Source: Burkholderia sp. D-99 (lineage in GTDB: Bacteria; Pseudomonadota; Gammaproteobacteria; Burkholderiales; Burkholderiaceae). Taken from it: a stretch of 64,000 bases of DNA. The stretch is taken from positions 1,488,001 to 1,552,000 of the forward strand of contig NZ_JAAOXM010000001.1 in the NCBI RefSeq assembly GCF_011605345.1, given 5' to 3'. A program made the translations under genes and the position numbers. A model generated the notes under the pieces. It was not told the origin of the DNA and searched no databases. It worked only from the letters and a program-made list of their open reading frames with translations. Shown here piece by piece: positions 1-64,000 of this stretch (position 1 is its first letter; the number at the start of each line of letters is the position of its first letter).

Positions 1-71
1 CTCCAGACTGCTTGTCGCGACGCATCAGCCACTCGCCACGTAAATTCGGACGCGCCGACATCGACGTTCAT
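1..71 (-). CDS. Partial unknown protein, N-terminus only (runs off the left edge)
   Basis: A minus-strand ATG at 71-69 follows a good ribosome binding site (GGGAG, then ACACGAA). It opens a frame that stays open to the window edge, giving about 23 residues beginning MNVDVGASEFTWRV. This is too short to assign to a family. It lies downstream of the 9174-to-184 operon in the same direction and could be its next member. Confidence 0.5.
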   Translation of the reverse strand, partial: MNVDVGASEFTWRVADASRQAVW

Positions 72-183
72 TTCGTGTCTCCCACGTTCTTGTTCATGCG
101 TTGACTGCATGCACTGCATGGCGACAATACCGGCGCCAATCGGCGATCCGGGAGCGAAGCTGCGAGTCCAGGTCTGTCGTTCG

Positions 184-729
184 TCACACGGCACTCACCG
201 TCCGGCGTTCCGCATCGAACGTCATCGCTTCCGCTGCCACGATCCCGGCCAGATGCTTCTCGATGTGCCGCACGAACTGACCGGCGTGCGTGTTGGCGCC
301 TGCGCCTTCGAACCATGCCTGTAGCTCGAATGCGGCCTCGGTCGGCTTCGAGTACGTGAATCGCGCGCCGAACAGATCCAGCGCAGCGAGCCATACACAT
401 GCGATGCCACTTGCCAGCACGTGTTCGCGACGAATCATGCCGTCGGCGTCCCGAATGTAGTGAACGCAGTACGCGTGCCCTGCGATATGCACCGTTGTCG
501 CGACGCGCAGCGCTCGCGGCAGGCCGTCGCGCGTCGCAGCGCTAACCACGACGCCCACGGAAGCGCTCGCGCACGCACGCTTCAGAACGAAGTCCCAGTG
601 TGTAATCGGCTGCGTGGCGGCAGACGAAGCATTGCCACCGGTAAACCGACCAACTCGGCGGCCTGGACGAGCGGAGAAACGGGGACACCGCTTTTGCACC
701 ATTGCGACCAGCGGACGAAGCGTTGCCAT
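184..729 (-). CDS. Hypothetical protein, about 140-181 aa, start uncertain
   Basis: I do not recognise the family. The frame ends with a convincing coding-like stretch (LDLFGARFTYSKPTEAAF, then AGQFVRHIEKHL), so the C-terminal two thirds are probably real. The first 40 residues overlap two copies of an imperfect 24-bp repeat (620-643 and 711-734) and have no ribosome binding site, so translation may start further in, near the THWDFVLK segment. It follows the crotonase on the same strand after 18 bases and is likely co-transcribed with it. No signal peptide or membrane segment is visible. Confidence 0.45.
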   Translation of the reverse strand: MATLRPLVAMVQKRCPRFSARPGRRVGRFTGGNASSAATQPITHWDFVLKRACASASVGVVVSAATRDGLPRALRVATTVHIAGHAYCVHYIRDADGMIRREHVLASGIACVWLAALDLFGARFTYSKPTEAAFELQAWFEGAGANTHAGQFVRHIEKHLAGIVAAEAMTFDAERRTVSAV

Positions 730-734
730 CGATA
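620..734. repeat. Imperfect 24-bp direct repeat (620-643 and 711-734)
   Basis: Both copies follow GCRGACGAAGCRTTGCCAYC and then GRTA, with 20 of 24 positions identical and 91 bases from start to start. They lie at the uncertain 5' end of the hypothetical gene, just past the crotonase stop. Function unknown; a regulator site or a small duplication are both possible. Confidence 0.4.
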
Positions 735-747
735 CCGGATCCCTGCG

Positions 748-1527
748 TCAACGACCCGTGAACACGGGCTTGCGCTTCTCGAAGAACGCCCGCGTGCCTT
801 CCGCAAAATCGTCGGTGAAGCCGAGCTCGCGTTGCAGGTCGCGCTCGAGGGTGACCTGCTCGATGAAACTGTTATCGATCGATTCGTGCAGTGCCCGCTT
901 GATCGCGCCCAAGCCAAGCGGCGGCATCGCGGCAAGCTGCATGGCGATCGCGCGCGCGCGGTCCATCAGTTGATCGTCGTCGACGCATTTCCAGATGAGG
1001 CCCCATTGCTCGGCGGTTTCCGCCGGTAGCGGCTCGGCGAGCATCGCCAGTGCCGTCGCACGCGCGCGACCGACCAGTCGCGGCAGGAAGTACGTTCCAC
1101 CGAGGTCGGGCAGCAGTCCGATCTTCGCGAAGGCCTGCAGGAATCCGGCCGAACGGGCAGCGACGACAATGTCGCAACACAGCGCCAGGTTCGCGCCTGC
1201 ACCGGCAGCGATACCGTTCACCGCGCAAACGACTGGCTTGCACATGCCGACGATCATCTCCCCGACCGGGTTGTAGCGGTCCTGGATAACCTTGCCGAGA
1301 TCCGGACGCTGCTGCATCGCGGCTTCGTTCAGATCGGCGCCGGCGGAGAATGCGCGCCCGGCACCGGTGATCAGCACCGAACGCACCGCGTCGTCCTCGT
1401 TCGCGCGCTTCAGGCCGGCGAGAATTTCTGCATTCATCTGCTCGCCGAGCGGGTTGAGGCGCTCCGGATCGTCGAGCGTGATTTCAAGTACCGCACCGAC
1501 CTGCTCGATACGTGTCTGTTGCTTCAT
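748..1527 (-). CDS. Enoyl-CoA hydratase/isomerase family protein (PaaG-like crotonase)
   Basis: A 259-residue crotonase, the usual length. The oxyanion-hole segments are visible: SAGADL at about 61-66 and the G-rich turn AAGAGANLAL at 107-116. The run IGLLPDLGGT (136-145) followed by RLVGRARATALAM resembles PaaG, the ring-oxepin isomerase of phenylacetate breakdown, more than classical FadB-type hydratases: an Asp (141) sits where PaaG has its catalytic Asp, and the classical second Glu is absent. Isomerisation or ring-related chemistry is therefore more likely than simple hydration. The start ATG follows a purine-rich stretch and lies 41 bases after the acyl-CoA ligase stop, in the same operon. 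The substrate is unknown. Confidence 0.85.
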   Translation of the reverse strand: MKQQTRIEQVGAVLEITLDDPERLNPLGEQMNAEILAGLKRANEDDAVRSVLITGAGRAFSAGADLNEAAMQQRPDLGKVIQDRYNPVGEMIVGMCKPVVCAVNGIAAGAGANLALCCDIVVAARSAGFLQAFAKIGLLPDLGGTYFLPRLVGRARATALAMLAEPLPAETAEQWGLIWKCVDDDQLMDRARAIAMQLAAMPPLGLGAIKRALHESIDNSFIEQVTLERDLQRELGFTDDFAEGTRAFFEKRKPVFTGR

Positions 1528-1568
1528 CGTAAACCTCGTATTCCTGAATTATTCATCGTGTCCGTTCG

Positions 1569-3155
1569 TCAGATCGACCGGCTGCGATCCTTCCAGTACG
1601 GTGCGCGCAGCCGCTTCTTGTCGAGCTTGCCGATCGGCGAGAACGGCAGCTCGTCGACGAATTCGACGGTCTTCGGCGTCTTGACGCCGCCAAGGCGCTG
1701 CCTGCAGGCCTCGATGACCGCCTCCTCCGTCCAGTGGCAACCTCCGGCAAGCTGCACGAAGGCCTTCACCTCCTCCCCCCACTTCTCGCTGGGAATGCCG
1801 ATCACCGCGGCAAACCGGACGCCGGGAAGCTGCATCAGCGCCTGTTCGACCTCGGCCGAGTACACGTTGAACCCGCCGGAAATGATCATGTCCTTCCTGC
1901 GATCGACGATATGCAGATACCCTTCTTCATCCAGATACCCGACATCGCCGGTGAGGTGCCACCCCTTGCATCGAATCGCGGCAGTTTCTTCCGGGCTGCC
2001 GTAATAGCCCTCGCTGACGTTGCCGCCGCGTACCGCGATCTCGCCCCGCTGCCTGACCGGGAGCGGATCGCCGTTGTCATCGAGGATCGACACCTGCGAA
2101 ATGGAAGTCGCCCGCCCGACGCTGCCGAGCCGCTCGTCGGGCGCAATTTTCCCGTCAATGTAATGCTCGGCGGGACTCATCGCTGTGATGAACATCGGAC
2201 ACTCCGTCTGGCCGAATCCGCCGCGCATCACCGGCCCCAGACGCACGAGCGCTTCGCGCAGCCGCTCGATCGACATCGGCGCCGAGCCATAACCGACATT
2301 GCGCAGGCTCGACAGGTCGAAACTGTCAAGATTCTGTTGATCGAGCAGACTGTAGATCGCCGTCGGTGGCAGGAACACGTCTGTGATGCGCTCCTGCTGA
2401 ATCGTGTGCAACACGAGCTGCGGATCGACCTTGTCGAGCACGACCAGGCGCGCGCCGGACGACAGCGCCGTCATCGCGAGGCGGCCTCCGACGTGCGTCA
2501 TCGGCGCGGCACAGAGCATCACGGCGCCCGGCGCGAGGAAGTCGTGACGGCTGGCATGAGCGAGCGCGCGGAAATTCCGGTGGCTGAGCATGACACCCTT
2601 GGGCTGCCCTGTCGTTCCGCCCGTCGTCGGAATGCTGACGAGATCGGTTCCTTTCAGCGGAACGTCCGGTGCCCTCGTCGATGCACCGGCCATCCACTCG
2701 TCGAGCGTAGTACGACCGGCTTCAGCGCCGGAATCCATCACGACGAACGCCTTCAATCCCGGGCAACGTGCCCGCACGGCGTCCGCGGCATTCACGAACT
2801 GATGCTGATAGAACAACACGTCGCAACCGAGATGCACGACGGTATCAACGTTATCGCCCTCAGAATTGCGCGGGTTCACCGGCAGCCACACGCCGCCGCC
2901 CCGCACGATTCCCACTGTCGTGATGAAAGCGAGATCGCTATTGAGCGAATAGACCGCAGCCTTCATACCGGCCTCGAAACCGGCCGCGATCAGTGCATTG
3001 GCCACTTGCGCCGAGGTCCGGTCGACGTCCGCATAAGTGAGGCGGCGTTGCCCGAACGCGACACACTCGCGATCGGCAAAACGCTCGAACGCCTCGTCAA
3101 GGACATCGGTAAACGATCCCTCGAAATCGGCTGGGCCGATGCTGGTTTGCGACAT
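1569..3155 (-). CDS. AMP-forming acyl-CoA synthetase (ANL superfamily)
   Basis: A 528-residue adenylate-forming ligase that would activate a carboxylic acid to its CoA thioester. The P-loop TTGGTTGQPKG lies at 177-187, the A5-type GFGQTE motif follows in the middle, GWHLTGDVGYLDEEG marks the hinge region, and the C-terminal catalytic Lys is in SPIGKLDKK. The frame is open 83 codons further upstream, but I chose the ATG at 3155 because GGAGGA lies directly before it and the family fold starts here. It is preceded by a 270-base gap after the SDR gene, so an internal promoter is possible. The substrate acid cannot be read from the sequence. Confidence 0.9.
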   Translation of the reverse strand: MSQTSIGPADFEGSFTDVLDEAFERFADRECVAFGQRRLTYADVDRTSAQVANALIAAGFEAGMKAAVYSLNSDLAFITTVGIVRGGGVWLPVNPRNSEGDNVDTVVHLGCDVLFYQHQFVNAADAVRARCPGLKAFVVMDSGAEAGRTTLDEWMAGASTRAPDVPLKGTDLVSIPTTGGTTGQPKGVMLSHRNFRALAHASRHDFLAPGAVMLCAAPMTHVGGRLAMTALSSGARLVVLDKVDPQLVLHTIQQERITDVFLPPTAIYSLLDQQNLDSFDLSSLRNVGYGSAPMSIERLREALVRLGPVMRGGFGQTECPMFITAMSPAEHYIDGKIAPDERLGSVGRATSISQVSILDDNGDPLPVRQRGEIAVRGGNVSEGYYGSPEETAAIRCKGWHLTGDVGYLDEEGYLHIVDRRKDMIISGGFNVYSAEVEQALMQLPGVRFAAVIGIPSEKWGEEVKAFVQLAGGCHWTEEAVIEACRQRLGGVKTPKTVEFVDELPFSPIGKLDKKRLRAPYWKDRSRSI

Positions 3156-3425
3156 GTTCTCCTCCATCTCACCCGGTATCAGGTTGTCAAATCGTCTATG
3201 CCCGGGAAAGCGCAACGCAGCGAACGAGGACCGAATCCTCGCAAAGTCCTGTCCGGCCGATGCGGGCAAGATCGACCGGACATTCGCCGGTTCCCGCGAG
3301 CCCTTCATCGCCTGTGCGCTGCTGCGACACGCGGCAAGGATGCATCGAAAAGCGGCCGTGCACACCTCTCTCGGAGAGGGGTAGCGCGGGCAGCAAACCG
3401 GCACTGTCCGTCACCACGACATTCA
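3156..3425. other. Intergenic gap inside the left operon
   Basis: There are 270 bases between the SDR and the acyl-CoA ligase, both on minus. A short GC hairpin, CCTCTC-TCG-GAGAGG, lies at 3365-3379, without a T-run on either side. I see no gene. Confidence 0.5.
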
Positions 3426-4283
3426 TCATGCACCGCTCTTCGCGGAAAGCTCCGCAATGATCGAACCGACGTCGCACTCAGGCGTGTCCGGGTAATTGTT
3501 ATCGAGCACGCGGAATGCGGTGTCGATCTCGTTCCAGCGATGAACAGCATAGCGTCTCGAGTCCGGGTGGGACACGATGATGAAATCGCCACGCTCGACG
3601 CCGTCCACGGCCATGCGCCCGATCTCGAGAGGATCGCGCCCTTTTGCCATGATCATCTGCCCGAGCGGATTCGGTTCGGCCGTGTATCCGGGCCGGTGGC
3701 GTTCCGCCTCCCACAGGCGGCTCTGCACCAGACCCGGGCAAAACACGCTCACGTCGACGCGGCCAGCGAGTTCGGCGCGAAACCCTTCCGCCAGCCCCAG
3801 CAATGCGTGCTTGGAAGCCGTGTACGCTGCCATCCCCGGGTGCGGGTAGCCCAACCCGTGCTCCGAGGCCGTAAAGACGATACGGCATGCACGCGCCGCG
3901 GCAATGGCTTCGCGCGCGAATACCCTGGCCGTGTCCCATGCAGCAAACAGATTGGCCTCGAACACCCAGCGCCAGTCTTCCTTGGTGTAGTCGAGCACCG
4001 GTTTGCCCACAGTCACGCCCACGTTGTTGAAGACCAGCTCGGGAACGCCGTATTGCGCGATGACCATGTTGGCGAGGAGCTGGACTTCTTCGCAGCGCGT
4101 CACGTCGCAACAGCGCACCACTGCGGTTCCTCCTTTCGCCTCGATCTCGCGTACTACCGCTGCGGCTTCGTCCACCGCGATGTCGCAGGCGATCACACGA
4201 TAGCCGCGCTCTCCGAGCGCCAGTGCGAGTCCGCGTCCGATGCCGTTCGCCGCGCCGGTGACCAGCGCTGTCCTTTCGTTCAT
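3426..4283 (-). CDS. Short-chain dehydrogenase/reductase (SDR)
   Basis: A 285-residue classical SDR. The cofactor motif TGAANGIG lies at 9-16, NNVG at about 86-89, and the catalytic Ser140, Tyr154 and Lys158 are in TAS and YTASK. It probably oxidises a secondary hydroxyl or 3-hydroxyacyl-CoA with NAD(P). The start at 4283 is one base after the TGA of the metallo-hydrolase upstream, so the two are translationally linked; in-frame ATGs further upstream would overlap that gene. The C-terminus is about 35 residues longer than minimal SDRs. Confidence 0.87.
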   Translation of the reverse strand: MNERTALVTGAANGIGRGLALALGERGYRVIACDIAVDEAAAVVREIEAKGGTAVVRCCDVTRCEEVQLLANMVIAQYGVPELVFNNVGVTVGKPVLDYTKEDWRWVFEANLFAAWDTARVFAREAIAAARACRIVFTASEHGLGYPHPGMAAYTASKHALLGLAEGFRAELAGRVDVSVFCPGLVQSRLWEAERHRPGYTAEPNPLGQMIMAKGRDPLEIGRMAVDGVERGDFIIVSHPDSRRYAVHRWNEIDTAFRVLDNNYPDTPECDVGSIIAELSAKSGA

Positions 4284-4284
4284 T

Positions 4285-5358
4285 TCACGTTGCTCCATTT
4301 TTCTCGCCAGCTTCCGGGTCTGCACGACAAAGACGATAGCCCGCCCCTTCCTGCCGCAGCCGCCCGGCCGTCGGTGGCGCGAAATGCGTGCCGATCAGCA
4401 GCGAATCATTGTTCGCGAGCGCGGACAGCAGAGTTCGGCGCGTCGCGACCCCTTGTGCAGGATTTGCATCAACCACCGTCGTCAGCTCCGGACGCGCAAG
4501 CTGAACCGGATGATGAATCGCGTCGCCGGAGATCAGCGCCTCATGCGCCCCTGAACGAATCCGGACGCTGACATGGCCGGGCGTATGTCCGTGCGTCGGC
4601 GTCAGTGCAACTTCGGCGCACACGGCATGATCATCGTCGACCAGCTCCACCAGTCCCGCCTCGACGATCGGCAAAATGGAATCGGCCCAAGTCTGCCGCG
4701 TCGTCAGGTCGAGCGCGCAATGAACCAGCTGTTCGAAACTCAGCGCGTGCGCCGACATCAGGTCGTGCAAGCGCCCCGGATCGGCTAGCGCGGCCAGGAG
4801 TTGGTCGGCTTCAATGCCCAGCGCGTCGAGTTTCGGGCTGGCCGCCAGTTCGCGTTCGAGGTGCTCGAATTCACGCCGCGCGATCAGGTGACGCGCACGC
4901 GGAAAGGTCGGCACCCATCGCCCGGCGACCTGCATCGTGTTCCAGCCCACATGGTCCATATGCAAATGCGTACACAGCACGACATCCACGTCTTCCCGCG
5001 CAATTCCGGCCGTCGCCAGGCGCTCGAGAAAGCCGTGGTGACTGCGGTGCCAGCCCAAGCCACCGAACACCGGGCGATCCTTGCCATCGCCCACACAGCA
5101 ATCGACGACGATCCGCCTGCCAGAGGCCTCGATCACGAACGCCTGAATCGCGCCGAGCATTTTCCCGTCCGCGCCGACGAATGACGGTGCAAGCCATGCC
5201 GCCGATTCCAGAACCGCAGGTGTGGCATCGGGAATCAATTGCTCAATGTCGAGCAGATGCTGTTCAAAAATGCTCGTGACGCGCACCGCGCCGATCTGCC
5301 ACGATCGTGTCAGATCCGAACTGGCCCGATACTCCGCGGCTGCGGGGTTTTTGCTCAT
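4285..5358 (-). CDS. Metallo-beta-lactamase-fold hydrolase
   Basis: A 357-residue MBL-fold protein. The zinc motif THLHMDHVGWN gives His131, His133, Asp135 and His136; GHTPGH, SGD and a late GTHF supply the other ligands. There is no signal peptide, so it is cytoplasmic. Family members are lactonases or hydrolases, and in a CoA catabolic operon a lactone- or thioester-cleaving role is plausible but not shown. The start at 5358 is chosen because GGAG lies ten bases upstream and the alternative at 5388 falls inside the GMC gene. Confidence 0.85.
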   Translation of the reverse strand: MSKNPAAAEYRASSDLTRSWQIGAVRVTSIFEQHLLDIEQLIPDATPAVLESAAWLAPSFVGADGKMLGAIQAFVIEASGRRIVVDCCVGDGKDRPVFGGLGWHRSHHGFLERLATAGIAREDVDVVLCTHLHMDHVGWNTMQVAGRWVPTFPRARHLIARREFEHLERELAASPKLDALGIEADQLLAALADPGRLHDLMSAHALSFEQLVHCALDLTTRQTWADSILPIVEAGLVELVDDDHAVCAEVALTPTHGHTPGHVSVRIRSGAHEALISGDAIHHPVQLARPELTTVVDANPAQGVATRRTLLSALANNDSLLIGTHFAPPTAGRLRQEGAGYRLCRADPEAGEKNGAT

Positions 5359-5380
5359 TCGACTTGCTCCAGGATAGGCG

Positions 5381-6997
5381 TCAAGCATCGGCCAGCACCA
5401 GATCCGCGCCTTTCTCCCCGATCATGATGGTGGGTGCATTGGTATTGCCCGACGTGATGGCGGGCATGATCGACGCATCCACGACACGCAGGCCGTCGAT
5501 GCCCCGCACCCGCAACTGAGGATCGACGACCGCCGCCTCGTCGGCACCCATCCGGCAGGTTCCCGCAGGGTGGTAGACCGTGCCGGCCGTCTCGCGCAGA
5601 TACTGCTTGAGATGCTCCCGACCCTGCACCGCCGCACCGGGCTCGATCTCGCACTTGACCCGCGACGCAATGCACGGATTGCGCATGATCTCGCGGATTC
5701 GTGCCATGCCGGCCAGCAAGACATCGACATCCCGCTCGTCTTCGAGGTAGCGGACATCGATGGCGGCACGCGACGCCGGATCCGGCGATTGAATACGAAT
5801 CCGGCCGCGGCTGAACGGCCGGGTCTGAATCGCGGACGCAGTGATCGCCGCGAAGCGGTCGATCGTGACCTTGCCACCGCGCTCGACGTGAAAAGACAAC
5901 GGCCGCATTGCAAGCTGCAGGTCCGATCGGTCGAGCATGGGCGATGACTTGAAGAAGCCCACGATCTGCGACGTCGTGGTGTTCATCGCACCGCGACCGG
6001 TGAGCATCCACTTGAACAGCTCGACCAGCATCCCGCTCTTGCTCGACAGCAGCGCGTTCCGGCTGTCGGCGGTATGCTTGACCGCGAATTTCAGGTGACC
6101 AAACAGGTGGTCCTGAAGGTTCTGCCCTACCTGCGGCAAGTGAGCCACGCTGCGAATACCCAACCCGCGCAGGTGGTCTGCATCGCCGATACCGGAATGC
6201 TGAAGGATATGCGGGCTGCCGATGGCGCCCGCGGCGAGCAGGACTTCACGTTGGCATCGAACGATGTGCGTCTGCCCCGTTGCATCGGCATACTCGACCG
6301 CGACCGCTCTCCCCTGCTCCACGACGATGCGGCGGACCAACGCGCCGGCGACGATCCTCAGGTTCGCACGCCCGCTCACCGGATGCAGGAATGCACGCGC
6401 GGCCGACTGACGGCGCCCGTTGTGAATCGTCCCCAGCAGGTAGCCGATGCCGTCCTGGTTGCCGCTATTGACGTCCTCGTTGAACGGCATGCCCGATTGT
6501 TTCGCCGCCTCGATGAACGCCTCCGAGACGGGATGCAGGTCCTTGACCCAGCTGAGCCTCAGCTCGCCGTCGCGACCGTGCACGTCGTCGCTGCCGCCGC
6601 TCTCCAGCCGCTCCGACTTCTTGAAATAAGGCAGCACATCCTGCCAAGACCAGCCCGGACAACCCATTGCGGCCCACCCGTCGTAGTCCTCTTTCTGCCC
6701 TCGCACGTACATCATTCCGTTGACCGAGCTGCTGCCGCCCAGGGTCTTCCCCTGCAGGAGCGCGATCGAACGGTTGGCAAACGCCGCGCTCGGTGCGGTC
6801 GGATTCGGCCAGACATAGGCGGGATTCTTCAACACGAAGCCTATGCCGGCCGGCACCTTGATCCAGAAGCTCTTGTCCGTGCCGCCGGCTTCCAGCAGCA
6901 GCACGCGATGCCGGCCTGACGCAGTCAGCCGATTCGCCAGCACACACCCGGCCGAGCCGGCACCGATAATGATGAAATCGGGTTCGAACTTGCTCAT
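5381..6997 (-). CDS. GMC-family FAD-dependent alcohol oxidoreductase
   Basis: A 538-residue glucose-methanol-choline oxidoreductase. It has the N-terminal FAD fingerprint GAGSAG (12-17), the GMC signature around GGSSSVNGMMYVRGQ, and the C-terminal active-site His476 (YHPAGTCRMG) and Asn518 (SGNTNAP). Relatives such as AlkJ and BetA oxidise primary alcohols to aldehydes at the inner-membrane face using a quinone or O2. There is no signal peptide. It lies 22 bases from the hydrolase that follows and 27 from the MaoC gene before it, so it is well inside the operon. A second GMC gene lies at 22777-24390, so the locus carries two alcohol oxidases. Confidence 0.9.
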   Translation of the reverse strand: MSKFEPDFIIIGAGSAGCVLANRLTASGRHRVLLLEAGGTDKSFWIKVPAGIGFVLKNPAYVWPNPTAPSAAFANRSIALLQGKTLGGSSSVNGMMYVRGQKEDYDGWAAMGCPGWSWQDVLPYFKKSERLESGGSDDVHGRDGELRLSWVKDLHPVSEAFIEAAKQSGMPFNEDVNSGNQDGIGYLLGTIHNGRRQSAARAFLHPVSGRANLRIVAGALVRRIVVEQGRAVAVEYADATGQTHIVRCQREVLLAAGAIGSPHILQHSGIGDADHLRGLGIRSVAHLPQVGQNLQDHLFGHLKFAVKHTADSRNALLSSKSGMLVELFKWMLTGRGAMNTTTSQIVGFFKSSPMLDRSDLQLAMRPLSFHVERGGKVTIDRFAAITASAIQTRPFSRGRIRIQSPDPASRAAIDVRYLEDERDVDVLLAGMARIREIMRNPCIASRVKCEIEPGAAVQGREHLKQYLRETAGTVYHPAGTCRMGADEAAVVDPQLRVRGIDGLRVVDASIMPAITSGNTNAPTIMIGEKGADLVLADA

Positions 6998-7024
6998 GTC
7001 ATCGCTCGATCGGACAGCACGCGC

Positions 7025-7513
7025 TCAACGACCAGCCCAGTGGCTGCGCCGCTTGATCAGTACACTGCGCTCACCCTGCGCACAGACTTCGTTGCGTTCG
7101 TTCACGCCGATGTGCAGGAAGCGGACAACGCCGGCGTCCTCGCGCGATGCGTCGGATTTCTCGAGGACTTTCGTGATCGCGTAGAGCGTGTCGCCGTGGC
7201 CGACCGGCGTCGTGAACTTGATGTTGTCCATCGCGAGTTCGGCGATCGCGTTCTCGCAGGTGTCCTGTGTCGCGAGGCCGAAAACGATCGACAAATTCAC
7301 GCCGCCGTAGCTCACGATGTTCGGAAAGAACCCGCGGCCCGTGGTTTTCATGAAGTGCTCGTTGAAGTGGCCTTGCGCCGTATTCATCACCATGTTGGTG
7401 ATAAGCACGTTTTCAAGCGCCGACACGGTTTTGCCGCGTGCGTGCCGGATGATCTGGCCTGCTTCGAAGTCCTCGAAGTAGGAATGGCTGTCGGTCAGGG
7501 TCGAAGTCTGCAT
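7025..7513 (-). CDS. MaoC-family dehydratase, resembling the catalytic half of mesaconyl/methylmalyl-CoA hydratase
   Basis: A 162-residue hotdog-fold protein. It opens with the typical YFEDFEAGQ, then NTAQGHFNEHF (44-54), where the usual hydratase-2 D-x4-H dyad appears as Asn44/His49. It continues with SYGGVNLSIVFGLATQD and a PVGHGDTLYA strand. These segments recall beta-methylmalyl-CoA dehydratase (Mch/Mcd), a tandem MaoC protein. The gene order MaoC - ACAD - MaoC, with a malyl-CoA-lyase-like gene divergent, supports a role on C4-C5 dicarboxyl-CoA intermediates. It probably pairs with the product of 8677-9174. The ribosome site AGGAAT precedes the ATG, 15 bases after the ACAD stop. Confidence 0.82.
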   Translation of the reverse strand: MQTSTLTDSHSYFEDFEAGQIIRHARGKTVSALENVLITNMVMNTAQGHFNEHFMKTTGRGFFPNIVSYGGVNLSIVFGLATQDTCENAIAELAMDNIKFTTPVGHGDTLYAITKVLEKSDASREDAGVVRFLHIGVNERNEVCAQGERSVLIKRRSHWAGR

Positions 7514-7528
7514 GGCACGATTCCTGGG

Positions 7529-8680
7529 TTAGTCTTTGAACAGATGGTTGGAAACGATGCGAAGCTGAATCTCCGACGTACCCTCGAAGATCTTGGTCAG
7601 CCGCGCGTCGCGCCAGTAGCGCTCGACGGCGCAGTGCGTCGTATAGCCCGCCCCGCCGTGAATCTGCAACGCGTCGCTGGTAACCCGCTCTGACATCTCC
7701 GCGGCCAGGTACTTGACCATGCCCGCCTCCATGTCGCAGCGCTTGCCGCTGTCGATCAGCGTGCACACGTGATACATGAGCTGCCGGCACGCTTCGATCT
7801 TCGCCGCCATGTCTGCGACACGAAAGCGCGTGAACTGAAACTCCGAAATCGGTTGCCCGAACTGGACCCGCTGCTTGGCCCACGCGATCGCGTCTTCCAG
7901 CGCGCCGCGCGCCAGCCCGATCGAGCGCGCCGCCGTGTGCGCCCGCGCCACCTCGAGCCCCTGGCTGGCCATGTAGAAGCCCTTGCCCTCGCCGCCGATC
8001 ATGTTGGCGGCCGGCACCCGACAGCCGTCGAACGCGATCTCCCAAGTCTTCCAGCCGTGATAGCCGATTTTCGGAATCGGCGAACCTTGGCAACCTTCGG
8101 GCAGCTCGCCGCGCGGCTTCTCGACGACGAACGCACTGATGCCTTTGTGCCGCGCGGCCGGATCGGCGTCCGACGTCCGCGCGAAAACGATGATGAAATC
8201 AGCACCGTCGGCAAACGTCACCCAGTACTTGCTGCCGCTGATTTCGTATTCATCATCGCTCACACGCCGCGCACGGCACGAAAGATTGGCGAGGTCCGAA
8301 CCGGTACCCGGCTCCGACAATCCGACGGCGCCCAGAAATTCGCCTCGGGCCATACGCGGCAGCCAGCGCTTCCTTTGTTCGTCCGTCAGGTTTTCTGGCT
8401 TGAGCACGTTGCCGCGCGCCAGCACGCTACCGACACTCATCCACGCGCGCGACAGCTCCTCGGCAATCAGGCAGTACTCGAACGCGCCGAGGCCCATGCC
8501 CCCGAACTCCTCCGGCAGAAACAGTCCGAACCAGCCCATCTCGGCCATCTGGTCGATCACTTCGCGCGGAATGGAGCCCTTTTCGGGGTCCAGCTTGTTG
8601 GCCAGCGGCAGCACCACTTCCATCGCAAATCGACGGGCGGTATCCCGGATCATCCGGCGTTCTTCGGTCAAGTAGCTCAT
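7529..8680 (-). CDS. Acyl-CoA dehydrogenase
   Basis: A 383-residue ACAD of normal length. It carries the FAD/substrate signature VGLSEPGTGSDLANL and the C-terminal KIFEGTSEIQ, whose Glu366 is the standard catalytic base of short- and medium-chain enzymes. It would introduce the alpha,beta double bond into an acyl-CoA. Its ATGA start overlaps the stop of the upstream MaoC gene by four bases, and GAGGAA lies in that gene's end, indicating translational coupling. Confidence 0.92.
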   Translation of the reverse strand: MSYLTEERRMIRDTARRFAMEVVLPLANKLDPEKGSIPREVIDQMAEMGWFGLFLPEEFGGMGLGAFEYCLIAEELSRAWMSVGSVLARGNVLKPENLTDEQRKRWLPRMARGEFLGAVGLSEPGTGSDLANLSCRARRVSDDEYEISGSKYWVTFADGADFIIVFARTSDADPAARHKGISAFVVEKPRGELPEGCQGSPIPKIGYHGWKTWEIAFDGCRVPAANMIGGEGKGFYMASQGLEVARAHTAARSIGLARGALEDAIAWAKQRVQFGQPISEFQFTRFRVADMAAKIEACRQLMYHVCTLIDSGKRCDMEAGMVKYLAAEMSERVTSDALQIHGGAGYTTHCAVERYWRDARLTKIFEGTSEIQLRIVSNHLFKD

Positions 8681-9174
8681 GCCGACTTGTTCCTCATTCG
8701 AATCAGATTGGTGCGCTCAAATGACACCACCACTTCGCCGCGTTGATTGGTGCCGACCGTACGCCAGCCGACCGGGCCGGCGCTGCCGCTGCTTGCCACG
8801 CGCTTCGACAGCACAGTGCTGGTCGCGTAAAGCGTGTCGCCGGGATAAACCGGTACGCCATACGCGAGCTTACCGATCCCGAGGAACGGCCCGCCGGCTT
8901 CGCTGAGGTCTTCGACCGACAGGCCGACGATCGTGTTGAACACCAGCATCGGGTTGATCGGCGCCCGCTCGTAGCCGAGGGCCTTCGCATAGTCGGTGTT
9001 CGTGTAGGTCGGCGTGTAGAACAGCGTCAGCGTGGAGAACAGGACGCTGTCGGCCTCGGTCAATGTGCGACCCCAGTGATGCACGATCTCCTGCCCGATC
9101 TCGAAGTCTTCGAACTGCCTCCCTCGTTCCCGTACCGGCGCATCCAGCATTTGCTTGAGATCGTCTTCGTTCAT
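8677..9174 (-). CDS. MaoC-like protein, probable non-catalytic partner subunit
   Basis: A 165-residue hotdog-fold protein (RQFEDFEIGQEIVHHWGRTL) with a second conserved block, NTDYAKALGYERAPINPML. Where active MaoC hydratases have D-x4-H this protein has bulky hydrophobic or Tyr residues, so it is probably a structural partner of the 7025-7513 product; the two together match the halves of tandem mesaconyl-CoA hydratases. Start 9174 is chosen because GGAGG lies 12 bases upstream and the 37 codons before it look non-coding. It is the first gene of the left operon. Confidence 0.75.
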   Translation of the reverse strand: MNEDDLKQMLDAPVRERGRQFEDFEIGQEIVHHWGRTLTEADSVLFSTLTLFYTPTYTNTDYAKALGYERAPINPMLVFNTIVGLSVEDLSEAGGPFLGIGKLAYGVPVYPGDTLYATSTVLSKRVASSGSAGPVGWRTVGTNQRGEVVVSFERTNLIRMRNKSA

Positions 9175-9487
9175 TTGGGTCTTGCCTCCTCGTTGGACTC
9201 CGCACGAGCCGTTCGTTGCTCGTGCGATGCGGCGCTCCGGCCAGCGGCATGACCTGCCCGCTGCGCGCGGTTTCGCGGAACGCACCGCCGAATCTTAAGG
9301 AAACTCCGGTGCGAGCACCCCTCCCCACAGGGGAGGGCCGCCCCGGCCGCGCCGCCCCCTCCGGAAATGGGTGCCTGAACCGAGGGCAATGCAGCCGGCC
9401 CCTCCATCGCGTAGCCCCCCGTATCGGGAGGGTAACCAGCGGCCGTCATCTCCGACAATCGGGCAACAGTTCACCGGACCCAACAAC
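9175..9487. promoter_or_regulatory. Divergent control region between the MaoC operon and the lyase operon
   Basis: This 313-base region must hold both promoters. It contains the long palindrome at 9201-9226, a G/C hairpin CCCTCCCC-ACA-GGGGAGGG at 9319-9337, and a second G/C-rich inverted stretch near 9415-9432. None of the TCGTCG-type palindromes found further right is present, so this pair of operons may be controlled differently. Confidence 0.55.
9201..9226. promoter_or_regulatory. Perfect 9-bp inverted repeat, candidate operator
   Basis: The arms are CGCACGAGC and GCTCGTGCG, separated by the eight bases CGTTCGTT. The repeat lies 27 bases upstream of the MaoC start at 9174, where a repressor could block the minus-strand operon, or where it could form a leader hairpin. 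The regulator is unknown. Confidence 0.4.
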
Positions 9488-10423
9488 ATGACCGAACGTA
9501 TCCGCCGCCGCCGCCGCTGCCAGCTCTCCGTACCGGGCAGCTCGCTCGCGAAGATTGAAAAGGCACTCAGCCTGAACGTCGACCACGTCTTCCTCGATCT
9601 CGAAGACGCCGTCGCACCGTCGATGAAGGATGAAGCGCGCCGCAACGTCATCGCCGCGTTCAACGAAATGGACTGGGGACGCACCGTCCGATGCTTCCGC
9701 ATGAACGGCCTGGATTCTGCGTGGGCGTATCAGGATCTGATCACGGTGGTCGAGGCCGCCGGCCACAACATCGACACGCTGATCATCCCGAAGGTCAAGT
9801 TCGTTCGCGACATTCACTTCGTCGAAACGCTGCTCGAACAGATCGAACAGAAGATCGGACTCGAACGCAAGATCGGGCTCGAGTTGTTGATTGAAGAGGT
9901 CGAAGGCGTAGGAAACGCGCGGGAACTGGCGCTGGCCAGCCCGCGCGTGGAGTCGCTGATGTTCGGGATCGGCGACTACACGCGCGCCCAAGGTGTCGAT
10001 TTCCGTGATGCGTTCGGCAAGCCACGCCACTACCCAGGCGATATCTGGCACTACCAGCGCAGCGCGATTGCCGTGGCTGCCCGCATGGCAGGTGCGGACT
10101 ACGTCGACGGCCCGTGGGCGCTGATCCCCGATGTCGACGGTTATCGCCACGAATGCCGCATGGTCAAGACGCTCGGCGGCGTGGGGAAATGGGCAATTCA
10201 CCCCTCTCAGATCCAGATCGCGACCGAAGAATTTTCGCCGTCGACACAAGAGATCGCGACCGCCGTCAGGTACCTCGCCGAATTCGAAGCCGCGAAGGCC
10301 AAGGGCATCGGCGCGATTAAGACCGCGGAAGGCGGCCTGCTCGACGTCGCGGCGGTACCTCTGCTGAAACAGGTCATCGATCAAGCGAACTTCTTCGGTA
10401 TCCCGGTTCCCGACGCGAATTGA
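9488..10423 (+). CDS. HpcH/CitE-family lyase, malyl-CoA / beta-methylmalyl-CoA lyase-like
   Basis: A 311-residue TIM-barrel lyase. It has the family opening QLSVPGSS, the metal-binding FLDLEDAVAP (35-44), a CoA/phosphate-contacting Arg in RCFRMNGLDS, and the second acidic ligand in LIEEVEGVG. The segments TLIIPKVK and ESLMFGIGDY match my memory of L-malyl-CoA lyases better than citrate lyase beta chains. The likely reaction is reversible Mg-dependent cleavage of a 3-hydroxy dicarboxyl-CoA to glyoxylate plus an acyl-CoA. The start is set by family length and the MTERIR opening; the upstream 39 codons lie in the control region. The divergent MaoC pair would supply its substrate. Confidence 0.82.
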   Translation: MTERIRRRRRCQLSVPGSSLAKIEKALSLNVDHVFLDLEDAVAPSMKDEARRNVIAAFNEMDWGRTVRCFRMNGLDSAWAYQDLITVVEAAGHNIDTLIIPKVKFVRDIHFVETLLEQIEQKIGLERKIGLELLIEEVEGVGNARELALASPRVESLMFGIGDYTRAQGVDFRDAFGKPRHYPGDIWHYQRSAIAVAARMAGADYVDGPWALIPDVDGYRHECRMVKTLGGVGKWAIHPSQIQIATEEFSPSTQEIATAVRYLAEFEAAKAKGIGAIKTAEGGLLDVAAVPLLKQVIDQANFFGIPVPDAN

Positions 10424-10538
10424 CCGCGACGAGCGGCGTCGCCTGCGAAACGCGCATGACAACGCCGCCGTCCGACATACGCGCGACAGAAGCGCACCAC
10501 AACTGCCCCGAACGATATACGGCCGAAGGAGAATCCGC

Positions 10539-11240
10539 GTGATCACGCTCTATCAGTTCGCGTCCTCCCCGCTATGCGAAAAAGTGCGTCGCATCCTTGC
10601 GTTCAAGCGCGTGGACTACCGGATCCACGAAGTGGACCGCACGAAGACCCACGAACTCAGACAGGTAAGCCCGTTCGGCAAATTTCCAGCGCTGGATGAC
10701 CACGGAACCGCCGTATGCGACTCGACGGACATCGCCCATCACCTGGAAGCACGCTTCCCCGAGCGACCGTTGATTCCGGCCGATCCCGTGCAGGCGGCAA
10801 CGGTGCACATCATCGAGGACTGGGCCGACGAGAGCCTGTACTTCTACGAGATCACGATGCGGTTAGCGTGGGAGCACAACGCTCGTCGTACCGTGCCGTC
10901 GCTGATGGCGACGCTGCCGGCCGCGCTGACCCAGGAGCAAGCGCTCGAACTGGTGCTCGACGGCGCGCGCCGCTTGGTGGCCGCGCAAGGGCTCGGCCGC
11001 AAGACGCCGGAGCAGATCGTGGCGGATGTCCGCCGGCACCTCAAGGCTGTCGCCGCCCTGCTCGATCACGGCAAATTCCTCGTCGGCAACGCGCTGACGC
11101 TCGCCGACATCGCAGTGCTAGCCCAGCTCAACTGTCTGCTGTACGCGCAGGAAGTGCGCGACGCAATCGAATCGTTTCCCCAAATCGCGGCGTGGGCCGC
11201 ACGCGTGGACACGCTGGCCAGCGCCACCGCCCCGGTCTAA
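10539..11240 (+). CDS. Glutathione S-transferase family protein
   Basis: A 233-residue GST. The N-terminal thioredoxin-fold part has SSPLCEKVRRIL at 9-20, the cis-Pro segment GKFPAL near 46-51 and the DSTDIAHHLE gamma-glutamyl-binding motif. The helical C-terminal part includes LVGNALTLADIAVLAQL. Translation starts at GTG 10539 behind AAGGAG. It lies between the lyase and an ACAD in a three-gene plus-strand operon, 13 bases before the ACAD. A glutathione-dependent isomerase or detoxification step in the pathway is possible; the reaction is unknown. Confidence 0.85.
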   Translation: MITLYQFASSPLCEKVRRILAFKRVDYRIHEVDRTKTHELRQVSPFGKFPALDDHGTAVCDSTDIAHHLEARFPERPLIPADPVQAATVHIIEDWADESLYFYEITMRLAWEHNARRTVPSLMATLPAALTQEQALELVLDGARRLVAAQGLGRKTPEQIVADVRRHLKAVAALLDHGKFLVGNALTLADIAVLAQLNCLLYAQEVRDAIESFPQIAAWAARVDTLASATAPV

Positions 11241-11253
11241 TGAAGGAGTTGTG

Positions 11254-13047
11254 ATGTACGAGTACAAGGCGCCGTTGAAGGACTTCGAGTTTACCTATTT
11301 CGATCTGTTCGACTACGAACGGCATCTCCAGACATTCCCGATGTTCTCCGGTCTCGATCGCGACGTCGTCATGAGCGTGGCGCGGGAATTCTCCCGGTTC
11401 GCCCAGAATGTCATCGCACCGTTGAATCAGAGCGGAGACGCCGAGGCCTGCCGCTTTACCGATGGCACCGTTACTACCCCTTCCGGCTTCAAGGCGGCCT
11501 ACGACCAATATGTAAAGGGCGGCTGGCCGGGGCTGGCCTATGAGGAACATGTGGGAGGCCAGGGTCTGCCGGAATCCGTCACGTTCATGCTCAATGAAAT
11601 CGCCGGCTCCGCCAACTGGGCGTGGTACACCTACCCGGGGCTGGCCCATGGCGCAAAGAATACGCTGCTCGCGCACGGCACACCCTGGCAACAGGACACC
11701 TTTCTGAAACAGCTCGTCTCCGGAGAGTGGACCGCCACGATGTGCCTGACCGAGACGCATTGCGGCACCGATCTCGGGCTGCTTCGCACGCGCGCCGAAC
11801 CCCGGCCGGACGGTAGCTACGCGATCACCGGCACCAAGATCTTCATTACCGGCGGCGAGCATGACCTGGCGCCGAACATCATCCATATCGTGCTCGCCCG
11901 GCTTCCCGATGCGCCGCCGGGGACCAAGGGCATTTCGTTGTTCATCGTGCCGAAGGTCAACGTCGACGATGCCGGCCAGCTCGCCACGCCGAATGCGGTC
12001 AAGTGCGGATCGATCGAACACAAGATGGGCATTCGCGGTTCGGCCACCTGCGTGATGAACTTCGACGGTGCCACCGGCTATCTGCTGGGCGAGCCGAACA
12101 AGGGCTTGAATGCGATGTTTGTCTTCATGAACACCGCACGTCTGGGCACGGCGATCCAAGGTGTCGCCCATGCGGAGTTCGGGTTGCAGAAATCCGCTGG
12201 TTACGCGATGGATCGCTTGCAAATGCGCGCTGCAGGTGGCGCGCAAAATCCCGACGGTCCGGCCGATCCGATCATCGTGCACCCCGACGTGCGTCGCATG
12301 CTGTTAACGCAAAAGGCGATCGCCGAGGGCGGGCGCATGCTCGTCGCCTATTGCGGTCGACTGGTTGATCAGGTCGAACACGCATCCAACGCTGCGGCGG
12401 CGCAATCCGCAACAGACCTGCTCTCGTTCCTGACGCCCATTGCCAAGGCCTTCCTCACCGAGCACGGGCTCGAAGCATCGAGTCTGGCAATCCAGTGCTT
12501 CGGCGGCCACGGCTACATCAAGGAGTGGGGTGTCGAACAGAACCTGCGCGACTGCCGGATCGCCACGCTATACGAAGGCACGACAGGTGTGCAGGCGCTC
12601 GACTTGCTCGGCCGCAAGGTTCTCGCGACGCAGGGAAAGCTGATGGCGCCCATCGTCGAAGAGATGCTCGCCTTCTGCCAGCAGCATCGTGGCCGGCCGA
12701 TGGTCGACGTTCTGAAACGCAAGTTGTCAGATCTCGAACGATTGACCGGAGAGATCGCCACGGTGGTTCGAACCAACCCCGATGCGCTCGGCTCGGCGTC
12801 CGTAGACTACCTGATGTATGCCGGCTACGTGCTGCTCAGCTGGCTGTGGGCCCGCGCAGCCATTCGCGCGGACGAAATGATCGCGGAAGGCCGGGGCGAC
12901 ACGGCGTTCCTGCGCGCGAAGGTCCACACCGCGGAATTCTACTTCGCTCGGCTGCTGCCGCGCACGGAGGCGTTGGCCCTGTCGATGCGTGCGGACGCGC
13001 AAGTGCTGATGTCCATGGATGTAGACGGCTTCCTGGCGCACGTTTGA
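11254..13047 (+). CDS. Large acyl-CoA dehydrogenase (about 600 aa, DmdC/FadE-like with C-terminal extension)
   Basis: A 597-residue ACAD of the long type, with an extra C-terminal helical domain. The opening MYEYKAPLKD and the block GLPESVTFMLNEI are typical of the DmdC-like branch. TMCLTETHCGTDLG is the FAD/substrate signature, and LYEGTTGVQALDLLG carries the catalytic Glu. The members I recall use 3-methylmercaptopropionyl-CoA or other short or branched acyl-CoAs. GGAG lies five bases before ATG 11254; a GTG immediately upstream is less likely. It is the last gene of the lyase-GST-ACAD operon. Confidence 0.88.
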   Translation: MYEYKAPLKDFEFTYFDLFDYERHLQTFPMFSGLDRDVVMSVAREFSRFAQNVIAPLNQSGDAEACRFTDGTVTTPSGFKAAYDQYVKGGWPGLAYEEHVGGQGLPESVTFMLNEIAGSANWAWYTYPGLAHGAKNTLLAHGTPWQQDTFLKQLVSGEWTATMCLTETHCGTDLGLLRTRAEPRPDGSYAITGTKIFITGGEHDLAPNIIHIVLARLPDAPPGTKGISLFIVPKVNVDDAGQLATPNAVKCGSIEHKMGIRGSATCVMNFDGATGYLLGEPNKGLNAMFVFMNTARLGTAIQGVAHAEFGLQKSAGYAMDRLQMRAAGGAQNPDGPADPIIVHPDVRRMLLTQKAIAEGGRMLVAYCGRLVDQVEHASNAAAAQSATDLLSFLTPIAKAFLTEHGLEASSLAIQCFGGHGYIKEWGVEQNLRDCRIATLYEGTTGVQALDLLGRKVLATQGKLMAPIVEEMLAFCQQHRGRPMVDVLKRKLSDLERLTGEIATVVRTNPDALGSASVDYLMYAGYVLLSWLWARAAIRADEMIAEGRGDTAFLRAKVHTAEFYFARLLPRTEALALSMRADAQVLMSMDVDGFLAHV

Positions 13048-13143
13048 TGTCCGAGAGCACCGGTCCGCGGACTTTCGACCTGGGATCGGTCTGCCCGGTT
13101 TATACCGTCGGGGCAACCCGGCAACTACGCGACGGAGACAGCG

Positions 13144-13539
13144 ATGCAATCGAAATCGAAAAAAACCATGACCAAATTCGGCTTGGCAGCTGGTGCACTC
13201 ATGATGCTATCCATCGGTGCGTGGGCACAGGGCGATGCAGCCTCCGCGGCATCCGGCAACATGTCGGTTGCATCGTCGGCGGGCGCGTCCGGCTCCGCGC
13301 AGGCGCCCACCGGCAAGAAGGCCGACCGTGCGCTGCGCCGTCAGGTCTACGCCGCAATTTCGAAGAAAAAGGACATCAGCGCCGGAAGCATCGGCGTCAC
13401 GGCGAGAAATGGCGCCGTCACCCTGACCGGCACCGTACCGGACGCCGCCCAGATCGATAGGGTCGTCGAACTCGCGAAGGGCGTGCCTGGCGTGGTTTCG
13501 GTGACCAGCAAACTCACGACCGAAAAACCCTTCCAATAA
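13144..13539 (+). CDS. BON-domain periplasmic protein (OsmY-like)
   Basis: A 131-residue exported protein. A signal peptide is evident: basic KSKKTMTK, a hydrophobic stretch GLAAGALMMLSIG, and an AWAQ cleavage region. A low-complexity Ala/Ser/Gly linker follows, then one BON domain (about 58-128) with the hallmark ITARNGAVTLTGTVPD-like strand (here VTARNGAVTLTGTVPD). BON proteins bind phospholipid surfaces and are often stress-induced. GGAGACAGCG precedes the ATG. Nothing ties it to the catabolic genes around it. Confidence 0.88.
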   Translation: MQSKSKKTMTKFGLAAGALMMLSIGAWAQGDAASAASGNMSVASSAGASGSAQAPTGKKADRALRRQVYAAISKKKDISAGSIGVTARNGAVTLTGTVPDAAQIDRVVELAKGVPGVVSVTSKLTTEKPFQ

Positions 13540-13653
13540 ATCGCGCCGAAGAATCGTTCGGCCTCGTGCGGCTCGCCGGCCATCCGTTGGCGCCAACGGT
13601 ACAGCGAACCGCTGTCAGGACATCAAAGGCATCGCCCACCGAGGATCTTCTTC

Positions 13654-15093
13654 ATGAGCCAGAAATTCGACATGTTTATCGACGGAAAGAACACGCCATC
13701 CGTCTCGGAAAAGTATTTCGATTCGATCAATCCGAATGACGGTACCGTGGTCGCTCGCGTGGCCGATGGCGTGGCCGATGACGTCGATGCTGCGGTCACG
13801 GCCGCCGCTCGTGCGCAAAAGGCATGGTCTGCCCTCAACCCACTCGCGCGCGGAAAAATCCTGCGCAAACTCGGCGAACTGATCGAAATCAACGCGGCGC
13901 ATCTAGGCAAGCTCGATTCCGACGAGATGGGGATGCCGTCGCAAATTGCACCAGCGATCGCGGCCGAGTCCGCGGCATTCTTCGAATACTACGGCGGCCT
14001 CGCCGCGTCGATTCACGGCGATACCATTCCGATCAATCCGCAGACGTTCTCGTACAACTTGTACGAACCATACGGCGTGGTCGGAATCATCACGCCCTGG
14101 AATGGTCCGCTGAACCAAGCAGCACGCAGCATCGCGCCCGCCCTCGCTGCCGGAAACACAGTTGTTCATAAGCCAAGCGAAATCACCTCTCTGTCCGCGC
14201 TGGCAATGGCGAGGCTCGCCATTGAAGCCGGCGTGCCGCCCGGGGTCTACAACGTCGTAACGGGGCACGGCGCGAGTGTCGGCACGCCACTGGTCACCCA
14301 TCCGCTGGTTCGCAAGGTCGCGTTCACCGGCTCGGTCGCGACCGGGCAACGAATCGGGGCGATCGCTGCCGAAAAGATCATGCCGCTGACGCTCGAACTT
14401 GGCGGAAAGTCGCCGAACATCGTCTTTGAGGACGCAAAGCTCGAAGCTGCCGTTCCGATGGCCCTGTTCGGTTTCATCGCTAACAGCGGGCAAATCTGCA
14501 CGTCGGGCACGCGTGTGCTCGTCCAGCGGAGTATTGTCGACAAGTTCAGCGCGCTGATCGCCGAGGCTGCGTCAGCATTTCCCGTCGGGCGCGACAACGC
14601 TTTCCCAACGCTCGGGCCGATCGCCAATCACGCGCAGTTCGACAAGATCCTCGATTTCTTCGCCAGTGCGAAACAGGAAGGCGCAGTTTGCATTGCCGGC
14701 GGCACGCGAGCGACCGGCGCAGGGCTCGACGATGGCCTCTACATCAAGCCGACGATCTTCACTGCCGTGACAGCCGACATGAGAATCGTTCGGGAAGAGA
14801 TTTTCGGGCCGGTTGGCGTGCTCATTCCGTTTGATACCGAGGAAGATGCGATCCGGATTGCGAATGATACGGAATATGGTCTTGCGTCCGGTATTTGGAC
14901 ACAGGATGTTAGCCGTGCCCATCGTGTCGCGGCGCAGCTCGAAGCGGGCACCGTGTACGTCAATACCTATCACGACCGCGCCGTGGAGGCACCTATGGGC
15001 GGCTACAAGAAAAGCGGGATCGGGCGCGAGAAAGGCATGGCCGCTTTGCACGACTACATGCAGTTGAAGAACGTTACGATGAAGCTCATCTGA
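13654..15093 (+). CDS. NAD(P)-dependent aldehyde dehydrogenase
   Basis: A 479-residue ALDH with all key residues: the oxyanion Asn in TPWNGPL, FTGSVATG for cofactor, Glu248 in LELGGKSPN and the nucleophile Cys282 in GQICTSG. It would oxidise an aldehyde to the acid. The ATG follows GAGGAT. It stands alone after the BON gene and converges on the MocR gene across a long hairpin at 15120-15153. It is one of three ALDHs in the window; the other two (21218 and 35573) are more like each other than like this one. Confidence 0.92.
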   Translation: MSQKFDMFIDGKNTPSVSEKYFDSINPNDGTVVARVADGVADDVDAAVTAAARAQKAWSALNPLARGKILRKLGELIEINAAHLGKLDSDEMGMPSQIAPAIAAESAAFFEYYGGLAASIHGDTIPINPQTFSYNLYEPYGVVGIITPWNGPLNQAARSIAPALAAGNTVVHKPSEITSLSALAMARLAIEAGVPPGVYNVVTGHGASVGTPLVTHPLVRKVAFTGSVATGQRIGAIAAEKIMPLTLELGGKSPNIVFEDAKLEAAVPMALFGFIANSGQICTSGTRVLVQRSIVDKFSALIAEAASAFPVGRDNAFPTLGPIANHAQFDKILDFFASAKQEGAVCIAGGTRATGAGLDDGLYIKPTIFTAVTADMRIVREEIFGPVGVLIPFDTEEDAIRIANDTEYGLASGIWTQDVSRAHRVAAQLEAGTVYVNTYHDRAVEAPMGGYKKSGIGREKGMAALHDYMQLKNVTMKLI

Positions 15094-15119
15094 CGAAAAT
15101 CGGACCGGGCTGCTATGAA

Positions 15120-15153
15120 TCCGTCGTTGTGGGTGCTGAATCCCAACGACGGA
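15120..15153. terminator. Long stem-loop between convergent ALDH and MocR genes
   Basis: The outer arms TCCGTCGTTG and CAACGACGGA are perfect complements, extended inward by GGG/CCC with one bulged T; the loop is about eight bases. It lies between two convergent genes, so it probably ends transcription from both sides, though no clear T-run follows either arm. Confidence 0.55.
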
Positions 15154-15265
15154 GCTGTACGACGGAAGACTCGCAGTCTGTTGTGGTATGGAGGCGGCTC
15201 AGCGCACGCCCGAGGCACTACTGACGCCCCCGAAACTGTTGGCGAGTGATCATGCGTATCGCTGC

Positions 15266-16708
15266 TCACAGCTGCGCAGTCTGCGGTGTCGACCTGAGCG
15301 CCGAGAGCTTGCCAACCTCAATCACGGCCGCCTCAATTGCGGATGACCACGGGCTGCTGTAGTTCAACCGAATGAAGTTCCGGTAGCTGTCTGTAATCGA
15401 AAACATATAACCGGGACCGATCGTGATCCCCTGCTCCAGCGCAAGCTGATACAGCCGCATCGCATCGACCTGCGCGGGCAGTTCGACCCACAGCACGTAG
15501 CCGCCGGCGGGGCTCGAAATGCGCGTGCCCTCCGGAAAGAACCGCGACACCATCGCACGCATCAGGTTCGCCTGCTGCGCATACGCCTTGCGCAAGCGCC
15601 GCAGGTGATGCTCGTAGCCGTCGCGTTCGAGAAACTCCGCGATCGCCAGTTGCGGCAACGACGGCGTCGCAAGCGTGTTCAGGAATTTCAGCTTCTCGAC
15701 CTGATCGCGATAGCGGCCCGGCAACGCCCAGCCGATCCGGTACGCGGCCGTCAGGCTCTTCGAGAACGACGAGCAATGCAGCACGATTCCGCTGCGATCG
15801 TAGGACTTCAGCGAGCTCGGATGTGTATCGCCGAAATACAGCTCGTTGTACACGCCGTTCTCGATGATCGGCATGTCGGCCTTCGTTGCGAAGTCAACCA
15901 GTTCGCGCTTGCGCTCGTCGGGCATCTGGAAGCCGAGCGGGTTCTGGAAATTCGGCATCACCATGCATGCGGCGATCGGCTGCGACTTCGCAATCGCCGC
16001 CAGCGTCGCGATATCGATCCCGTATTCCGGATGCGTCGCAACTTCAATCGCCTTCATCCCCATCCGCTCGATCGCATGCAGCATCGCGTAGAACGTAGGC
16101 GATTCCACCGCGATCGTGTCGCCCGGCTTCGCAACCGCCTGCAAGCACAGGTTGATCGCCTCCGTCGCGCCGACCGTCACGATGATCTCGTTCGGGTCCA
16201 CCGACATCCCGTTTTCCAGGTAGCGGCGCGCGATCTGCCGGATCAGCCGCGGATGGCCGGGCGGCAGCCCGTCCGTCACCCCCCACAGCGACTTGTCCCG
16301 CCCGGCCGCGTACGCGTACCGGTTTAGCTTCTCGAACGGGAATAGGCTCGGGTCCGGATACGGCGAGCCGAGCGGCACCGCGTCGTCGGTGCCGATCGAG
16401 CGCAGCGTCGACAGCACGAGCCGGCTCACGTCCACCGACGACGAAATCGCGATCGGCTTCGACGGCCGCAGCTCGCGCACCGGCGCGTGGCTGTCGTCGC
16501 GCCGCAGGTTTACGAAATAACCCGACTGCGGCCGACTTTCCAGCAGCCCGCGGCTTTCGAGCAGCAGATAGGCATGCAGCACGGTCGTGATGCTGATCCG
16601 GTGCTGCTGGCTCGCGTGCCGCACCGACGGAATCCGGTCGCCGTGCCGGTACACGCCAAGCCGGATCAAGCGCTCGATGTCGTCAGCCAGCTTCTCATAC
16701 CGTTTCAT
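15266..16708 (-). CDS. MocR-type regulator (GntR winged helix fused to an aminotransferase-like domain)
   Basis: A 480-residue two-domain regulator: a GntR winged helix at 1-70 (RIPSVRHASQQHRISITTVL, YLLLESRGLLE) followed by a fold-type I PLP domain. The PLP Lys317 is in SSFSKSLT. Unusually, the Asp that normally contacts the PLP ring nitrogen (ED in EDDVY) is Asn284 in IIENGVYNEL. The start at 16708 fits the family opening; 45 more upstream codons are open but look non-coding. It lies 148 bases downstream of pyruvate carboxylase on the same strand, and its upstream region has two TAGGTAMC repeats (about 16731 and 16800). Its targets are unknown; itself and the carboxylase gene are the simplest guess. 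Confidence 0.88.
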   Translation of the reverse strand: MKRYEKLADDIERLIRLGVYRHGDRIPSVRHASQQHRISITTVLHAYLLLESRGLLESRPQSGYFVNLRRDDSHAPVRELRPSKPIAISSSVDVSRLVLSTLRSIGTDDAVPLGSPYPDPSLFPFEKLNRYAYAAGRDKSLWGVTDGLPPGHPRLIRQIARRYLENGMSVDPNEIIVTVGATEAINLCLQAVAKPGDTIAVESPTFYAMLHAIERMGMKAIEVATHPEYGIDIATLAAIAKSQPIAACMVMPNFQNPLGFQMPDERKRELVDFATKADMPIIENGVYNELYFGDTHPSSLKSYDRSGIVLHCSSFSKSLTAAYRIGWALPGRYRDQVEKLKFLNTLATPSLPQLAIAEFLERDGYEHHLRRLRKAYAQQANLMRAMVSRFFPEGTRISSPAGGYVLWVELPAQVDAMRLYQLALEQGITIGPGYMFSITDSYRNFIRLNYSSPWSSAIEAAVIEVGKLSALRSTPQTAQL

Positions 16709-16856
16709 ACGATATTCTCGTCCACCCTTGATAGGTACTCGCCGACTGACCTGACATTGTTCCAACATACAGCATCGCACGACGATTAACCTAGCCTCGT
16801 AGGTAACCAGAATACTGCATCCGGACTTCCTCACGCTGATCACGGCGCGGCGCGCG

Positions 16857-19800
16857 TTACGCCGCGCCCTTCAGCTCGATCAGCAGATCCTTCGCCGCGA
16901 CCCGATCGCCCGGCCCCACGTGCACGGCCGCGATCTCGCAATCGCGCTCTGCTGCGATGTGGGTTTCCATCTTCATCGCCTCGAGCGCGATCAGCGTCGT
17001 GCCGGCCGTCACGCGCTGCCCCGGCTGTACCGCGACCGTGACCACCGAGCCCGGCATCGGCGCGGCGACGTGCAGCGGATTCGCCGGATCGGCGCGCTGC
17101 AGGCCATGACGCTCCTTGCCCGCCTGCGCGACCGTCTTCTGCTCGACCAGCGCGGAACGCGACTGGCCGTTCAGCTCGAACAGCACCTTCACGATGCCGT
17201 CCTGCGCATCGGCGTGCTGCCCTTGCAGCGACACCAGCAGCGTCTTGCCCGGCTCGATGTCGATCGCCACTTCCTCCTGCGGCTGCAGCCCGTACAGGAA
17301 CGCCGGCGTCGGCACGACCGACGTGTCGCTGTATGCGCGAACGTGCGCGTAATAGTCGATCGTCTGCTTCGGATACATCAGGTACGACGCGAGTTGCCGG
17401 TCGTCGAGCGGCTGCTCGCAGGCGGCCTCGGCCTGCGTGCGTACCGCGTCGAGGTCGACCGGCGGGATCTGGTCGCCGGGGCGATACGGCGCGGGCGGCT
17501 CGCTCTTCAGCACCTTGCGCGACAGCTCGGCCGGGAAACCGTCCGGCGGGAACCCCAGCTCGCCCTTGAACAGCGACACGACCGATTCGGGGAACGCGAT
17601 GTCCTTGTCCGGGTTGCGCACGTCGTCCACGGCCAGATCGTTCGCGACCATCATCAGCGCCATGTCGCCGACCACCTTCGACGTCGGCGTGACCTTGACG
17701 ATGTCGCCGAACAGCCGGTTCACGTCCGCATACGCGCGCGACACCTCGGTCCAGCGATGATCGATGCCGAGCGAGCGCGCCTGCTCGCGCAGGTTCGTGT
17801 ACTGGCCGCCGGGCATCTCGTGACGGTACACGTCGGCCGTGCCCGCACGAATCTCCGATTCGAACGGCGCGTAATAGCGGCGCACGCCTTCCCAGTACAT
17901 CGACGCTTCGTGCAGGCGGTTCTGATCCAGCCCCGGATCGCGTTCGCCGCCGGCCAGAGCGGCCGCGATGCTCGACAGGTTCGGCTGCGACGTGAGCCCG
18001 CTCATCGCATCGAGCGCACCGTCCACCGCGTCGCAGCCCGCTTCGATCGCCGCGAGCACCGACGCCGCGGCGATGCCGCTCGTGTCGTGCGTGTGGAAAT
18101 GCACGGGCAGCCCGGTTTCCTCCTTGAGCGCCTTCACGAGCGTGGCGACTGCCTGCGGGCGGCAGATGCCCGCCATGTCCTTGATGCCGAGCACGTGCAC
18201 GCCGGCCTGCTGCAGTTCGCGCGCGATGCCGACGTAATACTTGAGGTCGTATTTCGAACGCGACGTGTCGAACAGGTCGCCGGTGTAGCAGATCGCGCCT
18301 TCGCACAGCATCCCGCTTTCGCCCACGGCATCGATCGCGACGCGCATGTTGCGCACCCAGTTCAGCGAATCGAATACGCGGAACACGTCGACGCCCGCGC
18401 TCGCGGCCTGCTGCACGAAGAAGCGCACGACGTTGTCCGCGTAGTTCGTATAGCCGACTGCGTTCGAGCCGCGCAGCAGCATCTGGAACAGGATGTTCGG
18501 CACGCGCTCGCGCAGCAGCGCAAGGCGTTCCCACGGGTCTTCCTTCAGGAAGCGCAGCGCGACGTCGAAGGTCGCGCCGCCCCAGCATTCGAGCGAGAAC
18601 AGTTGCGACAGCTCGCGTGCGTAGAACGGCGCGATCGGCAGCATGTCGGCGGTACGCATGCGCGTCGCGAAGAGCGACTGGTGCGCGTCGCGCATCGTCG
18701 TGTCGGTCAGCAGCACCTGTTTCTGGTCGAGCATCCAGCGCGCGAATTTCTCCGGCCCGAGTTCACGCAGTCGATCGCGCGTGCCGGCCGGAATCGCCGC
18801 GGTCGTATCGACCTTCGGCAGCACCGGCCTCGACAGCGGCAGCGCCGGCAGCGTGCGACCGTTCATCTCAGCGTTGCCGTTCACGTTCAGCTCGCCGAGA
18901 TAGCGCAGCAGCTTCGTCGCGCGATCGCCGCGCTTCGCGAATTCGAGCAGCTCCGGGGTCTTGTCGATGAAGCGCGTCGTCACGTCGCCGGCGATGAAGG
19001 CCGGATGGTTGATCACGTTTTCGAGGAACTGCAGGTTCGACGTGACGCCGCGAATCCGGAACTCGCGCAGCGCGCGATCCATCCGGTGAATCGATTCGGC
19101 CGCCGTCGGCGCCCACGTCGTCACCTTGACCAGCAGCGAATCGTAGTACGGCGTGATCACCGCGCCGCCATACGCGGTGCCCGCGTCGAGGCGCACGCCG
19201 AAGCCCGCTGCGCTGCGGTATGCCGTGAGCCGCCCGTAGTCGGGGAGGAAGTCGTTCTCCGGATCCTCGGTCGTGACCCGGCACTGCAGCGCGTTGCCGT
19301 TCAGCGGAATCGCGTGCTGTTCCGGCACGCCGGCCGCGCGCGCGACAAGTGTGCCGTCGCCATCCGTCGCATCGTCGGCGAGCCCGATCCGGCCGCCTTC
19401 CGTGATGCGGATCTGCGCCTTCACGATGTCGATCCCGGTGATCATTTCAGTCACCGTATGCTCGACCTGGATGCGCGGGTTCACCTCGATGAAGTAGAAC
19501 TGGCCGCTGTCTGCATCCATCAGGAATTCGACGGTGCCTGCATGCGTATAGCCGACGGCGCGCATCAGCCGCAGCGCCGATTCGCACAGCGCCTGCCGGC
19601 CCGCGTGATCGAGATACGGCGCCGGCGCGCGCTCGACCACCTTCTGGTTGCGCCGCTGCACCGTGCAATCGCGCTCGTACAGGTGCACGACCGTACCGTG
19701 CAGATCCCCGAGCACCTGCACCTCGACGTGCCGCGCATTGCGCACGAGCTTCTCGACATACACCTCGTCGTTGCCGAACGCGGCCAGCGCTTCGCGGCGC

Positions 19801-20375
19801 GCGACCGGCAGCAGGGTTTCGAGATCCTGAGCGTTTTCCAGGACGCGCATCCCGCGCCCGCCGCCGCCCCAGCTCGCCTTCAGCATCAGCGGATAGCCGA
19901 CTTCCGCGGCCAGCGCCTTGCAGGCGTCGAGATCGTCCGGCAGCGGCGAGGTCGCCGGCATCACCGGCACGCCGGCCGCGATCGCCGCGTTGCGCGCGGC
20001 CACCTTGTTGCCGAGCGTGCGCATCACGTCAGGCGACGGGCCGATCCAGCGAATGCCGGCATCGATCACGGCCTGCGCGAAATCGGGGTTCTCGGACAGG
20101 AAGCCGTAGCCGGGATGGATCGCGTCGACCTTCGCCAGCCGCGCGACGCGCAGGATGTCGTCGATGTCGAGATACGCGGCGAGCGGCTTCTTGCCTTCGC
20201 CGATTAGGTAGCTTTCGTCCGCCTTGAAACGATGCAGCGCGAGGCGGTCTTCCTTCGAATACACCGCCACCGTACGCATGTTCAGCTCGGCGGCGGCACG
20301 CATCACGCGGATCGAGATTTCCGAACGGTTCGCGATCAGGATGGACTGGATGGGGGTAGGCGTCACGGCAGCCAT
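16857..20375 (-). CDS. pyc: Pyruvate carboxylase
   Basis: A 1172-residue single-chain alpha4-type pyruvate carboxylase, which makes oxaloacetate from pyruvate, bicarbonate and ATP for anaplerosis. The order is biotin carboxylase (about 1-455, ATP-grasp Lys166 and GGGGRG 170-175), then carboxyltransferase (from about 560, LLTDTTMRDAHQSL with its metal Asp, ECWGGATFDVA, HFHTHDTSG), then the biotin carrier at the C-terminus with EAMKM and biotinyl-Lys at about 1135. Start 20375 is chosen from the family opening (TPIQSILIANRSEISIR). It supplies oxaloacetate needed when acetyl-CoA is the main product, so linkage to a large beta-oxidation locus makes sense, but it may simply be a core gene. Confidence 0.95.
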   Translation of the reverse strand: MAAVTPTPIQSILIANRSEISIRVMRAAAELNMRTVAVYSKEDRLALHRFKADESYLIGEGKKPLAAYLDIDDILRVARLAKVDAIHPGYGFLSENPDFAQAVIDAGIRWIGPSPDVMRTLGNKVAARNAAIAAGVPVMPATSPLPDDLDACKALAAEVGYPLMLKASWGGGGRGMRVLENAQDLETLLPVARREALAAFGNDEVYVEKLVRNARHVEVQVLGDLHGTVVHLYERDCTVQRRNQKVVERAPAPYLDHAGRQALCESALRLMRAVGYTHAGTVEFLMDADSGQFYFIEVNPRIQVEHTVTEMITGIDIVKAQIRITEGGRIGLADDATDGDGTLVARAAGVPEQHAIPLNGNALQCRVTTEDPENDFLPDYGRLTAYRSAAGFGVRLDAGTAYGGAVITPYYDSLLVKVTTWAPTAAESIHRMDRALREFRIRGVTSNLQFLENVINHPAFIAGDVTTRFIDKTPELLEFAKRGDRATKLLRYLGELNVNGNAEMNGRTLPALPLSRPVLPKVDTTAAIPAGTRDRLRELGPEKFARWMLDQKQVLLTDTTMRDAHQSLFATRMRTADMLPIAPFYARELSQLFSLECWGGATFDVALRFLKEDPWERLALLRERVPNILFQMLLRGSNAVGYTNYADNVVRFFVQQAASAGVDVFRVFDSLNWVRNMRVAIDAVGESGMLCEGAICYTGDLFDTSRSKYDLKYYVGIARELQQAGVHVLGIKDMAGICRPQAVATLVKALKEETGLPVHFHTHDTSGIAAASVLAAIEAGCDAVDGALDAMSGLTSQPNLSSIAAALAGGERDPGLDQNRLHEASMYWEGVRRYYAPFESEIRAGTADVYRHEMPGGQYTNLREQARSLGIDHRWTEVSRAYADVNRLFGDIVKVTPTSKVVGDMALMMVANDLAVDDVRNPDKDIAFPESVVSLFKGELGFPPDGFPAELSRKVLKSEPPAPYRPGDQIPPVDLDAVRTQAEAACEQPLDDRQLASYLMYPKQTIDYYAHVRAYSDTSVVPTPAFLYGLQPQEEVAIDIEPGKTLLVSLQGQHADAQDGIVKVLFELNGQSRSALVEQKTVAQAGKERHGLQRADPANPLHVAAPMPGSVVTVAVQPGQRVTAGTTLIALEAMKMETHIAAERDCEIAAVHVGPGDRVAAKDLLIELKGAA

Positions 20376-20649
20376 GGATTTTGAATGGTTGAATGAGGTT
20401 CGCCGACGCGCCATCCTCCACCTGCCCGATTCACTGGGCGGCGGACGGATCGTCGCGTCGGTCATGCGGGGTTGCATCGTCCCGGCTTTCGCCAGTCAAC
20501 ATCTTGGTCATATCGCCCGACAGCCGCTATCGACGTCGCGACGACGAACAGCATTCAGCCGACCAACCGGGCAGACGAACAGGCGACCGGCCGGCCGGTC
20601 GTCGATCAGGACACGGCGGGCCCGCGCCACGACGCGGCCCGCCACGACT
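20376..20649. other. Upstream region of pyruvate carboxylase
   Basis: This holds the likely pyc promoter and leader on the minus strand. It contains GC-rich inverted segments (for example near 20588-20600) but I can pick out no clear -35/-10 pair or operator. Confidence 0.3.
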
Positions 20650-20853
20650 TCAGTCGCGGTGCTCGAAAAGCGGCGCGTGATCCATCCAGTCGTAGCCCGC
20701 ACCGGATCTCGCCCACGCCCAGTTCGCATCGCCGCGTCGGCTATCGGTCGAGCCGGGCTTCATCGCCGGTCGACCGATATCGGCTCTCCGTTCCTGTGCA
20801 ACCCGATGCGCCTCGTCCTGTGGTTCTGTGTTTCGCTTGCCGTAGCCTGTCAT
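20650..20853 (-). CDS. Small hypothetical protein, 67 aa
   Basis: A short frame beginning MTGYGKRNTEPQDEAH and ending GYDWMDHAPLFEHRD. The hydrophilic, Arg/Asp-rich composition and the good ribosome site (AAGGTGATGCA before ATG 20853) make it more believable than the neighbouring frames. There is no membrane segment or known motif. It is transcribed towards pyc, about 275 bases away. It could be spurious. Confidence 0.45.
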   Translation of the reverse strand: MTGYGKRNTEPQDEAHRVAQERRADIGRPAMKPGSTDSRRGDANWAWARSGAGYDWMDHAPLFEHRD

Positions 20854-21217
20854 TGCATCACCTTACGTCTAAGAAGCGTGTCTTTCCTCGAACAATCTGG
20901 TCCGTCCGGAAAGGCTCGCCAGATGGGAGGACGTCAAAGACGTCGTTCCACTAATGCAAAAAGCAGGCCACATTGAATATCGAACGGACAGCATTGGTGT
21001 GCGGTGACCGGGTCTCAAACCCGGTCCCGTATAGCCTCAGATATGAAATCGAGGTTTCAATTCTGAAAGCAAAGAACCCCATTACAACGCCTTGGGTCGC
21101 GGCGCCGATTGCGATGCAAGTGACAGAGCGCCACGGTCTGGTCGACCGTCTCTCGCGAGCCTGAGATCGCCGCCCCGATCACCTTCAACGCATTAACGCG
21201 AGCGCCGTTCCCCGAGG
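20854..21217. other. Intergenic region with one perfect hairpin
   Basis: There are 364 bases between the small hypothetical gene and the 3' end of the aldehyde dehydrogenase. A perfect stem GACCGGGT-CTCAA-ACCCGGTC lies at 21006-21026. No tRNA or protein gene is evident. Confidence 0.45.
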
Positions 21218-22654
21218 TCACCCCGGTCGACGAAGCAGCGTCGTTTGCGTGTTGCAGTAGTGCGTCAGCCCGGCGACACCGTTTTCCACCCCGAGCCCCG
21301 ACTGCTTGACCCCACCCATCGGCACTTGCGGCCCCAGGATGTGGATCTGGTTGATCCACACCACGCCGGCCTCGAGCCGGCGCGCGATTTCCTGCACTTG
21401 CTCGATGTCGGTACCCCACACGGACGCCCCGAGCCCATAGTGAGTCGCGTTGGCGCGCGCGACGACCTCGTCGACATCCCGGTACTTGAGCAGCGGCAGC
21501 ACAGGCCCGAACGCCTCCTCCTGCACGCAGCGCGAATCGTCTGGCGGGTTGTCAACAATCGTCACCGGGATAAAGAAGCCATCGCTGTCGTCAACTTCGC
21601 CGCCCAGCGCGAAACAATGGCCAGCCGCTTTAGTGTCCGCGATCAAGTCACGCACCTTGCGATACTGCAGCGCATTTTGAAGCGGACCGAGGTGTGTTGC
21701 CGGATCGCTGCCATCGCCCACCTTGATCGTCTTTGCATACGCGACGAATGCTTCGAGGAACGCGTCGTAGATCTGCTCATGCACGTAGAGACGCTTGGTC
21801 GCCACACAGAACTGCCCGCTGTTCTGAAATGCCGCCCAGAACAACGCGGGCACGGCCGTCCCGATATCGACATCCGGCAGAACGACCGCAGCGTCGTTGC
21901 CGCCGAGTTCGAGCCCCGTCCGCTTCAGGGTTCCGGCAGCCGAGCGCAGCACCTTCTTCCCCATCTCGGTCGAGCCGGTAAACGCGATCATCCCGATATC
22001 CGGATGCTCGCTCATCGCTTGAGCGACGCTGTCCGACGTCGCAATGACGTTAAGCACGCCCTGCGGCAGAACCCGTTGTGCCAGCCTGCCCAGCAGGAGG
22101 GTCGTGAGCGGCGTATGCGGAGACGGCTTCAGAACCATCGTGTTCCCCGCCAGCAATGCCGGGGCGATCTTCCAGACTGCCAGCAGGATCGGAAAATTCC
22201 ACGGAACAATGGCACCGACGACACCGATCGGTACATGACGCAAGGTCGCCGTCTGGCCGCCCCCCATATCAAACTCCTCGTCCGGGAGCGTGAGCTTCGC
22301 GATACCGTTGAACCAGTGCGCCGCACCGTCGATCTCCCACTCCGCCGCAACGCGGGGCTTCCCCTGTTCCGCCACGAGCCACGAAACGAGTTCGTCGCGA
22401 TGCGCTGCGACGAGTTCGCCAAGGCCCGCAACAATGCGCTGACGCTCCGCGTACGAGGTGTTTCGCCATGCGGGCAGCGCGTCGCGCGCTGCCTTGACGG
22501 CAGCATTCAGATCCTCGACCGATGCCAGCGGAACATTCGCGAGTTTCTTTCCATTAGCCGGATTGAAAACTGCGTCCTGGCGGGATCCGCCGTGGTCCTT
22601 TCCGGCGATCGACAATTTGAAGTCCGAAACTGATTCGTCGATGCTGTTTTTCAT
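21218..22654 (-). CDS. NAD-dependent aldehyde dehydrogenase
   Basis: A 478-residue ALDH: VPWNFP oxyanion segment, FTGSTEMGKK, Glu249 (LELGGNDA) and nucleophile Cys283 (GQFCVATK). The aromatic-type GGND/FCVATKRLYVH wording also occurs in the ALDH at 35573, so the two probably act on similar aldehydes. GGAGAGAAGAG precedes ATG 22654. It follows the GMC alcohol oxidoreductase and the FadL-type channel on the same strand, giving an uptake, alcohol oxidation, aldehyde oxidation order. Confidence 0.92.
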   Translation of the reverse strand: MKNSIDESVSDFKLSIAGKDHGGSRQDAVFNPANGKKLANVPLASVEDLNAAVKAARDALPAWRNTSYAERQRIVAGLGELVAAHRDELVSWLVAEQGKPRVAAEWEIDGAAHWFNGIAKLTLPDEEFDMGGGQTATLRHVPIGVVGAIVPWNFPILLAVWKIAPALLAGNTMVLKPSPHTPLTTLLLGRLAQRVLPQGVLNVIATSDSVAQAMSEHPDIGMIAFTGSTEMGKKVLRSAAGTLKRTGLELGGNDAAVVLPDVDIGTAVPALFWAAFQNSGQFCVATKRLYVHEQIYDAFLEAFVAYAKTIKVGDGSDPATHLGPLQNALQYRKVRDLIADTKAAGHCFALGGEVDDSDGFFIPVTIVDNPPDDSRCVQEEAFGPVLPLLKYRDVDEVVARANATHYGLGASVWGTDIEQVQEIARRLEAGVVWINQIHILGPQVPMGGVKQSGLGVENGVAGLTHYCNTQTTLLRRPG

Positions 22655-22701
22655 CTCTTCTCTCCAATCATTCCGATAATTCTTGAAGCGTCGAAATAGC
22701 G

Positions 22702-22720
22702 CGGCTCGAACATCGAGCCG
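22702..22720. repeat. Intergenic stem-loop
   Basis: CGGCTCGA-ACA-TCGAGCCG, a perfect 8-bp stem, lies between the GMC and ALDH genes. There is no T-run, so it is more likely an mRNA processing or stability element than a terminator. Confidence 0.35.
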
Positions 22721-22776
22721 GTCGGAAGAAGCCGGTGATTCGATCGGCCGCGCGGCGTTATAGAGCAGGATGACGT

Positions 22777-24390
22777 TTACCGTCCTCGGTCAGCTCTCAG
22801 CCAATCGGCCGCGCGCTCTGCAATCATGATTGCCGGCGCGTTGGTGTTGCCACTCACGATGGTCGGCATGATTGACGCGTCGACCACGCGAAGCCGTTTC
22901 GTGCCATGTACACGGAGCCGCGCATCGACGACAGACGCCCTGTCAAGCGCCGGCCCCATCCGACAGGTGCCGACGGGATGGTATTGCGTGTCGGCACGAT
23001 TACGAATGTCGGCGCGGATACCGGCTTCGTCGTCGATCCGCGTGGGATAAAGCATGTCGCCGCGAATCGTGTCGAACGGTCTTGATTCGATGATTCGTTG
23101 CTGGAGTTTTGCCCCCGTGACGAGCAGGTTCAGATCTCGCTCGTCGGACAGAAATTGCGGATCGATACGGGGGGCAGCACGCGGATCCGACGAATCCAGC
23201 ATGACCGTGCCTCGGCTGTACGGGTGCAGCACATCGACGTGACATGATATGCCGTGACCGAGATGCATCTTCCGTCCGTGATCGTCGACCATCGCGATGA
23301 CGAAGATGAGTTGCAAATCAGGAGCCGGCTGATCGGGCCTCGAACGCACGAACGCACCGGCGGTCGCGTAGTTCGTGGTCAGCAAACCCGTTCTGTCACG
23401 CTTCCATTCGAACATCGACCCGACCATCTTCATCGCGAAACGCGCCGATACACCCACGGTATCGTCCACACCTCGCACACGCCAGCTTTGTATGTAGTCG
23501 ATGTGATCCTGCAAGTTCTTCCCGACACCTGACAGATCGTTGACGACGGGAATACCGACATCCCGCAGCACGTCCCCGGGGCCGATACCGGACAGTTGAA
23601 GGATCTGAGGCGAGCCGAACGCGCCCGCACACAGGACCACCTCGCCCCTCGCACGAACTTCGCGCAGTATGTTGTCCTGGTAATACTCCACGCCAACCGC
23701 ACTCCCCGCTTCGACCATGACGCGAGCCGTGATCGCATCGGTCACGATTCTGAGGTTCGGCCGTTGCAGAGCGGGCACCAGATAGGCCTTGGCCGCGCTG
23801 CACCGCTCACCGTTACGCTGGGTCACCTGATAGAGGAATGCCCCGTCCTGTTCCGCACCGTTGTAATCGGAATTGAGCGCGATACCGTGCAGCTGCGCCG
23901 CACTCAGGAACAGCTCGCTCGCACCACTTTCGAAGCGCGGATACGTAACATCAAGCGGACCGCCAGTTCCATGCCATGCGTCGCGGAACTGTTCGTTGTT
24001 TTCCGCGCGAATGAAGGCCGGCAGCACATCGTCGTACCACCATCCAGGATTGCCGAGAGATGCCCAGTGATCGTAGTCCCAGCGATTACCTCTCACGTAC
24101 AGCATTGCATTGATCGAACTCGATCCGCCAAGCGTCCGGCCGCGAGGCTGATAGCCTTTGCGCCCATTGAGCGCCGGCTGCGGCACCGTCTCGTATCCGT
24201 AATTGAGATGCGATGGCTTGCGCATCAGCAACGGCACCCCGGCTGGTGCGCGAATCAACGCGCTGGTGTCATGGCCGCCGGCTTCCAGCAGGCAGACCGT
24301 CGTGGCCGGATCTTCGGTCAGGCGCGCCGCCAGGACGCACCCCGCCGATCCCGCTCCCACGATCACATAGTCGAATACTTCACTGTTCAT
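22777..24390 (-). CDS. GMC-family FAD-dependent alcohol oxidoreductase
   Basis: A 537-residue GMC enzyme with FAD motif GAGSAG (12-17), [15 protein letters not shown], and active-site His471 ([10 protein letters not shown]) and Asn515 (SGNTNAP). It would oxidise a primary alcohol to an aldehyde for the adjacent ALDH. It starts at 24390 rather than 24420 because AAGGGGC precedes the former and the FAD strand follows it directly. It is similar in build to the product of 5381-6997 but clearly divergent in the middle, so it is not a recent duplicate. Confidence 0.9.
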
Positions 24391-24502
24391 TCGTGCCCCT
24401 TCGCGGTATCCCATGCTCAAGAAACGCGTACCGAATTGCGCGGGACAATCGAACCCGCTGCTTGCAGGTTCGGTTGCCGTACAACGTCAGAACACGGCGC
24501 AC

Positions 24503-25702
24503 TTAAAATTTCCTGGAGTACTGGAGCGCGTAGAAGTTGATGGATGTATCGAGATTTGTGCCCGTGGAGGGCCCGGTCCCGTAGACCTTGTTAGGCAGCC
24601 CGTAGTCAAACGAAAAACTGATGTCCTGCTTCTTGTCGATGTGATAAGTGAAGCCGCCGGTGATCGATCGGTTCTGCGTGACGGGGCCGAGCACGTTGGT
24701 CATCGTGTGAGCGGAATCGGACCACTGGCCGGACACCATGTAGCCTGCGCGCACCGTCCAGCGATTGTTGATGTCGTAGGCTGCGCCGAATCGGCCGGCG
24801 TTGATGTTCCTGTAGCCGAACGACTCCGGATTACCGAATATCCGCGTGTTACCCCAGTTGATGCGGAGGTAGTCGGCAGCCAACATCAGCGCGGGAATCG
24901 GACGCCACGACACGCCGACGCCGTATTCTTCCGGCAGATCGCCGCGCCCATCATTCGACGCGAGTACATCACGGTTGTAGCCGGAGAATCGGCTGAGTGC
25001 CGTCTTGGATGTATAGCTCGCACCGACGGACAGAGTCGGCAGCACGTCCCACAGAACCCCGAGTCTGAAACCGACACCGTAGGCGAAGCGCATCCCATGA
25101 CCAGGCAGTTGCGAGAATCCGCTGGACAAATCGGGGGCGATCGGCTGCCCGTTGGGCACAGCGACACCCCGTGCAAGGAACGCGGCCGACACCAGGTTGA
25201 GCGACAGGCCCACGGCCAGGTTGTCCGTCAGTTTGCGCGTGACGGTCGGCGAGATGAAGTTCGCGACGAAAATCGTCGTCGAATGGCTCAACCCGGGAAC
25301 CGGTACGCTCGACTGGTTATACAACCCTCCCGCGCCTTCGCCGGAGACCACCACGCCGAACGTCGTCTTGCTGTCGTATTGGAAATTGACGCCGCCGCTA
25401 GGGATCGCGAAGAACTTCAGCCCGGACAACTGGTTGTTTGGAGACAGGTAAGTGTTGTTCTGATCCGTTGTCAGCAGCAGTGTCGCGAGATCGAACCGAT
25501 TACCGACCTTCGACAGGTTGGCAGGGTTCTCGGCACCCGATATCGTATCCACCGGATTGGCGATCGATGCGCCGCCCATCCCCATCAACAGCGGCGAATA
25601 GGAATCCGGCCGAGCGCCGAGCGCGCCCCATGCCGACATTGGTACTGCGAGAGGGATGCACGACATCGCAATCGGCGCTACAACGTGTCTGAAACGCTTC
25701 AT
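24503..25702 (-). CDS. FadL/OmpP1/TodX-family outer-membrane channel
   Basis: A 399-residue exported beta-barrel. The signal peptide is residues 1 to about 26 (basic MKRFRH, hydrophobic core, SAWG-A). The mature N-terminus has the family's hatch-like segment SYSPLLMGMGGASIANPVDT, SGAENPANLSK; alternating amphipathic strands follow, and the chain ends in Phe (YSRKF) for Bam recognition. Relatives carry long-chain fatty acids or hydrocarbons through the outer membrane, so this is the probable entry point for a hydrophobic substrate. Its upstream region is notably AT-rich and GGTGGAG precedes the ATG. Confidence 0.9.
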   Translation of the reverse strand: MKRFRHVVAPIAMSCIPLAVPMSAWGALGARPDSYSPLLMGMGGASIANPVDTISGAENPANLSKVGNRFDLATLLLTTDQNNTYLSPNNQLSGLKFFAIPSGGVNFQYDSKTTFGVVVSGEGAGGLYNQSSVPVPGLSHSTTIFVANFISPTVTRKLTDNLAVGLSLNLVSAAFLARGVAVPNGQPIAPDLSSGFSQLPGHGMRFAYGVGFRLGVLWDVLPTLSVGASYTSKTALSRFSGYNRDVLASNDGRGDLPEEYGVGVSWRPIPALMLAADYLRINWGNTRIFGNPESFGYRNINAGRFGAAYDINNRWTVRAGYMVSGQWSDSAHTMTNVLGPVTQNRSITGGFTYHIDKKQDISFSFDYGLPNKVYGTGPSTGTNLDTSINFYALQYSRKF

Positions 25703-25919
25703 CTGTCTCCACCTATTAATTTAGTTATACTGATTTATTAAGTGCAAATATCGGAAAACTACCGTCAACCCTCTTCCAATCGATATTCTTCCTGCCGTTC
25801 GAATATCTCGGTACAACCACCGGCACCGCCAACTCCGTATGCGGTGCTGGTAAGCACGAAACGCCCACCGTCCCGGAATGTCGCCTCCGGGTACGGTTGG
25901 TTCGAGCCGGCCGCCTCGC
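25703..25919. promoter_or_regulatory. AT-rich promoter region of the FadL-type operon
   Basis: On the minus strand upstream of 25702 there is an AT-rich stretch (25717-25750) offering TTGCAC and TAAATT about 18 bases apart as a possible sigma-70 promoter. A stem-loop lies at 25819-25851 (arms ACCGGCACCGC and GCGGTGCTGGT, one mismatch) and may end the CoA-transferase transcript. No TCGTCG-type palindrome is present. Confidence 0.4.
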
Positions 25920-27083
25920 CTATTCGCCCAGGCCCAGTTCGCGATTGAGCTCCTGCGTGTGTTCGCCGAGCGTGGGCGCATGTCGCGGCACCGCCTTTTC
26001 AGCCGCCGAAAAGCGGACAGGCTGACCGACCTCCGTATAGCGTCCTTCGGTCGGATGTTCGCGCTGCGTGAACAACCCCGACGCGTTGAGCTGTGGATCG
26101 TCGAGAAGATCGTCGATCGTGTTCACACGGCTGGCCGGAATGTTGTTTTCGGCCAGCAACGCAAGCCATTCGTCGGTCGTCTTTTCCGGCAACACCTGTG
26201 CCATGTACCGATACAGCCGATCCGCGTTCGCACGCCGCTCCATCAGCGTGGTCAGTCCCGGTTCCTGCGTCACCTGCGACAAGCCCGCCAGTTCAAGGAA
26301 GCGCAGCCATCGGCCATCCTGGTAGGGCGCGATCACGATATAGCCGTCCTTCGTTCGCATCGGCTGGCGCGTCGGGTCAAGTTGTCGCGCGTAGCCCGTC
26401 GGTCCGAGCGGCGGATCGAACGTGCGCTCATACAGGTGTTCGAGCAGGTTGAAGCTGGCAATCGCCTCCAGCATCGGCACCTCGACGAGTTGCCCCTCTC
26501 CCGTTCGCAGACGATGAATCACGGCTGCCATCGTCGCATAGGCCGCATGCAGTCCGGAAACCTTATCGGCAAATGCCATCGGTAGAAATCGCGGCGCCGG
26601 GTTGCCATCCACCCGCGGCAGCAACGATGCTGCCCCCGACGACGCCTGAATGATGTCGTCATAGGCAGGCAGCCCGCTGGATGGGCCTCTGGTGTCGAAC
26701 CCCGTGCAATGGACATAGATGATGTCCGGACGCAATGCACGCACGGTCTCGTAACCGAGCCGCGCACGCTCGACGGCGTCAGGACGGATGTTGTGAATGA
26801 GGATGTCGCTGGTCGCAAGCAGGCGTTCAAGCGCGTCGCGTCCTTCACTGCTTTTCAGATCCCATACCACCGATCGCTTGCCGCGATTGAGGCGGATATG
26901 GAGCGGTCCCATGTAAGGCGTCTTGGCCGACTTTCCGATATTTCGCGACGCGTCGCCGATTGCGTCTGGTTCGATCTTGATCACGTCGGCGCCGAGATCG
27001 GCGAGGATCTGCGTGCAATACGGGCCGAAGATAACCGTCGTCATGTCGACCACACGCAGGCCGCTCAGTAGTGAAGGTTTCAT
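25920..27083 (-). CDS. Class III CoA transferase (CaiB/BaiF family)
   Basis: A 387-residue family III CoA transferase. It has the opening LSGLRVVDMTTVIFGPYCTQILADLGADVIKIE, which I read as several adjoining family blocks, and the catalytic Asp region LPAYDDIIQ (Asp142/143) followed by ASSG. It would move CoA from a donor thioester to a carboxylic acid, activating it without ATP. It starts at 27083 behind GGAGACAG; 65 further upstream codons are open but overlap the space after the thiolase gene. It lies 147 bases downstream of the thiolase on the same strand. A second family member at 39489 is a racemase instead. Confidence 0.9.
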   Translation of the reverse strand: MKPSLLSGLRVVDMTTVIFGPYCTQILADLGADVIKIEPDAIGDASRNIGKSAKTPYMGPLHIRLNRGKRSVVWDLKSSEGRDALERLLATSDILIHNIRPDAVERARLGYETVRALRPDIIYVHCTGFDTRGPSSGLPAYDDIIQASSGAASLLPRVDGNPAPRFLPMAFADKVSGLHAAYATMAAVIHRLRTGEGQLVEVPMLEAIASFNLLEHLYERTFDPPLGPTGYARQLDPTRQPMRTKDGYIVIAPYQDGRWLRFLELAGLSQVTQEPGLTTLMERRANADRLYRYMAQVLPEKTTDEWLALLAENNIPASRVNTIDDLLDDPQLNASGLFTQREHPTEGRYTEVGQPVRFSAAEKAVPRHAPTLGEHTQELNRELGLGE

Positions 27084-27229
27084 CAGGCTGTCTCCGAATC
27101 TTGATTGATGACTGCGGGCGTCAAACTTCGCGCCGTTTTTCAGTGAGATGGGACAGACCTGGTCGGCCCGTCCCTCGGCATGCGGGAACGGCAAGCATTG
27201 AGCGGCCGCGCGACCGTGCCGCGCGTCGT

Positions 27230-28408
27230 TCAGAGGCGTTCGATGATCGTGACGTTCGCCAGTCCGCCGGCCTCGCACATCGTCTGCAGCCCGTAGCGCT
27301 CGCCGCGTTGGCCCAGCGCATGGATGAGCGTAGTCATCAATCGTGTACCGGCCCCGCCGAGTGGGTGTCCGAGCGCGATCGCGCCGCCATTGACATTCAG
27401 TCGCTCGGGGTCGGCGTCCAGCGCCTTCAGCCAGGCGAGCGGCACCGGAGCGAATGCTTCGTTGACTTCGAAAAGGTCGATTTCGTTGACCGTCATGCCG
27501 GCCTTGTCGAGGGCCTTGCGGGTCGCCGGCAACGGTGCTTCGAGCATGATCACCGGATCGTGCCCGATGACCGTCATCTGATGGATCCGGGCAATCGGCT
27601 CGACACCCAGGGCCTTCAGTCCGCGGGCGTTGACAACCATCACGCCACTCGCTCCGTCACAGATCTGGCTCGCATTGGCTGCGCTGATCACGCCGCCCTC
27701 GGTCAACAACTTGACCGACGAGATGGTATCCAGCGACGCATCAAAGCGAATGCCTTCGTCGATGACATGCGTCTCGCCGCTCGGCGTGCCGTCCTTTGCC
27801 TTCACTGCAACAGGTACGATCTCCTGGTTGAACAGGCCGGCCTCGGTCGCCGCAATCGCGTGACGATGGCTGCGCAGCGCATAGGCGTCGATCTCCGGCT
27901 TGGCCAGTCCGAACTTCTTCGCGATCGCCTCGGCACCCGTGAACTGGCTGAACTCGACGCCCGGATACCGCCGCGCCATGCCCGGGCTGACGAAATGTCC
28001 GAGCCCGTGCTGCTGCGGCAGCGACACTGGCGTAAACATCGGTACGCGGCTCATGCTTTCCACACCAGCCGCAATTACCACGTCCATCGCCCCGGACATC
28101 ACGGCCTGTGCGGCGAAATGCACCGCCTGCTGCGACGAACCGCACTGACGGTCAACCGTCGTGCCTGGCACGGCTTCGGGCAGACCCGATGCGAGAACGG
28201 CACCGCGAGCAATATTCATCGCCTGTTCGCCGACCTGGCCGACGCAACCCATGATGACGTCTTCGACGATCGCCGGATCCGCACCGGTGCGCTCGATGAG
28301 CGCGTCGATCACCGTCGCCGCGAGATCGGCCGGATGCCAGCCGGACAGGCGGCCATTGCGACGGCCACCCGCAGTGCGCGCGGCGGCCACGATAAATGCT
28401 TCGGACAT
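27230..28408 (-). CDS. Acetyl-CoA acyltransferase (thiolase)
   Basis: A 392-residue classical thiolase with all three active-site elements: nucleophile Cys89 (DRQCGSSQQA), His348 (LGHPLGGAG) and Cys378 (QTMCEAGG), plus NEAFAPVPLAWL. It cleaves 3-oxoacyl-CoA in beta-oxidation. Start 28408 follows TTGGAGAAC; the upstream in-frame extension covers an operator and is rejected. It is divergent from the thiolase-like/crotonase fusion, with two palindromic sites between them, so the two thiolase-fold proteins are probably expressed together. Confidence 0.93.
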   Translation of the reverse strand: MSEAFIVAAARTAGGRRNGRLSGWHPADLAATVIDALIERTGADPAIVEDVIMGCVGQVGEQAMNIARGAVLASGLPEAVPGTTVDRQCGSSQQAVHFAAQAVMSGAMDVVIAAGVESMSRVPMFTPVSLPQQHGLGHFVSPGMARRYPGVEFSQFTGAEAIAKKFGLAKPEIDAYALRSHRHAIAATEAGLFNQEIVPVAVKAKDGTPSGETHVIDEGIRFDASLDTISSVKLLTEGGVISAANASQICDGASGVMVVNARGLKALGVEPIARIHQMTVIGHDPVIMLEAPLPATRKALDKAGMTVNEIDLFEVNEAFAPVPLAWLKALDADPERLNVNGGAIALGHPLGGAGTRLMTTLIHALGQRGERYGLQTMCEAGGLANVTIIERL

Positions 28409-28465
28409 ATGTTCTCCAAGGGGTTCCGACTTCCACGTCATTGTTGTCGCGATCCCCGATGCGCG

Positions 28466-28485
28466 ATTCGTCGGAACCGACGAAT
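28466..28485. promoter_or_regulatory. Regulon palindrome A (perfect)
   Basis: ATTCGTCGGAACCGACGAAT: two perfect 9-base arms around AA. This is the strongest copy of the ATTCGTCG-N4-CGACGAAT motif, placed for control of the thiolase and CoA-transferase operon. Confidence 0.75.
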
Positions 28486-28521
28486 TTTCGATTGCGTCGC
28501 ACTGCGCGGCGATGCTCATCC

Positions 28522-28545
28522 GGATTCGTCGGTTTCGACGAATCC
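28522..28545. promoter_or_regulatory. Regulon palindrome B (perfect 10-bp arms)
   Basis: The arms GGATTCGTCG and CGACGAATCC are perfect complements around GTTT. It is placed upstream of the plus-strand fusion gene and shares the core with the sites at 28466, 40661, 40702, 52640 and 55351. Confidence 0.75.
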
Positions 28546-28623
28546 GTCTCCGATCGGCTCCGCAATAATCCATTACGGCGGTCTCGCCGTTGCTCATCGA
28601 CCCATCGTTGGAACACTCACACC

Positions 28624-30969
28624 ATGTCCCTTTCCCTGTCCACCCCTGTCATCGTCGGCGTAGGTCAGTTCACCGAGCGGATCGGCTCACCGTCCTATCG
28701 CGCACTAAGTGCCGCCGAGATCGCAGCCGAGTCGGCAACGCGCGCGATCGACGATGCGCTGTCGCTCGACCGACTGCGCGACCATATCGATGCAATCGCC
28801 ACCACCCGAACGTTTGACGATTCGAATCCGCTACGCGCACAACCGTTCGGTCGTTCGAACAATTTCCCGCGCTCCGTTGCCGGCCGGCTCGGCATTGCGC
28901 CGCGCATCGCGGTATGGGAAAAAGGGGGAGGCGACTCGCCGCAAAAGCTCGTCAACGAGTTCTGCGCGCGTCTGGCCAACGGTGAATGCCGCATGGTGCT
29001 GATTGCCGGCGCGGAGAATATCTCCACCGCCCGGTGGCTCAAGTCGGAAGGCAGAACGGCAGATTGGTCGGAAGACGTGGACGGCAGCGTCGATAACCGC
29101 GGCATGGGACTGCACGGCCTCGTCTATCGCTACAACACGAGCCACGGTCTGGTCGGCACGCCGCCGACATACGGGCTGTGCGAAACGGCGCGGCGCACGG
29201 CGCTCGGTCAGACGACTGCGGAATACGGCATCGAGATGGGGAAGCTGTTCGCACCCTTTACTGCCGTGGCTGCCGCCAATCCGTATGCGTCATCCGCCGT
29301 GTCGCCGCTCACTGCTGAAGAACTCGTGACTGTCGGCGAGCGCAACCGCATGATAGCGTCGCCGTATCCGCAGCGGCTCGTTGCCCGGGATCAGGTCAAT
29401 CAGGGCGCCGCGCTCCTGCTGACAACCGTCGGTGTAGCACGCGAGCTCGGCATCGACGAGCGGAAATGGGTGTTTCTGGTCGGTCATGCAGCAGTCACTG
29501 AACGCGAAGTGATGGAGCGCCAACATCTCGGCCAGTATCCGGCCGCGGTGCTCGCTTGCCGCGATGCAATGCAGCAGGCTGGCGTCACGACCGACGATCT
29601 TGCGTTCTTCGATTTCTACAGTTGCTATCCGATCGCCGTGTCGAGCGTCGCGATCGATGGTCTCGGCCTGACGGCAGACGATCCGCGAGGCCTGACCGTG
29701 ACAGGCGGCCTGCCCTATTTCGGCGGCCCGGGGAACAACTATTCGATGCACGCGATCGCGACGATGGTCAAACGTCTTCGCGAACACCGCGACACCTTCG
29801 GCCTGATCGGCGCGAACGGCGGCTACCTGTCGAAGTATGCGGTCGGCATTTATTCAACGAGCCCCGTGCCGTTCGCGCCAAACGATTCCGCACACCTGCA
29901 GGCCGAAATCAACAGCTGGCCCGCACCGCCGCGAGCCACGACGCCACAGGGCCGCGCGACGGTCGAGACGTTCACTGTTGTGTATGCGAAGGGAATTCCC
30001 GATTACGCGGTCGCCATGTGCCGCAACGCGGACGGGGCCCGCTTTCTCGCGAAAACGGAGGCCGGCGACACGCGCACCGTCGACGAAATGCTCAATGGCG
30101 ATTCCGTCGGACGCACGGTCTGTGTGTGCGCGACCGATCGCGGCAATCGGTTCGCGTTCAGCGAGGCACGCCTCGACGAACTGCTTCCACGACGGGCTGC
30201 AGCGCTGCGCGAATCGTACGATTTCGCAAAGGTCGAACGTCGAGGCCACCTTTTGATCGTCACGATCGACCGCCCGGATGTACGCAACGCGCTGCACCCG
30301 CCGGCCAATGAGGAATTGGCCGGGATCTGGGATGCGTTCGAAGCCGATCCTGATCTCTGGGTCGCGATCCTGACCGGCGCCGGCAGCGACGCGTTCTCGG
30401 CCGGCAACGACCTCAAGTACACGGCCAGCGGTAATCCGATGTGGATTCCGCAAAGCGGCTTCGGCGGCCTTACCGCACGCGTCAGAACCAAGCCGGTGAT
30501 TGCCGCGGTCAATGGCCACGCGATGGGGGGCGGCACGGAAATGGCGCTCGCGTGCGACATCGTCGTGGCCGACGAACGCGCGTCGTTCGCGCTGAGCGAA
30601 GTCAAGGTCGGCGTCGTGGCCGCCTGCGGTGGCCTCGTTCGCCTGCCACGCGAAATTCCGCGCAAGATCGCACTCGAACACATCCTGACCGGTCGTGCGA
30701 TTCACGCGCGGCGAGCGGCCGAACTCGGCCTCGTCAATCGGGTGACGCCGACTGGCGAAGCGCTGGCTGGCGCGCTGGGCATCGCGGAAGAGATTCTGTC
30801 CGTGTCGCCGACATCGGTGCGTGTGTCGATGAAGATCGTCAACGATGTCGATGCAGGCGACCGTACGACGCCGAGCCGCCACCTCGACGAGCTGTATACG
30901 AGCGAGGACTACCTAGAGGGGCCGAAGGCGTTCAAGGAAAAGCGCAAGCCGGTGTGGAAGAACCTGTGA
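28624..30969 (+). CDS. Fusion of a thiolase-like protein (SCP2-thiolase-like, TLP type) and an enoyl-CoA hydratase
   Basis: 781 residues in one frame. Residues 1 to about 515 are a thiolase-like protein of the mycobacterial TLP/STLP kind: the opening PVIVGVGQFTERI; GGGDSP at 101-106 in the place of the nucleophile Cys; FYSCYPIAVSSV at 331-342; His376 in NNYSMHAIA; and GANGGYLSKYAVGIYST at 396-412. After a short linker, residues 533-781 form a complete crotonase with the oxyanion segment SAGNDLKY (592-599) and both hydratase Glu residues, 639 (GGGTEMALACD) and 659 (SEVKVG). The hydratase half should be active, while the thiolase half lacks the usual Cys and may bind, hydrolyse or retro-aldolise instead. 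Start 28624 fits the family; frames further upstream cross the operators. Confidence 0.9.
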   Translation: MSLSLSTPVIVGVGQFTERIGSPSYRALSAAEIAAESATRAIDDALSLDRLRDHIDAIATTRTFDDSNPLRAQPFGRSNNFPRSVAGRLGIAPRIAVWEKGGGDSPQKLVNEFCARLANGECRMVLIAGAENISTARWLKSEGRTADWSEDVDGSVDNRGMGLHGLVYRYNTSHGLVGTPPTYGLCETARRTALGQTTAEYGIEMGKLFAPFTAVAAANPYASSAVSPLTAEELVTVGERNRMIASPYPQRLVARDQVNQGAALLLTTVGVARELGIDERKWVFLVGHAAVTEREVMERQHLGQYPAAVLACRDAMQQAGVTTDDLAFFDFYSCYPIAVSSVAIDGLGLTADDPRGLTVTGGLPYFGGPGNNYSMHAIATMVKRLREHRDTFGLIGANGGYLSKYAVGIYSTSPVPFAPNDSAHLQAEINSWPAPPRATTPQGRATVETFTVVYAKGIPDYAVAMCRNADGARFLAKTEAGDTRTVDEMLNGDSVGRTVCVCATDRGNRFAFSEARLDELLPRRAAALRESYDFAKVERRGHLLIVTIDRPDVRNALHPPANEELAGIWDAFEADPDLWVAILTGAGSDAFSAGNDLKYTASGNPMWIPQSGFGGLTARVRTKPVIAAVNGHAMGGGTEMALACDIVVADERASFALSEVKVGVVAACGGLVRLPREIPRKIALEHILTGRAIHARRAAELGLVNRVTPTGEALAGALGIAEEILSVSPTSVRVSMKIVNDVDAGDRTTPSRHLDELYTSEDYLEGPKAFKEKRKPVWKNL

Positions 30970-30988
30970 TTCGTACGTATCGGTCGAA

Positions 30989-31010
30989 AGGCGGCCCGGT
31001 TTGGCCGCCT
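30989..31010. terminator. Stem-loop between convergent genes
   Basis: AGGCGGCC-CGGTTT-GGCCGCCT, a perfect 8-bp stem, lies between the fusion gene (plus) and the MaoC gene (minus). It is a probable bidirectional terminator, although T-runs are weak. Confidence 0.6.
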
Positions 31011-31084
31011 CGCCTCGCGCGGAACCGTCACCGTCCGGGTCCGGGACTCCCCGAGTGCATCGTGCCAACCCGCTTGTACGGGGT

Positions 31085-31531
31085 TTATGCGAGTTGTGCC
31101 GATCGCGTCGGTAGCACGGCGACGATCCGTCCCGGACCAACGGACGTGCCCTTCGAATTCTCCGACCACATCTCGAGTTCGACGAAACCGGCACCCTCGA
31201 GCCACTTGCGTGCGACGCGCCCCTTGACGACGACCGTATCGCCCACCGTATTGAACAGACGCATCCGGAAGCCACTCAGACGCCGGATCGTACCCGCGTC
31301 GCCGATGTATTGCCGAACCGTACGCTCCCACATCCCCTGCAGTAGATAGTTGTTCGCGTACATCTCGGGCGCACCCGTTGCCCTGGCGACTTCGCTGTTG
31401 TGATGGATCGAGTTGAAATCGCGGTTCGAGCCGGCGGCCATGACCAGCCGGTACACCGTGAGCGGGAATGCGATACTGTCCAGCGCTTCGCCTTCGATCA
31501 CGTCTTCCCAGTATCGCTGCTCGTGCGTCAT
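31085..31531 (-). CDS. MaoC-family hydratase, catalytic subunit
   Basis: A 148-residue single-hotdog hydratase-2 protein with an intact Asp38/His43 dyad in RDFNSIHHN, the counterpart of D-x-N-P-x-H. It should hydrate 2-enoyl-CoAs. Its ATGA start overlaps the preceding gene by four bases. Such small catalytic MaoC subunits often pair with a longer, inactive MaoC-like partner, as in ChsH1-ChsH2 of cholesterol side-chain breakdown, and that partner is encoded immediately upstream. It is the last gene of the P450 operon. Confidence 0.85.
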   Translation of the reverse strand: MTHEQRYWEDVIEGEALDSIAFPLTVYRLVMAAGSNRDFNSIHHNSEVARATGAPEMYANNYLLQGMWERTVRQYIGDAGTIRRLSGFRMRLFNTVGDTVVVKGRVARKWLEGAGFVELEMWSENSKGTSVGPGRIVAVLPTRSAQLA

Positions 31532-32103
31532 GATGTGGTGCTCGGGTTGTAGCGGAAGAACGTCGTGCGCGTGCGGGCCACGACGTCAAGCTGCTCGTTG
31601 ACGAGTTGCGACTGCCACGTGACGAATGCACCGCGCCCGACCCGGGTTTCCTTCGGTTCGCAGGCGACGAGCAGTGCGCCGTGCTTCATCAGACGATCGC
31701 CGACCGTCACCGGAAGCAAATAATCGATCTCAATATCGGTCGCGAAGAAGCCGATCGTCGGAGGCTCCAGTCCGCACCGGATACCGGACACCGCGCTGCG
31801 CGACGGCTGCGCATCGCGCGCGTCACTGTCGAACAGCACGTCTCCCGGTCGCCACATCGGTTCGAGCGCGAATGTCGGCAACGCGGCGACCGGTACGACG
31901 ACCTCGTCATGGCCATGACGGCGAGCAACGTCACGGTCGTAGTGCAACGCGCAGTCGAACTCCAGCGGCTCCAGCCAGCGACGCACCGAGCTGAGTTCGA
32001 TACGATCGGCAACGAACACTGGCGGGCGGTCGTCGAAGTCGCGACCGACCGCAGCCATCATGGGCTGCCAGTCGACCTTCCATGCGTCTGAGGCGAAGGG
32101 CAC
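31528..32103 (-). CDS. MaoC-like N-terminal (FAS1-dehydratase-type) partner subunit
   Basis: A 191-residue hotdog-type protein. I recognise the FAS1_DH-like pattern VVVPVAALPTFALEPMW and DIEIDYLLPVTVGDRLMKHGALL. There is no D-x4-H catalytic dyad. It probably forms a heterodimer with the catalytic MaoC encoded by the overlapping downstream gene. Translation starts at GTG 32103 behind GGGAG; the nearby ATG is in another frame. A stem-loop at 32127-32147 separates it from the reductase gene. Confidence 0.78.
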   Translation of the reverse strand: MPFASDAWKVDWQPMMAAVGRDFDDRPPVFVADRIELSSVRRWLEPLEFDCALHYDRDVARRHGHDEVVVPVAALPTFALEPMWRPGDVLFDSDARDAQPSRSAVSGIRCGLEPPTIGFFATDIEIDYLLPVTVGDRLMKHGALLVACEPKETRVGRGAFVTWQSQLVNEQLDVVARTRTTFFRYNPSTTS

Positions 32104-32126
32104 AGTTCATTCTCCCGTGGATCGAG

Positions 32127-32147
32127 CCGGCGCGTCCATCGCGCCGG
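32127..32147. repeat. Intergenic stem-loop in the P450 operon
   Basis: CCGGCGCG-TCCAT-CGCGCCGG, a perfect 8-bp stem, lies between the reductase stop and the MaoC-like start. It could lower expression of the two hydratase genes relative to the P450 genes or protect the upstream mRNA. Confidence 0.45.
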
Positions 32148-32167
32148 ATTCGATATGCCTGCGATAC

Positions 32168-33133
32168 TTACAGATCCAGTACGAGCACCGACGACTTTGC
32201 GCGTGAACAACATGGCGTGCACATGTCGCCCATGGCATGTTCGTCGTCGGTCAGGAACACGTCTCGGTGCTCGACCTCTCCTTCGAGGACGCGAGTAAGG
32301 CACGTACCGCACGTGCCCTCACCACATGACGTATAGATGTCGATGCCCTCATCCGCCAGCACCGCCGTGATGGAGCGATCAGCGGGAATGCGGAAGGTTT
32401 TCCCCGTACTCGCGATCCGGACGTCGAATGCACCGTCATGCGACGTGTCGACCAGTTTCGCATTGAAATACTCGAACCGAACTCGATGCTTCGGTATGCC
32501 GGCACGTTCGGCCGCCGCACAGACCCAGTCGATGAAACCGGACGGGCCGCACACGTAGATCTCTTCGTTGTCGCCAACGTGGCCTAATTCGGCATCGATG
32601 TCGAGCTTTTGCGACGGTTCGCCGTCATCGAAATGGAACGCAACGCGCGATGCGAACGGCGCCTGCCGGATGCGGTTCAGAAACGCGGTGCCATTGACAC
32701 TGCGCGTACAGTAATGCATGACGAAATCGCGCCCTTCCGCTTGCAGTGCCTCGGCCATGCACAGTAACGGCGTCACACCGATGCCGCCCGCCATAAGACG
32801 CACGCGCACGCCGGGACTCAACGGAAAATGATTGCGCGGCGGACTGATCTCCACCAGCGCCCCCTCCGAAAAGCCGTCGTGAATCGCCATCGATCCGCCG
32901 CGCGACGCCGAATCGCGCAGTACACCGATCACATAGCGATCGCGCTCCGACGGCGGATTGCACAGTGAATACTGCCTTATGACGCCGGGCGCCACATGTA
33001 CGTCGATGTGTGCACCGGCGCCGAATGCGGGCAACAGCGCTCCGTCTGGCGCGCGAAATTCGATACAGACGATTTCAGGAGTTTCCAGCGTACGGCGTGC
33101 GATCTTTACGACGATCGTGTCATTTTCATTCAT
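32168..33133 (-). CDS. PDR/VanB-type oxidoreductase (flavin, NAD and 2Fe-2S domains in one chain)
   Basis: A 321-residue phthalate-dioxygenase-reductase-like protein: a flavin barrel (RQYSLCNPP), an NAD domain (GGIGVTPLL, YVCGPSGF) and a C-terminal plant-type ferredoxin with Cys270, Cys275 and Cys278 in SCGEGTCGTC and Cys308 as the fourth ligand. It carries electrons from NAD(P)H to an oxygenase. It lies 32 bases after the P450 gene and no separate ferredoxin gene is visible, so it is the obvious P450 redox partner, an unusual pairing because most CYP108-type systems use a separate ferredoxin and ferredoxin reductase. Start 33133 is set by the family opening. Confidence 0.9.
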   Translation of the reverse strand: MNENDTIVVKIARRTLETPEIVCIEFRAPDGALLPAFGAGAHIDVHVAPGVIRQYSLCNPPSERDRYVIGVLRDSASRGGSMAIHDGFSEGALVEISPPRNHFPLSPGVRVRLMAGGIGVTPLLCMAEALQAEGRDFVMHYCTRSVNGTAFLNRIRQAPFASRVAFHFDDGEPSQKLDIDAELGHVGDNEEIYVCGPSGFIDWVCAAAERAGIPKHRVRFEYFNAKLVDTSHDGAFDVRIASTGKTFRIPADRSITAVLADEGIDIYTSCGEGTCGTCLTRVLEGEVEHRDVFLTDDEHAMGDMCTPCCSRAKSSVLVLDL

Positions 33134-33165
33134 GATGTTTCTCTGACCGGGAGTAACGATTCTGC

Positions 33166-34458
33166 TCACTTCATCGTGCATCGAACGGGAAGATGCTTTG
33201 GACCACTCACGAAAGTTGAAGCAATGAAATCCATGTCATCGACCAGCTCAACCTTGCTCAGCGTCGGGATAAGCTCCTCGAACAGGATACGCATCTCCAT
33301 CTTCGCGAGATGCTGCCCCAGGCAGACGTGGGCACCAAACCCGAATGCAAGGTGTCGGTTCGGCTTGCGATCGATGTTGAACTCGAACGGTTCAGGAAAA
33401 ATCTCCTCGTCACGATTCGCCGACCCGTAGCACAGCATCAGCCAATCGCCCTTGCGGATCGTCCTTCCGCGGATTTCCGTGTCGGCGGTTGCGGTGCGCA
33501 TGAAGTGGCGCACCGGCGACGCGTAACGCACGGCTTCGTCAATGAACTGCGGGATCAGCGCTGGATTGGCCTGAAGTCGTTCCAGCAGGCCGGGGAAGTG
33601 GCCCAGCGCCCACATCGCGACTGACGTCGACGACGACGTCGTATCGTGGCCCGCCGTCGCGATGATCACGTAGTAGCCGAGGCGGCTCACCTCGTCGATC
33701 GGCTTGCCGTCCACCACGGCATTCGCGAGCAGGCTCGCGACGTCATTACGGGGATCGTTCTTGCGCAATGCCGTCAGGCGCTCGAAGTACGCCTTGAAAT
33801 CGGCAACGACTGACATCAACGCCTTGCCCATCGCACTATCAGAATTTCCTTCACGCCGCTTCTCACGCTTGAATTCGGAGTCTTCGCTACCGAACATCTC
33901 CTGCGTCAAGGAGAGCATGCGCGGGGCATCTTCCTGCGGCACGCCGAGAATGTCCATGATGACGTGAAGCGGATAGTGCAGCGCAATGTCATTCGCGAAA
34001 TCGATCGTCTGCCCGTTCTCCTGTCGGATCTTTTCCACCGTGGCGCGTGCCAGCGTGCGGATCCGGTCGTCCAGCTTGAGAATGCTGTTCGGCATGAACC
34101 ACGACTGCGTGAGCACGCGCAGATTCTTGTGCTCTTCTCCGTCGACATGCACCAGTGATTTCACAACGTTGGGGCTCCCCGTCATGTCAATCACGTGCTG
34201 GATCGATGCCTTCGGTCGGCACACCACGGAGTAGTCACCGTTATGGAACAGCACGTTATCCCGCGAGATCGCAGAGATGTCAGCATGCTTCGTGACAACC
34301 CAGAACGGATCGTGCCCGTCGGCGACTGCGCGCGCGACCGGATTGTTCGCACGTGCCCAGGTATACGTCGCATGCAATTGATCGAGATCGGTGTAGGCCT
34401 TCGGATCGACCAACTGGTTAGCCATTTCGCCAGGCAATTCAAAATTCGTCGTGTTCAT
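33166..34458 (-). CDS. Cytochrome P450, CYP108 (P450terp)-like
   Basis: A 430-residue bacterial class P450. The I-helix AGHDTTSSS, the ExxR in DEAVRY and the heme loop FGFGAHVCLGQHL with ligand Cys379 are intact. Long stretches (DPFWVVTKHAD, ALHYPLHVIM, ANRDEEIF, FEELIPTLSKVEL) line up in my memory with P450terp, the alpha-terpineol methyl hydroxylase, better than with CYP125/142 or CYP153. The likely reaction is hydroxylation of a methyl group on an alicyclic or branched terpenoid. The start may be ATG 34458 or ATG 34479 (seven residues longer); neither has a strong ribosome site. It is first in an operon with its reductase and a MaoC pair, divergent from a TetR gene. Confidence 0.9.
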   Translation of the reverse strand: MNTTNFELPGEMANQLVDPKAYTDLDQLHATYTWARANNPVARAVADGHDPFWVVTKHADISAISRDNVLFHNGDYSVVCRPKASIQHVIDMTGSPNVVKSLVHVDGEEHKNLRVLTQSWFMPNSILKLDDRIRTLARATVEKIRQENGQTIDFANDIALHYPLHVIMDILGVPQEDAPRMLSLTQEMFGSEDSEFKREKRREGNSDSAMGKALMSVVADFKAYFERLTALRKNDPRNDVASLLANAVVDGKPIDEVSRLGYYVIIATAGHDTTSSSTSVAMWALGHFPGLLERLQANPALIPQFIDEAVRYASPVRHFMRTATADTEIRGRTIRKGDWLMLCYGSANRDEEIFPEPFEFNIDRKPNRHLAFGFGAHVCLGQHLAKMEMRILFEELIPTLSKVELVDDMDFIASTFVSGPKHLPVRCTMK

Positions 34459-34743
34459 GATCGTTGCTCGATAGTTCATTGTTCAAGGCAGGAAATTGCT
34501 ATGTCGACTGTCCGCATGCTGTCTTGTCCTGGTGTGCGCGGTCGTGCGGAGGGATCACGATGCACATTACATTCGGAATCAGGATTCTGTTTCTGAATTT
34601 TTAGCGTCATTTCCCTGTCGTTCAATGCGTGCTTTCCCTTAGCATTGCGGACGGCCTGGACAGCACGATACGGATGGTGTCAGCGACCCGCGGGGTACTG
34701 CATAATGCGAACCTGGTTCGCAACAATTGACAGCCCAGCGCCC
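34459..34743. promoter_or_regulatory. Divergent control region between P450 and TetR genes
   Basis: This 285-base region is AT-richer than its neighbours. It contains GAATC-AG-GATTC at 34576-34587 on the P450 side and the palindrome at 34706-34722 on the TetR side. The regulon motif of blocks 4 and 6-8 is absent, so the P450 operon is probably governed by the TetR protein. Confidence 0.55.
34706..34722. promoter_or_regulatory. Candidate TetR operator
   Basis: TGCGAAC-CTG-GTTCGCA, perfect 7-base arms, directly follows a CATAAT -10-like hexamer at 34701-34706 and lies 22 bases before the TetR start. Binding there would cover the TetR transcription start, a typical autorepression layout. Confidence 0.6.
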
Positions 34744-35460
34744 ATGCCCGAATCCGAGAAGTTTCCGGACAAATCGAAGAGCCGACGCCAGCTCTCCGCT
34801 CGCACTCCGGCACCAGCCGAACAGCACGCCGATGTTTTGCCGGCATTGCGTCCTCCGCGTCAATCGCGCAGTGAAGCAACGCTAGCCAACATGCTTCGAG
34901 CCGGGCGCGAATTGATCGAACAGCACGGTGACTTCGACGATGTCGTCATTGCCGACGTCATTCGCGCAGCCGGCACCTCGACCGGTGCGTTCTATTGCCG
35001 CTTCAAGGACAAAGATGCGTTCGTTGCGGCAGTCGTGGACGCAACGTTCATCGAGCTCCGGGCCGACGCCGACAAAACCATCGAGGAAGACGCCGTTTGG
35101 CGCAGCGGTGACGCGCGCGCAATCATCGGCGGCATCGTCCATCACTACACCAATATGTGCCGACGCAACCGCGGTGTCTTCAGAGCCGTCCTGCGCTATA
35201 TCGCAACCGGCGCCCCGGACTCACATCCAATGCGCCTGCTCGATTGCCACATCAAGGATCTCGTCATACCAGTCCTCGCGCCACTTCTGACTGGCCGCTC
35301 GACCAAGGTGTCGACCCAGGAAATCAGATCCGCGATCCAGATGATCTCCAGCACGCTCGCGATGGCCGTGCTAACGGATCCCGGTCCGATGCGTTTCGAG
35401 GGCGGAACGCTGGAAAGCCAGTTGCGGCTGATGATGCAGCGCTACTTGCGCATCGACTAA
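34744..35460 (+). CDS. TetR-family transcriptional regulator
   Basis: About 238 residues. After a charged, Pro-rich N-terminal tail, the helix-turn-helix lies at about 50-95: ATLANMLRAGRELIEQHG, VVIADVIRAAGTSTGAFYCRFKDKD. A variable ligand-binding helical domain follows. Two in-frame ATGs lie upstream (34645, 34705), but the latter overlaps the candidate operator, so 34744 is preferred. It is divergent from the P450 operon and is its likely repressor; the inducer may be the P450 substrate or a CoA thioester. Confidence 0.88.
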   Translation: MPESEKFPDKSKSRRQLSARTPAPAEQHADVLPALRPPRQSRSEATLANMLRAGRELIEQHGDFDDVVIADVIRAAGTSTGAFYCRFKDKDAFVAAVVDATFIELRADADKTIEEDAVWRSGDARAIIGGIVHHYTNMCRRNRGVFRAVLRYIATGAPDSHPMRLLDCHIKDLVIPVLAPLLTGRSTKVSTQEIRSAIQMISSTLAMAVLTDPGPMRFEGGTLESQLRLMMQRYLRID

Positions 35461-35572
35461 CGGTACACCGCCGCGACGGCGGTGATGTGGCGGCGATCGC
35501 GAATCAACCGTCGCCACATCCGTCTACCGTACGATGTCGCCGTACGGCACTGGCACAACAGCGCCAATCAGA

Positions 35573-36997
35573 TCAATTGCGCCTGACTGTGATGGTCTGC
35601 GGTTCGGTGCAGGCCAACATCCCTTCGACGCCATGCTCGATGCCCAGGCCAGACTGGCCATGGCCGGCGAACGGCGCATCTGGAGAGAGATACATGCTTT
35701 CGTTGATCCATACCGTTCCGCTTCCGATGCGTTCGGCGACTTGCGCGGCGAGCACTTCGTCGCGCCCCCAAATCGAACCGGCGAGACCATACGGACCCGC
35801 GTTGACGCGCTCGACCACCTCGTCGATCGAGTCGTAGCGCAAGATCGGCAATACCGGGCCGAATGCTTCCTCCGACACCACGCGCGCGTCCTCCGGCGGA
35901 TTGTCGACCAGCGTAACGGGAACGAAATACCCAGGTCCGTCCGGCACCTTCCCCTGAAAACAGATATTCAGACCGGCTCGACGCGTCTCGTCGATCAGAT
36001 CGAGCACACGGCGATACTGACGCGCATTCTGGATCGGGCCAAGCTGGCTGCGCCGATCCGTTCCTGGACCAACCACCACGTCCTTCGCATACGCAATCAG
36101 ACCGTCGCGCACCGCGTCGTAACAGTCACGATGCACGTACAGTCGCTTAGCCGCGACACAAACCTGCCCGCTGTTGGTGAAAGCTGCCCAGAACAGCGAC
36201 GGGATCAGCGCATCGACATCTGCATCGGGCAGCACGATCGCCGCATCGTTGCCACCGAGTTCGAGCGTGAGCCTCTTGAGCGTCGGCGCCGCGCCTGCCA
36301 TCACACGCCGCCCCGTTTCGGTCGAACCGGTAAAGCTCACCTTATCGACGCCATCGTGTGCGCTGAGCCAGGGCCCGAGATCGTCACCACCACTGACCAC
36401 GTTGATCACCCCCGGCGGCAATATGTCGGCCAGCAGCTCCGCAATGCGCAACACGGTCAGCGGCGTCAGCGGCGACGGCTTCAGTACCACGGTATTGCCG
36501 ACCAGCAGTGCCGGAATGACTTTCCACCACGCCAGCAGAACCGGGAAATTCCACGGTGCCAGTGCGGCCACTACGCCCAGCGGCACGCGCCGCGTGATGC
36601 TGCGGCGCTGCGGGTTGTCCTCGTTGACGACTTGCTGCGGGAACGTCAGCTTGCACTGACCCTGCATGAACCGCAGCAGGCTATTGAACTCGAACTGCGC
36701 AAACGCGAGCGGCTTGCCCTGCTCCCGTGTCAGCAGCGCCGCGAGTTCGTCGCGCGCGACTTCGATCCGCGGCGCGAACTGTTCGAGCAATGCGCGGCGC
36801 TGTTCGATCGGAACAGCACGCCATGCCGGAAAGGCACGACGCGCAGCCGCGACGGCGTGATCTAGCTGTTCCCGCGTGCAATCCGGCGCGTGTGCGAATA
36901 CCTGTTCGTCGGCCGGATCGACCACCGGCAGCAGCACGTCTCCGCTCACCAGTTCGCCGTCGATCAGCATGTGAAACGGATGCGACTGATCCATCAT
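35573..36997 (-). CDS. NAD-dependent aldehyde dehydrogenase
   Basis: A 474-residue ALDH: APWNFP, FTGSTETG, Glu246 in LELGGNDA and nucleophile Cys280 in GQVCVAAKRLYVH. It pairs with the zinc alcohol dehydrogenase 38 bases upstream to take the P450 product from alcohol to acid. Two adjoining ATG codons (36997 and 36994) follow a strong GGAGGAG site. It is the last gene of the racemase-ACAD-ADH-ALDH operon. Confidence 0.92.
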   Translation of the reverse strand: MMDQSHPFHMLIDGELVSGDVLLPVVDPADEQVFAHAPDCTREQLDHAVAAARRAFPAWRAVPIEQRRALLEQFAPRIEVARDELAALLTREQGKPLAFAQFEFNSLLRFMQGQCKLTFPQQVVNEDNPQRRSITRRVPLGVVAALAPWNFPVLLAWWKVIPALLVGNTVVLKPSPLTPLTVLRIAELLADILPPGVINVVSGGDDLGPWLSAHDGVDKVSFTGSTETGRRVMAGAAPTLKRLTLELGGNDAAIVLPDADVDALIPSLFWAAFTNSGQVCVAAKRLYVHRDCYDAVRDGLIAYAKDVVVGPGTDRRSQLGPIQNARQYRRVLDLIDETRRAGLNICFQGKVPDGPGYFVPVTLVDNPPEDARVVSEEAFGPVLPILRYDSIDEVVERVNAGPYGLAGSIWGRDEVLAAQVAERIGSGTVWINESMYLSPDAPFAGHGQSGLGIEHGVEGMLACTEPQTITVRRN

Positions 36998-37035
36998 GAA
37001 CTCCTCCGTTGGAATAATCCGGTTGGTGGGCCGCA

Positions 37036-38145
37036 TCAGGGCAGCAGGACGATCTTCGTGCACAAGCCGCGATGCTGATCGTCGATCGCTTCGTTGATAC
37101 GCGGAAGCGGATACGTGCGAATCATCTTCTCGAACGGAAACCGGCCTTCCAGATGCAGCGCCATCAGTTGTGGCAGGAACACGTCGGGCTCGCTATCTCC
37201 TTCGATGATGCCGCGATAGGTGAACCCGCCACGCATCAACTGAAGGAGCGTGCCGGGCAGCGGGAGTTCGCGCTCGCTGGCTGGCGGGACCCCGACAAAA
37301 CCGAACGTCCCGCGCGACGCCAGGATGCGCGGAACGGCTGAAATCACCGCGTGGCGCCCGCTTGTATCGAGCACGTAGTCGATGCCGTCCGCGCAGATTG
37401 CGCGCGCCGCATCAGCCAGATCGCCGGTCGCCGCCGGGTCAAGCACGTGGGTGGCGCCCAGTTCGAGCGCAAGCTCGCGCCGGCCTTGATGCGGCTCAAC
37501 CACGATAATCGTCGTACATCCCTGGATCACCCCGCCCATCACCGCGCTGAGCCCCACCGCACCGCCGCCGATCACCATCAGCGACGAGCCCGCGCGGCAG
37601 GCCATCGCGCGCATCACCGCGCCGGCACCCGTCTGCACGCCGCAACCGAGCACGCCTGCCAGCTCGAGCGGCACGCCATCCGGCACCTTGACGATATTGC
37701 GTTCCTTCGCAATCGCGTGCGATGCGAACGACGACTGGCCGAAGAAACCACCGGAAACGGCGTCGCGTGCGGCGCGCAGCGTTTTCGAGCCATCATCGCG
37801 CACGCCGAAATAGTTGAGTGACGTGAATGCCTTGCAGTAAGGCGATGCGCCCGCCGTGCAACAGGAGCAGCGGCCGCAGGACAAGAAGGTCAACGCGACG
37901 CGATCGCCCGGCTTTACCTTGGTGACGTGCATCCCCACCCGCTCGACGATGCCCGCGCCTTCGTGGCCGAACACGGCCGGCATCGTCATCGGGAAATAGC
38001 CTTCCTGCGCAACCAGGTCGGTATGGCACACGCCCGCTCCGACGATACGAACGAGCACTTCGTCGACACGCGGCTCATCCAGCTCGATCGATTCGAGCAC
38101 AAACGGCGCATTAGGCGAGTGCGTAACGGCTGCAAGGATCTTCAT
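37036..38145 (-). CDS. Zinc-dependent alcohol dehydrogenase (aryl/terpenoid alcohol type)
   Basis: A 369-residue medium-chain dehydrogenase of the class-III/benzyl-alcohol branch. The catalytic zinc set includes Cys40 (GVCHTD) and His61-Glu62 (GHEGAGIVERVG). The structural zinc cysteines are 90, 93, 96 and 104 in CGRCSCCTAGASPYC. NAD binding is in VIGGGAVGLSAV. Relatives oxidise benzyl, perillyl or geranyl alcohols, which fits a terpenoid route. Start 38145 is supported by AGGTG upstream and the family opening; further upstream codons cross a palindrome. Confidence 0.92.
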   Translation of the reverse strand: MKILAAVTHSPNAPFVLESIELDEPRVDEVLVRIVGAGVCHTDLVAQEGYFPMTMPAVFGHEGAGIVERVGMHVTKVKPGDRVALTFLSCGRCSCCTAGASPYCKAFTSLNYFGVRDDGSKTLRAARDAVSGGFFGQSSFASHAIAKERNIVKVPDGVPLELAGVLGCGVQTGAGAVMRAMACRAGSSLMVIGGGAVGLSAVMGGVIQGCTTIIVVEPHQGRRELALELGATHVLDPAATGDLADAARAICADGIDYVLDTSGRHAVISAVPRILASRGTFGFVGVPPASERELPLPGTLLQLMRGGFTYRGIIEGDSEPDVFLPQLMALHLEGRFPFEKMIRTYPLPRINEAIDDQHRGLCTKIVLLP

Positions 38146-38208
38146 CGTGATAACACCTCGATTGGCGGCGAGTAGAGAGCGGATCTCATTTTTCGGCCTT
38201 TTTCCGAT

Positions 38209-38225
38209 ACCGTCGAAGCGACGGT
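38209..38225. promoter_or_regulatory. Palindrome upstream of the alcohol dehydrogenase
   Basis: ACCGTCG-AAG-CGACGGT, perfect 7-base arms, lies 64-80 bases upstream of the ADH start in a 139-base gap after the ACAD gene. It shares GTCG/CGAC with the regulon motif, but its spacer is three bases and its flanks differ. It may be an internal operator or a transcript hairpin. Confidence 0.35.
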
Positions 38226-38284
38226 GCATCGTGCGTCAGTGCGTGCGGACAGGTCGAACTCCGTTCGGTTCGATTTCGACATCC

Positions 38285-39439
38285 TCAACGCACCTTGCCG
38301 GGCAAGGTACCCTCGTACTTGCAGATGATGGTGAGCATGATCTCGTCGGCGCCACCGCCGATCGACGTCAGCCGGCCGTCGCGATAGAACTGCGACACCA
38401 GGTTTTCGCGCGTAAAACCCATACCGCCCCAGTACTGCAAACAACTGTCCGTGACCTCCCGCATCAGCCGGCCGGCCTTGAGCTTGGCCATCGACGCGAG
38501 CCTCGTGACGTCCTCGCCTGCGGCATACTGATCCACCGCCCGGTAAGTGATCGAACGCAGCGCCTCGACCTCGGCGCGCAGCTCCGCTAGGCGAAAATGC
38601 ACGATCTGATTGTCCAACAGCGATTTGCCGAACACGTTGCGTTCACGCGTGTACTCGATGGTCGCGTCGATCACGCGGTCGAGTGTACGGAGCGCCCGGG
38701 ACGCGCCCCACATCCGCTCTTCCTGGAACTGCAGCATCTGATAGGTGAAGCCCTTTCCGTCTTCACCGATCACGTTTCGCCGCGGTACGCGCACGTTGTC
38801 GAAAAACAGCTGCGCCGTGTCGGAAGCGTGCATACCGATCTTGTCGATCTTCTGGCGCGTGATGCCGGCGGCATCCATCGGCACGACGATCAGACTCTTG
38901 TTGCGATGCGCAGGCCCGTCCGACGTGTTCGCCAGCAGGCAGCACCAATTGGCCTGCATGCCGTTAGTGATCCACATCTTGCTGCCGTTTATCACGTAGT
39001 CGCCACCGGAGATGTCGGCGCGCGTCTTCAACGAAGCCACATCGGAGCCTGCGCCTGGCTCGCTGACACCGATGCAGCCCACCATTTCACCGGCAATTGC
39101 AGGGGCCAGATACTGCCGCTTGAGCTCGTCGCTGCCGAATTGTGCGAGCGCCGGGGTGCACATATTGGTCTGCACACCTATCGCCAGCGGTACGCCACCG
39201 CAGTCGCATTCCCCGAGTGCCTCGGCCATCGCCAACGAGTAAGTAAAGTCGAGCCCCAGCCCGCCGTATTCCTCCTCGTAGGTGACACCCAGCAACCCGA
39301 GGGCCCCCAGTTTTCTGAAAACCTCGTGTATCGGAAAGGATTCGGCGCGCTCCCACTCTTGCACGTACGGATTGATCTCGTTCTTGATGAATCGGGTCAG
39401 CATGTCGCTGATCTGGCGATGCTGTTCGGTGTATTGCAT
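38285..39439 (-). CDS. Acyl-CoA dehydrogenase, citronellyl-CoA dehydrogenase (AtuD)-like
   Basis: A 384-residue ACAD with signature IGVSEPGAGSDVASLKTR and the central block FTYQMLQFQEERMW (231-244). The C-terminal position that normally has the catalytic Glu reads IGGGADEIM, so the base is probably Glu240 or Glu241 on helix G, as in isovaleryl-CoA dehydrogenase and in the citronellyl-CoA enzymes I recall. This points to branched-chain acyl-CoAs. It lies 49 bases after the racemase gene. Confidence 0.87.
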   Translation of the reverse strand: MQYTEQHRQISDMLTRFIKNEINPYVQEWERAESFPIHEVFRKLGALGLLGVTYEEEYGGLGLDFTYSLAMAEALGECDCGGVPLAIGVQTNMCTPALAQFGSDELKRQYLAPAIAGEMVGCIGVSEPGAGSDVASLKTRADISGGDYVINGSKMWITNGMQANWCCLLANTSDGPAHRNKSLIVVPMDAAGITRQKIDKIGMHASDTAQLFFDNVRVPRRNVIGEDGKGFTYQMLQFQEERMWGASRALRTLDRVIDATIEYTRERNVFGKSLLDNQIVHFRLAELRAEVEALRSITYRAVDQYAAGEDVTRLASMAKLKAGRLMREVTDSCLQYWGGMGFTRENLVSQFYRDGRLTSIGGGADEIMLTIICKYEGTLPGKVR

Positions 39440-39488
39440 GCTGCCCTGTCTCCTGTGAACCGTTGTTTGACGTCATTGACACGGCTGG

Positions 39489-40589
39489 TCAGGCCGCATC
39501 GGCGGGCTGCATCACACGCCAATGGGCGAGCGCATCATCCAGTGTGACGAATGTTTTTGATTGCGGCGGCCTGGCGGGTGTTCTCGAGAAGCGCGGTGCC
39601 GGCGCCGGCTGGGTGATGCCGTCCACCTCGATGAAAGTGCCCCGCGCTCGATGATGCGGATGCTCCGGAGCTTCGTCCCAGTCCAGGACCGGCGTCACAC
39701 ACGCGTCGACACCGTCGAGCATCGCGCACCATTCGTCGCGCGTGCACATCCGGAACAGGTCGGCCAGCTTCACCTTCATCAACGGCCAGCGCGCGCGGTC
39801 CATCTGGACGTCGAACAGCGGATCCTCGATCCCGCATCGTTCCATCAAGGTCCGGTAGAACTTCGCCTCGATCGGACCGACCGCGATGTACTTGCCGTCG
39901 GCGCATGCATACGTGTCGTAGAACGGTGCGCCGCCATCCAGCAGGTTTTCGCCGCGCGGGTGGCTCCACTGCCCGGCGCCCTTCATTTCGTAGATCATCG
40001 TCGACAGCAGGCTCACGCCGTCGGTCATCGCCGCATCGACGATCTGCCCGCGCCCCGAGCGGCGAGCCTCGAACAGCGCAGCCAGCAGGCCGAACGCGAG
40101 CAGCATTGCGCCGCCACCGAAATCGGCGACCAGATTCAGCGGCGGTACGGGTGCGCCTCCCGGTCGACCGATCGCATGCAGCGCGCCGCTCAGCGCGAGA
40201 TAGTTGATGTCGTGGCCGGCCGCCTGCACGAGCGGCCCGCTCTGCCCCCAGCCTGTCATGCGGCCGTAGATCAGCGACGGACAGCGCTCGAGGCACGGCT
40301 GCGGCCCCAGGCCGAGTCGTTCCATCACGCCGGGGCGAAACCCCTCGATCAGCACATCCGCCCGGGACACGAGATCGAGCACGGTGGTCGCCGCGACGGG
40401 CTGGCGCAGATCCAGCTCGAGCGTGCGGCGACCGCGCGTCAGCGTGTCGTCGGCCGTCTCGCCGTCGCGGCCCGGCCGCACGATCCGGAGTACATCGGCA
40501 CCATGATCCGCCAGCATCATTGAGCAGAACGGCGCCGGCCCCAGCCCTGCAAACTCCAGCACTCTCAATCCCGTCAGGGCGCCCGCCAT
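39489..40589 (-). CDS. Alpha-methylacyl-CoA racemase
   Basis: A 366-residue family III CoA-transferase-fold protein that is a racemase rather than a transferase. His126 (AGHDINY), Asp156 (LNLVADFGG) and Glu241 (VGPIEAKFY) fall at the positions of the catalytic residues of the M. tuberculosis racemase. It interconverts 2R- and 2S-methylacyl-CoAs so that (S)-specific dehydrogenases can act, and is needed for isoprenoid and sterol-like side chains. Start 40589 follows GGGGAAGGAAT; an in-frame extension upstream covers the regulon palindromes and is rejected. It is first in its operon. Confidence 0.93.
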   Translation of the reverse strand: MAGALTGLRVLEFAGLGPAPFCSMMLADHGADVLRIVRPGRDGETADDTLTRGRRTLELDLRQPVAATTVLDLVSRADVLIEGFRPGVMERLGLGPQPCLERCPSLIYGRMTGWGQSGPLVQAAGHDINYLALSGALHAIGRPGGAPVPPLNLVADFGGGAMLLAFGLLAALFEARRSGRGQIVDAAMTDGVSLLSTMIYEMKGAGQWSHPRGENLLDGGAPFYDTYACADGKYIAVGPIEAKFYRTLMERCGIEDPLFDVQMDRARWPLMKVKLADLFRMCTRDEWCAMLDGVDACVTPVLDWDEAPEHPHHRARGTFIEVDGITQPAPAPRFSRTPARPPQSKTFVTLDDALAHWRVMQPADAA

Positions 40590-40660
40590 ATTCCTTCCCC
40601 GTTCGCAGACGTATTCCGTCATCACCGGAACCGATGATGCGGCAACCGTGACGCCGTTCA

Positions 40661-40680
40661 AATCGTCCGAAACGACGAAT
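40661..40680. promoter_or_regulatory. Regulon palindrome C
   Basis: AATCGTCC-GAAA-CGACGAAT: the right arm is perfect and the left arm has two mismatches. It lies 72-91 bases upstream of the racemase start. Confidence 0.65.
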
Positions 40681-40701
40681 CGGCGAGCCTGTCGGCACGC
40701 A

Positions 40702-40721
40702 GTTCGTCGGATGCGACGATG
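40702..40721. promoter_or_regulatory. Regulon palindrome D
   Basis: GTTCGTCG-GATG-CGACGATG: the 6-base core arms TCGTCG/CGACGA are perfect. Its centre is 41 bases from that of palindrome C, and it lies about 112-131 bases upstream of the importer start. Confidence 0.65.
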
Positions 40722-40832
40722 TGTATCGAACAGGCTGCCCGCAGAATCAAGCGTAATCGTGGCGCCCGCGGACGATCGGAACCGGCTGCTCCGGCCCATC
40801 GCCAGACCACCCAATAACATTGGAGACATACG

Positions 40833-42212
40833 GTGCAAATCGATCTTTCAGAGGTAATCGACGACGCGGGATTCGGCCTGTTTCAGACCACGCTACTCGC
40901 GCTGTGCTTTCTGATCGTGACGATCGACGGGTACGACCTCGTCGTCATGGGTGTCGCGCTGCCGACGATCATTTCTGAAATGAAGGTGGACGCCCACGTG
41001 GCCGGGATGGTCGCCAGTTGCGCACTCGTCGGCATGATGTTCGGGGCGATCGTCATGGGTGCGCTGGCCGACCGCATCGGTCGGGTTCGCACGATCTCGG
41101 CATGCGTGGCCCTGTTCAGCATCCTGACCGCCGCGAGCGGCCTCGCACGCGACCCCGTGTCGTTTGCTGCGCTGCGTCTGATCGCCGGCATCGGCCTTGG
41201 CGGCGTGATCCCGTGCGTGACGGCCATCGTGGCGGACTATGCGCCCCGGCACCTGCGCGCCCGGCTGACGACGATCATGCTTGCCGGCTACCCGCTCGGC
41301 GGCGTACTGGCCGCGTGGCTCGGCAAGCACCTCATGCACGGATTCGGCTGGCAGTCGGTATTCTTCGTCGCCGGCGCATCGCTCCTGCTGCTTCCGGTCA
41401 TCTTCAGGCTGATGCCGGAATCGCCGGCAATCCTGCAGAAGCATCGGGACACGACGGCCCTGCGCGCGCTCATGCGCCGCATCGCCCCCATGCGCATCGT
41501 TTCCGATACCGACGAGATTTGCGTACCGCTGCCCGTCCGTCACGCAAAAGCGCCCGTTGCACTGCTGTTCCGCGACAATCGCGGCTTCAGCACGCTCATG
41601 CTCTGGCTCGGGTACTTCTCAGGCCTGTTCATGCTGTACGGCCTCAATTCCTGGCTGCCGAAGCTGATGTCGCTCGCCGGCTTCAGCCTGGACGCCGCAT
41701 TGACCTTCCTGCTGTTGATGAATATCGGCTCGATCGCCGGCTCCTTCGCCGGCGGCTGGCTAGCCGATCGATTCGGCCTGAAGCGAGTCATGATGGTCAT
41801 GCTGATCGTGGGCGCAGCCGCGATTGCGCTTGCCGCGCAAACGCGCGGCGCCGGGCCGCTATCGATTGTCATCTTCATCGTCGGCATGACCGCGTCGGGC
41901 GTGCAGGGTGTCGCCAACGCCTATGTCTCGCAGTTCTATCCGGCCGACATTCGTTCGACCGGTATCGGCATGACGCTCGGTATCGGACGGCTCGGCGGCA
42001 TCGCGTCGCCGATCGCGATCGGTCTGCTGCTATCGCTTCACCTGCCCGTTCAGTATGTCCTCCATGTGGTCGCCGGATTCGGCTTGCTGCAGGCGGTCGC
42101 GATGTGGTTCGTCGACGACCGGGTGGCCGATTTCGCGCCGGCCCGCTCGACGAACACGCAGTCGGCGCACGACACGCCCGTGTACGGCGCTGCCGGCAAG
42201 GCGGTCGATTGA
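40833..42212 (+). CDS. MFS transporter, aromatic/alicyclic acid:H+ symporter (AAHS) type
   Basis: A 459-residue, 12-helix major facilitator protein of the inner membrane. The first helix carries the acid-symporter Asp motif DGYDLVVMGVALP; GALADRIGRVR is the loop 2-3 motif, and its repeat GGWLADRFGLKRV lies in the second half. AAHS members (BenK, PcaK, MhpT) import organic acids with protons, so this could bring in a terpenoid or cyclic acid. Translation starts at GTG 40833 behind GGAGACATACG. It is first in an operon with an ACAD and a kinase-like gene. Confidence 0.92.
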   Translation: MQIDLSEVIDDAGFGLFQTTLLALCFLIVTIDGYDLVVMGVALPTIISEMKVDAHVAGMVASCALVGMMFGAIVMGALADRIGRVRTISACVALFSILTAASGLARDPVSFAALRLIAGIGLGGVIPCVTAIVADYAPRHLRARLTTIMLAGYPLGGVLAAWLGKHLMHGFGWQSVFFVAGASLLLLPVIFRLMPESPAILQKHRDTTALRALMRRIAPMRIVSDTDEICVPLPVRHAKAPVALLFRDNRGFSTLMLWLGYFSGLFMLYGLNSWLPKLMSLAGFSLDAALTFLLLMNIGSIAGSFAGGWLADRFGLKRVMMVMLIVGAAAIALAAQTRGAGPLSIVIFIVGMTASGVQGVANAYVSQFYPADIRSTGIGMTLGIGRLGGIASPIAIGLLLSLHLPVQYVLHVVAGFGLLQAVAMWFVDDRVADFAPARSTNTQSAHDTPVYGAAGKAVD

Positions 42213-42285
42213 CCCATCGTTCCGGCCGCGACGTATGCCATGCAAGTGCGCCGGATCGTCCCTCCTTCATCTCCCTCTGACAGCC

Positions 42286-43521
42286 ATGAACTTCGATTTA
42301 TCTCCGGAACTAATCTCCCTGCGCGATCGCACGCGCCAATTCATCGCCGAGCAGGTCATTCCGCTCGAGGCGGATGCGGCATCGGACGTCGCCACCGGCG
42401 CCCACGGTCCGAGCGAGGCCCTGCGCGGTGAACTGATCAGGCGCGCTCGCGACGCCGGCCTGCTGACGCCGCACGCGTCGGTCGAGATGGGTGGACTCGG
42501 TCTCAGTCACGTCTCGAAGGCGGTCGTCTTCGAAGAAGCCGGCTACTCCTGGCTCGGCCCGACCGCGCTGAACATCCACGCGCCCGACGAAGGCAACATT
42601 CATCTGATGGAAGCCGTCGCGTCGCCCGAACAAAAGGCGCGCTGGCTGCGCCCGCAGGTCGATGGCCTGACGCGCTCGTGCTTTGCGATGACCGAACCGG
42701 CACCAGGCGCCGGCGCCGATCCGTCGATGCTGCAAACGCACGCGGTACGCTACGGCGACGACTACCTGGTATCCGGCCGAAAATGGTTCATTACCGGCGC
42801 AAGCGGTGCGAACTACGCGATCGTGATGGCACGGATGGACGACGGTTCGGCCACGATGTTCCTGACCGACATGGATCGCGAAGGCATCCGCCTCGAGCGC
42901 AGCATGGACGCGATGGATCGCTGCTTTACCGGCGGGCACGGCGTGCTGTCGTTCGACCGGGTCAGGATTCCTGCAGCCGACGTGCTCGGCGAAGTCGGCA
43001 AGGGCTTCCGCTACGCACAGGTTCGCCTTGCACCGGCGCGGCTCACGCATTGCATGCGCTGGCTCGGCCAGGCACGCCGCGCGCACGACATCGCGACCGA
43101 ATACGCGCGTGGGCGTCACGCGTTCGGCAAGCCGCTGGGCGAGCACGAAGGCGTCGGGTTCATGCTCGCCGACAACGACATGGATCTGCAGACCGCCCGT
43201 CTGCACATCTGGCATACCGCCTGGCTGCTGGATCAGGGTCATCGCTGCAATGTCGAATCGAGCCGCGCCAAGGTGATCTGTTCCGAAGCGCAGTGGCGCA
43301 CCGTCGATCGCTGCGTACAGATCCTCGGCGGCCAGGGTGTCACCGGCGAAACCGCGGTGATGCGCATCTTCATGGACATGCGCGCGTTCCGCATCTACGA
43401 CGGCCCGAGCGAAGTCCATCGCTGGAGCATCGCTCGCAAGATCCTGGCCGGCACGGCAGGCCGCGTCGCGCGACCCGACGCAGAAGCCGCCACGCAGAAC
43501 GCAGCGGGAGGCGCACGATGA
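42286..43521 (+). CDS. Acyl-CoA dehydrogenase-family protein, ACAD10/11- or LvaC-like
   Basis: A 411-residue ACAD-fold protein with FAMTEPAPGAGADPSML and a C-terminal IYDGPSEVH, where Asp372 replaces the usual catalytic Glu; this DGP-EVH pattern marks the ACAD10/11 branch. In mammals ACAD10/11, and in Pseudomonas LvaC with the kinase LvaA, process 4-hydroxyacyl-CoAs by 4-phosphorylation and phosphate elimination. The next gene overlaps by four bases and encodes exactly such a kinase-fold protein. A standard dehydrogenase role remains possible. Confidence 0.88.
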   Translation: MNFDLSPELISLRDRTRQFIAEQVIPLEADAASDVATGAHGPSEALRGELIRRARDAGLLTPHASVEMGGLGLSHVSKAVVFEEAGYSWLGPTALNIHAPDEGNIHLMEAVASPEQKARWLRPQVDGLTRSCFAMTEPAPGAGADPSMLQTHAVRYGDDYLVSGRKWFITGASGANYAIVMARMDDGSATMFLTDMDREGIRLERSMDAMDRCFTGGHGVLSFDRVRIPAADVLGEVGKGFRYAQVRLAPARLTHCMRWLGQARRAHDIATEYARGRHAFGKPLGEHEGVGFMLADNDMDLQTARLHIWHTAWLLDQGHRCNVESSRAKVICSEAQWRTVDRCVQILGGQGVTGETAVMRIFMDMRAFRIYDGPSEVHRWSIARKILAGTAGRVARPDAEAATQNAAGGAR

Positions 43522-44549
43522 ACACGTTCGCCCCTGCCTCACCCTCACTCGATGCGTGGCTTCGCGACGCCGGCATCGCCGGTTCAGGCGATATCGCCGT
43601 CGCGCCGCTGTCCGGTGGCCAATCGAATCCGACCTTCGTCGTGCAGACTGGGCACGACCGCCTCGTGCTGCGCAAGCAGCCGGCTGGGCCTTTGCTGCCG
43701 TCGGCCCATGCAATCAACCGTGAATATCGCGTGATGCAGGCGCTGCGAGACAGCGCGGTACCGGTGCCCGACATGATCGCCTTTTGCGACGACGCGTCGA
43801 TCGTCGGCACGCCGTTCTACCTGATGGATTTCGTGGAAGGGCGCGTGATGGTCGATCAGTCGCTGCCCGGCATGCAGGCTTCCGAGCGTGCGGAGATATA
43901 CGGCGAGACGAACAGGGTCATCGCGGCATTGCATGCTGTCGATATTGCCAAAGTCGGGCTCGACAGCTTCGGCAAGAGCGGCAACTACTTCTCCCGCCAG
44001 ATTGCCCGATGGTCGAAGCAGTGCCGCGCATCGACCATTCCGGTCAGCGAGCCGATGAGCAGGCTGATCGCGTGGCTGCCCGACCGTATCCCGGGCGACG
44101 ATGAAACCACGCTTGTCCACGGCGACTTCCGTCTGGACAATCTGGTGTTCCATCCGACCGAACCGCGCGTGCTGGCGGTACTCGACTGGGAACTGTCGAC
44201 GCTCGGTCACCCGCTTGCGGATTTCGCGTATCACTGCATGAGCTGGCGCATCACGCCGACCGTCTGGCGCGGGATCGCCGGGCAGCCGCTCGACACGCTC
44301 GGCATTCCGGCGGAAGCGGCCTATATCGACCGATACGAAGCCGCGACCGGCCGACATGCACGCGAACACTGGGAGTTCTATCTGGCCTACAACCTGTTCC
44401 GCATGGCCGCGATCCTGCATGGGATCGGCGAACGCGCGGCGCAAGGCAATGCTGCTGCAGCCGACGCCGTCGAGACCGCCGCCAAGGCGCTCCCGCTCGC
44501 CGAACTCGGATGGGCGTGCGCGCAGCAGTATGACGCGGCACGACGCTGA
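43518..44549 (+). CDS. Aminoglycoside-phosphotransferase-fold kinase, LvaA / ACAD10-11 kinase-domain-like
   Basis: A 343-residue protein with a complete kinase set: N-lobe SGGQSNPTF and Lys53 (LVLRKQP), Glu in the following helix, HGDFRLDN with catalytic Asp203 and Asn208, and metal-binding Asp223 in VLDWELSTLG. All catalytic residues are present, so it should be active. Its ATGA start overlaps the ACAD stop, so the two are made in equal amounts. By analogy it phosphorylates the 4-hydroxyl of an acyl-CoA. It is not an antibiotic resistance gene. Confidence 0.88.
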   Translation: MNTFAPASPSLDAWLRDAGIAGSGDIAVAPLSGGQSNPTFVVQTGHDRLVLRKQPAGPLLPSAHAINREYRVMQALRDSAVPVPDMIAFCDDASIVGTPFYLMDFVEGRVMVDQSLPGMQASERAEIYGETNRVIAALHAVDIAKVGLDSFGKSGNYFSRQIARWSKQCRASTIPVSEPMSRLIAWLPDRIPGDDETTLVHGDFRLDNLVFHPTEPRVLAVLDWELSTLGHPLADFAYHCMSWRITPTVWRGIAGQPLDTLGIPAEAAYIDRYEAATGRHAREHWEFYLAYNLFRMAAILHGIGERAAQGNAAAADAVETAAKALPLAELGWACAQQYDAARR

Positions 44550-44578
44550 CGCACCCCGGCGCACCGGGAGCGTTTGCG

Positions 44579-45649
44579 TTACGAGCGCATGGCCCGATAC
44601 CAAGCGACGCCGTGCTCGTCCGTCACACACGTCGCCTTCCGTTGCGCGATCAGGTAATTCAGGCACGCGATGGCCTCGCCCGTCGCCATGTGCAGCAGGG
44701 ACGACTGCGCCTCGCTGATCGGGCGCGAGAACAGCGCGGGGAATGTGTCGACGACGCGCTGCGGTTCACCGAGCAGCGCCAGCAATCGTGCGAAGGCGCG
44801 CTGCTGGCTGTCCGCCAATGCGGCGATACGCGCGTGCAGCCCTCTGAAGCACTCGCCATGCGCCGGCAACACCAACACGTCGTCGGGTACCTCGCGCCGG
44901 ATCTTCTCGAGCGATTCGAGCCACTCGGCCATCGGATTCGCGTCCGGCTCGGTCGGTGTCACGGACACGTTCGACGAAATGCGCGGCAACACCTGATCGC
45001 CGGAGATCAGGATACGCAGCGCGGGGCAGTACAAGCACGCATGTTCGGGTGAATGCCCACTGCCCACGATCACGCGCCACTCGTGAGCACCGATCGTCAA
45101 TGTATCGCCATCGCGCAATCGCCGATAGCTGTCGGGCAACGCATGGACATGCTTGCCGAACGCCCCGAAGCGGGCCCGGTACGTTTCGACCGATAAATCG
45201 CTCCAGCCCGCGCGGCGCAGGAAGGCGATCGCATCGGCCGGCGCTTCGCGCCCGGTATCAGACACCAGCATCCGGCACGACAGGTATTCGAGGCGGGTCA
45301 TCCACAGACGGATACCGAACTTGCGCGTGAGCCAGCCGGCCAGACCGATGTGATCGGGATGCAGGTGCGTGACGAACACGCGCGTCATCGGCCGTCCGTC
45401 GCTCTTTGCAAACAGTGCCCGCCACGCAACGATCGCATCTTCGGTGCAGGCGCCCGTATCGACGATCGCCCAGCCGTCGCCGTCGTCGAGCGCCCACAGG
45501 TTGATGTGATCGAGCGCATAAGGCAACGGCATGCGAAACCAGTGGATGCCGGGGGCGACCTCCACCGGCTGCGCAGCAGCAGGCGGAGCGTCGAACGGAT
45601 AGTCGAGCGCTGCTTTCGGCGGCGCTTCAATCGGCTTTTCCTGGGCCAT
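44579..45649 (-). CDS. Metallo-beta-lactamase-fold hydrolase
   Basis: A 356-residue cytoplasmic MBL protein: THLHPDHIG gives His95, His97, Asp99 and His100; GHSPEH, SGDQVLP and LPAHGE complete the metal site. The C-terminal helical part is typical of glyoxalase-II-like or lactonase relatives. GGAGGGAG precedes ATG 45649. It is the last gene of the FadB operon and converges on the kinase gene 29 bases away. Thioester or lactone hydrolysis is likely; a second, unlike MBL is at 4285. Confidence 0.85.
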   Translation of the reverse strand: MAQEKPIEAPPKAALDYPFDAPPAAAQPVEVAPGIHWFRMPLPYALDHINLWALDDGDGWAIVDTGACTEDAIVAWRALFAKSDGRPMTRVFVTHLHPDHIGLAGWLTRKFGIRLWMTRLEYLSCRMLVSDTGREAPADAIAFLRRAGWSDLSVETYRARFGAFGKHVHALPDSYRRLRDGDTLTIGAHEWRVIVGSGHSPEHACLYCPALRILISGDQVLPRISSNVSVTPTEPDANPMAEWLESLEKIRREVPDDVLVLPAHGECFRGLHARIAALADSQQRAFARLLALLGEPQRVVDTFPALFSRPISEAQSSLLHMATGEAIACLNYLIAQRKATCVTDEHGVAWYRAMRS

Positions 45650-45765
45650 CGTGCTCCCTCCAGGAGATTTCAATGAATGTGCATTACGGGCCAGTATGCG
45701 CCGCCCGGCAGTACACTGTCGGATCCGGTACGACGCGCGGCGCCGGCCGCGCCGATCCACCCGCG

Positions 45766-46860
45766 CTATGCGGCTTGTACGAGCCCCTGCAACGACGCTG
45801 CGTGACGCCGCACGCGGCCCGGCGTGCCGTACAGCGTTCGATCGAACGCGATCCGCTTGTACCAGTAGTGCAGCCCGAGTTCGTCGGTGATACCGATCCC
45901 GCCGTGGACCTCGATGGCCGTGCGCGCGACGAACTGTGCGGCATCCCCCACGAGTGCCTTCGCGTGCGCCGCATACAGCGGCGCATCGTCCGGCATCACG
46001 TCGAACGCATGAGCGGCATACCAGACCAGCGCACGCGTCGGTTCCAGTTCGGTCGCCATCTCGGCACACATATGCTTGACCGCCTGAAACGTTCCGATCA
46101 GCCGGCCAAACTGGCTGCGCTCCTTCGTGTAAGCCACCGCATCGTCGATCATGCGCCATCCGGCGCCGAGCGCGTCGGCAGCCAGCATGATCCATGCCGC
46201 ATCCCGTAACCTCGCGTGCACACGGGCGTCCGCGCGCGGCAGCGTCTGCGCCTCGACTCGATCCAGCGCGAGTTCGACGGTCGGCCGCGTGCCGTCAATC
46301 GCGCTCAACGGCCTGCGCTGCACGCCGTTCGTCCTCGCGTCCACCAGGTACAGCGCACCCGATGTATCAGCAACGAGCCACGCATCGGCCTGCATGCCGT
46401 CCACGACGAACAGCGCGGTGCCGCTCAATCTGCCATTCACGCAGCGCAGCCCGGCGGCGTCGCGCACGCCGCTCCATGCCTCGCCGAATCCGACACCGAC
46501 GATGCATTCGCCCGTCGCCATCCGCGGCAACCATTCCGCTTGCTGACTTGCGCTACCGGCCTCACGCAGCGCCAATGTTGCGAGGACCACACTGCCGAGG
46601 AACGGCACTGGCGCGGCGGCGCGCCCCAGCTCCTCGGACACGAGCGCGGCATCGAGCACGGACAGTTCGAGCCCGCCAAAGGTTTCCGGCACGAGCAGCG
46701 CCGGAATGCCCAGCTCGCACAACGTGCGCCAGACTTCCCGATTCATCGGGCATGCACCGTCGACGGTGGCGCGGACGCGCGACAGCGTGCATTCGCCGAC
46801 CAGTGCACGTCGCAGGCTGTCGGCCAGCATGACCTGGTCTTGAGAAAGCGCAAATTCCAT
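45766..46860 (-). CDS. Acyl-CoA dehydrogenase-like subunit (FadE28/ChsE-beta type, probably non-catalytic)
   Basis: A 364-residue ACAD-fold protein with a weakened signature (VGVGFGEAWSGV) and, at the usual catalytic position, LYGTPGRVR, where the Glu is Gly. It lies 17 bases behind a second ACAD gene. This matches the alpha2beta2 ACADs of sterol side-chain breakdown, where two short-chain genes sit together and each subunit supplies part of one active site. AGGAGAC precedes ATG 46860. Confidence 0.85.
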   Translation of the reverse strand: MEFALSQDQVMLADSLRRALVGECTLSRVRATVDGACPMNREVWRTLCELGIPALLVPETFGGLELSVLDAALVSEELGRAAAPVPFLGSVVLATLALREAGSASQQAEWLPRMATGECIVGVGFGEAWSGVRDAAGLRCVNGRLSGTALFVVDGMQADAWLVADTSGALYLVDARTNGVQRRPLSAIDGTRPTVELALDRVEAQTLPRADARVHARLRDAAWIMLAADALGAGWRMIDDAVAYTKERSQFGRLIGTFQAVKHMCAEMATELEPTRALVWYAAHAFDVMPDDAPLYAAHAKALVGDAAQFVARTAIEVHGGIGITDELGLHYWYKRIAFDRTLYGTPGRVRRHAASLQGLVQAA

Positions 46861-46877
46861 GATTCGTCTCCTGTCGC

Positions 46878-48068
46878 TCAGATCGCCAGCTTCGGCTCGC
46901 GCGGCATCTCGAGGCCGCGCTCCGCAATGATGTTCTTCTGAATCTGTGCAGTGCCGCCGCCAATGATCAGTCCAAGGTCGAATCCTTCGCGATGCTGCCA
47001 TTCCCCGCCGGCGCGCACGCGCGGGTCTGCCTCGGTCAGCATGCCGATTTCACCGAGCGCGTCGAGCGCGAGCACGTCGATCTGATAGCGGGTCTCGCAT
47101 CCATACAGCTTCGTGACGAGCCCCGGCAGACCCGGGTCCTCCTTGCGGCTCGCGTGCGTGAGCAGACGCATGCCGTGACAATGCTGCGCCAGCACGCGGC
47201 CCTGGAGCCGCATCAGCCGGTCGCCCAGGAGCGGATCGTTCATCACCGGGTCGCCGTCGACCGTCTCGCTGCGCATCAGGTTCGCCAGCTCGCTGTAACG
47301 ACCGAGCAGCGCGGCCGGATTGGCAAGGTACGCGCGCTCATGGCAAAGCGTTGCGTTGGCAACGGCCCAGCCGTCCCCGCGTTTCCCGACGATCTGCTGC
47401 TGCGGCACGCGCACGTCGGTAAAGAAGACTTCGTTGAATTCGGCACGTCCCGTCATCGTCTTCAACGGACGGATCGTGATACCGGCAGTCTTCATCGAGA
47501 ACAGCAGGTAACTGATGCCCGCATGCTTCGGCGCCTCGCGTTCGGTGCGAACCAGGCAGAAGATCATGTCGGCCTCGTGCGCAGTCGACGTCCAGATCTT
47601 CTGGCCGTTGACGATGAAATCGTCTCCGTCCTCGACGCCGCGCGTCTGCAGCGAAGCGAGATCGGATCCCGCATTGGGCTCCGAATAGCCCTGACACCAC
47701 ACCAGTTCGCCGCGAAGGGTCGGCGCGATCAGTTCGCGCTTCTGCGCATCGGTACCGAGCTCGAGCAGCGTCGGCACCAGCATCGAGATGCCCTGGCTGC
47801 CGAGCCCGAGCGGCACGCCGGCACGCGCGAACTCCTCGGTGATCAGGTGCTGCTCCATGACGTCCGGTTCCGCACCGTAGCCGCCATACTCCCGCGGGAC
47901 CGTGCGGCCGGCATAGCCGTGTTCGAGCAGCAGCTTCTGCCACGCGATCTGCGCTGGCCCGGGGCGGCGGCCATGCTGCAGCGTGGCCGCCTCGTGACGG
48001 TGGCGCGCGAGAAATGCACGGACTTCGCCGCGCAGCGACTCATGTCTGGGGTGAAGCTTGAGGTCCAT
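46878..48068 (-). CDS. Acyl-CoA dehydrogenase-like subunit (FadE29/ChsE-alpha type, probably catalytic)
   Basis: A 396-residue ACAD: signature QGYSEPNAGSDLASL, WTSTAHEADMIF, and the C-terminal GGGTAQIQKNIIAERGLEMPRE, typical of the FadE28/29 group. The catalytic Glu is not in the C-terminal loop, so it is probably the helix-G residue in LCHERA. It likely forms a heterotetramer with the product of the next gene. Start 48068 gives the family N-terminus MDLKLHP; another ATG is 30 bases upstream. Confidence 0.87.
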   Translation of the reverse strand: MDLKLHPRHESLRGEVRAFLARHRHEAATLQHGRRPGPAQIAWQKLLLEHGYAGRTVPREYGGYGAEPDVMEQHLITEEFARAGVPLGLGSQGISMLVPTLLELGTDAQKRELIAPTLRGELVWCQGYSEPNAGSDLASLQTRGVEDGDDFIVNGQKIWTSTAHEADMIFCLVRTEREAPKHAGISYLLFSMKTAGITIRPLKTMTGRAEFNEVFFTDVRVPQQQIVGKRGDGWAVANATLCHERAYLANPAALLGRYSELANLMRSETVDGDPVMNDPLLGDRLMRLQGRVLAQHCHGMRLLTHASRKEDPGLPGLVTKLYGCETRYQIDVLALDALGEIGMLTEADPRVRAGGEWQHREGFDLGLIIGGGTAQIQKNIIAERGLEMPREPKLAI

Positions 48069-48194
48069 GTAAAGGCCTGTCGTAATGTTCCGATGCAATG
48101 TTGAACCGTGCCGCGCCGGTCGACGGACGACTGTCGGACCGAACGCCTGGCTCCCTGTCCTGCCTGTCGACCGAAAGCGGGCACCCCTACGCTG

Positions 48195-49364
48195 CTATTC
48201 CAGCTTGTCCGACAATCCAAGCGAGCGCCCGATGATCTCGAGCATGACTTCCGACGTGCCGGCGAAGATTCGCGACACGCGTGCGTCGCGATACATCCGG
48301 CTGATCCGGTATTCCTCCATGTAACCGGCGCCGCCATGCAACTGAAGGCAATCGTCGATCACACGGTTTTCCAGTTCCGATGTGAGGAGCTTGGCCGACG
48401 CCGCTGTCGCCGCCGTCAGGCGTCCGGCGTTGTGCTCGATGACGAGCGCATCGATCCACGTCTGCATCGCATCGAGTTCCGCGCGCCGGCGGGCCAGCAC
48501 GAACCGCGTGTTTTGCAGGGCCCCGAGCGGGCGCCCGAACGCACGCCGCTCTTTCACGAACGGCAGCGTCAGGTCGAACGCTACCTGCGCGTGCGCGATC
48601 GACTGGCACGCGCTCAGCAGGCGTTCCTCTGCCAGACCTTCGGTCAGGTAAGCGAAACCGCACGCGGGGTCGCCCAGCACGTTCGAGCTGGGCACCCAGA
48701 CGTCCTCGAAAAATAGCTCGGTCGTATCCTGCGCATCGAGCCCGAGCTTGCTCAACCGTTCGCCGCACTCGAAGCCCTTCATTCCGCGTTCGACGACGAA
48801 GATTCCGAACGCGCGGCGCTCGTCCGGGTTCGTCCGCGCCACGACGAGCACCGCATCGGCATTCAGCCCGTTCGATATGTATGTTTTCGTGCCGTTGATG
48901 AGCCACCCGCCGTCCCGGCGCTCGGCGCGAGTACGGATCCCGGCCAGGTCGGAGCCTGCCTGCGGCTCGGTCATCGCAACGGCAAGAATCGTCGTACCGC
49001 GGGCAGCGCCCGCCAGCCACCGATGCTTCTGTTCGTCGTTCCCGAGGCGTCCGATGTAAGGTGCCACCAAGCGCGAATGGAGCGTCAGGTACACGCCGAT
49101 GTCGCCATGGCGGATCATTTCCTCGTACAGAATCTGCTCGTAGCGGAAATCAGCCATCCCGGCGCCGCCGTACGCTTCGTCGGCCCACATCAGCAACAGG
49201 CCGTTCGCGCCGGCCTTCTCGAAGATTGCCCGATCGCAACAGCCCCGCGCACGCCACTCATGCACATGCGGCGCAACTTCCTTCTGAATGAATCGGGAGA
49301 CTGCATCCCGGAACTGCTCGTGTTCGGGATCGAAGATAAGGCGGCGTGTCGAGGACTGGGACAT
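48195..49364 (-). CDS. Acyl-CoA dehydrogenase, long-chain type
   Basis: A 389-residue ACAD: VAMTEPQAGSDLAGIRTRAERRD-type signature region, LAEERLLSACQ with the probable helix-G catalytic Glu as in long-chain ACADs, and a C-terminal IFAGTSEVMLEIIGRSLGL lacking Glu at the alternative position. It is the third ACAD in the FadB operon, 126 bases before the heteromeric pair, and probably handles an earlier, longer intermediate. The start at 49364 gives the family length. Confidence 0.88.
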   Translation of the reverse strand: MSQSSTRRLIFDPEHEQFRDAVSRFIQKEVAPHVHEWRARGCCDRAIFEKAGANGLLLMWADEAYGGAGMADFRYEQILYEEMIRHGDIGVYLTLHSRLVAPYIGRLGNDEQKHRWLAGAARGTTILAVAMTEPQAGSDLAGIRTRAERRDGGWLINGTKTYISNGLNADAVLVVARTNPDERRAFGIFVVERGMKGFECGERLSKLGLDAQDTTELFFEDVWVPSSNVLGDPACGFAYLTEGLAEERLLSACQSIAHAQVAFDLTLPFVKERRAFGRPLGALQNTRFVLARRRAELDAMQTWIDALVIEHNAGRLTAATAASAKLLTSELENRVIDDCLQLHGGAGYMEEYRISRMYRDARVSRIFAGTSEVMLEIIGRSLGLSDKLE

Positions 49365-49516
49365 GGTGTTCAAACGTGAATGTGAGGGTTGCCGACGGCG
49401 ATTCTCCGCCGGACGTCCGTGTCGAGCATGTCGGCCCGGGAGCCGTCCGTATTGCCGCCATGTCCGGCAGGCGAAGCGATCGGCTCGATGGACACCGGTC
49501 ACCTCGCCGTCCTTGA

Positions 49517-50299
49517 TCAGCGCGGTGCCATGCGGATCGCGCCGTCCAGTCGGACACACTCGCCGTTGAAATAGCCGTTCACGATCATCGTTTCGACGAG
49601 CTGTGCGAATTCCGCCGGCTGGCCGAAGCGCTTCGGAAAAGGCACCGATGCAGCCAGCGCCTCCTTGACGTTGTCAGGTGCCGCCTGCATTAGCGGCGTA
49701 TCGAAGATGCCGGGCATGACCGTGTTGACGCGTATGCCTTCGCTCATCAGATCACGCGCGATCGGCAACGTCATGCCGGTCAATGCAGCCTTCGAAGCGC
49801 TGTATGCCGCCTGCCCCATCTGCCCGTCCTGTGCCGCCACGGACGCCGTATTGACGACGACCCCGCGTTCGCCGTCTTCCAATGGCTCGAGCTTCAGCAT
49901 GCCGGCCGCCGATTTCGCGATGCAGCGGAATGTCCCGACCAGATTGATTTGTAGGATTCTGTCGAAGCTGTCAATTGGAAAATGCCGAATCTCGCCGGTC
50001 TTCCGGTCGCGGCCCACCGTCTTTGCGGTGAAACCGGTGCCGGCGCAATTGACCAGTACGCGCTCCTGGCCGTGCGCGGCGCGCGCGGCAGCGAATGCCG
50101 CGTCGACCTGCTCGTCGGACGTGACGTCGACCTTGCAGAACAAGCCGCCGATTTCCCGCGCCAGCGCTTCGCCCTGTTCGACGCTCATGTCGAACAGGGC
50201 GACCTTCACGCCGTGAGCCGCGAGGCGGCGTGCAGTCGCGGCGCCGAGGCCCGATGCGCCCCCCGTAACGATGGCGGCGGTGCATGAGTTCAGTTGCAT
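49517..50299 (-). CDS. SDR-family 3-hydroxyacyl-CoA dehydrogenase (HSD17B10-like)
   Basis: A 260-residue SDR: TGGASGLGAATA at 12-23, LVNCAG, Ser153, Tyr166 and Lys170 (AAYSASK). The insertion GRDRKTGEIRHFPIDSFDRILQINL and the ending NGYFNGECVRLDGAIRM are typical of 2-methyl-3-hydroxybutyryl-CoA/type-2 3-hydroxyacyl-CoA dehydrogenases, which fits branched substrates. AAGGAGACGCC precedes ATG 50299. It lies 122 bases after the FadB-like gene. Confidence 0.9.
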   Translation of the reverse strand: MQLNSCTAAIVTGGASGLGAATARRLAAHGVKVALFDMSVEQGEALAREIGGLFCKVDVTSDEQVDAAFAAARAAHGQERVLVNCAGTGFTAKTVGRDRKTGEIRHFPIDSFDRILQINLVGTFRCIAKSAAGMLKLEPLEDGERGVVVNTASVAAQDGQMGQAAYSASKAALTGMTLPIARDLMSEGIRVNTVMPGIFDTPLMQAAPDNVKEALAASVPFPKRFGQPAEFAQLVETMIVNGYFNGECVRLDGAIRMAPR

Positions 50300-50421
50300 G
50301 GCGTCTCCTTGAATCCTTTCAGTGGGAACCGACCTTCGATCGGTTCGGAACGGTTGTCTTCCGCTCGACGTATTGCCCGCACACGGGTGCAAGGTCGAGT
50401 GAAGCTGCAATCCCGCGTGTA

Positions 50422-52575
50422 TCACGCAGGGTAGTAACGAGCCCCTGCCGCCGCCATCGCACGCATGGTCGGTGTCGCGACATAGGTCGCGCCGAGCTCG
50501 GCGTGGCGGTCGCACATTGCGACGACGTGATCGAGACCGAGCCAGTCGGCATACTTGAGCGCGCCGCCGGCGTGCACGGGAAAACCGAGCCCCAGGACGA
50601 GTGCCATATCCAGTTCGATTGCGGTCGCGACTACGCACTCATCGAGCACACGCGCCGCTTCGACGATCATCGGCAGCATCATGCGTTCGATGATCACGTC
50701 GTCCGGGAATGCGCGCGGGCCATTCGATTGAAGGGTCGCGACCAGCGCATGGGCATCCGGCGATGAGCACTTCGACGGCCGCCCCGCCCGGGCGGCGTCG
50801 TACCGATAGAATCCCTCGCCCGATTTCTGCCCGTAGCGTTGCCGTTCGACCATCAGTCCGAGTGCACTGCCGCCGACCGGCGGCATCCGGTCGCGGTAGC
50901 CGGCACCGATCACGTCGACGACACGGTCGAGCACGTCCATCCCGATCACGTCCAGCAAGTACGCCGGCCCCATCGGCCAGCCGAAACCCTCCATCGCGCG
51001 ATCGACGGTTTCGAAATCGGCGCCGTCCTCCAGCAGACGAAGAAATGCATTGACGTAGGGCATCAGCACGCGGTTGACGACGAAACCCGGACAGTCGCGC
51101 ACGATGATCGGGGTCTTGCCCAATGCAACTGCGTACCCCGCTGCCGTCGCCACTGCCGCGTCGCTCGTCCGGCTGCCGCGTACCACCTCGACCAGTCGCA
51201 TCTTCGACACCGGATTGAAGAAATGCATGCCGACAAGCTGCTCCGGACGCGCTAGCGAGCGGGCCAGTTCATCGATACCGAGGCTCGACGTGTTCGAAGC
51301 CAGCACCGTATCGGCAGGCACCAACCGCTCGAGTTCGGCGAGTACGCTACGCTTGACATCAGGATGCTCGACTACGGCCTCGATGGCAAAGTCGACCTCA
51401 TCCAGGCCGGCATCGTCGTGTTGTGGCGTGATCGACGCGTAACTATCGTCAGCCTGCCCAAGGCCGGGCCAGCCGCTCTGCACATGCTGCTCCAGTTGCT
51501 TGCGAACCGCGTCCATTCCTGCGTCGAGCCGTGCTTGCGAGATGTCCTTCATGCGCGTCGGGATGCCATGGAGTGCGTTCGCGTACGCAATTCCACCGCC
51601 CATCGTTCCGGCACCGATCACGGCAGCCCGCGAAACCGGCCTTGCCGCCTGCGCGGAACGTTTGACCTGCTTCTTGAGCACCTGCTCATTGAGAAAAATC
51701 TGGACCAGCGACGCAGCTGCTTGTGTACGTGCGACACGGCCGAATGAATCGGCTTCGTTATCGAGTGCGTCCTCAAGATCGTGCACTGCGGCGCGCTCCA
51801 TCGTCTCGGCCGCAATTGCAGCGGCGGGTCGGTTCAGGTCGTGCAGTGCGCTGATCCTGGAACGGGCGCGGTCGATAACATCCGCTGCCTCGCGCGCCGA
51901 TATCGGCAGGCACACCTTCTTGCGTCGTTGCGCAGCTCGCCAGTCAATTTCGCCTGTCGCCGCGCGGCGCAGCCATGCGAGCGCGGTCTCTCTCAGCGCA
52001 TCGGGCGCAACGACTTCATCCACCACGCCTGCCGCGATCGCCGCATTACCATCGAACGACTGCCCCGTGGCAACCCAGTCGATCGCGGCGGCCAGACCGG
52101 CCACGCGCGATAGCCGGGCCGTGCCGCCCAGCCCCGGAATCAACCCGAGCGAGACTTCCGGGAGCCCGACCCGGGCATTCGACGCCATCACGCGAAACGC
52201 GCCGAGCAGCGCCAGTTCGAGCCCGCCGCCGAGCGCATAGCCGTTGATCGCAATCACGCTCGGAACGGGGAGATCCTCAAACGTGGTCACATGCGCGTCG
52301 TTCGTGCGTACGGCAGTGGCAATTGCGTCCGCGGATTGTCGGAACATCGCAGAAAACTCCGTGATGTCGGCGCCGACGATGAATACGTCCTTTGCGCTTG
52401 TCACAAGCACGCCGCGCACTGCTGACGTCGCGGCAATACATACCGTCGCCTTCTGAAATTCGTCGATCGTGCGAGCGTCCAGCTTGTTGATCGCGGCATC
52501 GCGTCGATCGAATCGCAACTCGACAAATCCGTCGACCAACGGCAGCACGCTGATGTTTTCACCTTGAAACAACAA
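50422..52575 (-). CDS. FadB-like fatty oxidation complex alpha chain (enoyl-CoA hydratase / 3-hydroxyacyl-CoA dehydrogenase)
   Basis: A 717-residue bifunctional enzyme. The N-terminal crotonase part has INGYALGGGLELAL and GLPEVSLGLIPGLGGTARLSR with both Glu residues. The NAD part has VIGAGTMGGGIAY near 320, ASNTSSLGI, and GMHFFNPVSKM with the catalytic His. A C-terminal helical domain follows. I place the start at TTG 52575: it gives the family opening MLFQG and lies five bases after GGAGG, which would otherwise be inside the coding sequence. It is first in an operon of six genes, with a regulon palindrome upstream. Confidence 0.92.
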   Translation of the reverse strand: MLFQGENISVLPLVDGFVELRFDRRDAAINKLDARTIDEFQKATVCIAATSAVRGVLVTSAKDVFIVGADITEFSAMFRQSADAIATAVRTNDAHVTTFEDLPVPSVIAINGYALGGGLELALLGAFRVMASNARVGLPEVSLGLIPGLGGTARLSRVAGLAAAIDWVATGQSFDGNAAIAAGVVDEVVAPDALRETALAWLRRAATGEIDWRAAQRRKKVCLPISAREAADVIDRARSRISALHDLNRPAAAIAAETMERAAVHDLEDALDNEADSFGRVARTQAAASLVQIFLNEQVLKKQVKRSAQAARPVSRAAVIGAGTMGGGIAYANALHGIPTRMKDISQARLDAGMDAVRKQLEQHVQSGWPGLGQADDSYASITPQHDDAGLDEVDFAIEAVVEHPDVKRSVLAELERLVPADTVLASNTSSLGIDELARSLARPEQLVGMHFFNPVSKMRLVEVVRGSRTSDAAVATAAGYAVALGKTPIIVRDCPGFVVNRVLMPYVNAFLRLLEDGADFETVDRAMEGFGWPMGPAYLLDVIGMDVLDRVVDVIGAGYRDRMPPVGGSALGLMVERQRYGQKSGEGFYRYDAARAGRPSKCSSPDAHALVATLQSNGPRAFPDDVIIERMMLPMIVEAARVLDECVVATAIELDMALVLGLGFPVHAGGALKYADWLGLDHVVAMCDRHAELGATYVATPTMRAMAAAGARYYPA

Positions 52576-52580
52576 ACTTT

Positions 52581-52585
52581 CCTCC
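52581..52585 (-). promoter_or_regulatory. Ribosome binding site deciding the TTG start of the FadB-like gene
   Basis: GGAGG on the minus strand, five bases before TTG 52575. It rules out the TTG at 52587, which would put this site inside the gene. Confidence 0.6.
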
Positions 52586-52639
52586 AATCGTTCGCTACTA
52601 CTCGATGCGAACCAGTGTAGGCAAGCGCACTCCCGAACT

Positions 52640-52659
52640 CATCGTCGGAAGCGACGAAT
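52640..52659. promoter_or_regulatory. Regulon palindrome E
   Basis: CATCGTCG-GAAG-CGACGAAT: the right arm is perfect and the left arm is perfect except for the second T (A) and the first base. It lies 65-84 bases upstream of the FadB-like start. Nearby are GACGA-G-TCGTC (52665-52675) and a lone half-site ATTCGTCG at 52686-52693. Confidence 0.68.
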
Positions 52660-52701
52660 CGCACGACGAGTCGTCCGGGCCATGCATTCGTCGGCGCAAA
52701 C

Positions 52702-52727
52702 AAAAACGGGCGTCCGATTGGACGCCC
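52702..52727 (-). terminator. Rho-independent terminator of the ligase-SDR operon
   Basis: Read on the minus strand, GGGCGTCC-AATC-GGACGCCC is followed by GTTTTTGTTTG. The stem is perfect (8 bp) and the T-run clear. It lies 49-74 bases past the SDR stop and upstream of the FadB operon promoter, so the two operons are transcribed separately. Confidence 0.85.
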
Positions 52728-52775
52728 GCCTTTCATTGACCGTGTGTTCGGCACCACCGGCCCCGAGTCAAACCA

Positions 52776-53546
52776 TCAGAGCGACGACACCAGATGCCCG
52801 CCATCGACCGCCAGCGCCGCACCGGTAATCCATGAACCCGCATCCGTCGCAAGCAACAGCAGCGCCCCATCGAGTTCTTCCGGCATTCCAAGACGCCTCA
52901 TCGGGATGCGCTTGATCATCGCCTTGCCATGCTCGGTTTCCCATAGCCCATCGGTCATCTCGGTACGCACATACCCGGGCTCGATAGCATTGACGCGAAT
53001 ACCGTAACGCGCCCACTCGAGCGCCAGGCTGCGCGTCATGTGCACGACCGCCGCCTTCGACGTCGAGTAAGCCGCGATGCCGGTCGCGACGCGTTCGCCC
53101 TGGATCGATGCGACATTGACGATCGCGCCGCCCCGCGCCAAATCCCGCCAGCGTCGGGCGGCTTCCGTCGCGACCAGCCACGCACCGCGCAGGTTGATCG
53201 CCATCACTTCGTCGAACCGTTCGATCGGCTGATCGATGGCCAGTCCGTCCCCGGAAATACCTGCGTTGTTGACGACCACGTCGAGCGGTGCCCCGGTCGC
53301 GGAAATCGTGTCGAACCCGGCCGATACGGATGCGGGATCGGTAACGTCAAGCGGCAACACCGTCACGTCCGGCGCGCCAAGTTCGCGCAGCTCCACGGCT
53401 AGCGCCTCGAGTCGCGCAACTCGTCGCGCACCGACAACGACCGACGCACCGCAGCGGGCGGCCAGGCGCGAAAAGTGTTCACCGAAACCCGACGACGCGC
53501 CCGTTATCAGGACGCGTCGCCCCTTCAACTTGATACCCAGATCCAT
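52776..53546 (-). CDS. Short-chain dehydrogenase/reductase
   Basis: A 256-residue classical SDR: ITGASSGFGEHF (14-25), VVNNAGIS, Ser147, Tyr160 and Lys164 (AAYSTSK), and an ending WITGAALAVDGGHL. It probably oxidises a hydroxyl in the pathway. It follows the acyl-CoA ligase by 79 bases and ends the operon at the terminator 52702-52727. Confidence 0.9.
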   Translation of the reverse strand: MDLGIKLKGRRVLITGASSGFGEHFSRLAARCGASVVVGARRVARLEALAVELRELGAPDVTVLPLDVTDPASVSAGFDTISATGAPLDVVVNNAGISGDGLAIDQPIERFDEVMAINLRGAWLVATEAARRWRDLARGGAIVNVASIQGERVATGIAAYSTSKAAVVHMTRSLALEWARYGIRVNAIEPGYVRTEMTDGLWETEHGKAMIKRIPMRRLGMPEELDGALLLLATDAGSWITGAALAVDGGHLVSSL

Positions 53547-53625
53547 TCCTTCTCCCGTTCAGAGGGATGCTTCCATATCCGCCGTCCGTATCGATGCACC
53601 GCTGGACGTCGCCAAGGTTGCAGAC

Positions 53626-55266
53626 TCACCCGAGCTTTTGCGTGTAGCGCGCCCTGAGGCGCTTCTTGTCTAGTTTGCCGACGCTCGTCCTGTCGATCTG
53701 CTCGACCAACTCGAACGCGTCCGGCATCGCATACGACGGAATAACCCCGCGTTCTACCAGACGGTGCATGTGTGCACGCAACGTGCACGCATCCAGCGCC
53801 GCATCCAGCTCGACCTTGACCACGGCCAGCGGCCGCTCACCCCACTTCTCGTCGGGTATACCGATCACCGCCACCTCGGCGACGCCTGGACATTGGCCAA
53901 TCAATCCTTCGAGCTCGACCGACGAAATCCACTCGCCGCCGCTCTTGATCACGTCCTTCGCACGATCGACAAGATGGAGGTACCCGTGCGCGTCAAAACG
54001 GCCGACGTCGCCCGTGTGCATCCAGCCGCCGTCCCACAGGGCGGCGCTGGCCTCATCGTTCTTCAGATAACCCTGCGTCAGATACGGCGTGCGCGCGACG
54101 ACCTCGCCAACCGACACGCCGTCTTCCGGCAAAGGGTCGCCGGCCGGGTCCACCACCCGAACCTGCGCCATCAGGATAGGCATCCCGGCCGTCGTGCGGA
54201 TATCTATATCGCGCTCTTCGCGCGCATCCGCATCGTCGATCTCGTCCAGAAGGTCCGTTTTGATCTGTGCCAGCGTCAACAGCGGGCAGCTTTCCGACAT
54301 CCCGTACCCGGTATAGATATCGATGTGGCGAGCGAGCGCCTGCCGGCACAACGTGCGCGGTAACGCGCTGCCGCCGATCAGTACCTTCCAGCGATGAAAA
54401 TCCGCGCCAGATGCATCCGGCGCCCCCAGCACCATGCTCAGCACCGTTGGAACGCAATGCGAGAAAGTCACGCGCTCACGCTTGACCAGATCGACGATCA
54501 CCGCCGGTTCGTATCGTCCCGGATAGATCTGCTGCCAGCCGCACAGCGTGGCGATGTACGGATAACCCCACGCATGCGCATGAAACATTGGTGTAAGCGG
54601 CATGTACACGTCGTTGCGCGAGAATCGTCCGTTCTCGCCCGCCTGGGAAACGCTTGCCAGCACCGTCAGGCAATGCAATACGATTTGTCGATGGCTGAAG
54701 CTCACGCCTTTCGGATTGCCGGTGGTGCCTGTCGTGTAATACAGCGTCGCGCGCGTGTTCTCGTCGAACTCCGGGAACTCATGCACCGGATCGGCAGCCG
54801 CCAACATCGATTCGTACTCGCCCGCCCATGCAAATCCGGGACGCACGACCTTGTCGTCACTGAGACAGATGAAGCGCGTGATCTGCGGTAGCTGCTCGCT
54901 AATTTGCTGAATCATCGGCAGGAAGTCGACATTCAGCAGCATCGTGTCCACGCCGGCATGATCGAGTGTGTACGCGAGTTGATCAGAGGAAAGGCGAAAA
55001 TTCGCCGTCATCAGCGTGGCTCCAAGCATCGGAACCGCAAAATAGGCTTCGAGATAGCGGTTGGTGTCCCAGTCGAGCACCGCAACCGTACTTCCTTTGC
55101 CAACCCCGATCCTCGACAGCGCGCTGCCGAGGCGATTGATGCGCTCGATCAGCGTCGCATAATCAAAACGCGCGAGGTCACGGTAGACGATTTCCTTGCG
55201 TGAGCGCTGCGCGATCGGCGTGACAAGCAGTTGCTTGATCAGCAGCGGAAAGGCGTACGGGTTCAT
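53626..55266 (-). CDS. AMP-forming acyl-CoA ligase, AlkK-like
   Basis: A 546-residue ligase: P-loop YYTTGTTGNPKG (176-187), the MPLTPMFHAHAWGYPY block typical of AlkK and other medium-chain ligases, YTGYGMSESCP, WMHTGDVGRFDAHGYL, and the C-terminal catalytic Lys531 in SVGKLDKKRLR. It is probably the main activating enzyme for the acid made by the P450/ADH/ALDH route or for a later intermediate. Start 55266 follows CTGGAGACAC; 73 upstream open codons cross the regulon palindrome and are rejected. It is divergent from the LAL regulator. Confidence 0.92.
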   Translation of the reverse strand: MNPYAFPLLIKQLLVTPIAQRSRKEIVYRDLARFDYATLIERINRLGSALSRIGVGKGSTVAVLDWDTNRYLEAYFAVPMLGATLMTANFRLSSDQLAYTLDHAGVDTMLLNVDFLPMIQQISEQLPQITRFICLSDDKVVRPGFAWAGEYESMLAAADPVHEFPEFDENTRATLYYTTGTTGNPKGVSFSHRQIVLHCLTVLASVSQAGENGRFSRNDVYMPLTPMFHAHAWGYPYIATLCGWQQIYPGRYEPAVIVDLVKRERVTFSHCVPTVLSMVLGAPDASGADFHRWKVLIGGSALPRTLCRQALARHIDIYTGYGMSESCPLLTLAQIKTDLLDEIDDADAREERDIDIRTTAGMPILMAQVRVVDPAGDPLPEDGVSVGEVVARTPYLTQGYLKNDEASAALWDGGWMHTGDVGRFDAHGYLHLVDRAKDVIKSGGEWISSVELEGLIGQCPGVAEVAVIGIPDEKWGERPLAVVKVELDAALDACTLRAHMHRLVERGVIPSYAMPDAFELVEQIDRTSVGKLDKKRLRARYTQKLG

Positions 55267-55485
55267 GTGTCTCCAGTTCTCTTTTCGTATCAAGGCGCGG
55301 CGAACATATGTGCCGGTAGCCTGTCCCAACTGTAGATCGGATGCCACGCACAGGCATCGTCGGATACGACGATTCCTGTCGACTCGGCAATCCCGATCGC
55401 CAGGGTCCAGTCCGGCGGGAAAATCCCGAACGCAGAGACTCGACTGCTTTGCTAGACTATACGGTCCGCTTTCCCGACTTCGCAA
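55267..55485. promoter_or_regulatory. Divergent region between the ligase operon and the LAL regulator
   Basis: This 219-base region holds the long palindrome at 55351-55378 about midway, so one site could control both the ligase operon and the regulator gene. Confidence 0.65.
55351..55378. promoter_or_regulatory. Regulon palindrome F (extended)
   Basis: The arms CAGGCATCGTCG and CGACGATTCCTG surround GATA and match at 11 of 12 positions, making this the longest symmetric copy. It lies 85-112 bases upstream of the ligase start and 108-135 bases upstream of the LAL regulator. Confidence 0.7.
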
Positions 55486-58200
55486 ATGACTTCGCCTTCA
55501 GTCGAAGCTCGGCGCATACCGAGCATGAAAGTCAGCCCTCCCGCCGCTTCCGCGTCCCAGGTGATTCGACAGGGTGTCTGTCAATTGCTAAGCGCATCTG
55601 CGTCGCCTCGCCTGGTTCTCGTCCGCGCACCGGCTGGCTTCGGCAAGACGACGGCCATGCTGCAACACCACGCTCGACTCGAACAGGCATCGGTGTCCGC
55701 CGCATGGTTTACCCTCGACAGCGCAGATAACGATCCCGTCCGTTTCCTGCAGGGCTTCAAGGTCGCCATCGCGACCGTAGTCGGTGACGACGCTTTTTCC
55801 GACACGAGTTTCCCGCAATCGGAGACGCTCGGTGAGGCCGCGTTGCGTGTGATGAACGTCGTCGCCGGTCTAAAAAAGCCGTTCGCGGTCTTCCTAGACG
55901 ACTTCGAAGTGTTACAGGATCCGAGCGTCGTCGCATGGATACGGGAATTCATCGACCATTTGCCTCATGGTGGCCAGCTCGTGATCGGTTCACGCAGCCT
56001 GCCGGACCTGCGGATGGGGCGACTGCGTGCGCGTGGGCAACTCGTCGAAATCGATGCGCATGTATTGCGGTTTTCTCTCGACGAGACCGACGAATTCTTC
56101 CGTATCGTTCAGGGCGCATCGCTTCCGAAAAGCGAACTGGCACGCCTCCATAACAAGACCGAAGGGTGGGCGGCAGCGTTGTGGCTCGCGTCTGCTTCGC
56201 TCCGTCGCAATAATTCTCACGCCGATTTCATCAACCGTTTCTCCGGTACCAACCGGTCGGTTGCAGACTATCTGGCCGAGGATGTGTTCGCCCAGCAATC
56301 AGAGCCGGTTCGCCAGTTTCTGTTGCGAACCAGCATCTTGCGTTACCTGAGCGTCCCTTTGTGTCAAAGGCTTCTGCCCGACATGGATTGCGAACCGATT
56401 CTCAACCAGCTCGAGGCGTCCAGCCTGATTGCGCTGATCGACAGCGAGGATCGAACCTGGCGATACCATAGCCTGATTGCCGAATTCCTGAAGGCGCAGT
56501 TGCAGCGCGACGCACCGGATGACATACCGCGCTTGCATCGGGTCGCATCGGATTGGTACCTGAATCAACGGCGGCCGGTCCCCGCCATCGATCACGCGCT
56601 CGAAGGAAGCGATTTCCCGCGTGCGGTCGACCTGCTCGAGAAATTTGCGCTACCGCTGCTCGCACAGGGAAGGATGCGCCTGCTTTCGCGCTGGTTCGAT
56701 GCGCTACCCGCCCAGATCCTGCACGACCACCCGATGCTGCTCGCGGCGCGCATCTGGTCCGTCAACTTCACGCGCGGGCCATGGGAAGCCATGGAGCTCC
56801 TCGAGTCCAGTCGCTTGCAGGAGGTTGACGACCCTCAAGTGCGCCCGCACGTACTCGCTCTCCGGCCGGTTCTGCTCGCTATGATGGACCGCTCCGAGAA
56901 GGCGCTCGAGGTCGGCCGCGAATGCCTGAAGCATTGTCCGACCGGTTCGGTATTCGCCGACATGATGCTCGCTAACGTGATGGCGAACCAGTTCGCCGTT
57001 GCGGGCCAACGATCGGAATCACGTCGCCTGCTGGAGATGGCCAGACGCTCGCAAGGCACGGATTTCAGTGCCTTCAACATCATGTATTCCGAAACTATCG
57101 AGGCAATTTTCGATCTTCAGGAAGGGCGCCTGCGCGAAGCGACTGCCCGGTTGCGCATTGCAGTGGCGAGCGGCAGCTCGCATCACGATGGCTATACTGG
57201 GGGTAATGCCTGGGCCGGATTGATGTACGCGGCAACCGTATATGAAACCAACGACCTCGCTCAGGCGGCGCATCTTCTTCAGGTTTATGTCCCCCTCGCC
57301 CGCGATGTACTTCTCCCCGATCACGTCATGCTCGGTCACGTGATGCAGTCTCGGGTCGCATTCGCTCGCGGCGACGTAGACGAGGCATTCGAAATTCTCA
57401 CTCAACTCGAGTATCTCGGGCATGTTCGACGCCTTACACGCATGACTGCCGGTGCGAAACTCGAGCGCGCCCGTATCCTGTTAATGCAGGGACATCATCG
57501 TGCGGCACAGGATGAATTGGCGCGTGCAGAGGATCCCGCACTATGGAGCCATGTCGGGCAATTGCACCTTATCGGCAATGATCTCGACTACCTTAAGCTT
57601 GCGAAGCTCCGATGGGAAGCACTTGCCGGCGACGCGCAAGCTGTCGTCTCACGGTTGAACAAGGCAGCAGAACTGGCCGATCAGGAAGCTCGCCATCGGC
57701 GTGCAATGAAACTACGTTTGCTTGCTGCAATTGCGGCACACCGCTCGGGAGACCCGATAGCAGCCCAATCCATACTGGATCCGGTGCTCAAAGCTGCGTG
57801 CCGAGAAGGTTTTGTGCGCTTGCTGCTCGATGAAGGTGAGCAACATGTGGGTCCGTTGCTACGACAATTTTCCCGGTCACTTGATGTGAGCGGCGCGGCG
57901 TCGCCGGATCCGATCCTGGCTGACTACATCCTCAGACTAGGGCGTGCGTGCGGGCTGGCAGACGAGCCGATCACGCCGGCCACGGCCGATCAACCCGAGC
58001 TGCTCGATCCGCTGACACCCAAGGAAATTCGTGTCCTTCAGCTTTTGGCTGAAGGGTACTCCAATCAGGCGATCGCGGAGAAACTGTTCGTATCCGAGAG
58101 TACGGTTCGTACTCACTTGCGCAACATCAACAACAAGGTGAGTGCCCATAGCCGCACGCAGGCCGTGGCGATCGCGCGAAAGCTCGGACTGATCGGCTGA
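55486..58200 (+). CDS. MalT/LAL-type LuxR-family transcriptional activator
   Basis: A 904-residue STAND-ATPase regulator. The N-terminal P-loop RAPAGFGKTT ends at residue 56, Walker B is FAVFLDDFEVL (133-143), and WYLNQRRPVPAIDHAL begins the sensor region. About 450 residues of TPR-like helical hairpins follow, then a LuxR helix-turn-helix at 843-904 (LTPKEIRVLQ, YSNQAIAEKLFVSESTVRTH). Such proteins (MalT, AlkS) bind an inducer and ATP, multimerise and activate promoters. The start may be ATG 55486 or 55525; neither has a strong ribosome site. Its place next to a regulon palindrome makes it the leading candidate for the factor that reads those sites. Confidence 0.92.
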   Translation: MTSPSVEARRIPSMKVSPPAASASQVIRQGVCQLLSASASPRLVLVRAPAGFGKTTAMLQHHARLEQASVSAAWFTLDSADNDPVRFLQGFKVAIATVVGDDAFSDTSFPQSETLGEAALRVMNVVAGLKKPFAVFLDDFEVLQDPSVVAWIREFIDHLPHGGQLVIGSRSLPDLRMGRLRARGQLVEIDAHVLRFSLDETDEFFRIVQGASLPKSELARLHNKTEGWAAALWLASASLRRNNSHADFINRFSGTNRSVADYLAEDVFAQQSEPVRQFLLRTSILRYLSVPLCQRLLPDMDCEPILNQLEASSLIALIDSEDRTWRYHSLIAEFLKAQLQRDAPDDIPRLHRVASDWYLNQRRPVPAIDHALEGSDFPRAVDLLEKFALPLLAQGRMRLLSRWFDALPAQILHDHPMLLAARIWSVNFTRGPWEAMELLESSRLQEVDDPQVRPHVLALRPVLLAMMDRSEKALEVGRECLKHCPTGSVFADMMLANVMANQFAVAGQRSESRRLLEMARRSQGTDFSAFNIMYSETIEAIFDLQEGRLREATARLRIAVASGSSHHDGYTGGNAWAGLMYAATVYETNDLAQAAHLLQVYVPLARDVLLPDHVMLGHVMQSRVAFARGDVDEAFEILTQLEYLGHVRRLTRMTAGAKLERARILLMQGHHRAAQDELARAEDPALWSHVGQLHLIGNDLDYLKLAKLRWEALAGDAQAVVSRLNKAAELADQEARHRRAMKLRLLAAIAAHRSGDPIAAQSILDPVLKAACREGFVRLLLDEGEQHVGPLLRQFSRSLDVSGAASPDPILADYILRLGRACGLADEPITPATADQPELLDPLTPKEIRVLQLLAEGYSNQAIAEKLFVSESTVRTHLRNINNKVSAHSRTQAVAIARKLGLIG

Positions 58201-58803
58201 CCTCTTTTGCGATCACCGAATCTTAGCCAACGGTTTACATCTAAATCTAGCTACCCCGACACAGCGTAGTATGGTGGCCAACACGTCTATCGTCCGACAG
58301 GGCAGTTTCGCGACGGTTCGTCTGCTACGCCGATCGATGTCCCTGTCGCAAGCTCGACTATGAATTCGAAATCAGCGCGGTGATTGGTACTGGCAACCCT
58401 TGAAGCGGGTCTATCCCACCGACGAGAGTCCAGCATCACATCTTCCGCCTGTGCTTGCTCAACGACTGGTCGGCATGTGAAGTCAAGCACGGGAGATGCA
58501 ACCACTTGGGCGGTTGCTCGCGAAGAACTTCGCAGCCACGATTTCGCCACGGGTAGCGACCCTCTCGATGTACGAGCTGATCGCGCTCCCCTGCCCGGCC
58601 CCAACCTCCGGACTACTTGAGTGCGAAAAACAATGCCAATAGCAGGAGCACAGCACGTCGGCATCGGCAATGGGGGGCATCGTTGCTACCTCGAAGGCGG
58701 AGATACAGTCGCACTTCTACGGCAACAGTGACGAGCCAATTTCCTCACAGGCTTCAGCTCGGTCACGGAGACCGAATGCTGCTCGCGCTGCCGCCTACCA
58801 TGG
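58201..58803. other. Long intergenic region, no supported gene
   Basis: There are 603 bases between the LAL regulator and the GIY-YIG-like gene. Base composition falls here. Short frames exist on both strands (for example minus 58287-58670) but none has a ribosome site or family look. It probably marks the edge of the accessory region. Confidence 0.5.
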
Positions 58804-59670
58804 CTACGACTCTGCAATGAATTCGCTGTCGCTGCTGTCTGGTAACAAGTGGTCGAGGTGTTCCGAAAATAACATCTCGAAGACACCTACTAGGCGATCA
58901 CGAGTGTCCGCAGAGAACACCGCATCCTGTATCTCAATGTGACGCCACCAGACGGTCAATTTTGCGAACCCTGGCATGTGCTCGCTCCGTCGTTTCCGGA
59001 TATGTAGATGGCCGAATACGTTAAACCCACCATGCTCAAGACTAAACCCACCGTACTCGAGCAAAGTACGCGTAGCGTCAAGGGCCTCTTTTGTACCTCG
59101 CACAAACAAACTGCCGCCAGTCAAAGACGCACGGTGCCGCCTTACCTGAGCTTCCTTGATAATCGTCGCCGCAGCGCGTTCGAGCACCGCGATGCGCCGG
59201 ATGTTTTCCTGAGATTTCGTTTCGATCATCTCCTGACGTCGCGCCTCGCGCCGGCGCACCCGCTCTTCACGCGAAAGTTGCGAGTAATGACTCTGCTTGA
59301 CCGTGTCACGCGGCGGCTCGACGAGCTTGAGTTGACCGATACCGATATCCTCGCGAAGGGCATCGAATAAGGCTAGTGCGCGGTCACTGCACTCCATTGA
59401 GAACCACTCGGTTCCGCCATCTCCATTAAGCCTTCGCCGAAATCGATGAAGCAGACGGTGCAGCACACCCTCCGCGCGGTAGCAAGCCTCGCGCGTGCCC
59501 TTTGCCGCCCAAGACTTCGCGTAGTCCACTCGTTGAGAAAAAGCCGTGGCCCGCGCAGGGATATCATGCGCGATTCCGATCTTGAACACGCTGCCGTCGG
59601 CATGCGCCAGCATGTACAGATAACACGACTGAGATGGATCTTCAGCGGTGAACTGGTTGTTGACATTCAT
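58804..59670 (-). CDS. GIY-YIG / T5orf172-like domain protein
   Basis: 288 residues. The N-terminal part (about 15-100) fits the T5orf172/MUG113 branch of the GIY-YIG superfamily: YLYMLAHADGSVFKIGIAHD, a following Arg in PARATAFSQ, Glu-Leu/His in AEGVLHRLLHRF and the ending GGTEWFSM. A basic coiled-coil-like middle (SREERVRRREARRQEM) and an unassigned C-terminal part follow. Such proteins are common on phages and mobile islands and may nick or bind DNA. Its codon use looks less GC-biased than the catabolic genes. The start at 59670 gives the family beginning. Confidence 0.72.
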   Translation of the reverse strand: MNVNNQFTAEDPSQSCYLYMLAHADGSVFKIGIAHDIPARATAFSQRVDYAKSWAAKGTREACYRAEGVLHRLLHRFRRRLNGDGGTEWFSMECSDRALALFDALREDIGIGQLKLVEPPRDTVKQSHYSQLSREERVRRREARRQEMIETKSQENIRRIAVLERAAATIIKEAQVRRHRASLTGGSLFVRGTKEALDATRTLLEYGGFSLEHGGFNVFGHLHIRKRRSEHMPGFAKLTVWWRHIEIQDAVFSADTRDRLVGVFEMLFSEHLDHLLPDSSDSEFIAES

Positions 59671-60147
59671 TCAATTTTCTCTCGGATTGTCACGTTGAAC
59701 ATAAGTTATGTCAGGCGGCTTATTTTTTGAGATTGGTCTTGTGGCCAAGTCGACTATTTCGAGTGGGAGATTACGTTGCGTGTCCTTCGTGCCCATAAGA
59801 CACGTTATGCATTTCGCTATTTCAAAGTCAGATCTCGCCCCCATAGGGCTCGATAGATTGACGCTCCACGAGGAGTCCTCGTTCCGCTAAAGAAAGTTAG
59901 TCGGTGACCCTCGAAGGTCACCGATAAAAAAGTAACGCTACGCGCCCGTGCCCTTAAGGGCACATAGGGCGCTCCGCTCGTCTGATCGCTTCGTTTCACT
60001 CGCTCAAGGGTGGACTCTCACCATCTCCGTAGGTTCTTCCTCTCTCCAAGACAATCGGAAAGGAAAGAACACGACGACAACGCTTCTGTCTATAGGATAC
60101 GAAGCCTCCGCGTTAAATTTCATCTGCGCCACGAATCGTACGAGTGA
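59671..60147. other. Intergenic region with two perfect stem-loops
   Basis: This 477-base stretch has no supported gene. TCGGTGACC-CTCGAA-GGTCACCGA lies at 59901-59924, and the self-complementary GTGCCCTTAAGGGCAC at 59948-59963. The first has a T-rich flank on the minus strand (CTTTCTTTAG), so it could be a weak terminator for an element lost to the right. Confidence 0.5.
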
Positions 60148-60495
60148 AGCGAGATCAATGGTGACGGGCAGTACGTGCTTCATAATCGATCGAGCACCAA
60201 GAAGCCGATCAGCGAGAACACCATCCTGTACGAGTTGTACCGGATGGGTTACCACTCGCGGATGAGGGGCCCCGGTTTCCGGGGGCTCACCTCGACCATC
60301 CTGAACGAGCACAGTTTCAACCGAGACTGGATCGAGAGGCAGCTAGCTCACTGCGAGTGCGACGAGGTTCGCGCGGCCTATAACCACGCCGGGTACCTGC
60401 CCGAGCGCCGGAAGATGACGCAGTGGTGGTGGACTATTAGGCTGGACGCGTTTCCTACCCGTGAGGTGCGGACAGAACTCATGCGTCAATGCTGA
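60148..60495 (+). pseudogene. Decayed tyrosine recombinase (P4-type integrase), C-terminal fragment
   Basis: The translated fragment carries the end of a P4-family integrase catalytic domain: NGDGQYVLHN, KPISENTILYELYRMGY, GPGFRGLTSTILNE, DWIERQLAHCE, AAYNHAGYLPERRKM. The box III residues Arg, His (QLAH) and nucleophile Tyr (AAYN) are recognisable, but the conserved His of HGFR is Pro (GPGFR). A stop codon (60145-60147) cuts it off upstream and no N-terminal part is found in the preceding 450 bases. It is a non-functional remnant of an integrative element. Confidence 0.8.
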
Positions 60496-60587
60496 CAGGG
60501 AAGGTGGTGGGTATTTTCAAAATTTATACCCCAAAAACACTCCTAAGAAATCGTGGTCGTGAATTCAACGGGTGCGATCCCTGTCAT

Positions 60588-60633
60588 TGGCTAGCGTTGG
60601 CCAATTCATACTACTACTTGCCAATGCTAGCCA
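60588..60633. repeat. 14-bp inverted repeat upstream of the membrane protein gene
   Basis: TGGCTAGCGTTGGC (60588-60601) and GCCAATGCTAGCCA (60620-60633) are complementary except for one position, around an 18-base AT-rich centre. They lie between the integrase remnant and the 60723 gene. An operator or attachment-site arm are possible readings. Confidence 0.5.
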
Positions 60634-60722
60634 GTCCGGTATCTTATCGGTAGTGGTATTTTTGCCTTGATAGGCGCCACTACAGCTCCGACCGGCGGAG
60701 AAGATTTCGCGGTACGGCGGCG

Positions 60723-61154
60723 ATGATTCTGCAAATAAGCGACCAACGATTCGGGGGAATCTTGAGCACACTTGTCAGCCAGCCCGGTGCCACCGGCGAA
60801 ACCGTATTTTTCCAGCATGGAAACGTGACCGTCACGAACACACGCTTTATCGTGCCGGGCCAGACGTACGCCATGAGCAACGTCACTTCCATCAAGCACC
60901 TCGAGAAAGCACCGTCCAGGGCACTTGGCGTGATTGTTGCCATCATCGGTGTCCTGATCCTGTTCGCGCATGCGTGGGTGTTTGGCTTGATCGCGATTGC
61001 TTTGGGTGTGTTTCTCGCTTGGAACGCCAAAGGGCAGTATGACGTACTGTTACATACCGCCTCGGGAGAGGTGCGCGCGTTCCAGTCACCGGATCGTGGC
61101 CTCGTTCAGCAGATCGTTAGCGCGCTCAACCAAGCCGTGGTATTTCGAGGCTGA
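60723..61154 (+). CDS. Small membrane protein, DUF6232-like
   Basis: 143 residues. The pattern ETVFFQHGNVTVTNTRFIVPGQTYAMSNVTSI recalls the DUF6232 family, here described from memory. Two adjoining hydrophobic helices follow (LGVIVAIIGVLILFAHAWVF and GLIAIALGVFLAW), then a cytoplasmic-looking beta segment YDVLLHTASGEVRAFQS. Function unknown. The ribosome site is weak (GGCGGCG). Such genes are frequent in accessory regions. Confidence 0.7.
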   Translation: MILQISDQRFGGILSTLVSQPGATGETVFFQHGNVTVTNTRFIVPGQTYAMSNVTSIKHLEKAPSRALGVIVAIIGVLILFAHAWVFGLIAIALGVFLAWNAKGQYDVLLHTASGEVRAFQSPDRGLVQQIVSALNQAVVFRG

Positions 61155-61246
61155 AGCAGGGGTTGGAGCATGCCGGTGCAATAACAAGAGATCAACCACC
61201 TCGGCTACAGAGCATAACGACGGCCGACCACGCAAGAGACCAGATC

Positions 61247-61405
61247 ATGACGAAGATCATCGCAGTTCTGCTTTGTGCCGCCTTGGCGGCGCCCACCATC
61301 GCCCTTGCGCGCGGTGGTCATTACGCTGGTGGCCACGGATCTTCTCACAAGGGCGGGAAATACAAGAACGCTCGCACAGGGGATCACTACGAGCGGCGCA
61401 AGTAA
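61247..61405 (+). CDS. Small secreted Gly/His/Lys-rich protein, 52 aa
   Basis: A signal peptide (MTKIIAVLLCAALAAPTIALA) is followed by a short basic mature part, RGGHYAGGHGSSHKGGKYK and NARTGDHYERRK. The ATG at 61247 follows AAGAGAC and is preferred to the frame's earlier ATG, which would hide the signal peptide. It probably goes to the periplasm. Function unknown; similar tiny proteins occur widely in Burkholderia. Confidence 0.72.
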   Translation: MTKIIAVLLCAALAAPTIALARGGHYAGGHGSSHKGGKYKNARTGDHYERRK

Positions 61406-61462
61406 CTTCCGGAGGGAGCACCTTCTTGAAGGGCCCTGCTGGATAAACAGGCACTCGCCAGT

Positions 61463-61484
61463 CCCCGCCCCGAGCGGGGCTTTT
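61463..61484 (+). terminator. Rho-independent terminator
   Basis: CCCCGC-CCCGA-GCGGGG followed by CTTTTC, 58 bases after the stop of the small secreted protein gene. Confidence 0.75.
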
Positions 61485-62283
61485 CACATCTAAAGGGCTG
61501 CGCGATGATGACGTGGTTGCGTGATCTGGAGCGTTCCATGCCTGCCATCAAACTGCGTATCCCCCGAGAAGACGTCCTCGAATTCAACGATGATCTGTCT
61601 GCTTAGTCGGCCGCCAGCGGCATCGATCCTCGATTGACGACACGGGCCCACGATCCTTCGGAAGCTGGACCTTCTTGAGCAGTTGAGTCTCGGCCAAAAA
61701 AATGACGACGTCACGTCGCTGCTCGCACAGGTGCCGCTCCGTTTGTACAAAAACGGGAACGACATCGTGCCGGACCTGCCGCTGAACTGGTATCACGCCG
61801 GCGCCATCCAGCAATTCGGGCGGCCGGTGTACCTAGAGGTACTCGAACCGGCTACAACTAGATAGTGATACCGCGATGCGTCGGATTCGCAAGAAGTTGC
61901 CTTGGAGTAGGCGCCTAGATCCTTTGAGGGCTCTCCGAGTAACCCAACAGAGTCTCCGCAGATTCACAAAGTATCAGATCAAGTGCAAAGAGATTTGCCA
62001 ATTGGATCTTGGCGGGCAACCATTGATGAACTGCCTGGGGTCAGCGCATGCACTCACCTGTTGCGCATAGGGCTGACATGATTGGCCTGCCACGAATCAA
62101 TCGGTTTACTAACGCGACTCACCCAAGGAGCACCCGCAGTCTCGTGAGACAGAGATTGCACCACTGATTAGATAATCCCCAAGCGCTGCCGACAGCCGTC
62201 GGGGTGCTGCCCCGACTAAGCTCAAACACCAGATTTGTCAACTTGGGCGGCGACTCAAAAATCTGAAAGCCAATTTGGGCATA
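61485..62283. other. Mostly non-coding accessory stretch
   Basis: About 800 bases of lower GC. Apart from the doubtful frame at 61683-61865 and a hairpin GTCGGGG-TGCTG-CCCCGAC at 62198-62216, I see no gene or recognisable element. Confidence 0.45.
61683..61865 (+). CDS. Doubtful small protein or gene remnant
   Basis: A frame with coding-like content (DDVTSLLAQVPLRLYKNG, LPLNWYHAGAIQQFG, RPVYLEVLEP) ends at 61865. The frame is open upstream of the TTG at 61683 but offers no good ATG or ribosome site. It may be the tail of a decayed gene. Family not recognised. Confidence 0.3.
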   Translation: MSLGQKNDDVTSLLAQVPLRLYKNGNDIVPDLPLNWYHAGAIQQFGRPVYLEVLEPATTR

Positions 62284-62316
62284 TAAAAAGAAACGGCGCG
62301 CTCAGACGGCGCGCCG
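62284..62316 (-). terminator. Rho-independent terminator of the 62372-62902 gene
   Basis: On the minus strand CGGCGCGC-CGTCTGA-GCGCGCCG (8-bp stem) is followed by TTTCTTTTTATAT, 56-88 bases past the stop codon. Confidence 0.85.
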
Positions 62317-62371
62317 CTGATCGTGGGGAAAAACTCACCCTCTGTACATAGGATGAGTGAAGTTGGTCGCA

Positions 62372-62902
62372 TCAATACCGGTCATCGCTTTGCCCGTAGG
62401 GATAGATGCTTCGTTGCTGCGGCGCTACGTACGGTGGATAGGGGTACCCACTGCCTGGCATCGACGTTGACGCTCCCGGCAGATGCTGCGCCATTGTAGG
62501 AATGCCATATGGACGGACAGCCTGCGCGCTCTGCTGCGGCATCCTCCCATTCATCGGATGAGCATTGCCATGCGGCTCCACTCGGAATGCGGACGCGCCA
62601 TACTGCTCCCGATCGACCTGGTCGTACCACTGCCGGTCAAGTTCGGCTTCCCTCATGCGCCGGATACGATTCAAGGCAGATTTCAATGCCGCCAACGAAC
62701 CCCGGACGCCGTACGCTTGTGATAGCCCATGCGCGATCGCCTCCAACGGTACGCCGTTACGAATCGCATCCTCGATAACAACGTGATGTGCTCGTACACA
62801 CGCGGCAAAGGAACGCATCTCTTTGCTGATTGCATGCAAGTATCCGGTGAATTTATCAGCGGTCGAACGAGCGTCTGCTTGGAATTGGGTGGTATCTGCC
62901 AT
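62372..62902 (-). CDS. Hypothetical protein with helical N-terminus and Pro/Gly/Tyr-rich tail
   Basis: 176 residues, family not recognised. Residues 1-90 are predicted helical and look like a DNA- or partner-binding module (EMRSFAACVRAHHVVIEDAI, EAIAHGLSQAYGVRGSLAAL, SALNRIRRMREAELDRQW). The last 70 are a disordered, Pro/Gly/Gln/Tyr-rich tail ending QSDDRY. GAGAGATC lies upstream of ATG 62902. It follows the AlpA-type regulator by 52 bases and ends at a clear terminator, so the two form one transcript; it is probably a mobile-element accessory protein. Confidence 0.75.
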   Translation of the reverse strand: MADTTQFQADARSTADKFTGYLHAISKEMRSFAACVRAHHVVIEDAIRNGVPLEAIAHGLSQAYGVRGSLAALKSALNRIRRMREAELDRQWYDQVDREQYGASAFRVEPHGNAHPMNGRMPQQSAQAVRPYGIPTMAQHLPGASTSMPGSGYPYPPYVAPQQRSIYPYGQSDDRY

Positions 62903-62954
62903 GATTAGTTTTCGATCTCTCGGTAATTGTTTGAAAATTAAGTGATGCTTGTGC

Positions 62955-63182
62955 TTACTTGTGTTTGATTGCTTGAGGACGGCTTGCCAGCCAGGCGTCT
63001 ACATCAGACTCCCGCCACCCCACAGAACTGTCACCAAGGCGAATCGGCCTCGGGAATTCGGCGTCGTAATACTTGCTTTCAGGATTCATCTTGTTATAGA
63101 CGGTGCTTCGCGAGATTCCCGTCTTTTCCTTCAAGCGCTTGAGACGGAGGATGTTGATCTGCGTTGTTTCTTCGTTACCCAT
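62955..63182 (-). CDS. AlpA-family phage-type transcriptional regulator / excisionase
   Basis: A 75-residue MerR-like helix-turn-helix protein: ILRLKRLKEKTGISRSTVYN, then KYYDAEFPRPIRLGDSSVGW, RESDVDAWLASR, the standard AlpA layout. AKK-type spacing is normal and AAGGAG lies before ATG 63182. AlpA proteins in P4-like and related islands control integrase transcription or excision. The integrase fragment 2.5 kb away is dead, so this protein may be an orphan of the same element. Confidence 0.85.
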   Translation of the reverse strand: MGNEETTQINILRLKRLKEKTGISRSTVYNKMNPESKYYDAEFPRPIRLGDSSVGWRESDVDAWLASRPQAIKHK

Positions 63183-63808
63183 CGGCCACTCCTTTGTTTC
63201 AGTTGGATTCGATGAGTTGAGTTTAGAAAGCTGAACACCGCTTGGATACGCCACTTGCCGGCAAACTGCGTACGTTTGCCCGCAAAGGGGGTACTAAATT
63301 TGGGAATTTGCTGCCGACGAACCTGCATCGAACGATCTTGACCAGCAGCTCCGAGGCGAGAATCGATTCATCGGGAGCGACACGACCAGCCCGCCACAGG
63401 CAACGAGGGTCGCCGCCGCGCCGCCAATGGTACAGAGATGAGAATGCGTCGGAAGCTCGAGGCAGGCTCGGGGAGAACAGATCGCACAGCCCCAATCACG
63501 CGACACCTCAATGGAGATGGGGGAATGTACCGGCGGAGCTATCTTGGCGTGTTCGCCACTTCGCAAGTCGCCGACACATGCTGGATTGATTGCATCAAGC
63601 AGGTAGTCGAGATGCGGCTCGTCTCCACTACCAGTCTCGTGTGGTCACGCATTTCTTGTAGCTATTCGCCTCGGCGTTGATGACCTCAACCCGAAGCGAA
63701 TCGCCATGGATACGTTGGAACTAACCTGCGGATATCGCTGAAAGTTGCCAAGTCCGAAGCCAGAGCTCCCCCCTTTCTCGGCACCTGACCGAAAAAGGAG
63801 GCAACCGG
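63183..63808. other. Upstream region of the AlpA gene, no supported gene
   Basis: There are 626 bases with the AlpA promoter presumably near 63190-63260. The short frames present overlap each other in several registers and lack ribosome sites. Confidence 0.45.
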
Positions 63809-64000
63809 TCACTCTTTCACCTTTCCAGGAAAGAGCTCAGCAGAATCGGGCATGCCAGCCAGCCATTTGTCGAGAGTCTTTTCAAAGCCGCTCTCCTTCA
63901 GGCGCGGAGGATGCTCGATCGAATACTCCAAAACGAAGCCGCTTATCCTCTTAACAGCTTGCGAACGCGAGCGCCAACCGGATTCAGGCCTCATTTCCCT
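63809..64000 (-). CDS. Possible C-terminal part of an unknown protein, runs off the right edge
   Basis: The minus-strand frame stays open from the window edge to a TGA at 63809. It ends KRISGFVLEYSIEHPPRLKE, then SGFEKTLDKWLAGMPDSAEL and FPGKVKE. The amphipathic pattern looks coding but the family is not recognised. An internal ATG at 63994 may or may not be the start. Confidence 0.35.
   Translation of the reverse strand, partial: REMRPESGWRSRSQAVKRISGFVLEYSIEHPPRLKESGFEKTLDKWLAGMPDSAELFPGKVKE

Follow-up and report, generated by a model that had tools for sequence, protein, structure and literature searches.

Intergenic palindromes in a Burkholderia catabolic locus are candidate operators of a LAL/MalT-type LuxR activator

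Introduction

Copies of one palindrome recur between the genes of a 64,000-bp stretch of Burkholderia DNA (the window), and the question arises which protein binds them and which operons they serve. A sequence-only reading had proposed that the product of 55486-58200 binds the palindromes and that six operons make up a local regulon. This proposal is supported by comparative evidence, namely clade restriction, promoter geometry, conservation and association with the recognition helix of the regulator. Judged from sequence, the palindromes are very probably operators of this LAL/MalT-type LuxR activator, which would activate one operon per site.

Results

Six palindromes lie in control regions

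Nine matches with up to three mismatches to ATTCGTCG-N4-CGACGAAT are present in the window, compared to a mean of 1.04 in shuffled sequence (4 at most in 100 shuffles). Six of them are the sites listed earlier, which are real and all intergenic (Table 1); the remaining three (30558, 41360 and 56076; three mismatches each) fall inside coding DNA and were absent from that list. The spacer begins with G on the plus strand at all six sites, and no match with up to three mismatches occurs at 9175-9487, 25703-25919 or 34459-34743, both as noted before. Between the site centres and the first codon of the assigned operon lie 67-122 bp, and the arms of operator 6 extend to 13 nt at 92%.

Table 1 Features of the locus (window coordinates; distances are from palindrome centre to -10-like hexamer)
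Feature	Position	Strand	Mismatches	-10-like hexamer	Remarks
Candidate operator 1	28466..28485	-	0	AACAAT 28440-28445, 33 bp	Assigned to thiolase operon
Candidate operator 2	28524..28543	+	0	AATAAT 28564-28569, 33 bp	Assigned to thiolase-like/enoyl-CoA hydratase fusion
Candidate operator 3	40661..40680	-	2	CATCAT 40634-40639, 34 bp	Assigned to CoA-transferase III/racemase operon
Candidate operator 4	40702..40721	+	3	CAGAAT 40742-40747, 33 bp	Assigned to MFS importer operon
Candidate operator 5	52640..52659	-	2	TACACT 52614-52619, 33 bp	Assigned to FadB operon
Candidate operator 6	55355..55374	-	3	TACAGT 55329-55334, 33 bp	Assigned to ligase operon, not LAL gene
Thiolase (27230-28408), CoA-transferase III (25920-27083)	25920..28408	-			Target of operator 1; presumably co-transcribed
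Thiolase-like (TLP1/SCPx type) and enoyl-CoA hydratase fusion	28624..30969	+			Target of operator 2
CoA-transferase III/racemase, acyl-CoA dehydrogenase, ADH, ALDH	35573..40589	-			Target of operator 3; presumably co-transcribed
MFS importer, acyl-CoA dehydrogenase, kinase-like gene	40833..44549	+			Target of operator 4; presumably co-transcribed
FadB, SDR, three acyl-CoA dehydrogenases, metallo-beta-lactamase fold hydrolase	44579..52572	-			Target of operator 5; presumably co-transcribed
Acyl-CoA ligase, SDR	52776..55266	-			Target of operator 6; presumably co-transcribed
Different palindrome, TGCGAACC-T-GGTTCGCA	34706..34722				Candidate operator of adjacent TetR-type gene, outside LAL regulon
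TetR-type regulator	34744..35460	+			Likely ATG at 34744; rival binder
LAL regulator, 904 aa	55486..58200	+			NTPase region, MalT-type TPR region, C-terminal LuxR/GerE HTH

A genome-wide scan for promoter excess had been suggested. With up to three mismatches the loose motif is not specific: it was found at 242 places in the 8.7-Mb genome (17 for a backwards control), and seven of seven inspected off-locus near-matches lie within an open frame of at least 143 codons. Its use as a regulon predictor was dropped on these grounds, and a composite of core plus -10 took its place in the scan. The refined core TCGTCG-N-WW-N-CGACGA occurs at 10 places genome-wide, five of which are window sites; combined with a -10-like hexamer at 33 bp it occurs exactly five times, always in the window. 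Site 40661 falls outside these five owing to a core mismatch and a spacing of 34. At spacing 34 the sole exact composite match in this genome is C6:142940, located in a doubtful 143-codon frame. The composite with up to two mismatches gives 86 forward and 85 reverse matches in this genome versus 7 and 6 for the control; this neither establishes weak sites elsewhere nor speaks against them.

TCGTCG and CGACGA are common in GC-rich coding DNA, and an origin of the palindromes by chance or codon bias would fit the abundance of the loose pattern as well as its three coding matches in the window. Against this, the motif is spacing-specific, mostly intergenic, conserved and linked to promoters, and we discard this explanation for the six sites.

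All operator bases are conserved in Burkholderia paludis (120 of 120, compared to 563 of 760 in the rest of the same regions). This identity includes 24 of 24 spacer bases, and none of 570 other 20-mers is identical. The SCPx-hydratase fusion enzyme is encoded in only two of 65 Burkholderia genomes, the own genome and G122, which matches B. paludis. Thus no larger syntenic set was available, and the LAL protein was taken as anchor instead.

Promoter geometry and orientation

At each of the six window sites a -10-like hexamer lies 33 or 34 bp from the palindrome centre, on one strand only. The inverted repeat thereby replaces the -35 box at a fixed distance from the -10 element, which is a trait of lux-box-like class II promoters. 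Because the hexamer is restricted to a single strand, each palindrome was assigned to one operon. According to this, the six operons named in the sequence-only reading are retained, while each site would serve one of them and not both neighbours. A role of the site at 55355, between ligase and LAL gene, in control of the regulator had to be given up, as this site points at the ligase operon. Autoregulation of the LAL gene is not supported, since the window scores -3.8 and B. paludis -6.9 for a -10 on the side of this gene. Three other loci (L112, L115, L119) do have a site oriented to the LAL gene; its lack is thus not universal.

An approximate sigma-70 table served as -10 matrix, and the 33/34 offset was read from the window before the cross-species test. 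Other genera show the same geometry: among 40 one-directional flank clusters, 28 carry a -10-like hexamer at 33/34 and 12 lack it, and no non-overlapping pair of offsets from 12 to 79 reaches more than three. Of 64 sites between divergent genes, 11 lack a -10 at 33/34 altogether, and 14 show one on each strand. These counts leave out CGACGA tandem-repeat sites (5 rows from L109 only), sites whose distance to a start codon exceeds 260 bp and flanks cut by the locus end. In Cupriavidus metallidurans CH34, whose LAL is 73% identical and belongs to the same helix class, a single site out of three reaches the -10 threshold.

A chance figure of 2.7e-9 was calculated for six of six window sites; its threshold was picked after the scores had been seen, and it is not counted as evidence.

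The position of the operator bears on the direction of control. It overlaps the -35 position, which would suit a repressor too, and the Streptomyces LAL protein SCO6993 is described as a repressor. Nevertheless, the fixed distance of 33/34 bp is expected of activation via polymerase contact and is not needed for repression, and the published descriptions of MalT and AlkS are those of activators. Repression by a LAL protein covering the -35 region is therefore improbable, and activation remains the preferred reading.

The putative regulator belongs to the LAL class

The product of 55486-58200 combines traits of the LAL class: large size, an NTPase region with Walker A motif, a MalT-type TPR region and a LuxR/GerE HTH. 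Residues 11-418 match the N-terminal structure of MalT (8bob_C, E=1e-48), the TPR region matches PF17874 (455-794, E=9e-31) and the HTH PF00196 (841-897, E=3e-19). The P-loop APAGFGKT fits the pattern [AG]x4GK[ST], while the stricter G....GK[ST] has no match. The protein does not reach the curated NCBIfam equivalog cut-off for MalT proper (362.9 vs 537 bits), and domain-family searches gave no match to an autoinducer domain. Its recognition helix is STVRTHLRNI. LAL proteins related at E<=1e-110 are encoded in 68 of 398 genomes of the family. A second, paralogous LAL (28% identical) is encoded just left of the window (G000:C1:1482901-1485615); at this locus, L047, the -10 score at 33/34 does not exceed 2 for any of 15 intergenic near-palindromes.

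The motif follows one clade of LAL proteins

A total of 70 loci, all picked by their LAL, were surveyed: 41 with a LAL at least 41% identical, 13 at 36-41% and 16 more distant. Exact TCGTCG-N4-CGACGA cores number 88 in the first group, 0 in the second and 1 in the third. In the first group the 88 cores at N4 compare to 0-3 at any other spacer of 0-10 and to six at most with everted arms. No fewer than 83 of the 88 are intergenic, in 135.5 kb of intergenic versus 743.6 kb of coding DNA, and some of the five counted as coding may be gene-calling errors. Genes were called by our own script, which missed the annotated TetR gene of L075, and the LAL start was taken from tblastn.

All 33 LALs with exact sites fall into a single 41-row clade (SH-aLRT 98). 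Eight of the 41 clade loci have no exact intergenic core; among these, L116, L119, L149 and L150 carry one-mismatch sites with a -10, and no convincing site was found at L074, L118 and L120. The strict composite pattern is present in seven of ten LAL-bearing whole genomes, with 16 oriented matches (14 palindromes), of which 14 (12 palindromes) lie within 10 kb of the LAL gene. Three of the ten lack the strict spacing-33 pattern, and two of ten LAL-lacking genomes have one match each.

Since the loci were all picked by LAL, locus counts alone leave room for an unlinked regulator co-inherited with the pathway. The motif, however, stays within a single LAL clade although this spans several genera and includes an alphaproteobacterial plasmid, and changes of the operator track changes of the LAL helix (see below). 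A second regulator of this kind is very improbable.

The other rival binder is the KstR-like TetR-type protein of 34744-35460, acting as repressor. TetR dimers bind palindromes of this size. Among the 41 loci whose LAL is at least 41% identical, 17 were found to have a TetR-like gene, and L075 has a gene annotated kstR_2. On the other hand, no TetR-like gene was found at 16 loci with exact intergenic sites, e.g. L073 (three sites, 42.7 kb) and L151 (three sites). One of the 16, L075, does carry an annotated TetR gene overlooked by the gene calling, and most stretches span only 19-20 kb, in which absence is not proof. Moreover, the TetR gene has its own, different palindrome, fully conserved within a 30-bp block (34696-34725) identical in B. 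paludis, and the TCGTCG motif follows LAL clades and LAL recognition helices. Binding of the six sites by the TetR-type protein is hence unlikely; it is the P450 group that this protein probably regulates. The earlier view that the locus splits into two regulatory groups is borne out by this P450/TetR region.

Recognition helix and operator change together

In sister LALs the Arg of the recognition helix is replaced by Lys, and the palindromes next to them read TNRTYC-N4-GRAYNA, with equal geometry. Loci with an Arg helix hold 94 intergenic sites ending in G, 5 in C and 3 in A, compared to 0 in G and 26 in C at loci with a Lys helix; the TNRTYS pattern was derived from the loci on which it was counted, so these counts are descriptive and not a test. 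At L041 an Arg helix goes with two TCGTCC sites, which means that the base is not determined by Arg/Lys alone. Helix classes were assigned by regular expression, and L142 was counted in class K1 though the tree places it with K2. Class K1 gave no motif with 6 loci; TGGTCC and T[ACG]GTTC sites appeared with 23. LALs of low identity were placed in a class 'other' (15 loci), with three intergenic sites ending in C and none in G. A Glu-helix class has TCACGG-N4-CCGTGA at three loci, two of them close relatives, possibly a third operator version outside the TNRTYS form.

Catabolic LAL activators might thus share one grammar, comprising a half-site TNRTYS, a four-base A/T-centred spacer and a centre 33-34 bp above the -10, in which the recognition helix sets the specificity (a half-site ending in G for T[VI]R and in C for T[VI]K, L041 excepted). 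We give this generalization an even chance. If true, sequence alone could reveal which regulons belong to many orphan LAL proteins, and the link between helix and operator would be a direct route to predict the specificity of other LALs.

Discussion

In the proposed mechanism a dimer of the C-terminal HTH of the LAL protein would bind the 16-bp core, centred 33-34 bp upstream of the -10 and about -42.5/-43.5 from the transcription start, in place of a -35 box. The bound protein would contact RNA polymerase and activate one operon per site. The NTPase/TPR part may sense a pathway compound, with binding or oligomerisation only in presence of the substrate. The regulon would be local, covering six operons of one degradation pathway.

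LAL activators acting on inverted-repeat operators are already known. In the accessible text of the sources, operators are named for three LAL proteins, MalT, AlkS and SCO6993 (PMC9628970, PMC8784404), and the literature searched gave, as far as its text was accessible, no description of a TCGTCG-N4-CGACGA operator. AlkS of Pseudomonas putida GPo1 is described there as a LuxR/MalT-type activator of alkane genes (PalkB). Like the proposed window regulator, it is a MalT-related LuxR-family activator of a hydrocarbon pathway with an inverted-repeat operator upstream of the target promoter (PMC8784404). Unlike the window LAL, to whose gene no site points, AlkS feedback-controls its own gene, and its pathway, that of alkanes, is a different one. 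Escherichia coli MalT shares the domain order NTPase, TPR, LuxR HTH; it uses short MalT boxes (GGA[TG]GA; PMC9628970), whereas the window sites are symmetric 16-bp inverted repeats at one fixed distance. The lux box of LuxR, a 20-bp inverted repeat centred at -42.5 (PMC3376562), agrees with the window palindrome in length and, to about 1 bp, in position, provided that transcription starts 7 nt below the -10. LuxR differs by an autoinducer domain, to which the window protein gave no family match, and the operator sequences are unrelated. FadP, LiuR and PsrA regulons of Proteobacteria also control acyl-CoA degradation, partly in Burkholderia and Ralstonia, but these are TetR/MerR regulators, and the main text of the paper on them does not mention LuxR, MalT or LAL (PMC5343134).

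For one regulator class, an operator, a promoter geometry and target operons are hereby put forward in several genera, among them the model strain C. metallidurans CH34. The six operons appear to serve a branched or alicyclic acid, which would be taken up, activated with CoA and degraded by beta-oxidation. As P450terp is the closest relative of the linked P450, this substrate is probably a monocyclic terpenoid. Inducible promoters for terpenoid or alicyclic acid sensors could follow once the inducer is found. The kinase-like gene of the importer operon has no NCBIfam match and is 50% identical to a CP031586 gene annotated as phosphotransferase.

Palindromes in the window and in B. paludis

All six palindromes that the sequence-only reading had proposed as operators are present and intergenic. 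With up to three mismatches allowed, the window gives nine matches vs. 1.04 expected, three of them in coding DNA; this loose pattern occurs at 242 places genome-wide and is uninformative by itself. The core TCGTCG-N-WW-N-CGACGA is found at 10 places in the genome, five of which lie in the window, and the core combined with a -10-like hexamer at 33 bp at five places, all in the window. In the syntenic contig of Burkholderia paludis (87.2% identity over 33.8 kb) all 120 operator bases including the 24 spacer bases are identical, compared to 563 of 760 bases in the remainder of the same four intergenic regions, where none of 570 other 20-mers is fully identical.

Positions of the features considered (window coordinates unless a locus is named)
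Feature	Position	Strand
Palindromes with exact core	28466, 28524, 40702, 52640, 55355	
Palindrome, sixth site (one core mismatch)	40661	
Thiolase-like/enoyl-CoA hydratase fusion	28624-30969	
Block identical in B. paludis (30 bp)	34696-34725	
TGCGAACC-T-GGTTCGCA palindrome	34706-34722	
TetR gene	34744-35460	+
MalT-like LuxR-type regulator (LAL)	55486-58200	+
Second LAL regulator	G000:C1:1482901-1485615 (L034, L047)	
TCGTCC palindromes	L041: 13147, 17249	
TCACGG-N4-CCGTGA-type pairs	L155:3653-3703, L157:11032-11082	
Tandem repeats	L109:4728-4806	

Position relative to the -10 element

The centres of palindrome and -10-like hexamer are separated by 33 bp at five window sites and by 34 bp at one, on one strand only at each of the six. 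This offset was first spotted by eye in the window and then tested at other loci. A hexamer at 33/34 is present in 28 of 40 one-directional flank clusters (two being those of the window and B. paludis), which counts for a fixed geometry, and no non-overlapping pair of offsets between 12 and 79 gives more than three clusters. The 12 clusters without it count against, as do 11 of 64 sites between divergent genes with a hexamer on neither strand (one strand 39, both 14) and C. metallidurans CH34, where one of three sites passed the -10 threshold. Given the usual hexamer position (-12 to -7), the palindrome centre lies at about -42.5, like the lux box of LuxR (PMC3376562). Repression by the LAL is also compatible with the sequence, but would not require fixed geometry.

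Distribution among LAL loci

The survey comprises seventy loci surrounding LAL proteins of progressively lower similarity. The 41 loci with an LAL at least 41% identical (879 kb) hold 88 exact cores at spacer 4, 83 of them intergenic, while other spacers (0-10) yield 0-3 matches each and everted arms at most six. The 13 loci whose LAL is 36-41% identical (247 kb) contain no exact core, and the 16 loci with more distant LALs (297 kb) a single one. When no motif was preset, TCGTCG-N4 ranked first among palindromes with 6-base arms, occurring in 33 of the 41 loci, and the runner-up in 13. In a tree of the 70 LALs, obtained by a quick method and showing several long branches, all 33 LALs with exact intergenic sites fall into one 41-row clade (SH-aLRT 98), and 0 of 29 outside it have such sites. 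In a scan of 20 whole genomes from two genera, the strict composite pattern had 16 oriented matches (14 palindromes) in seven of the ten genomes with such an LAL; 14 matches (12 palindromes) lie no more than 10 kb from the LAL gene. The ten genomes lacking such an LAL have two matches, in two genomes. In L109, tandem CGACGAAAT/CGACGAAAG-like repeats adjoin an exact core ahead of an SDR gene, an arrangement that looks like a multiplication of half-sites.

Recognition helix and operator sequence

The helix of the clade LALs reads T[VI]RTH[LV]R; in sister groups the Arg of T[VI]R is replaced by Lys or Glu. At Lys-helix loci the frame and the 33/34 distance to the -10 are kept but the palindromes differ: TC[AG]T[CT]C-N4 for IKTHLR, and TGGTCC-N4 and T[ACG]GTTC-N4 for [VI]KSHLR. 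In intergenic TNRTY[x] palindromes x is G 94, C 5 and A 3 times at Arg loci (n=43), and G 0 and C 26 times at Lys loci (n=29; -10 at 33/34 in 24 of 26). L041 has an Arg helix yet two TCGTCC palindromes. It breaks the simple Arg/Lys rule, thus other residues take part in specificity, and the exception is useful for locating them. For one LAL pair with helix IRAHLR (L138, L139) a search for a palindrome motif found none. Two Glu-helix LALs (L155, L157) lie beside paired TCACGG-N4-CCGTGA-type palindromes, and in each pair a -10-like hexamer lies 34 bp from one member.

Predicted regulon and second regulatory group

Judged by geometry, the regulon would comprise six targets: thiolase-CoA transferase, the fusion, racemase-ACAD-ADH-ALDH, importer-ACAD-kinase, FadB-SDR-three ACADs-hydrolase and ligase-SDR. 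Autoregulation of the LAL gene is not supported in the window. The serious rival binder of the six palindromes is the TetR protein, found in 17 of the 41 motif-clade loci; the TetR gene has a palindrome of its own. This TGCGAACC-T-GGTTCGCA element, within the block that immediately precedes the TetR gene and has the P450 operon on its other side, is probably the TetR operator. The earlier division into two regulatory groups is upheld, since the P450/TetR region indeed shows no match to the motif but contains this conserved palindrome.

No description of the operator was found in the literature searched, including the available parts of PMC5343134, PMC3376562, PMC9628970, PMC8784404 and PMC6449761. 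AlkS, a LuxR/MalT-type activator, is described as having a 20-bp inverted-repeat site (PMC8784404), so this kind of system is already known. Within the literature searched, both the regulon and the relation between helix and operator appear to be new.

Gene content of the locus

The window corresponds to C1:1488001-1552000 of the 8.70-Mb genome. The closest named relative of the 904-aa regulator (91% identity) is from B. paludis MSh1, a species of the Burkholderia cepacia complex. Pfam and NCBIfam indicate a degradation locus with acyl-CoA ligases, FadB, thiolases, CoA-transferase/racemase, ADH and ALDH, besides several acyl-CoA dehydrogenases, one P450, the TetR gene and the LAL. The acyl-CoA dehydrogenases resemble cyclohexanecarbonyl-CoA and pimeloyl-CoA dehydrogenases, below cut-off. 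Because of this gene content, including a P450 whose nearest solved structure by sequence is P450terp (401 bits), we infer a terpenoid-like substrate.

Just left of the window, a second LAL (28% identical), for which an operator was looked for and not found, adjoins a parallel gene set (racemase, SDR, ACAD, FadB, thiolase). The fusion enzyme is present in two of 65 Burkholderia genomes; therefore the locus is accessory. Full-length relatives of the fusion (42-43%) are found on two sphingomonad plasmids.
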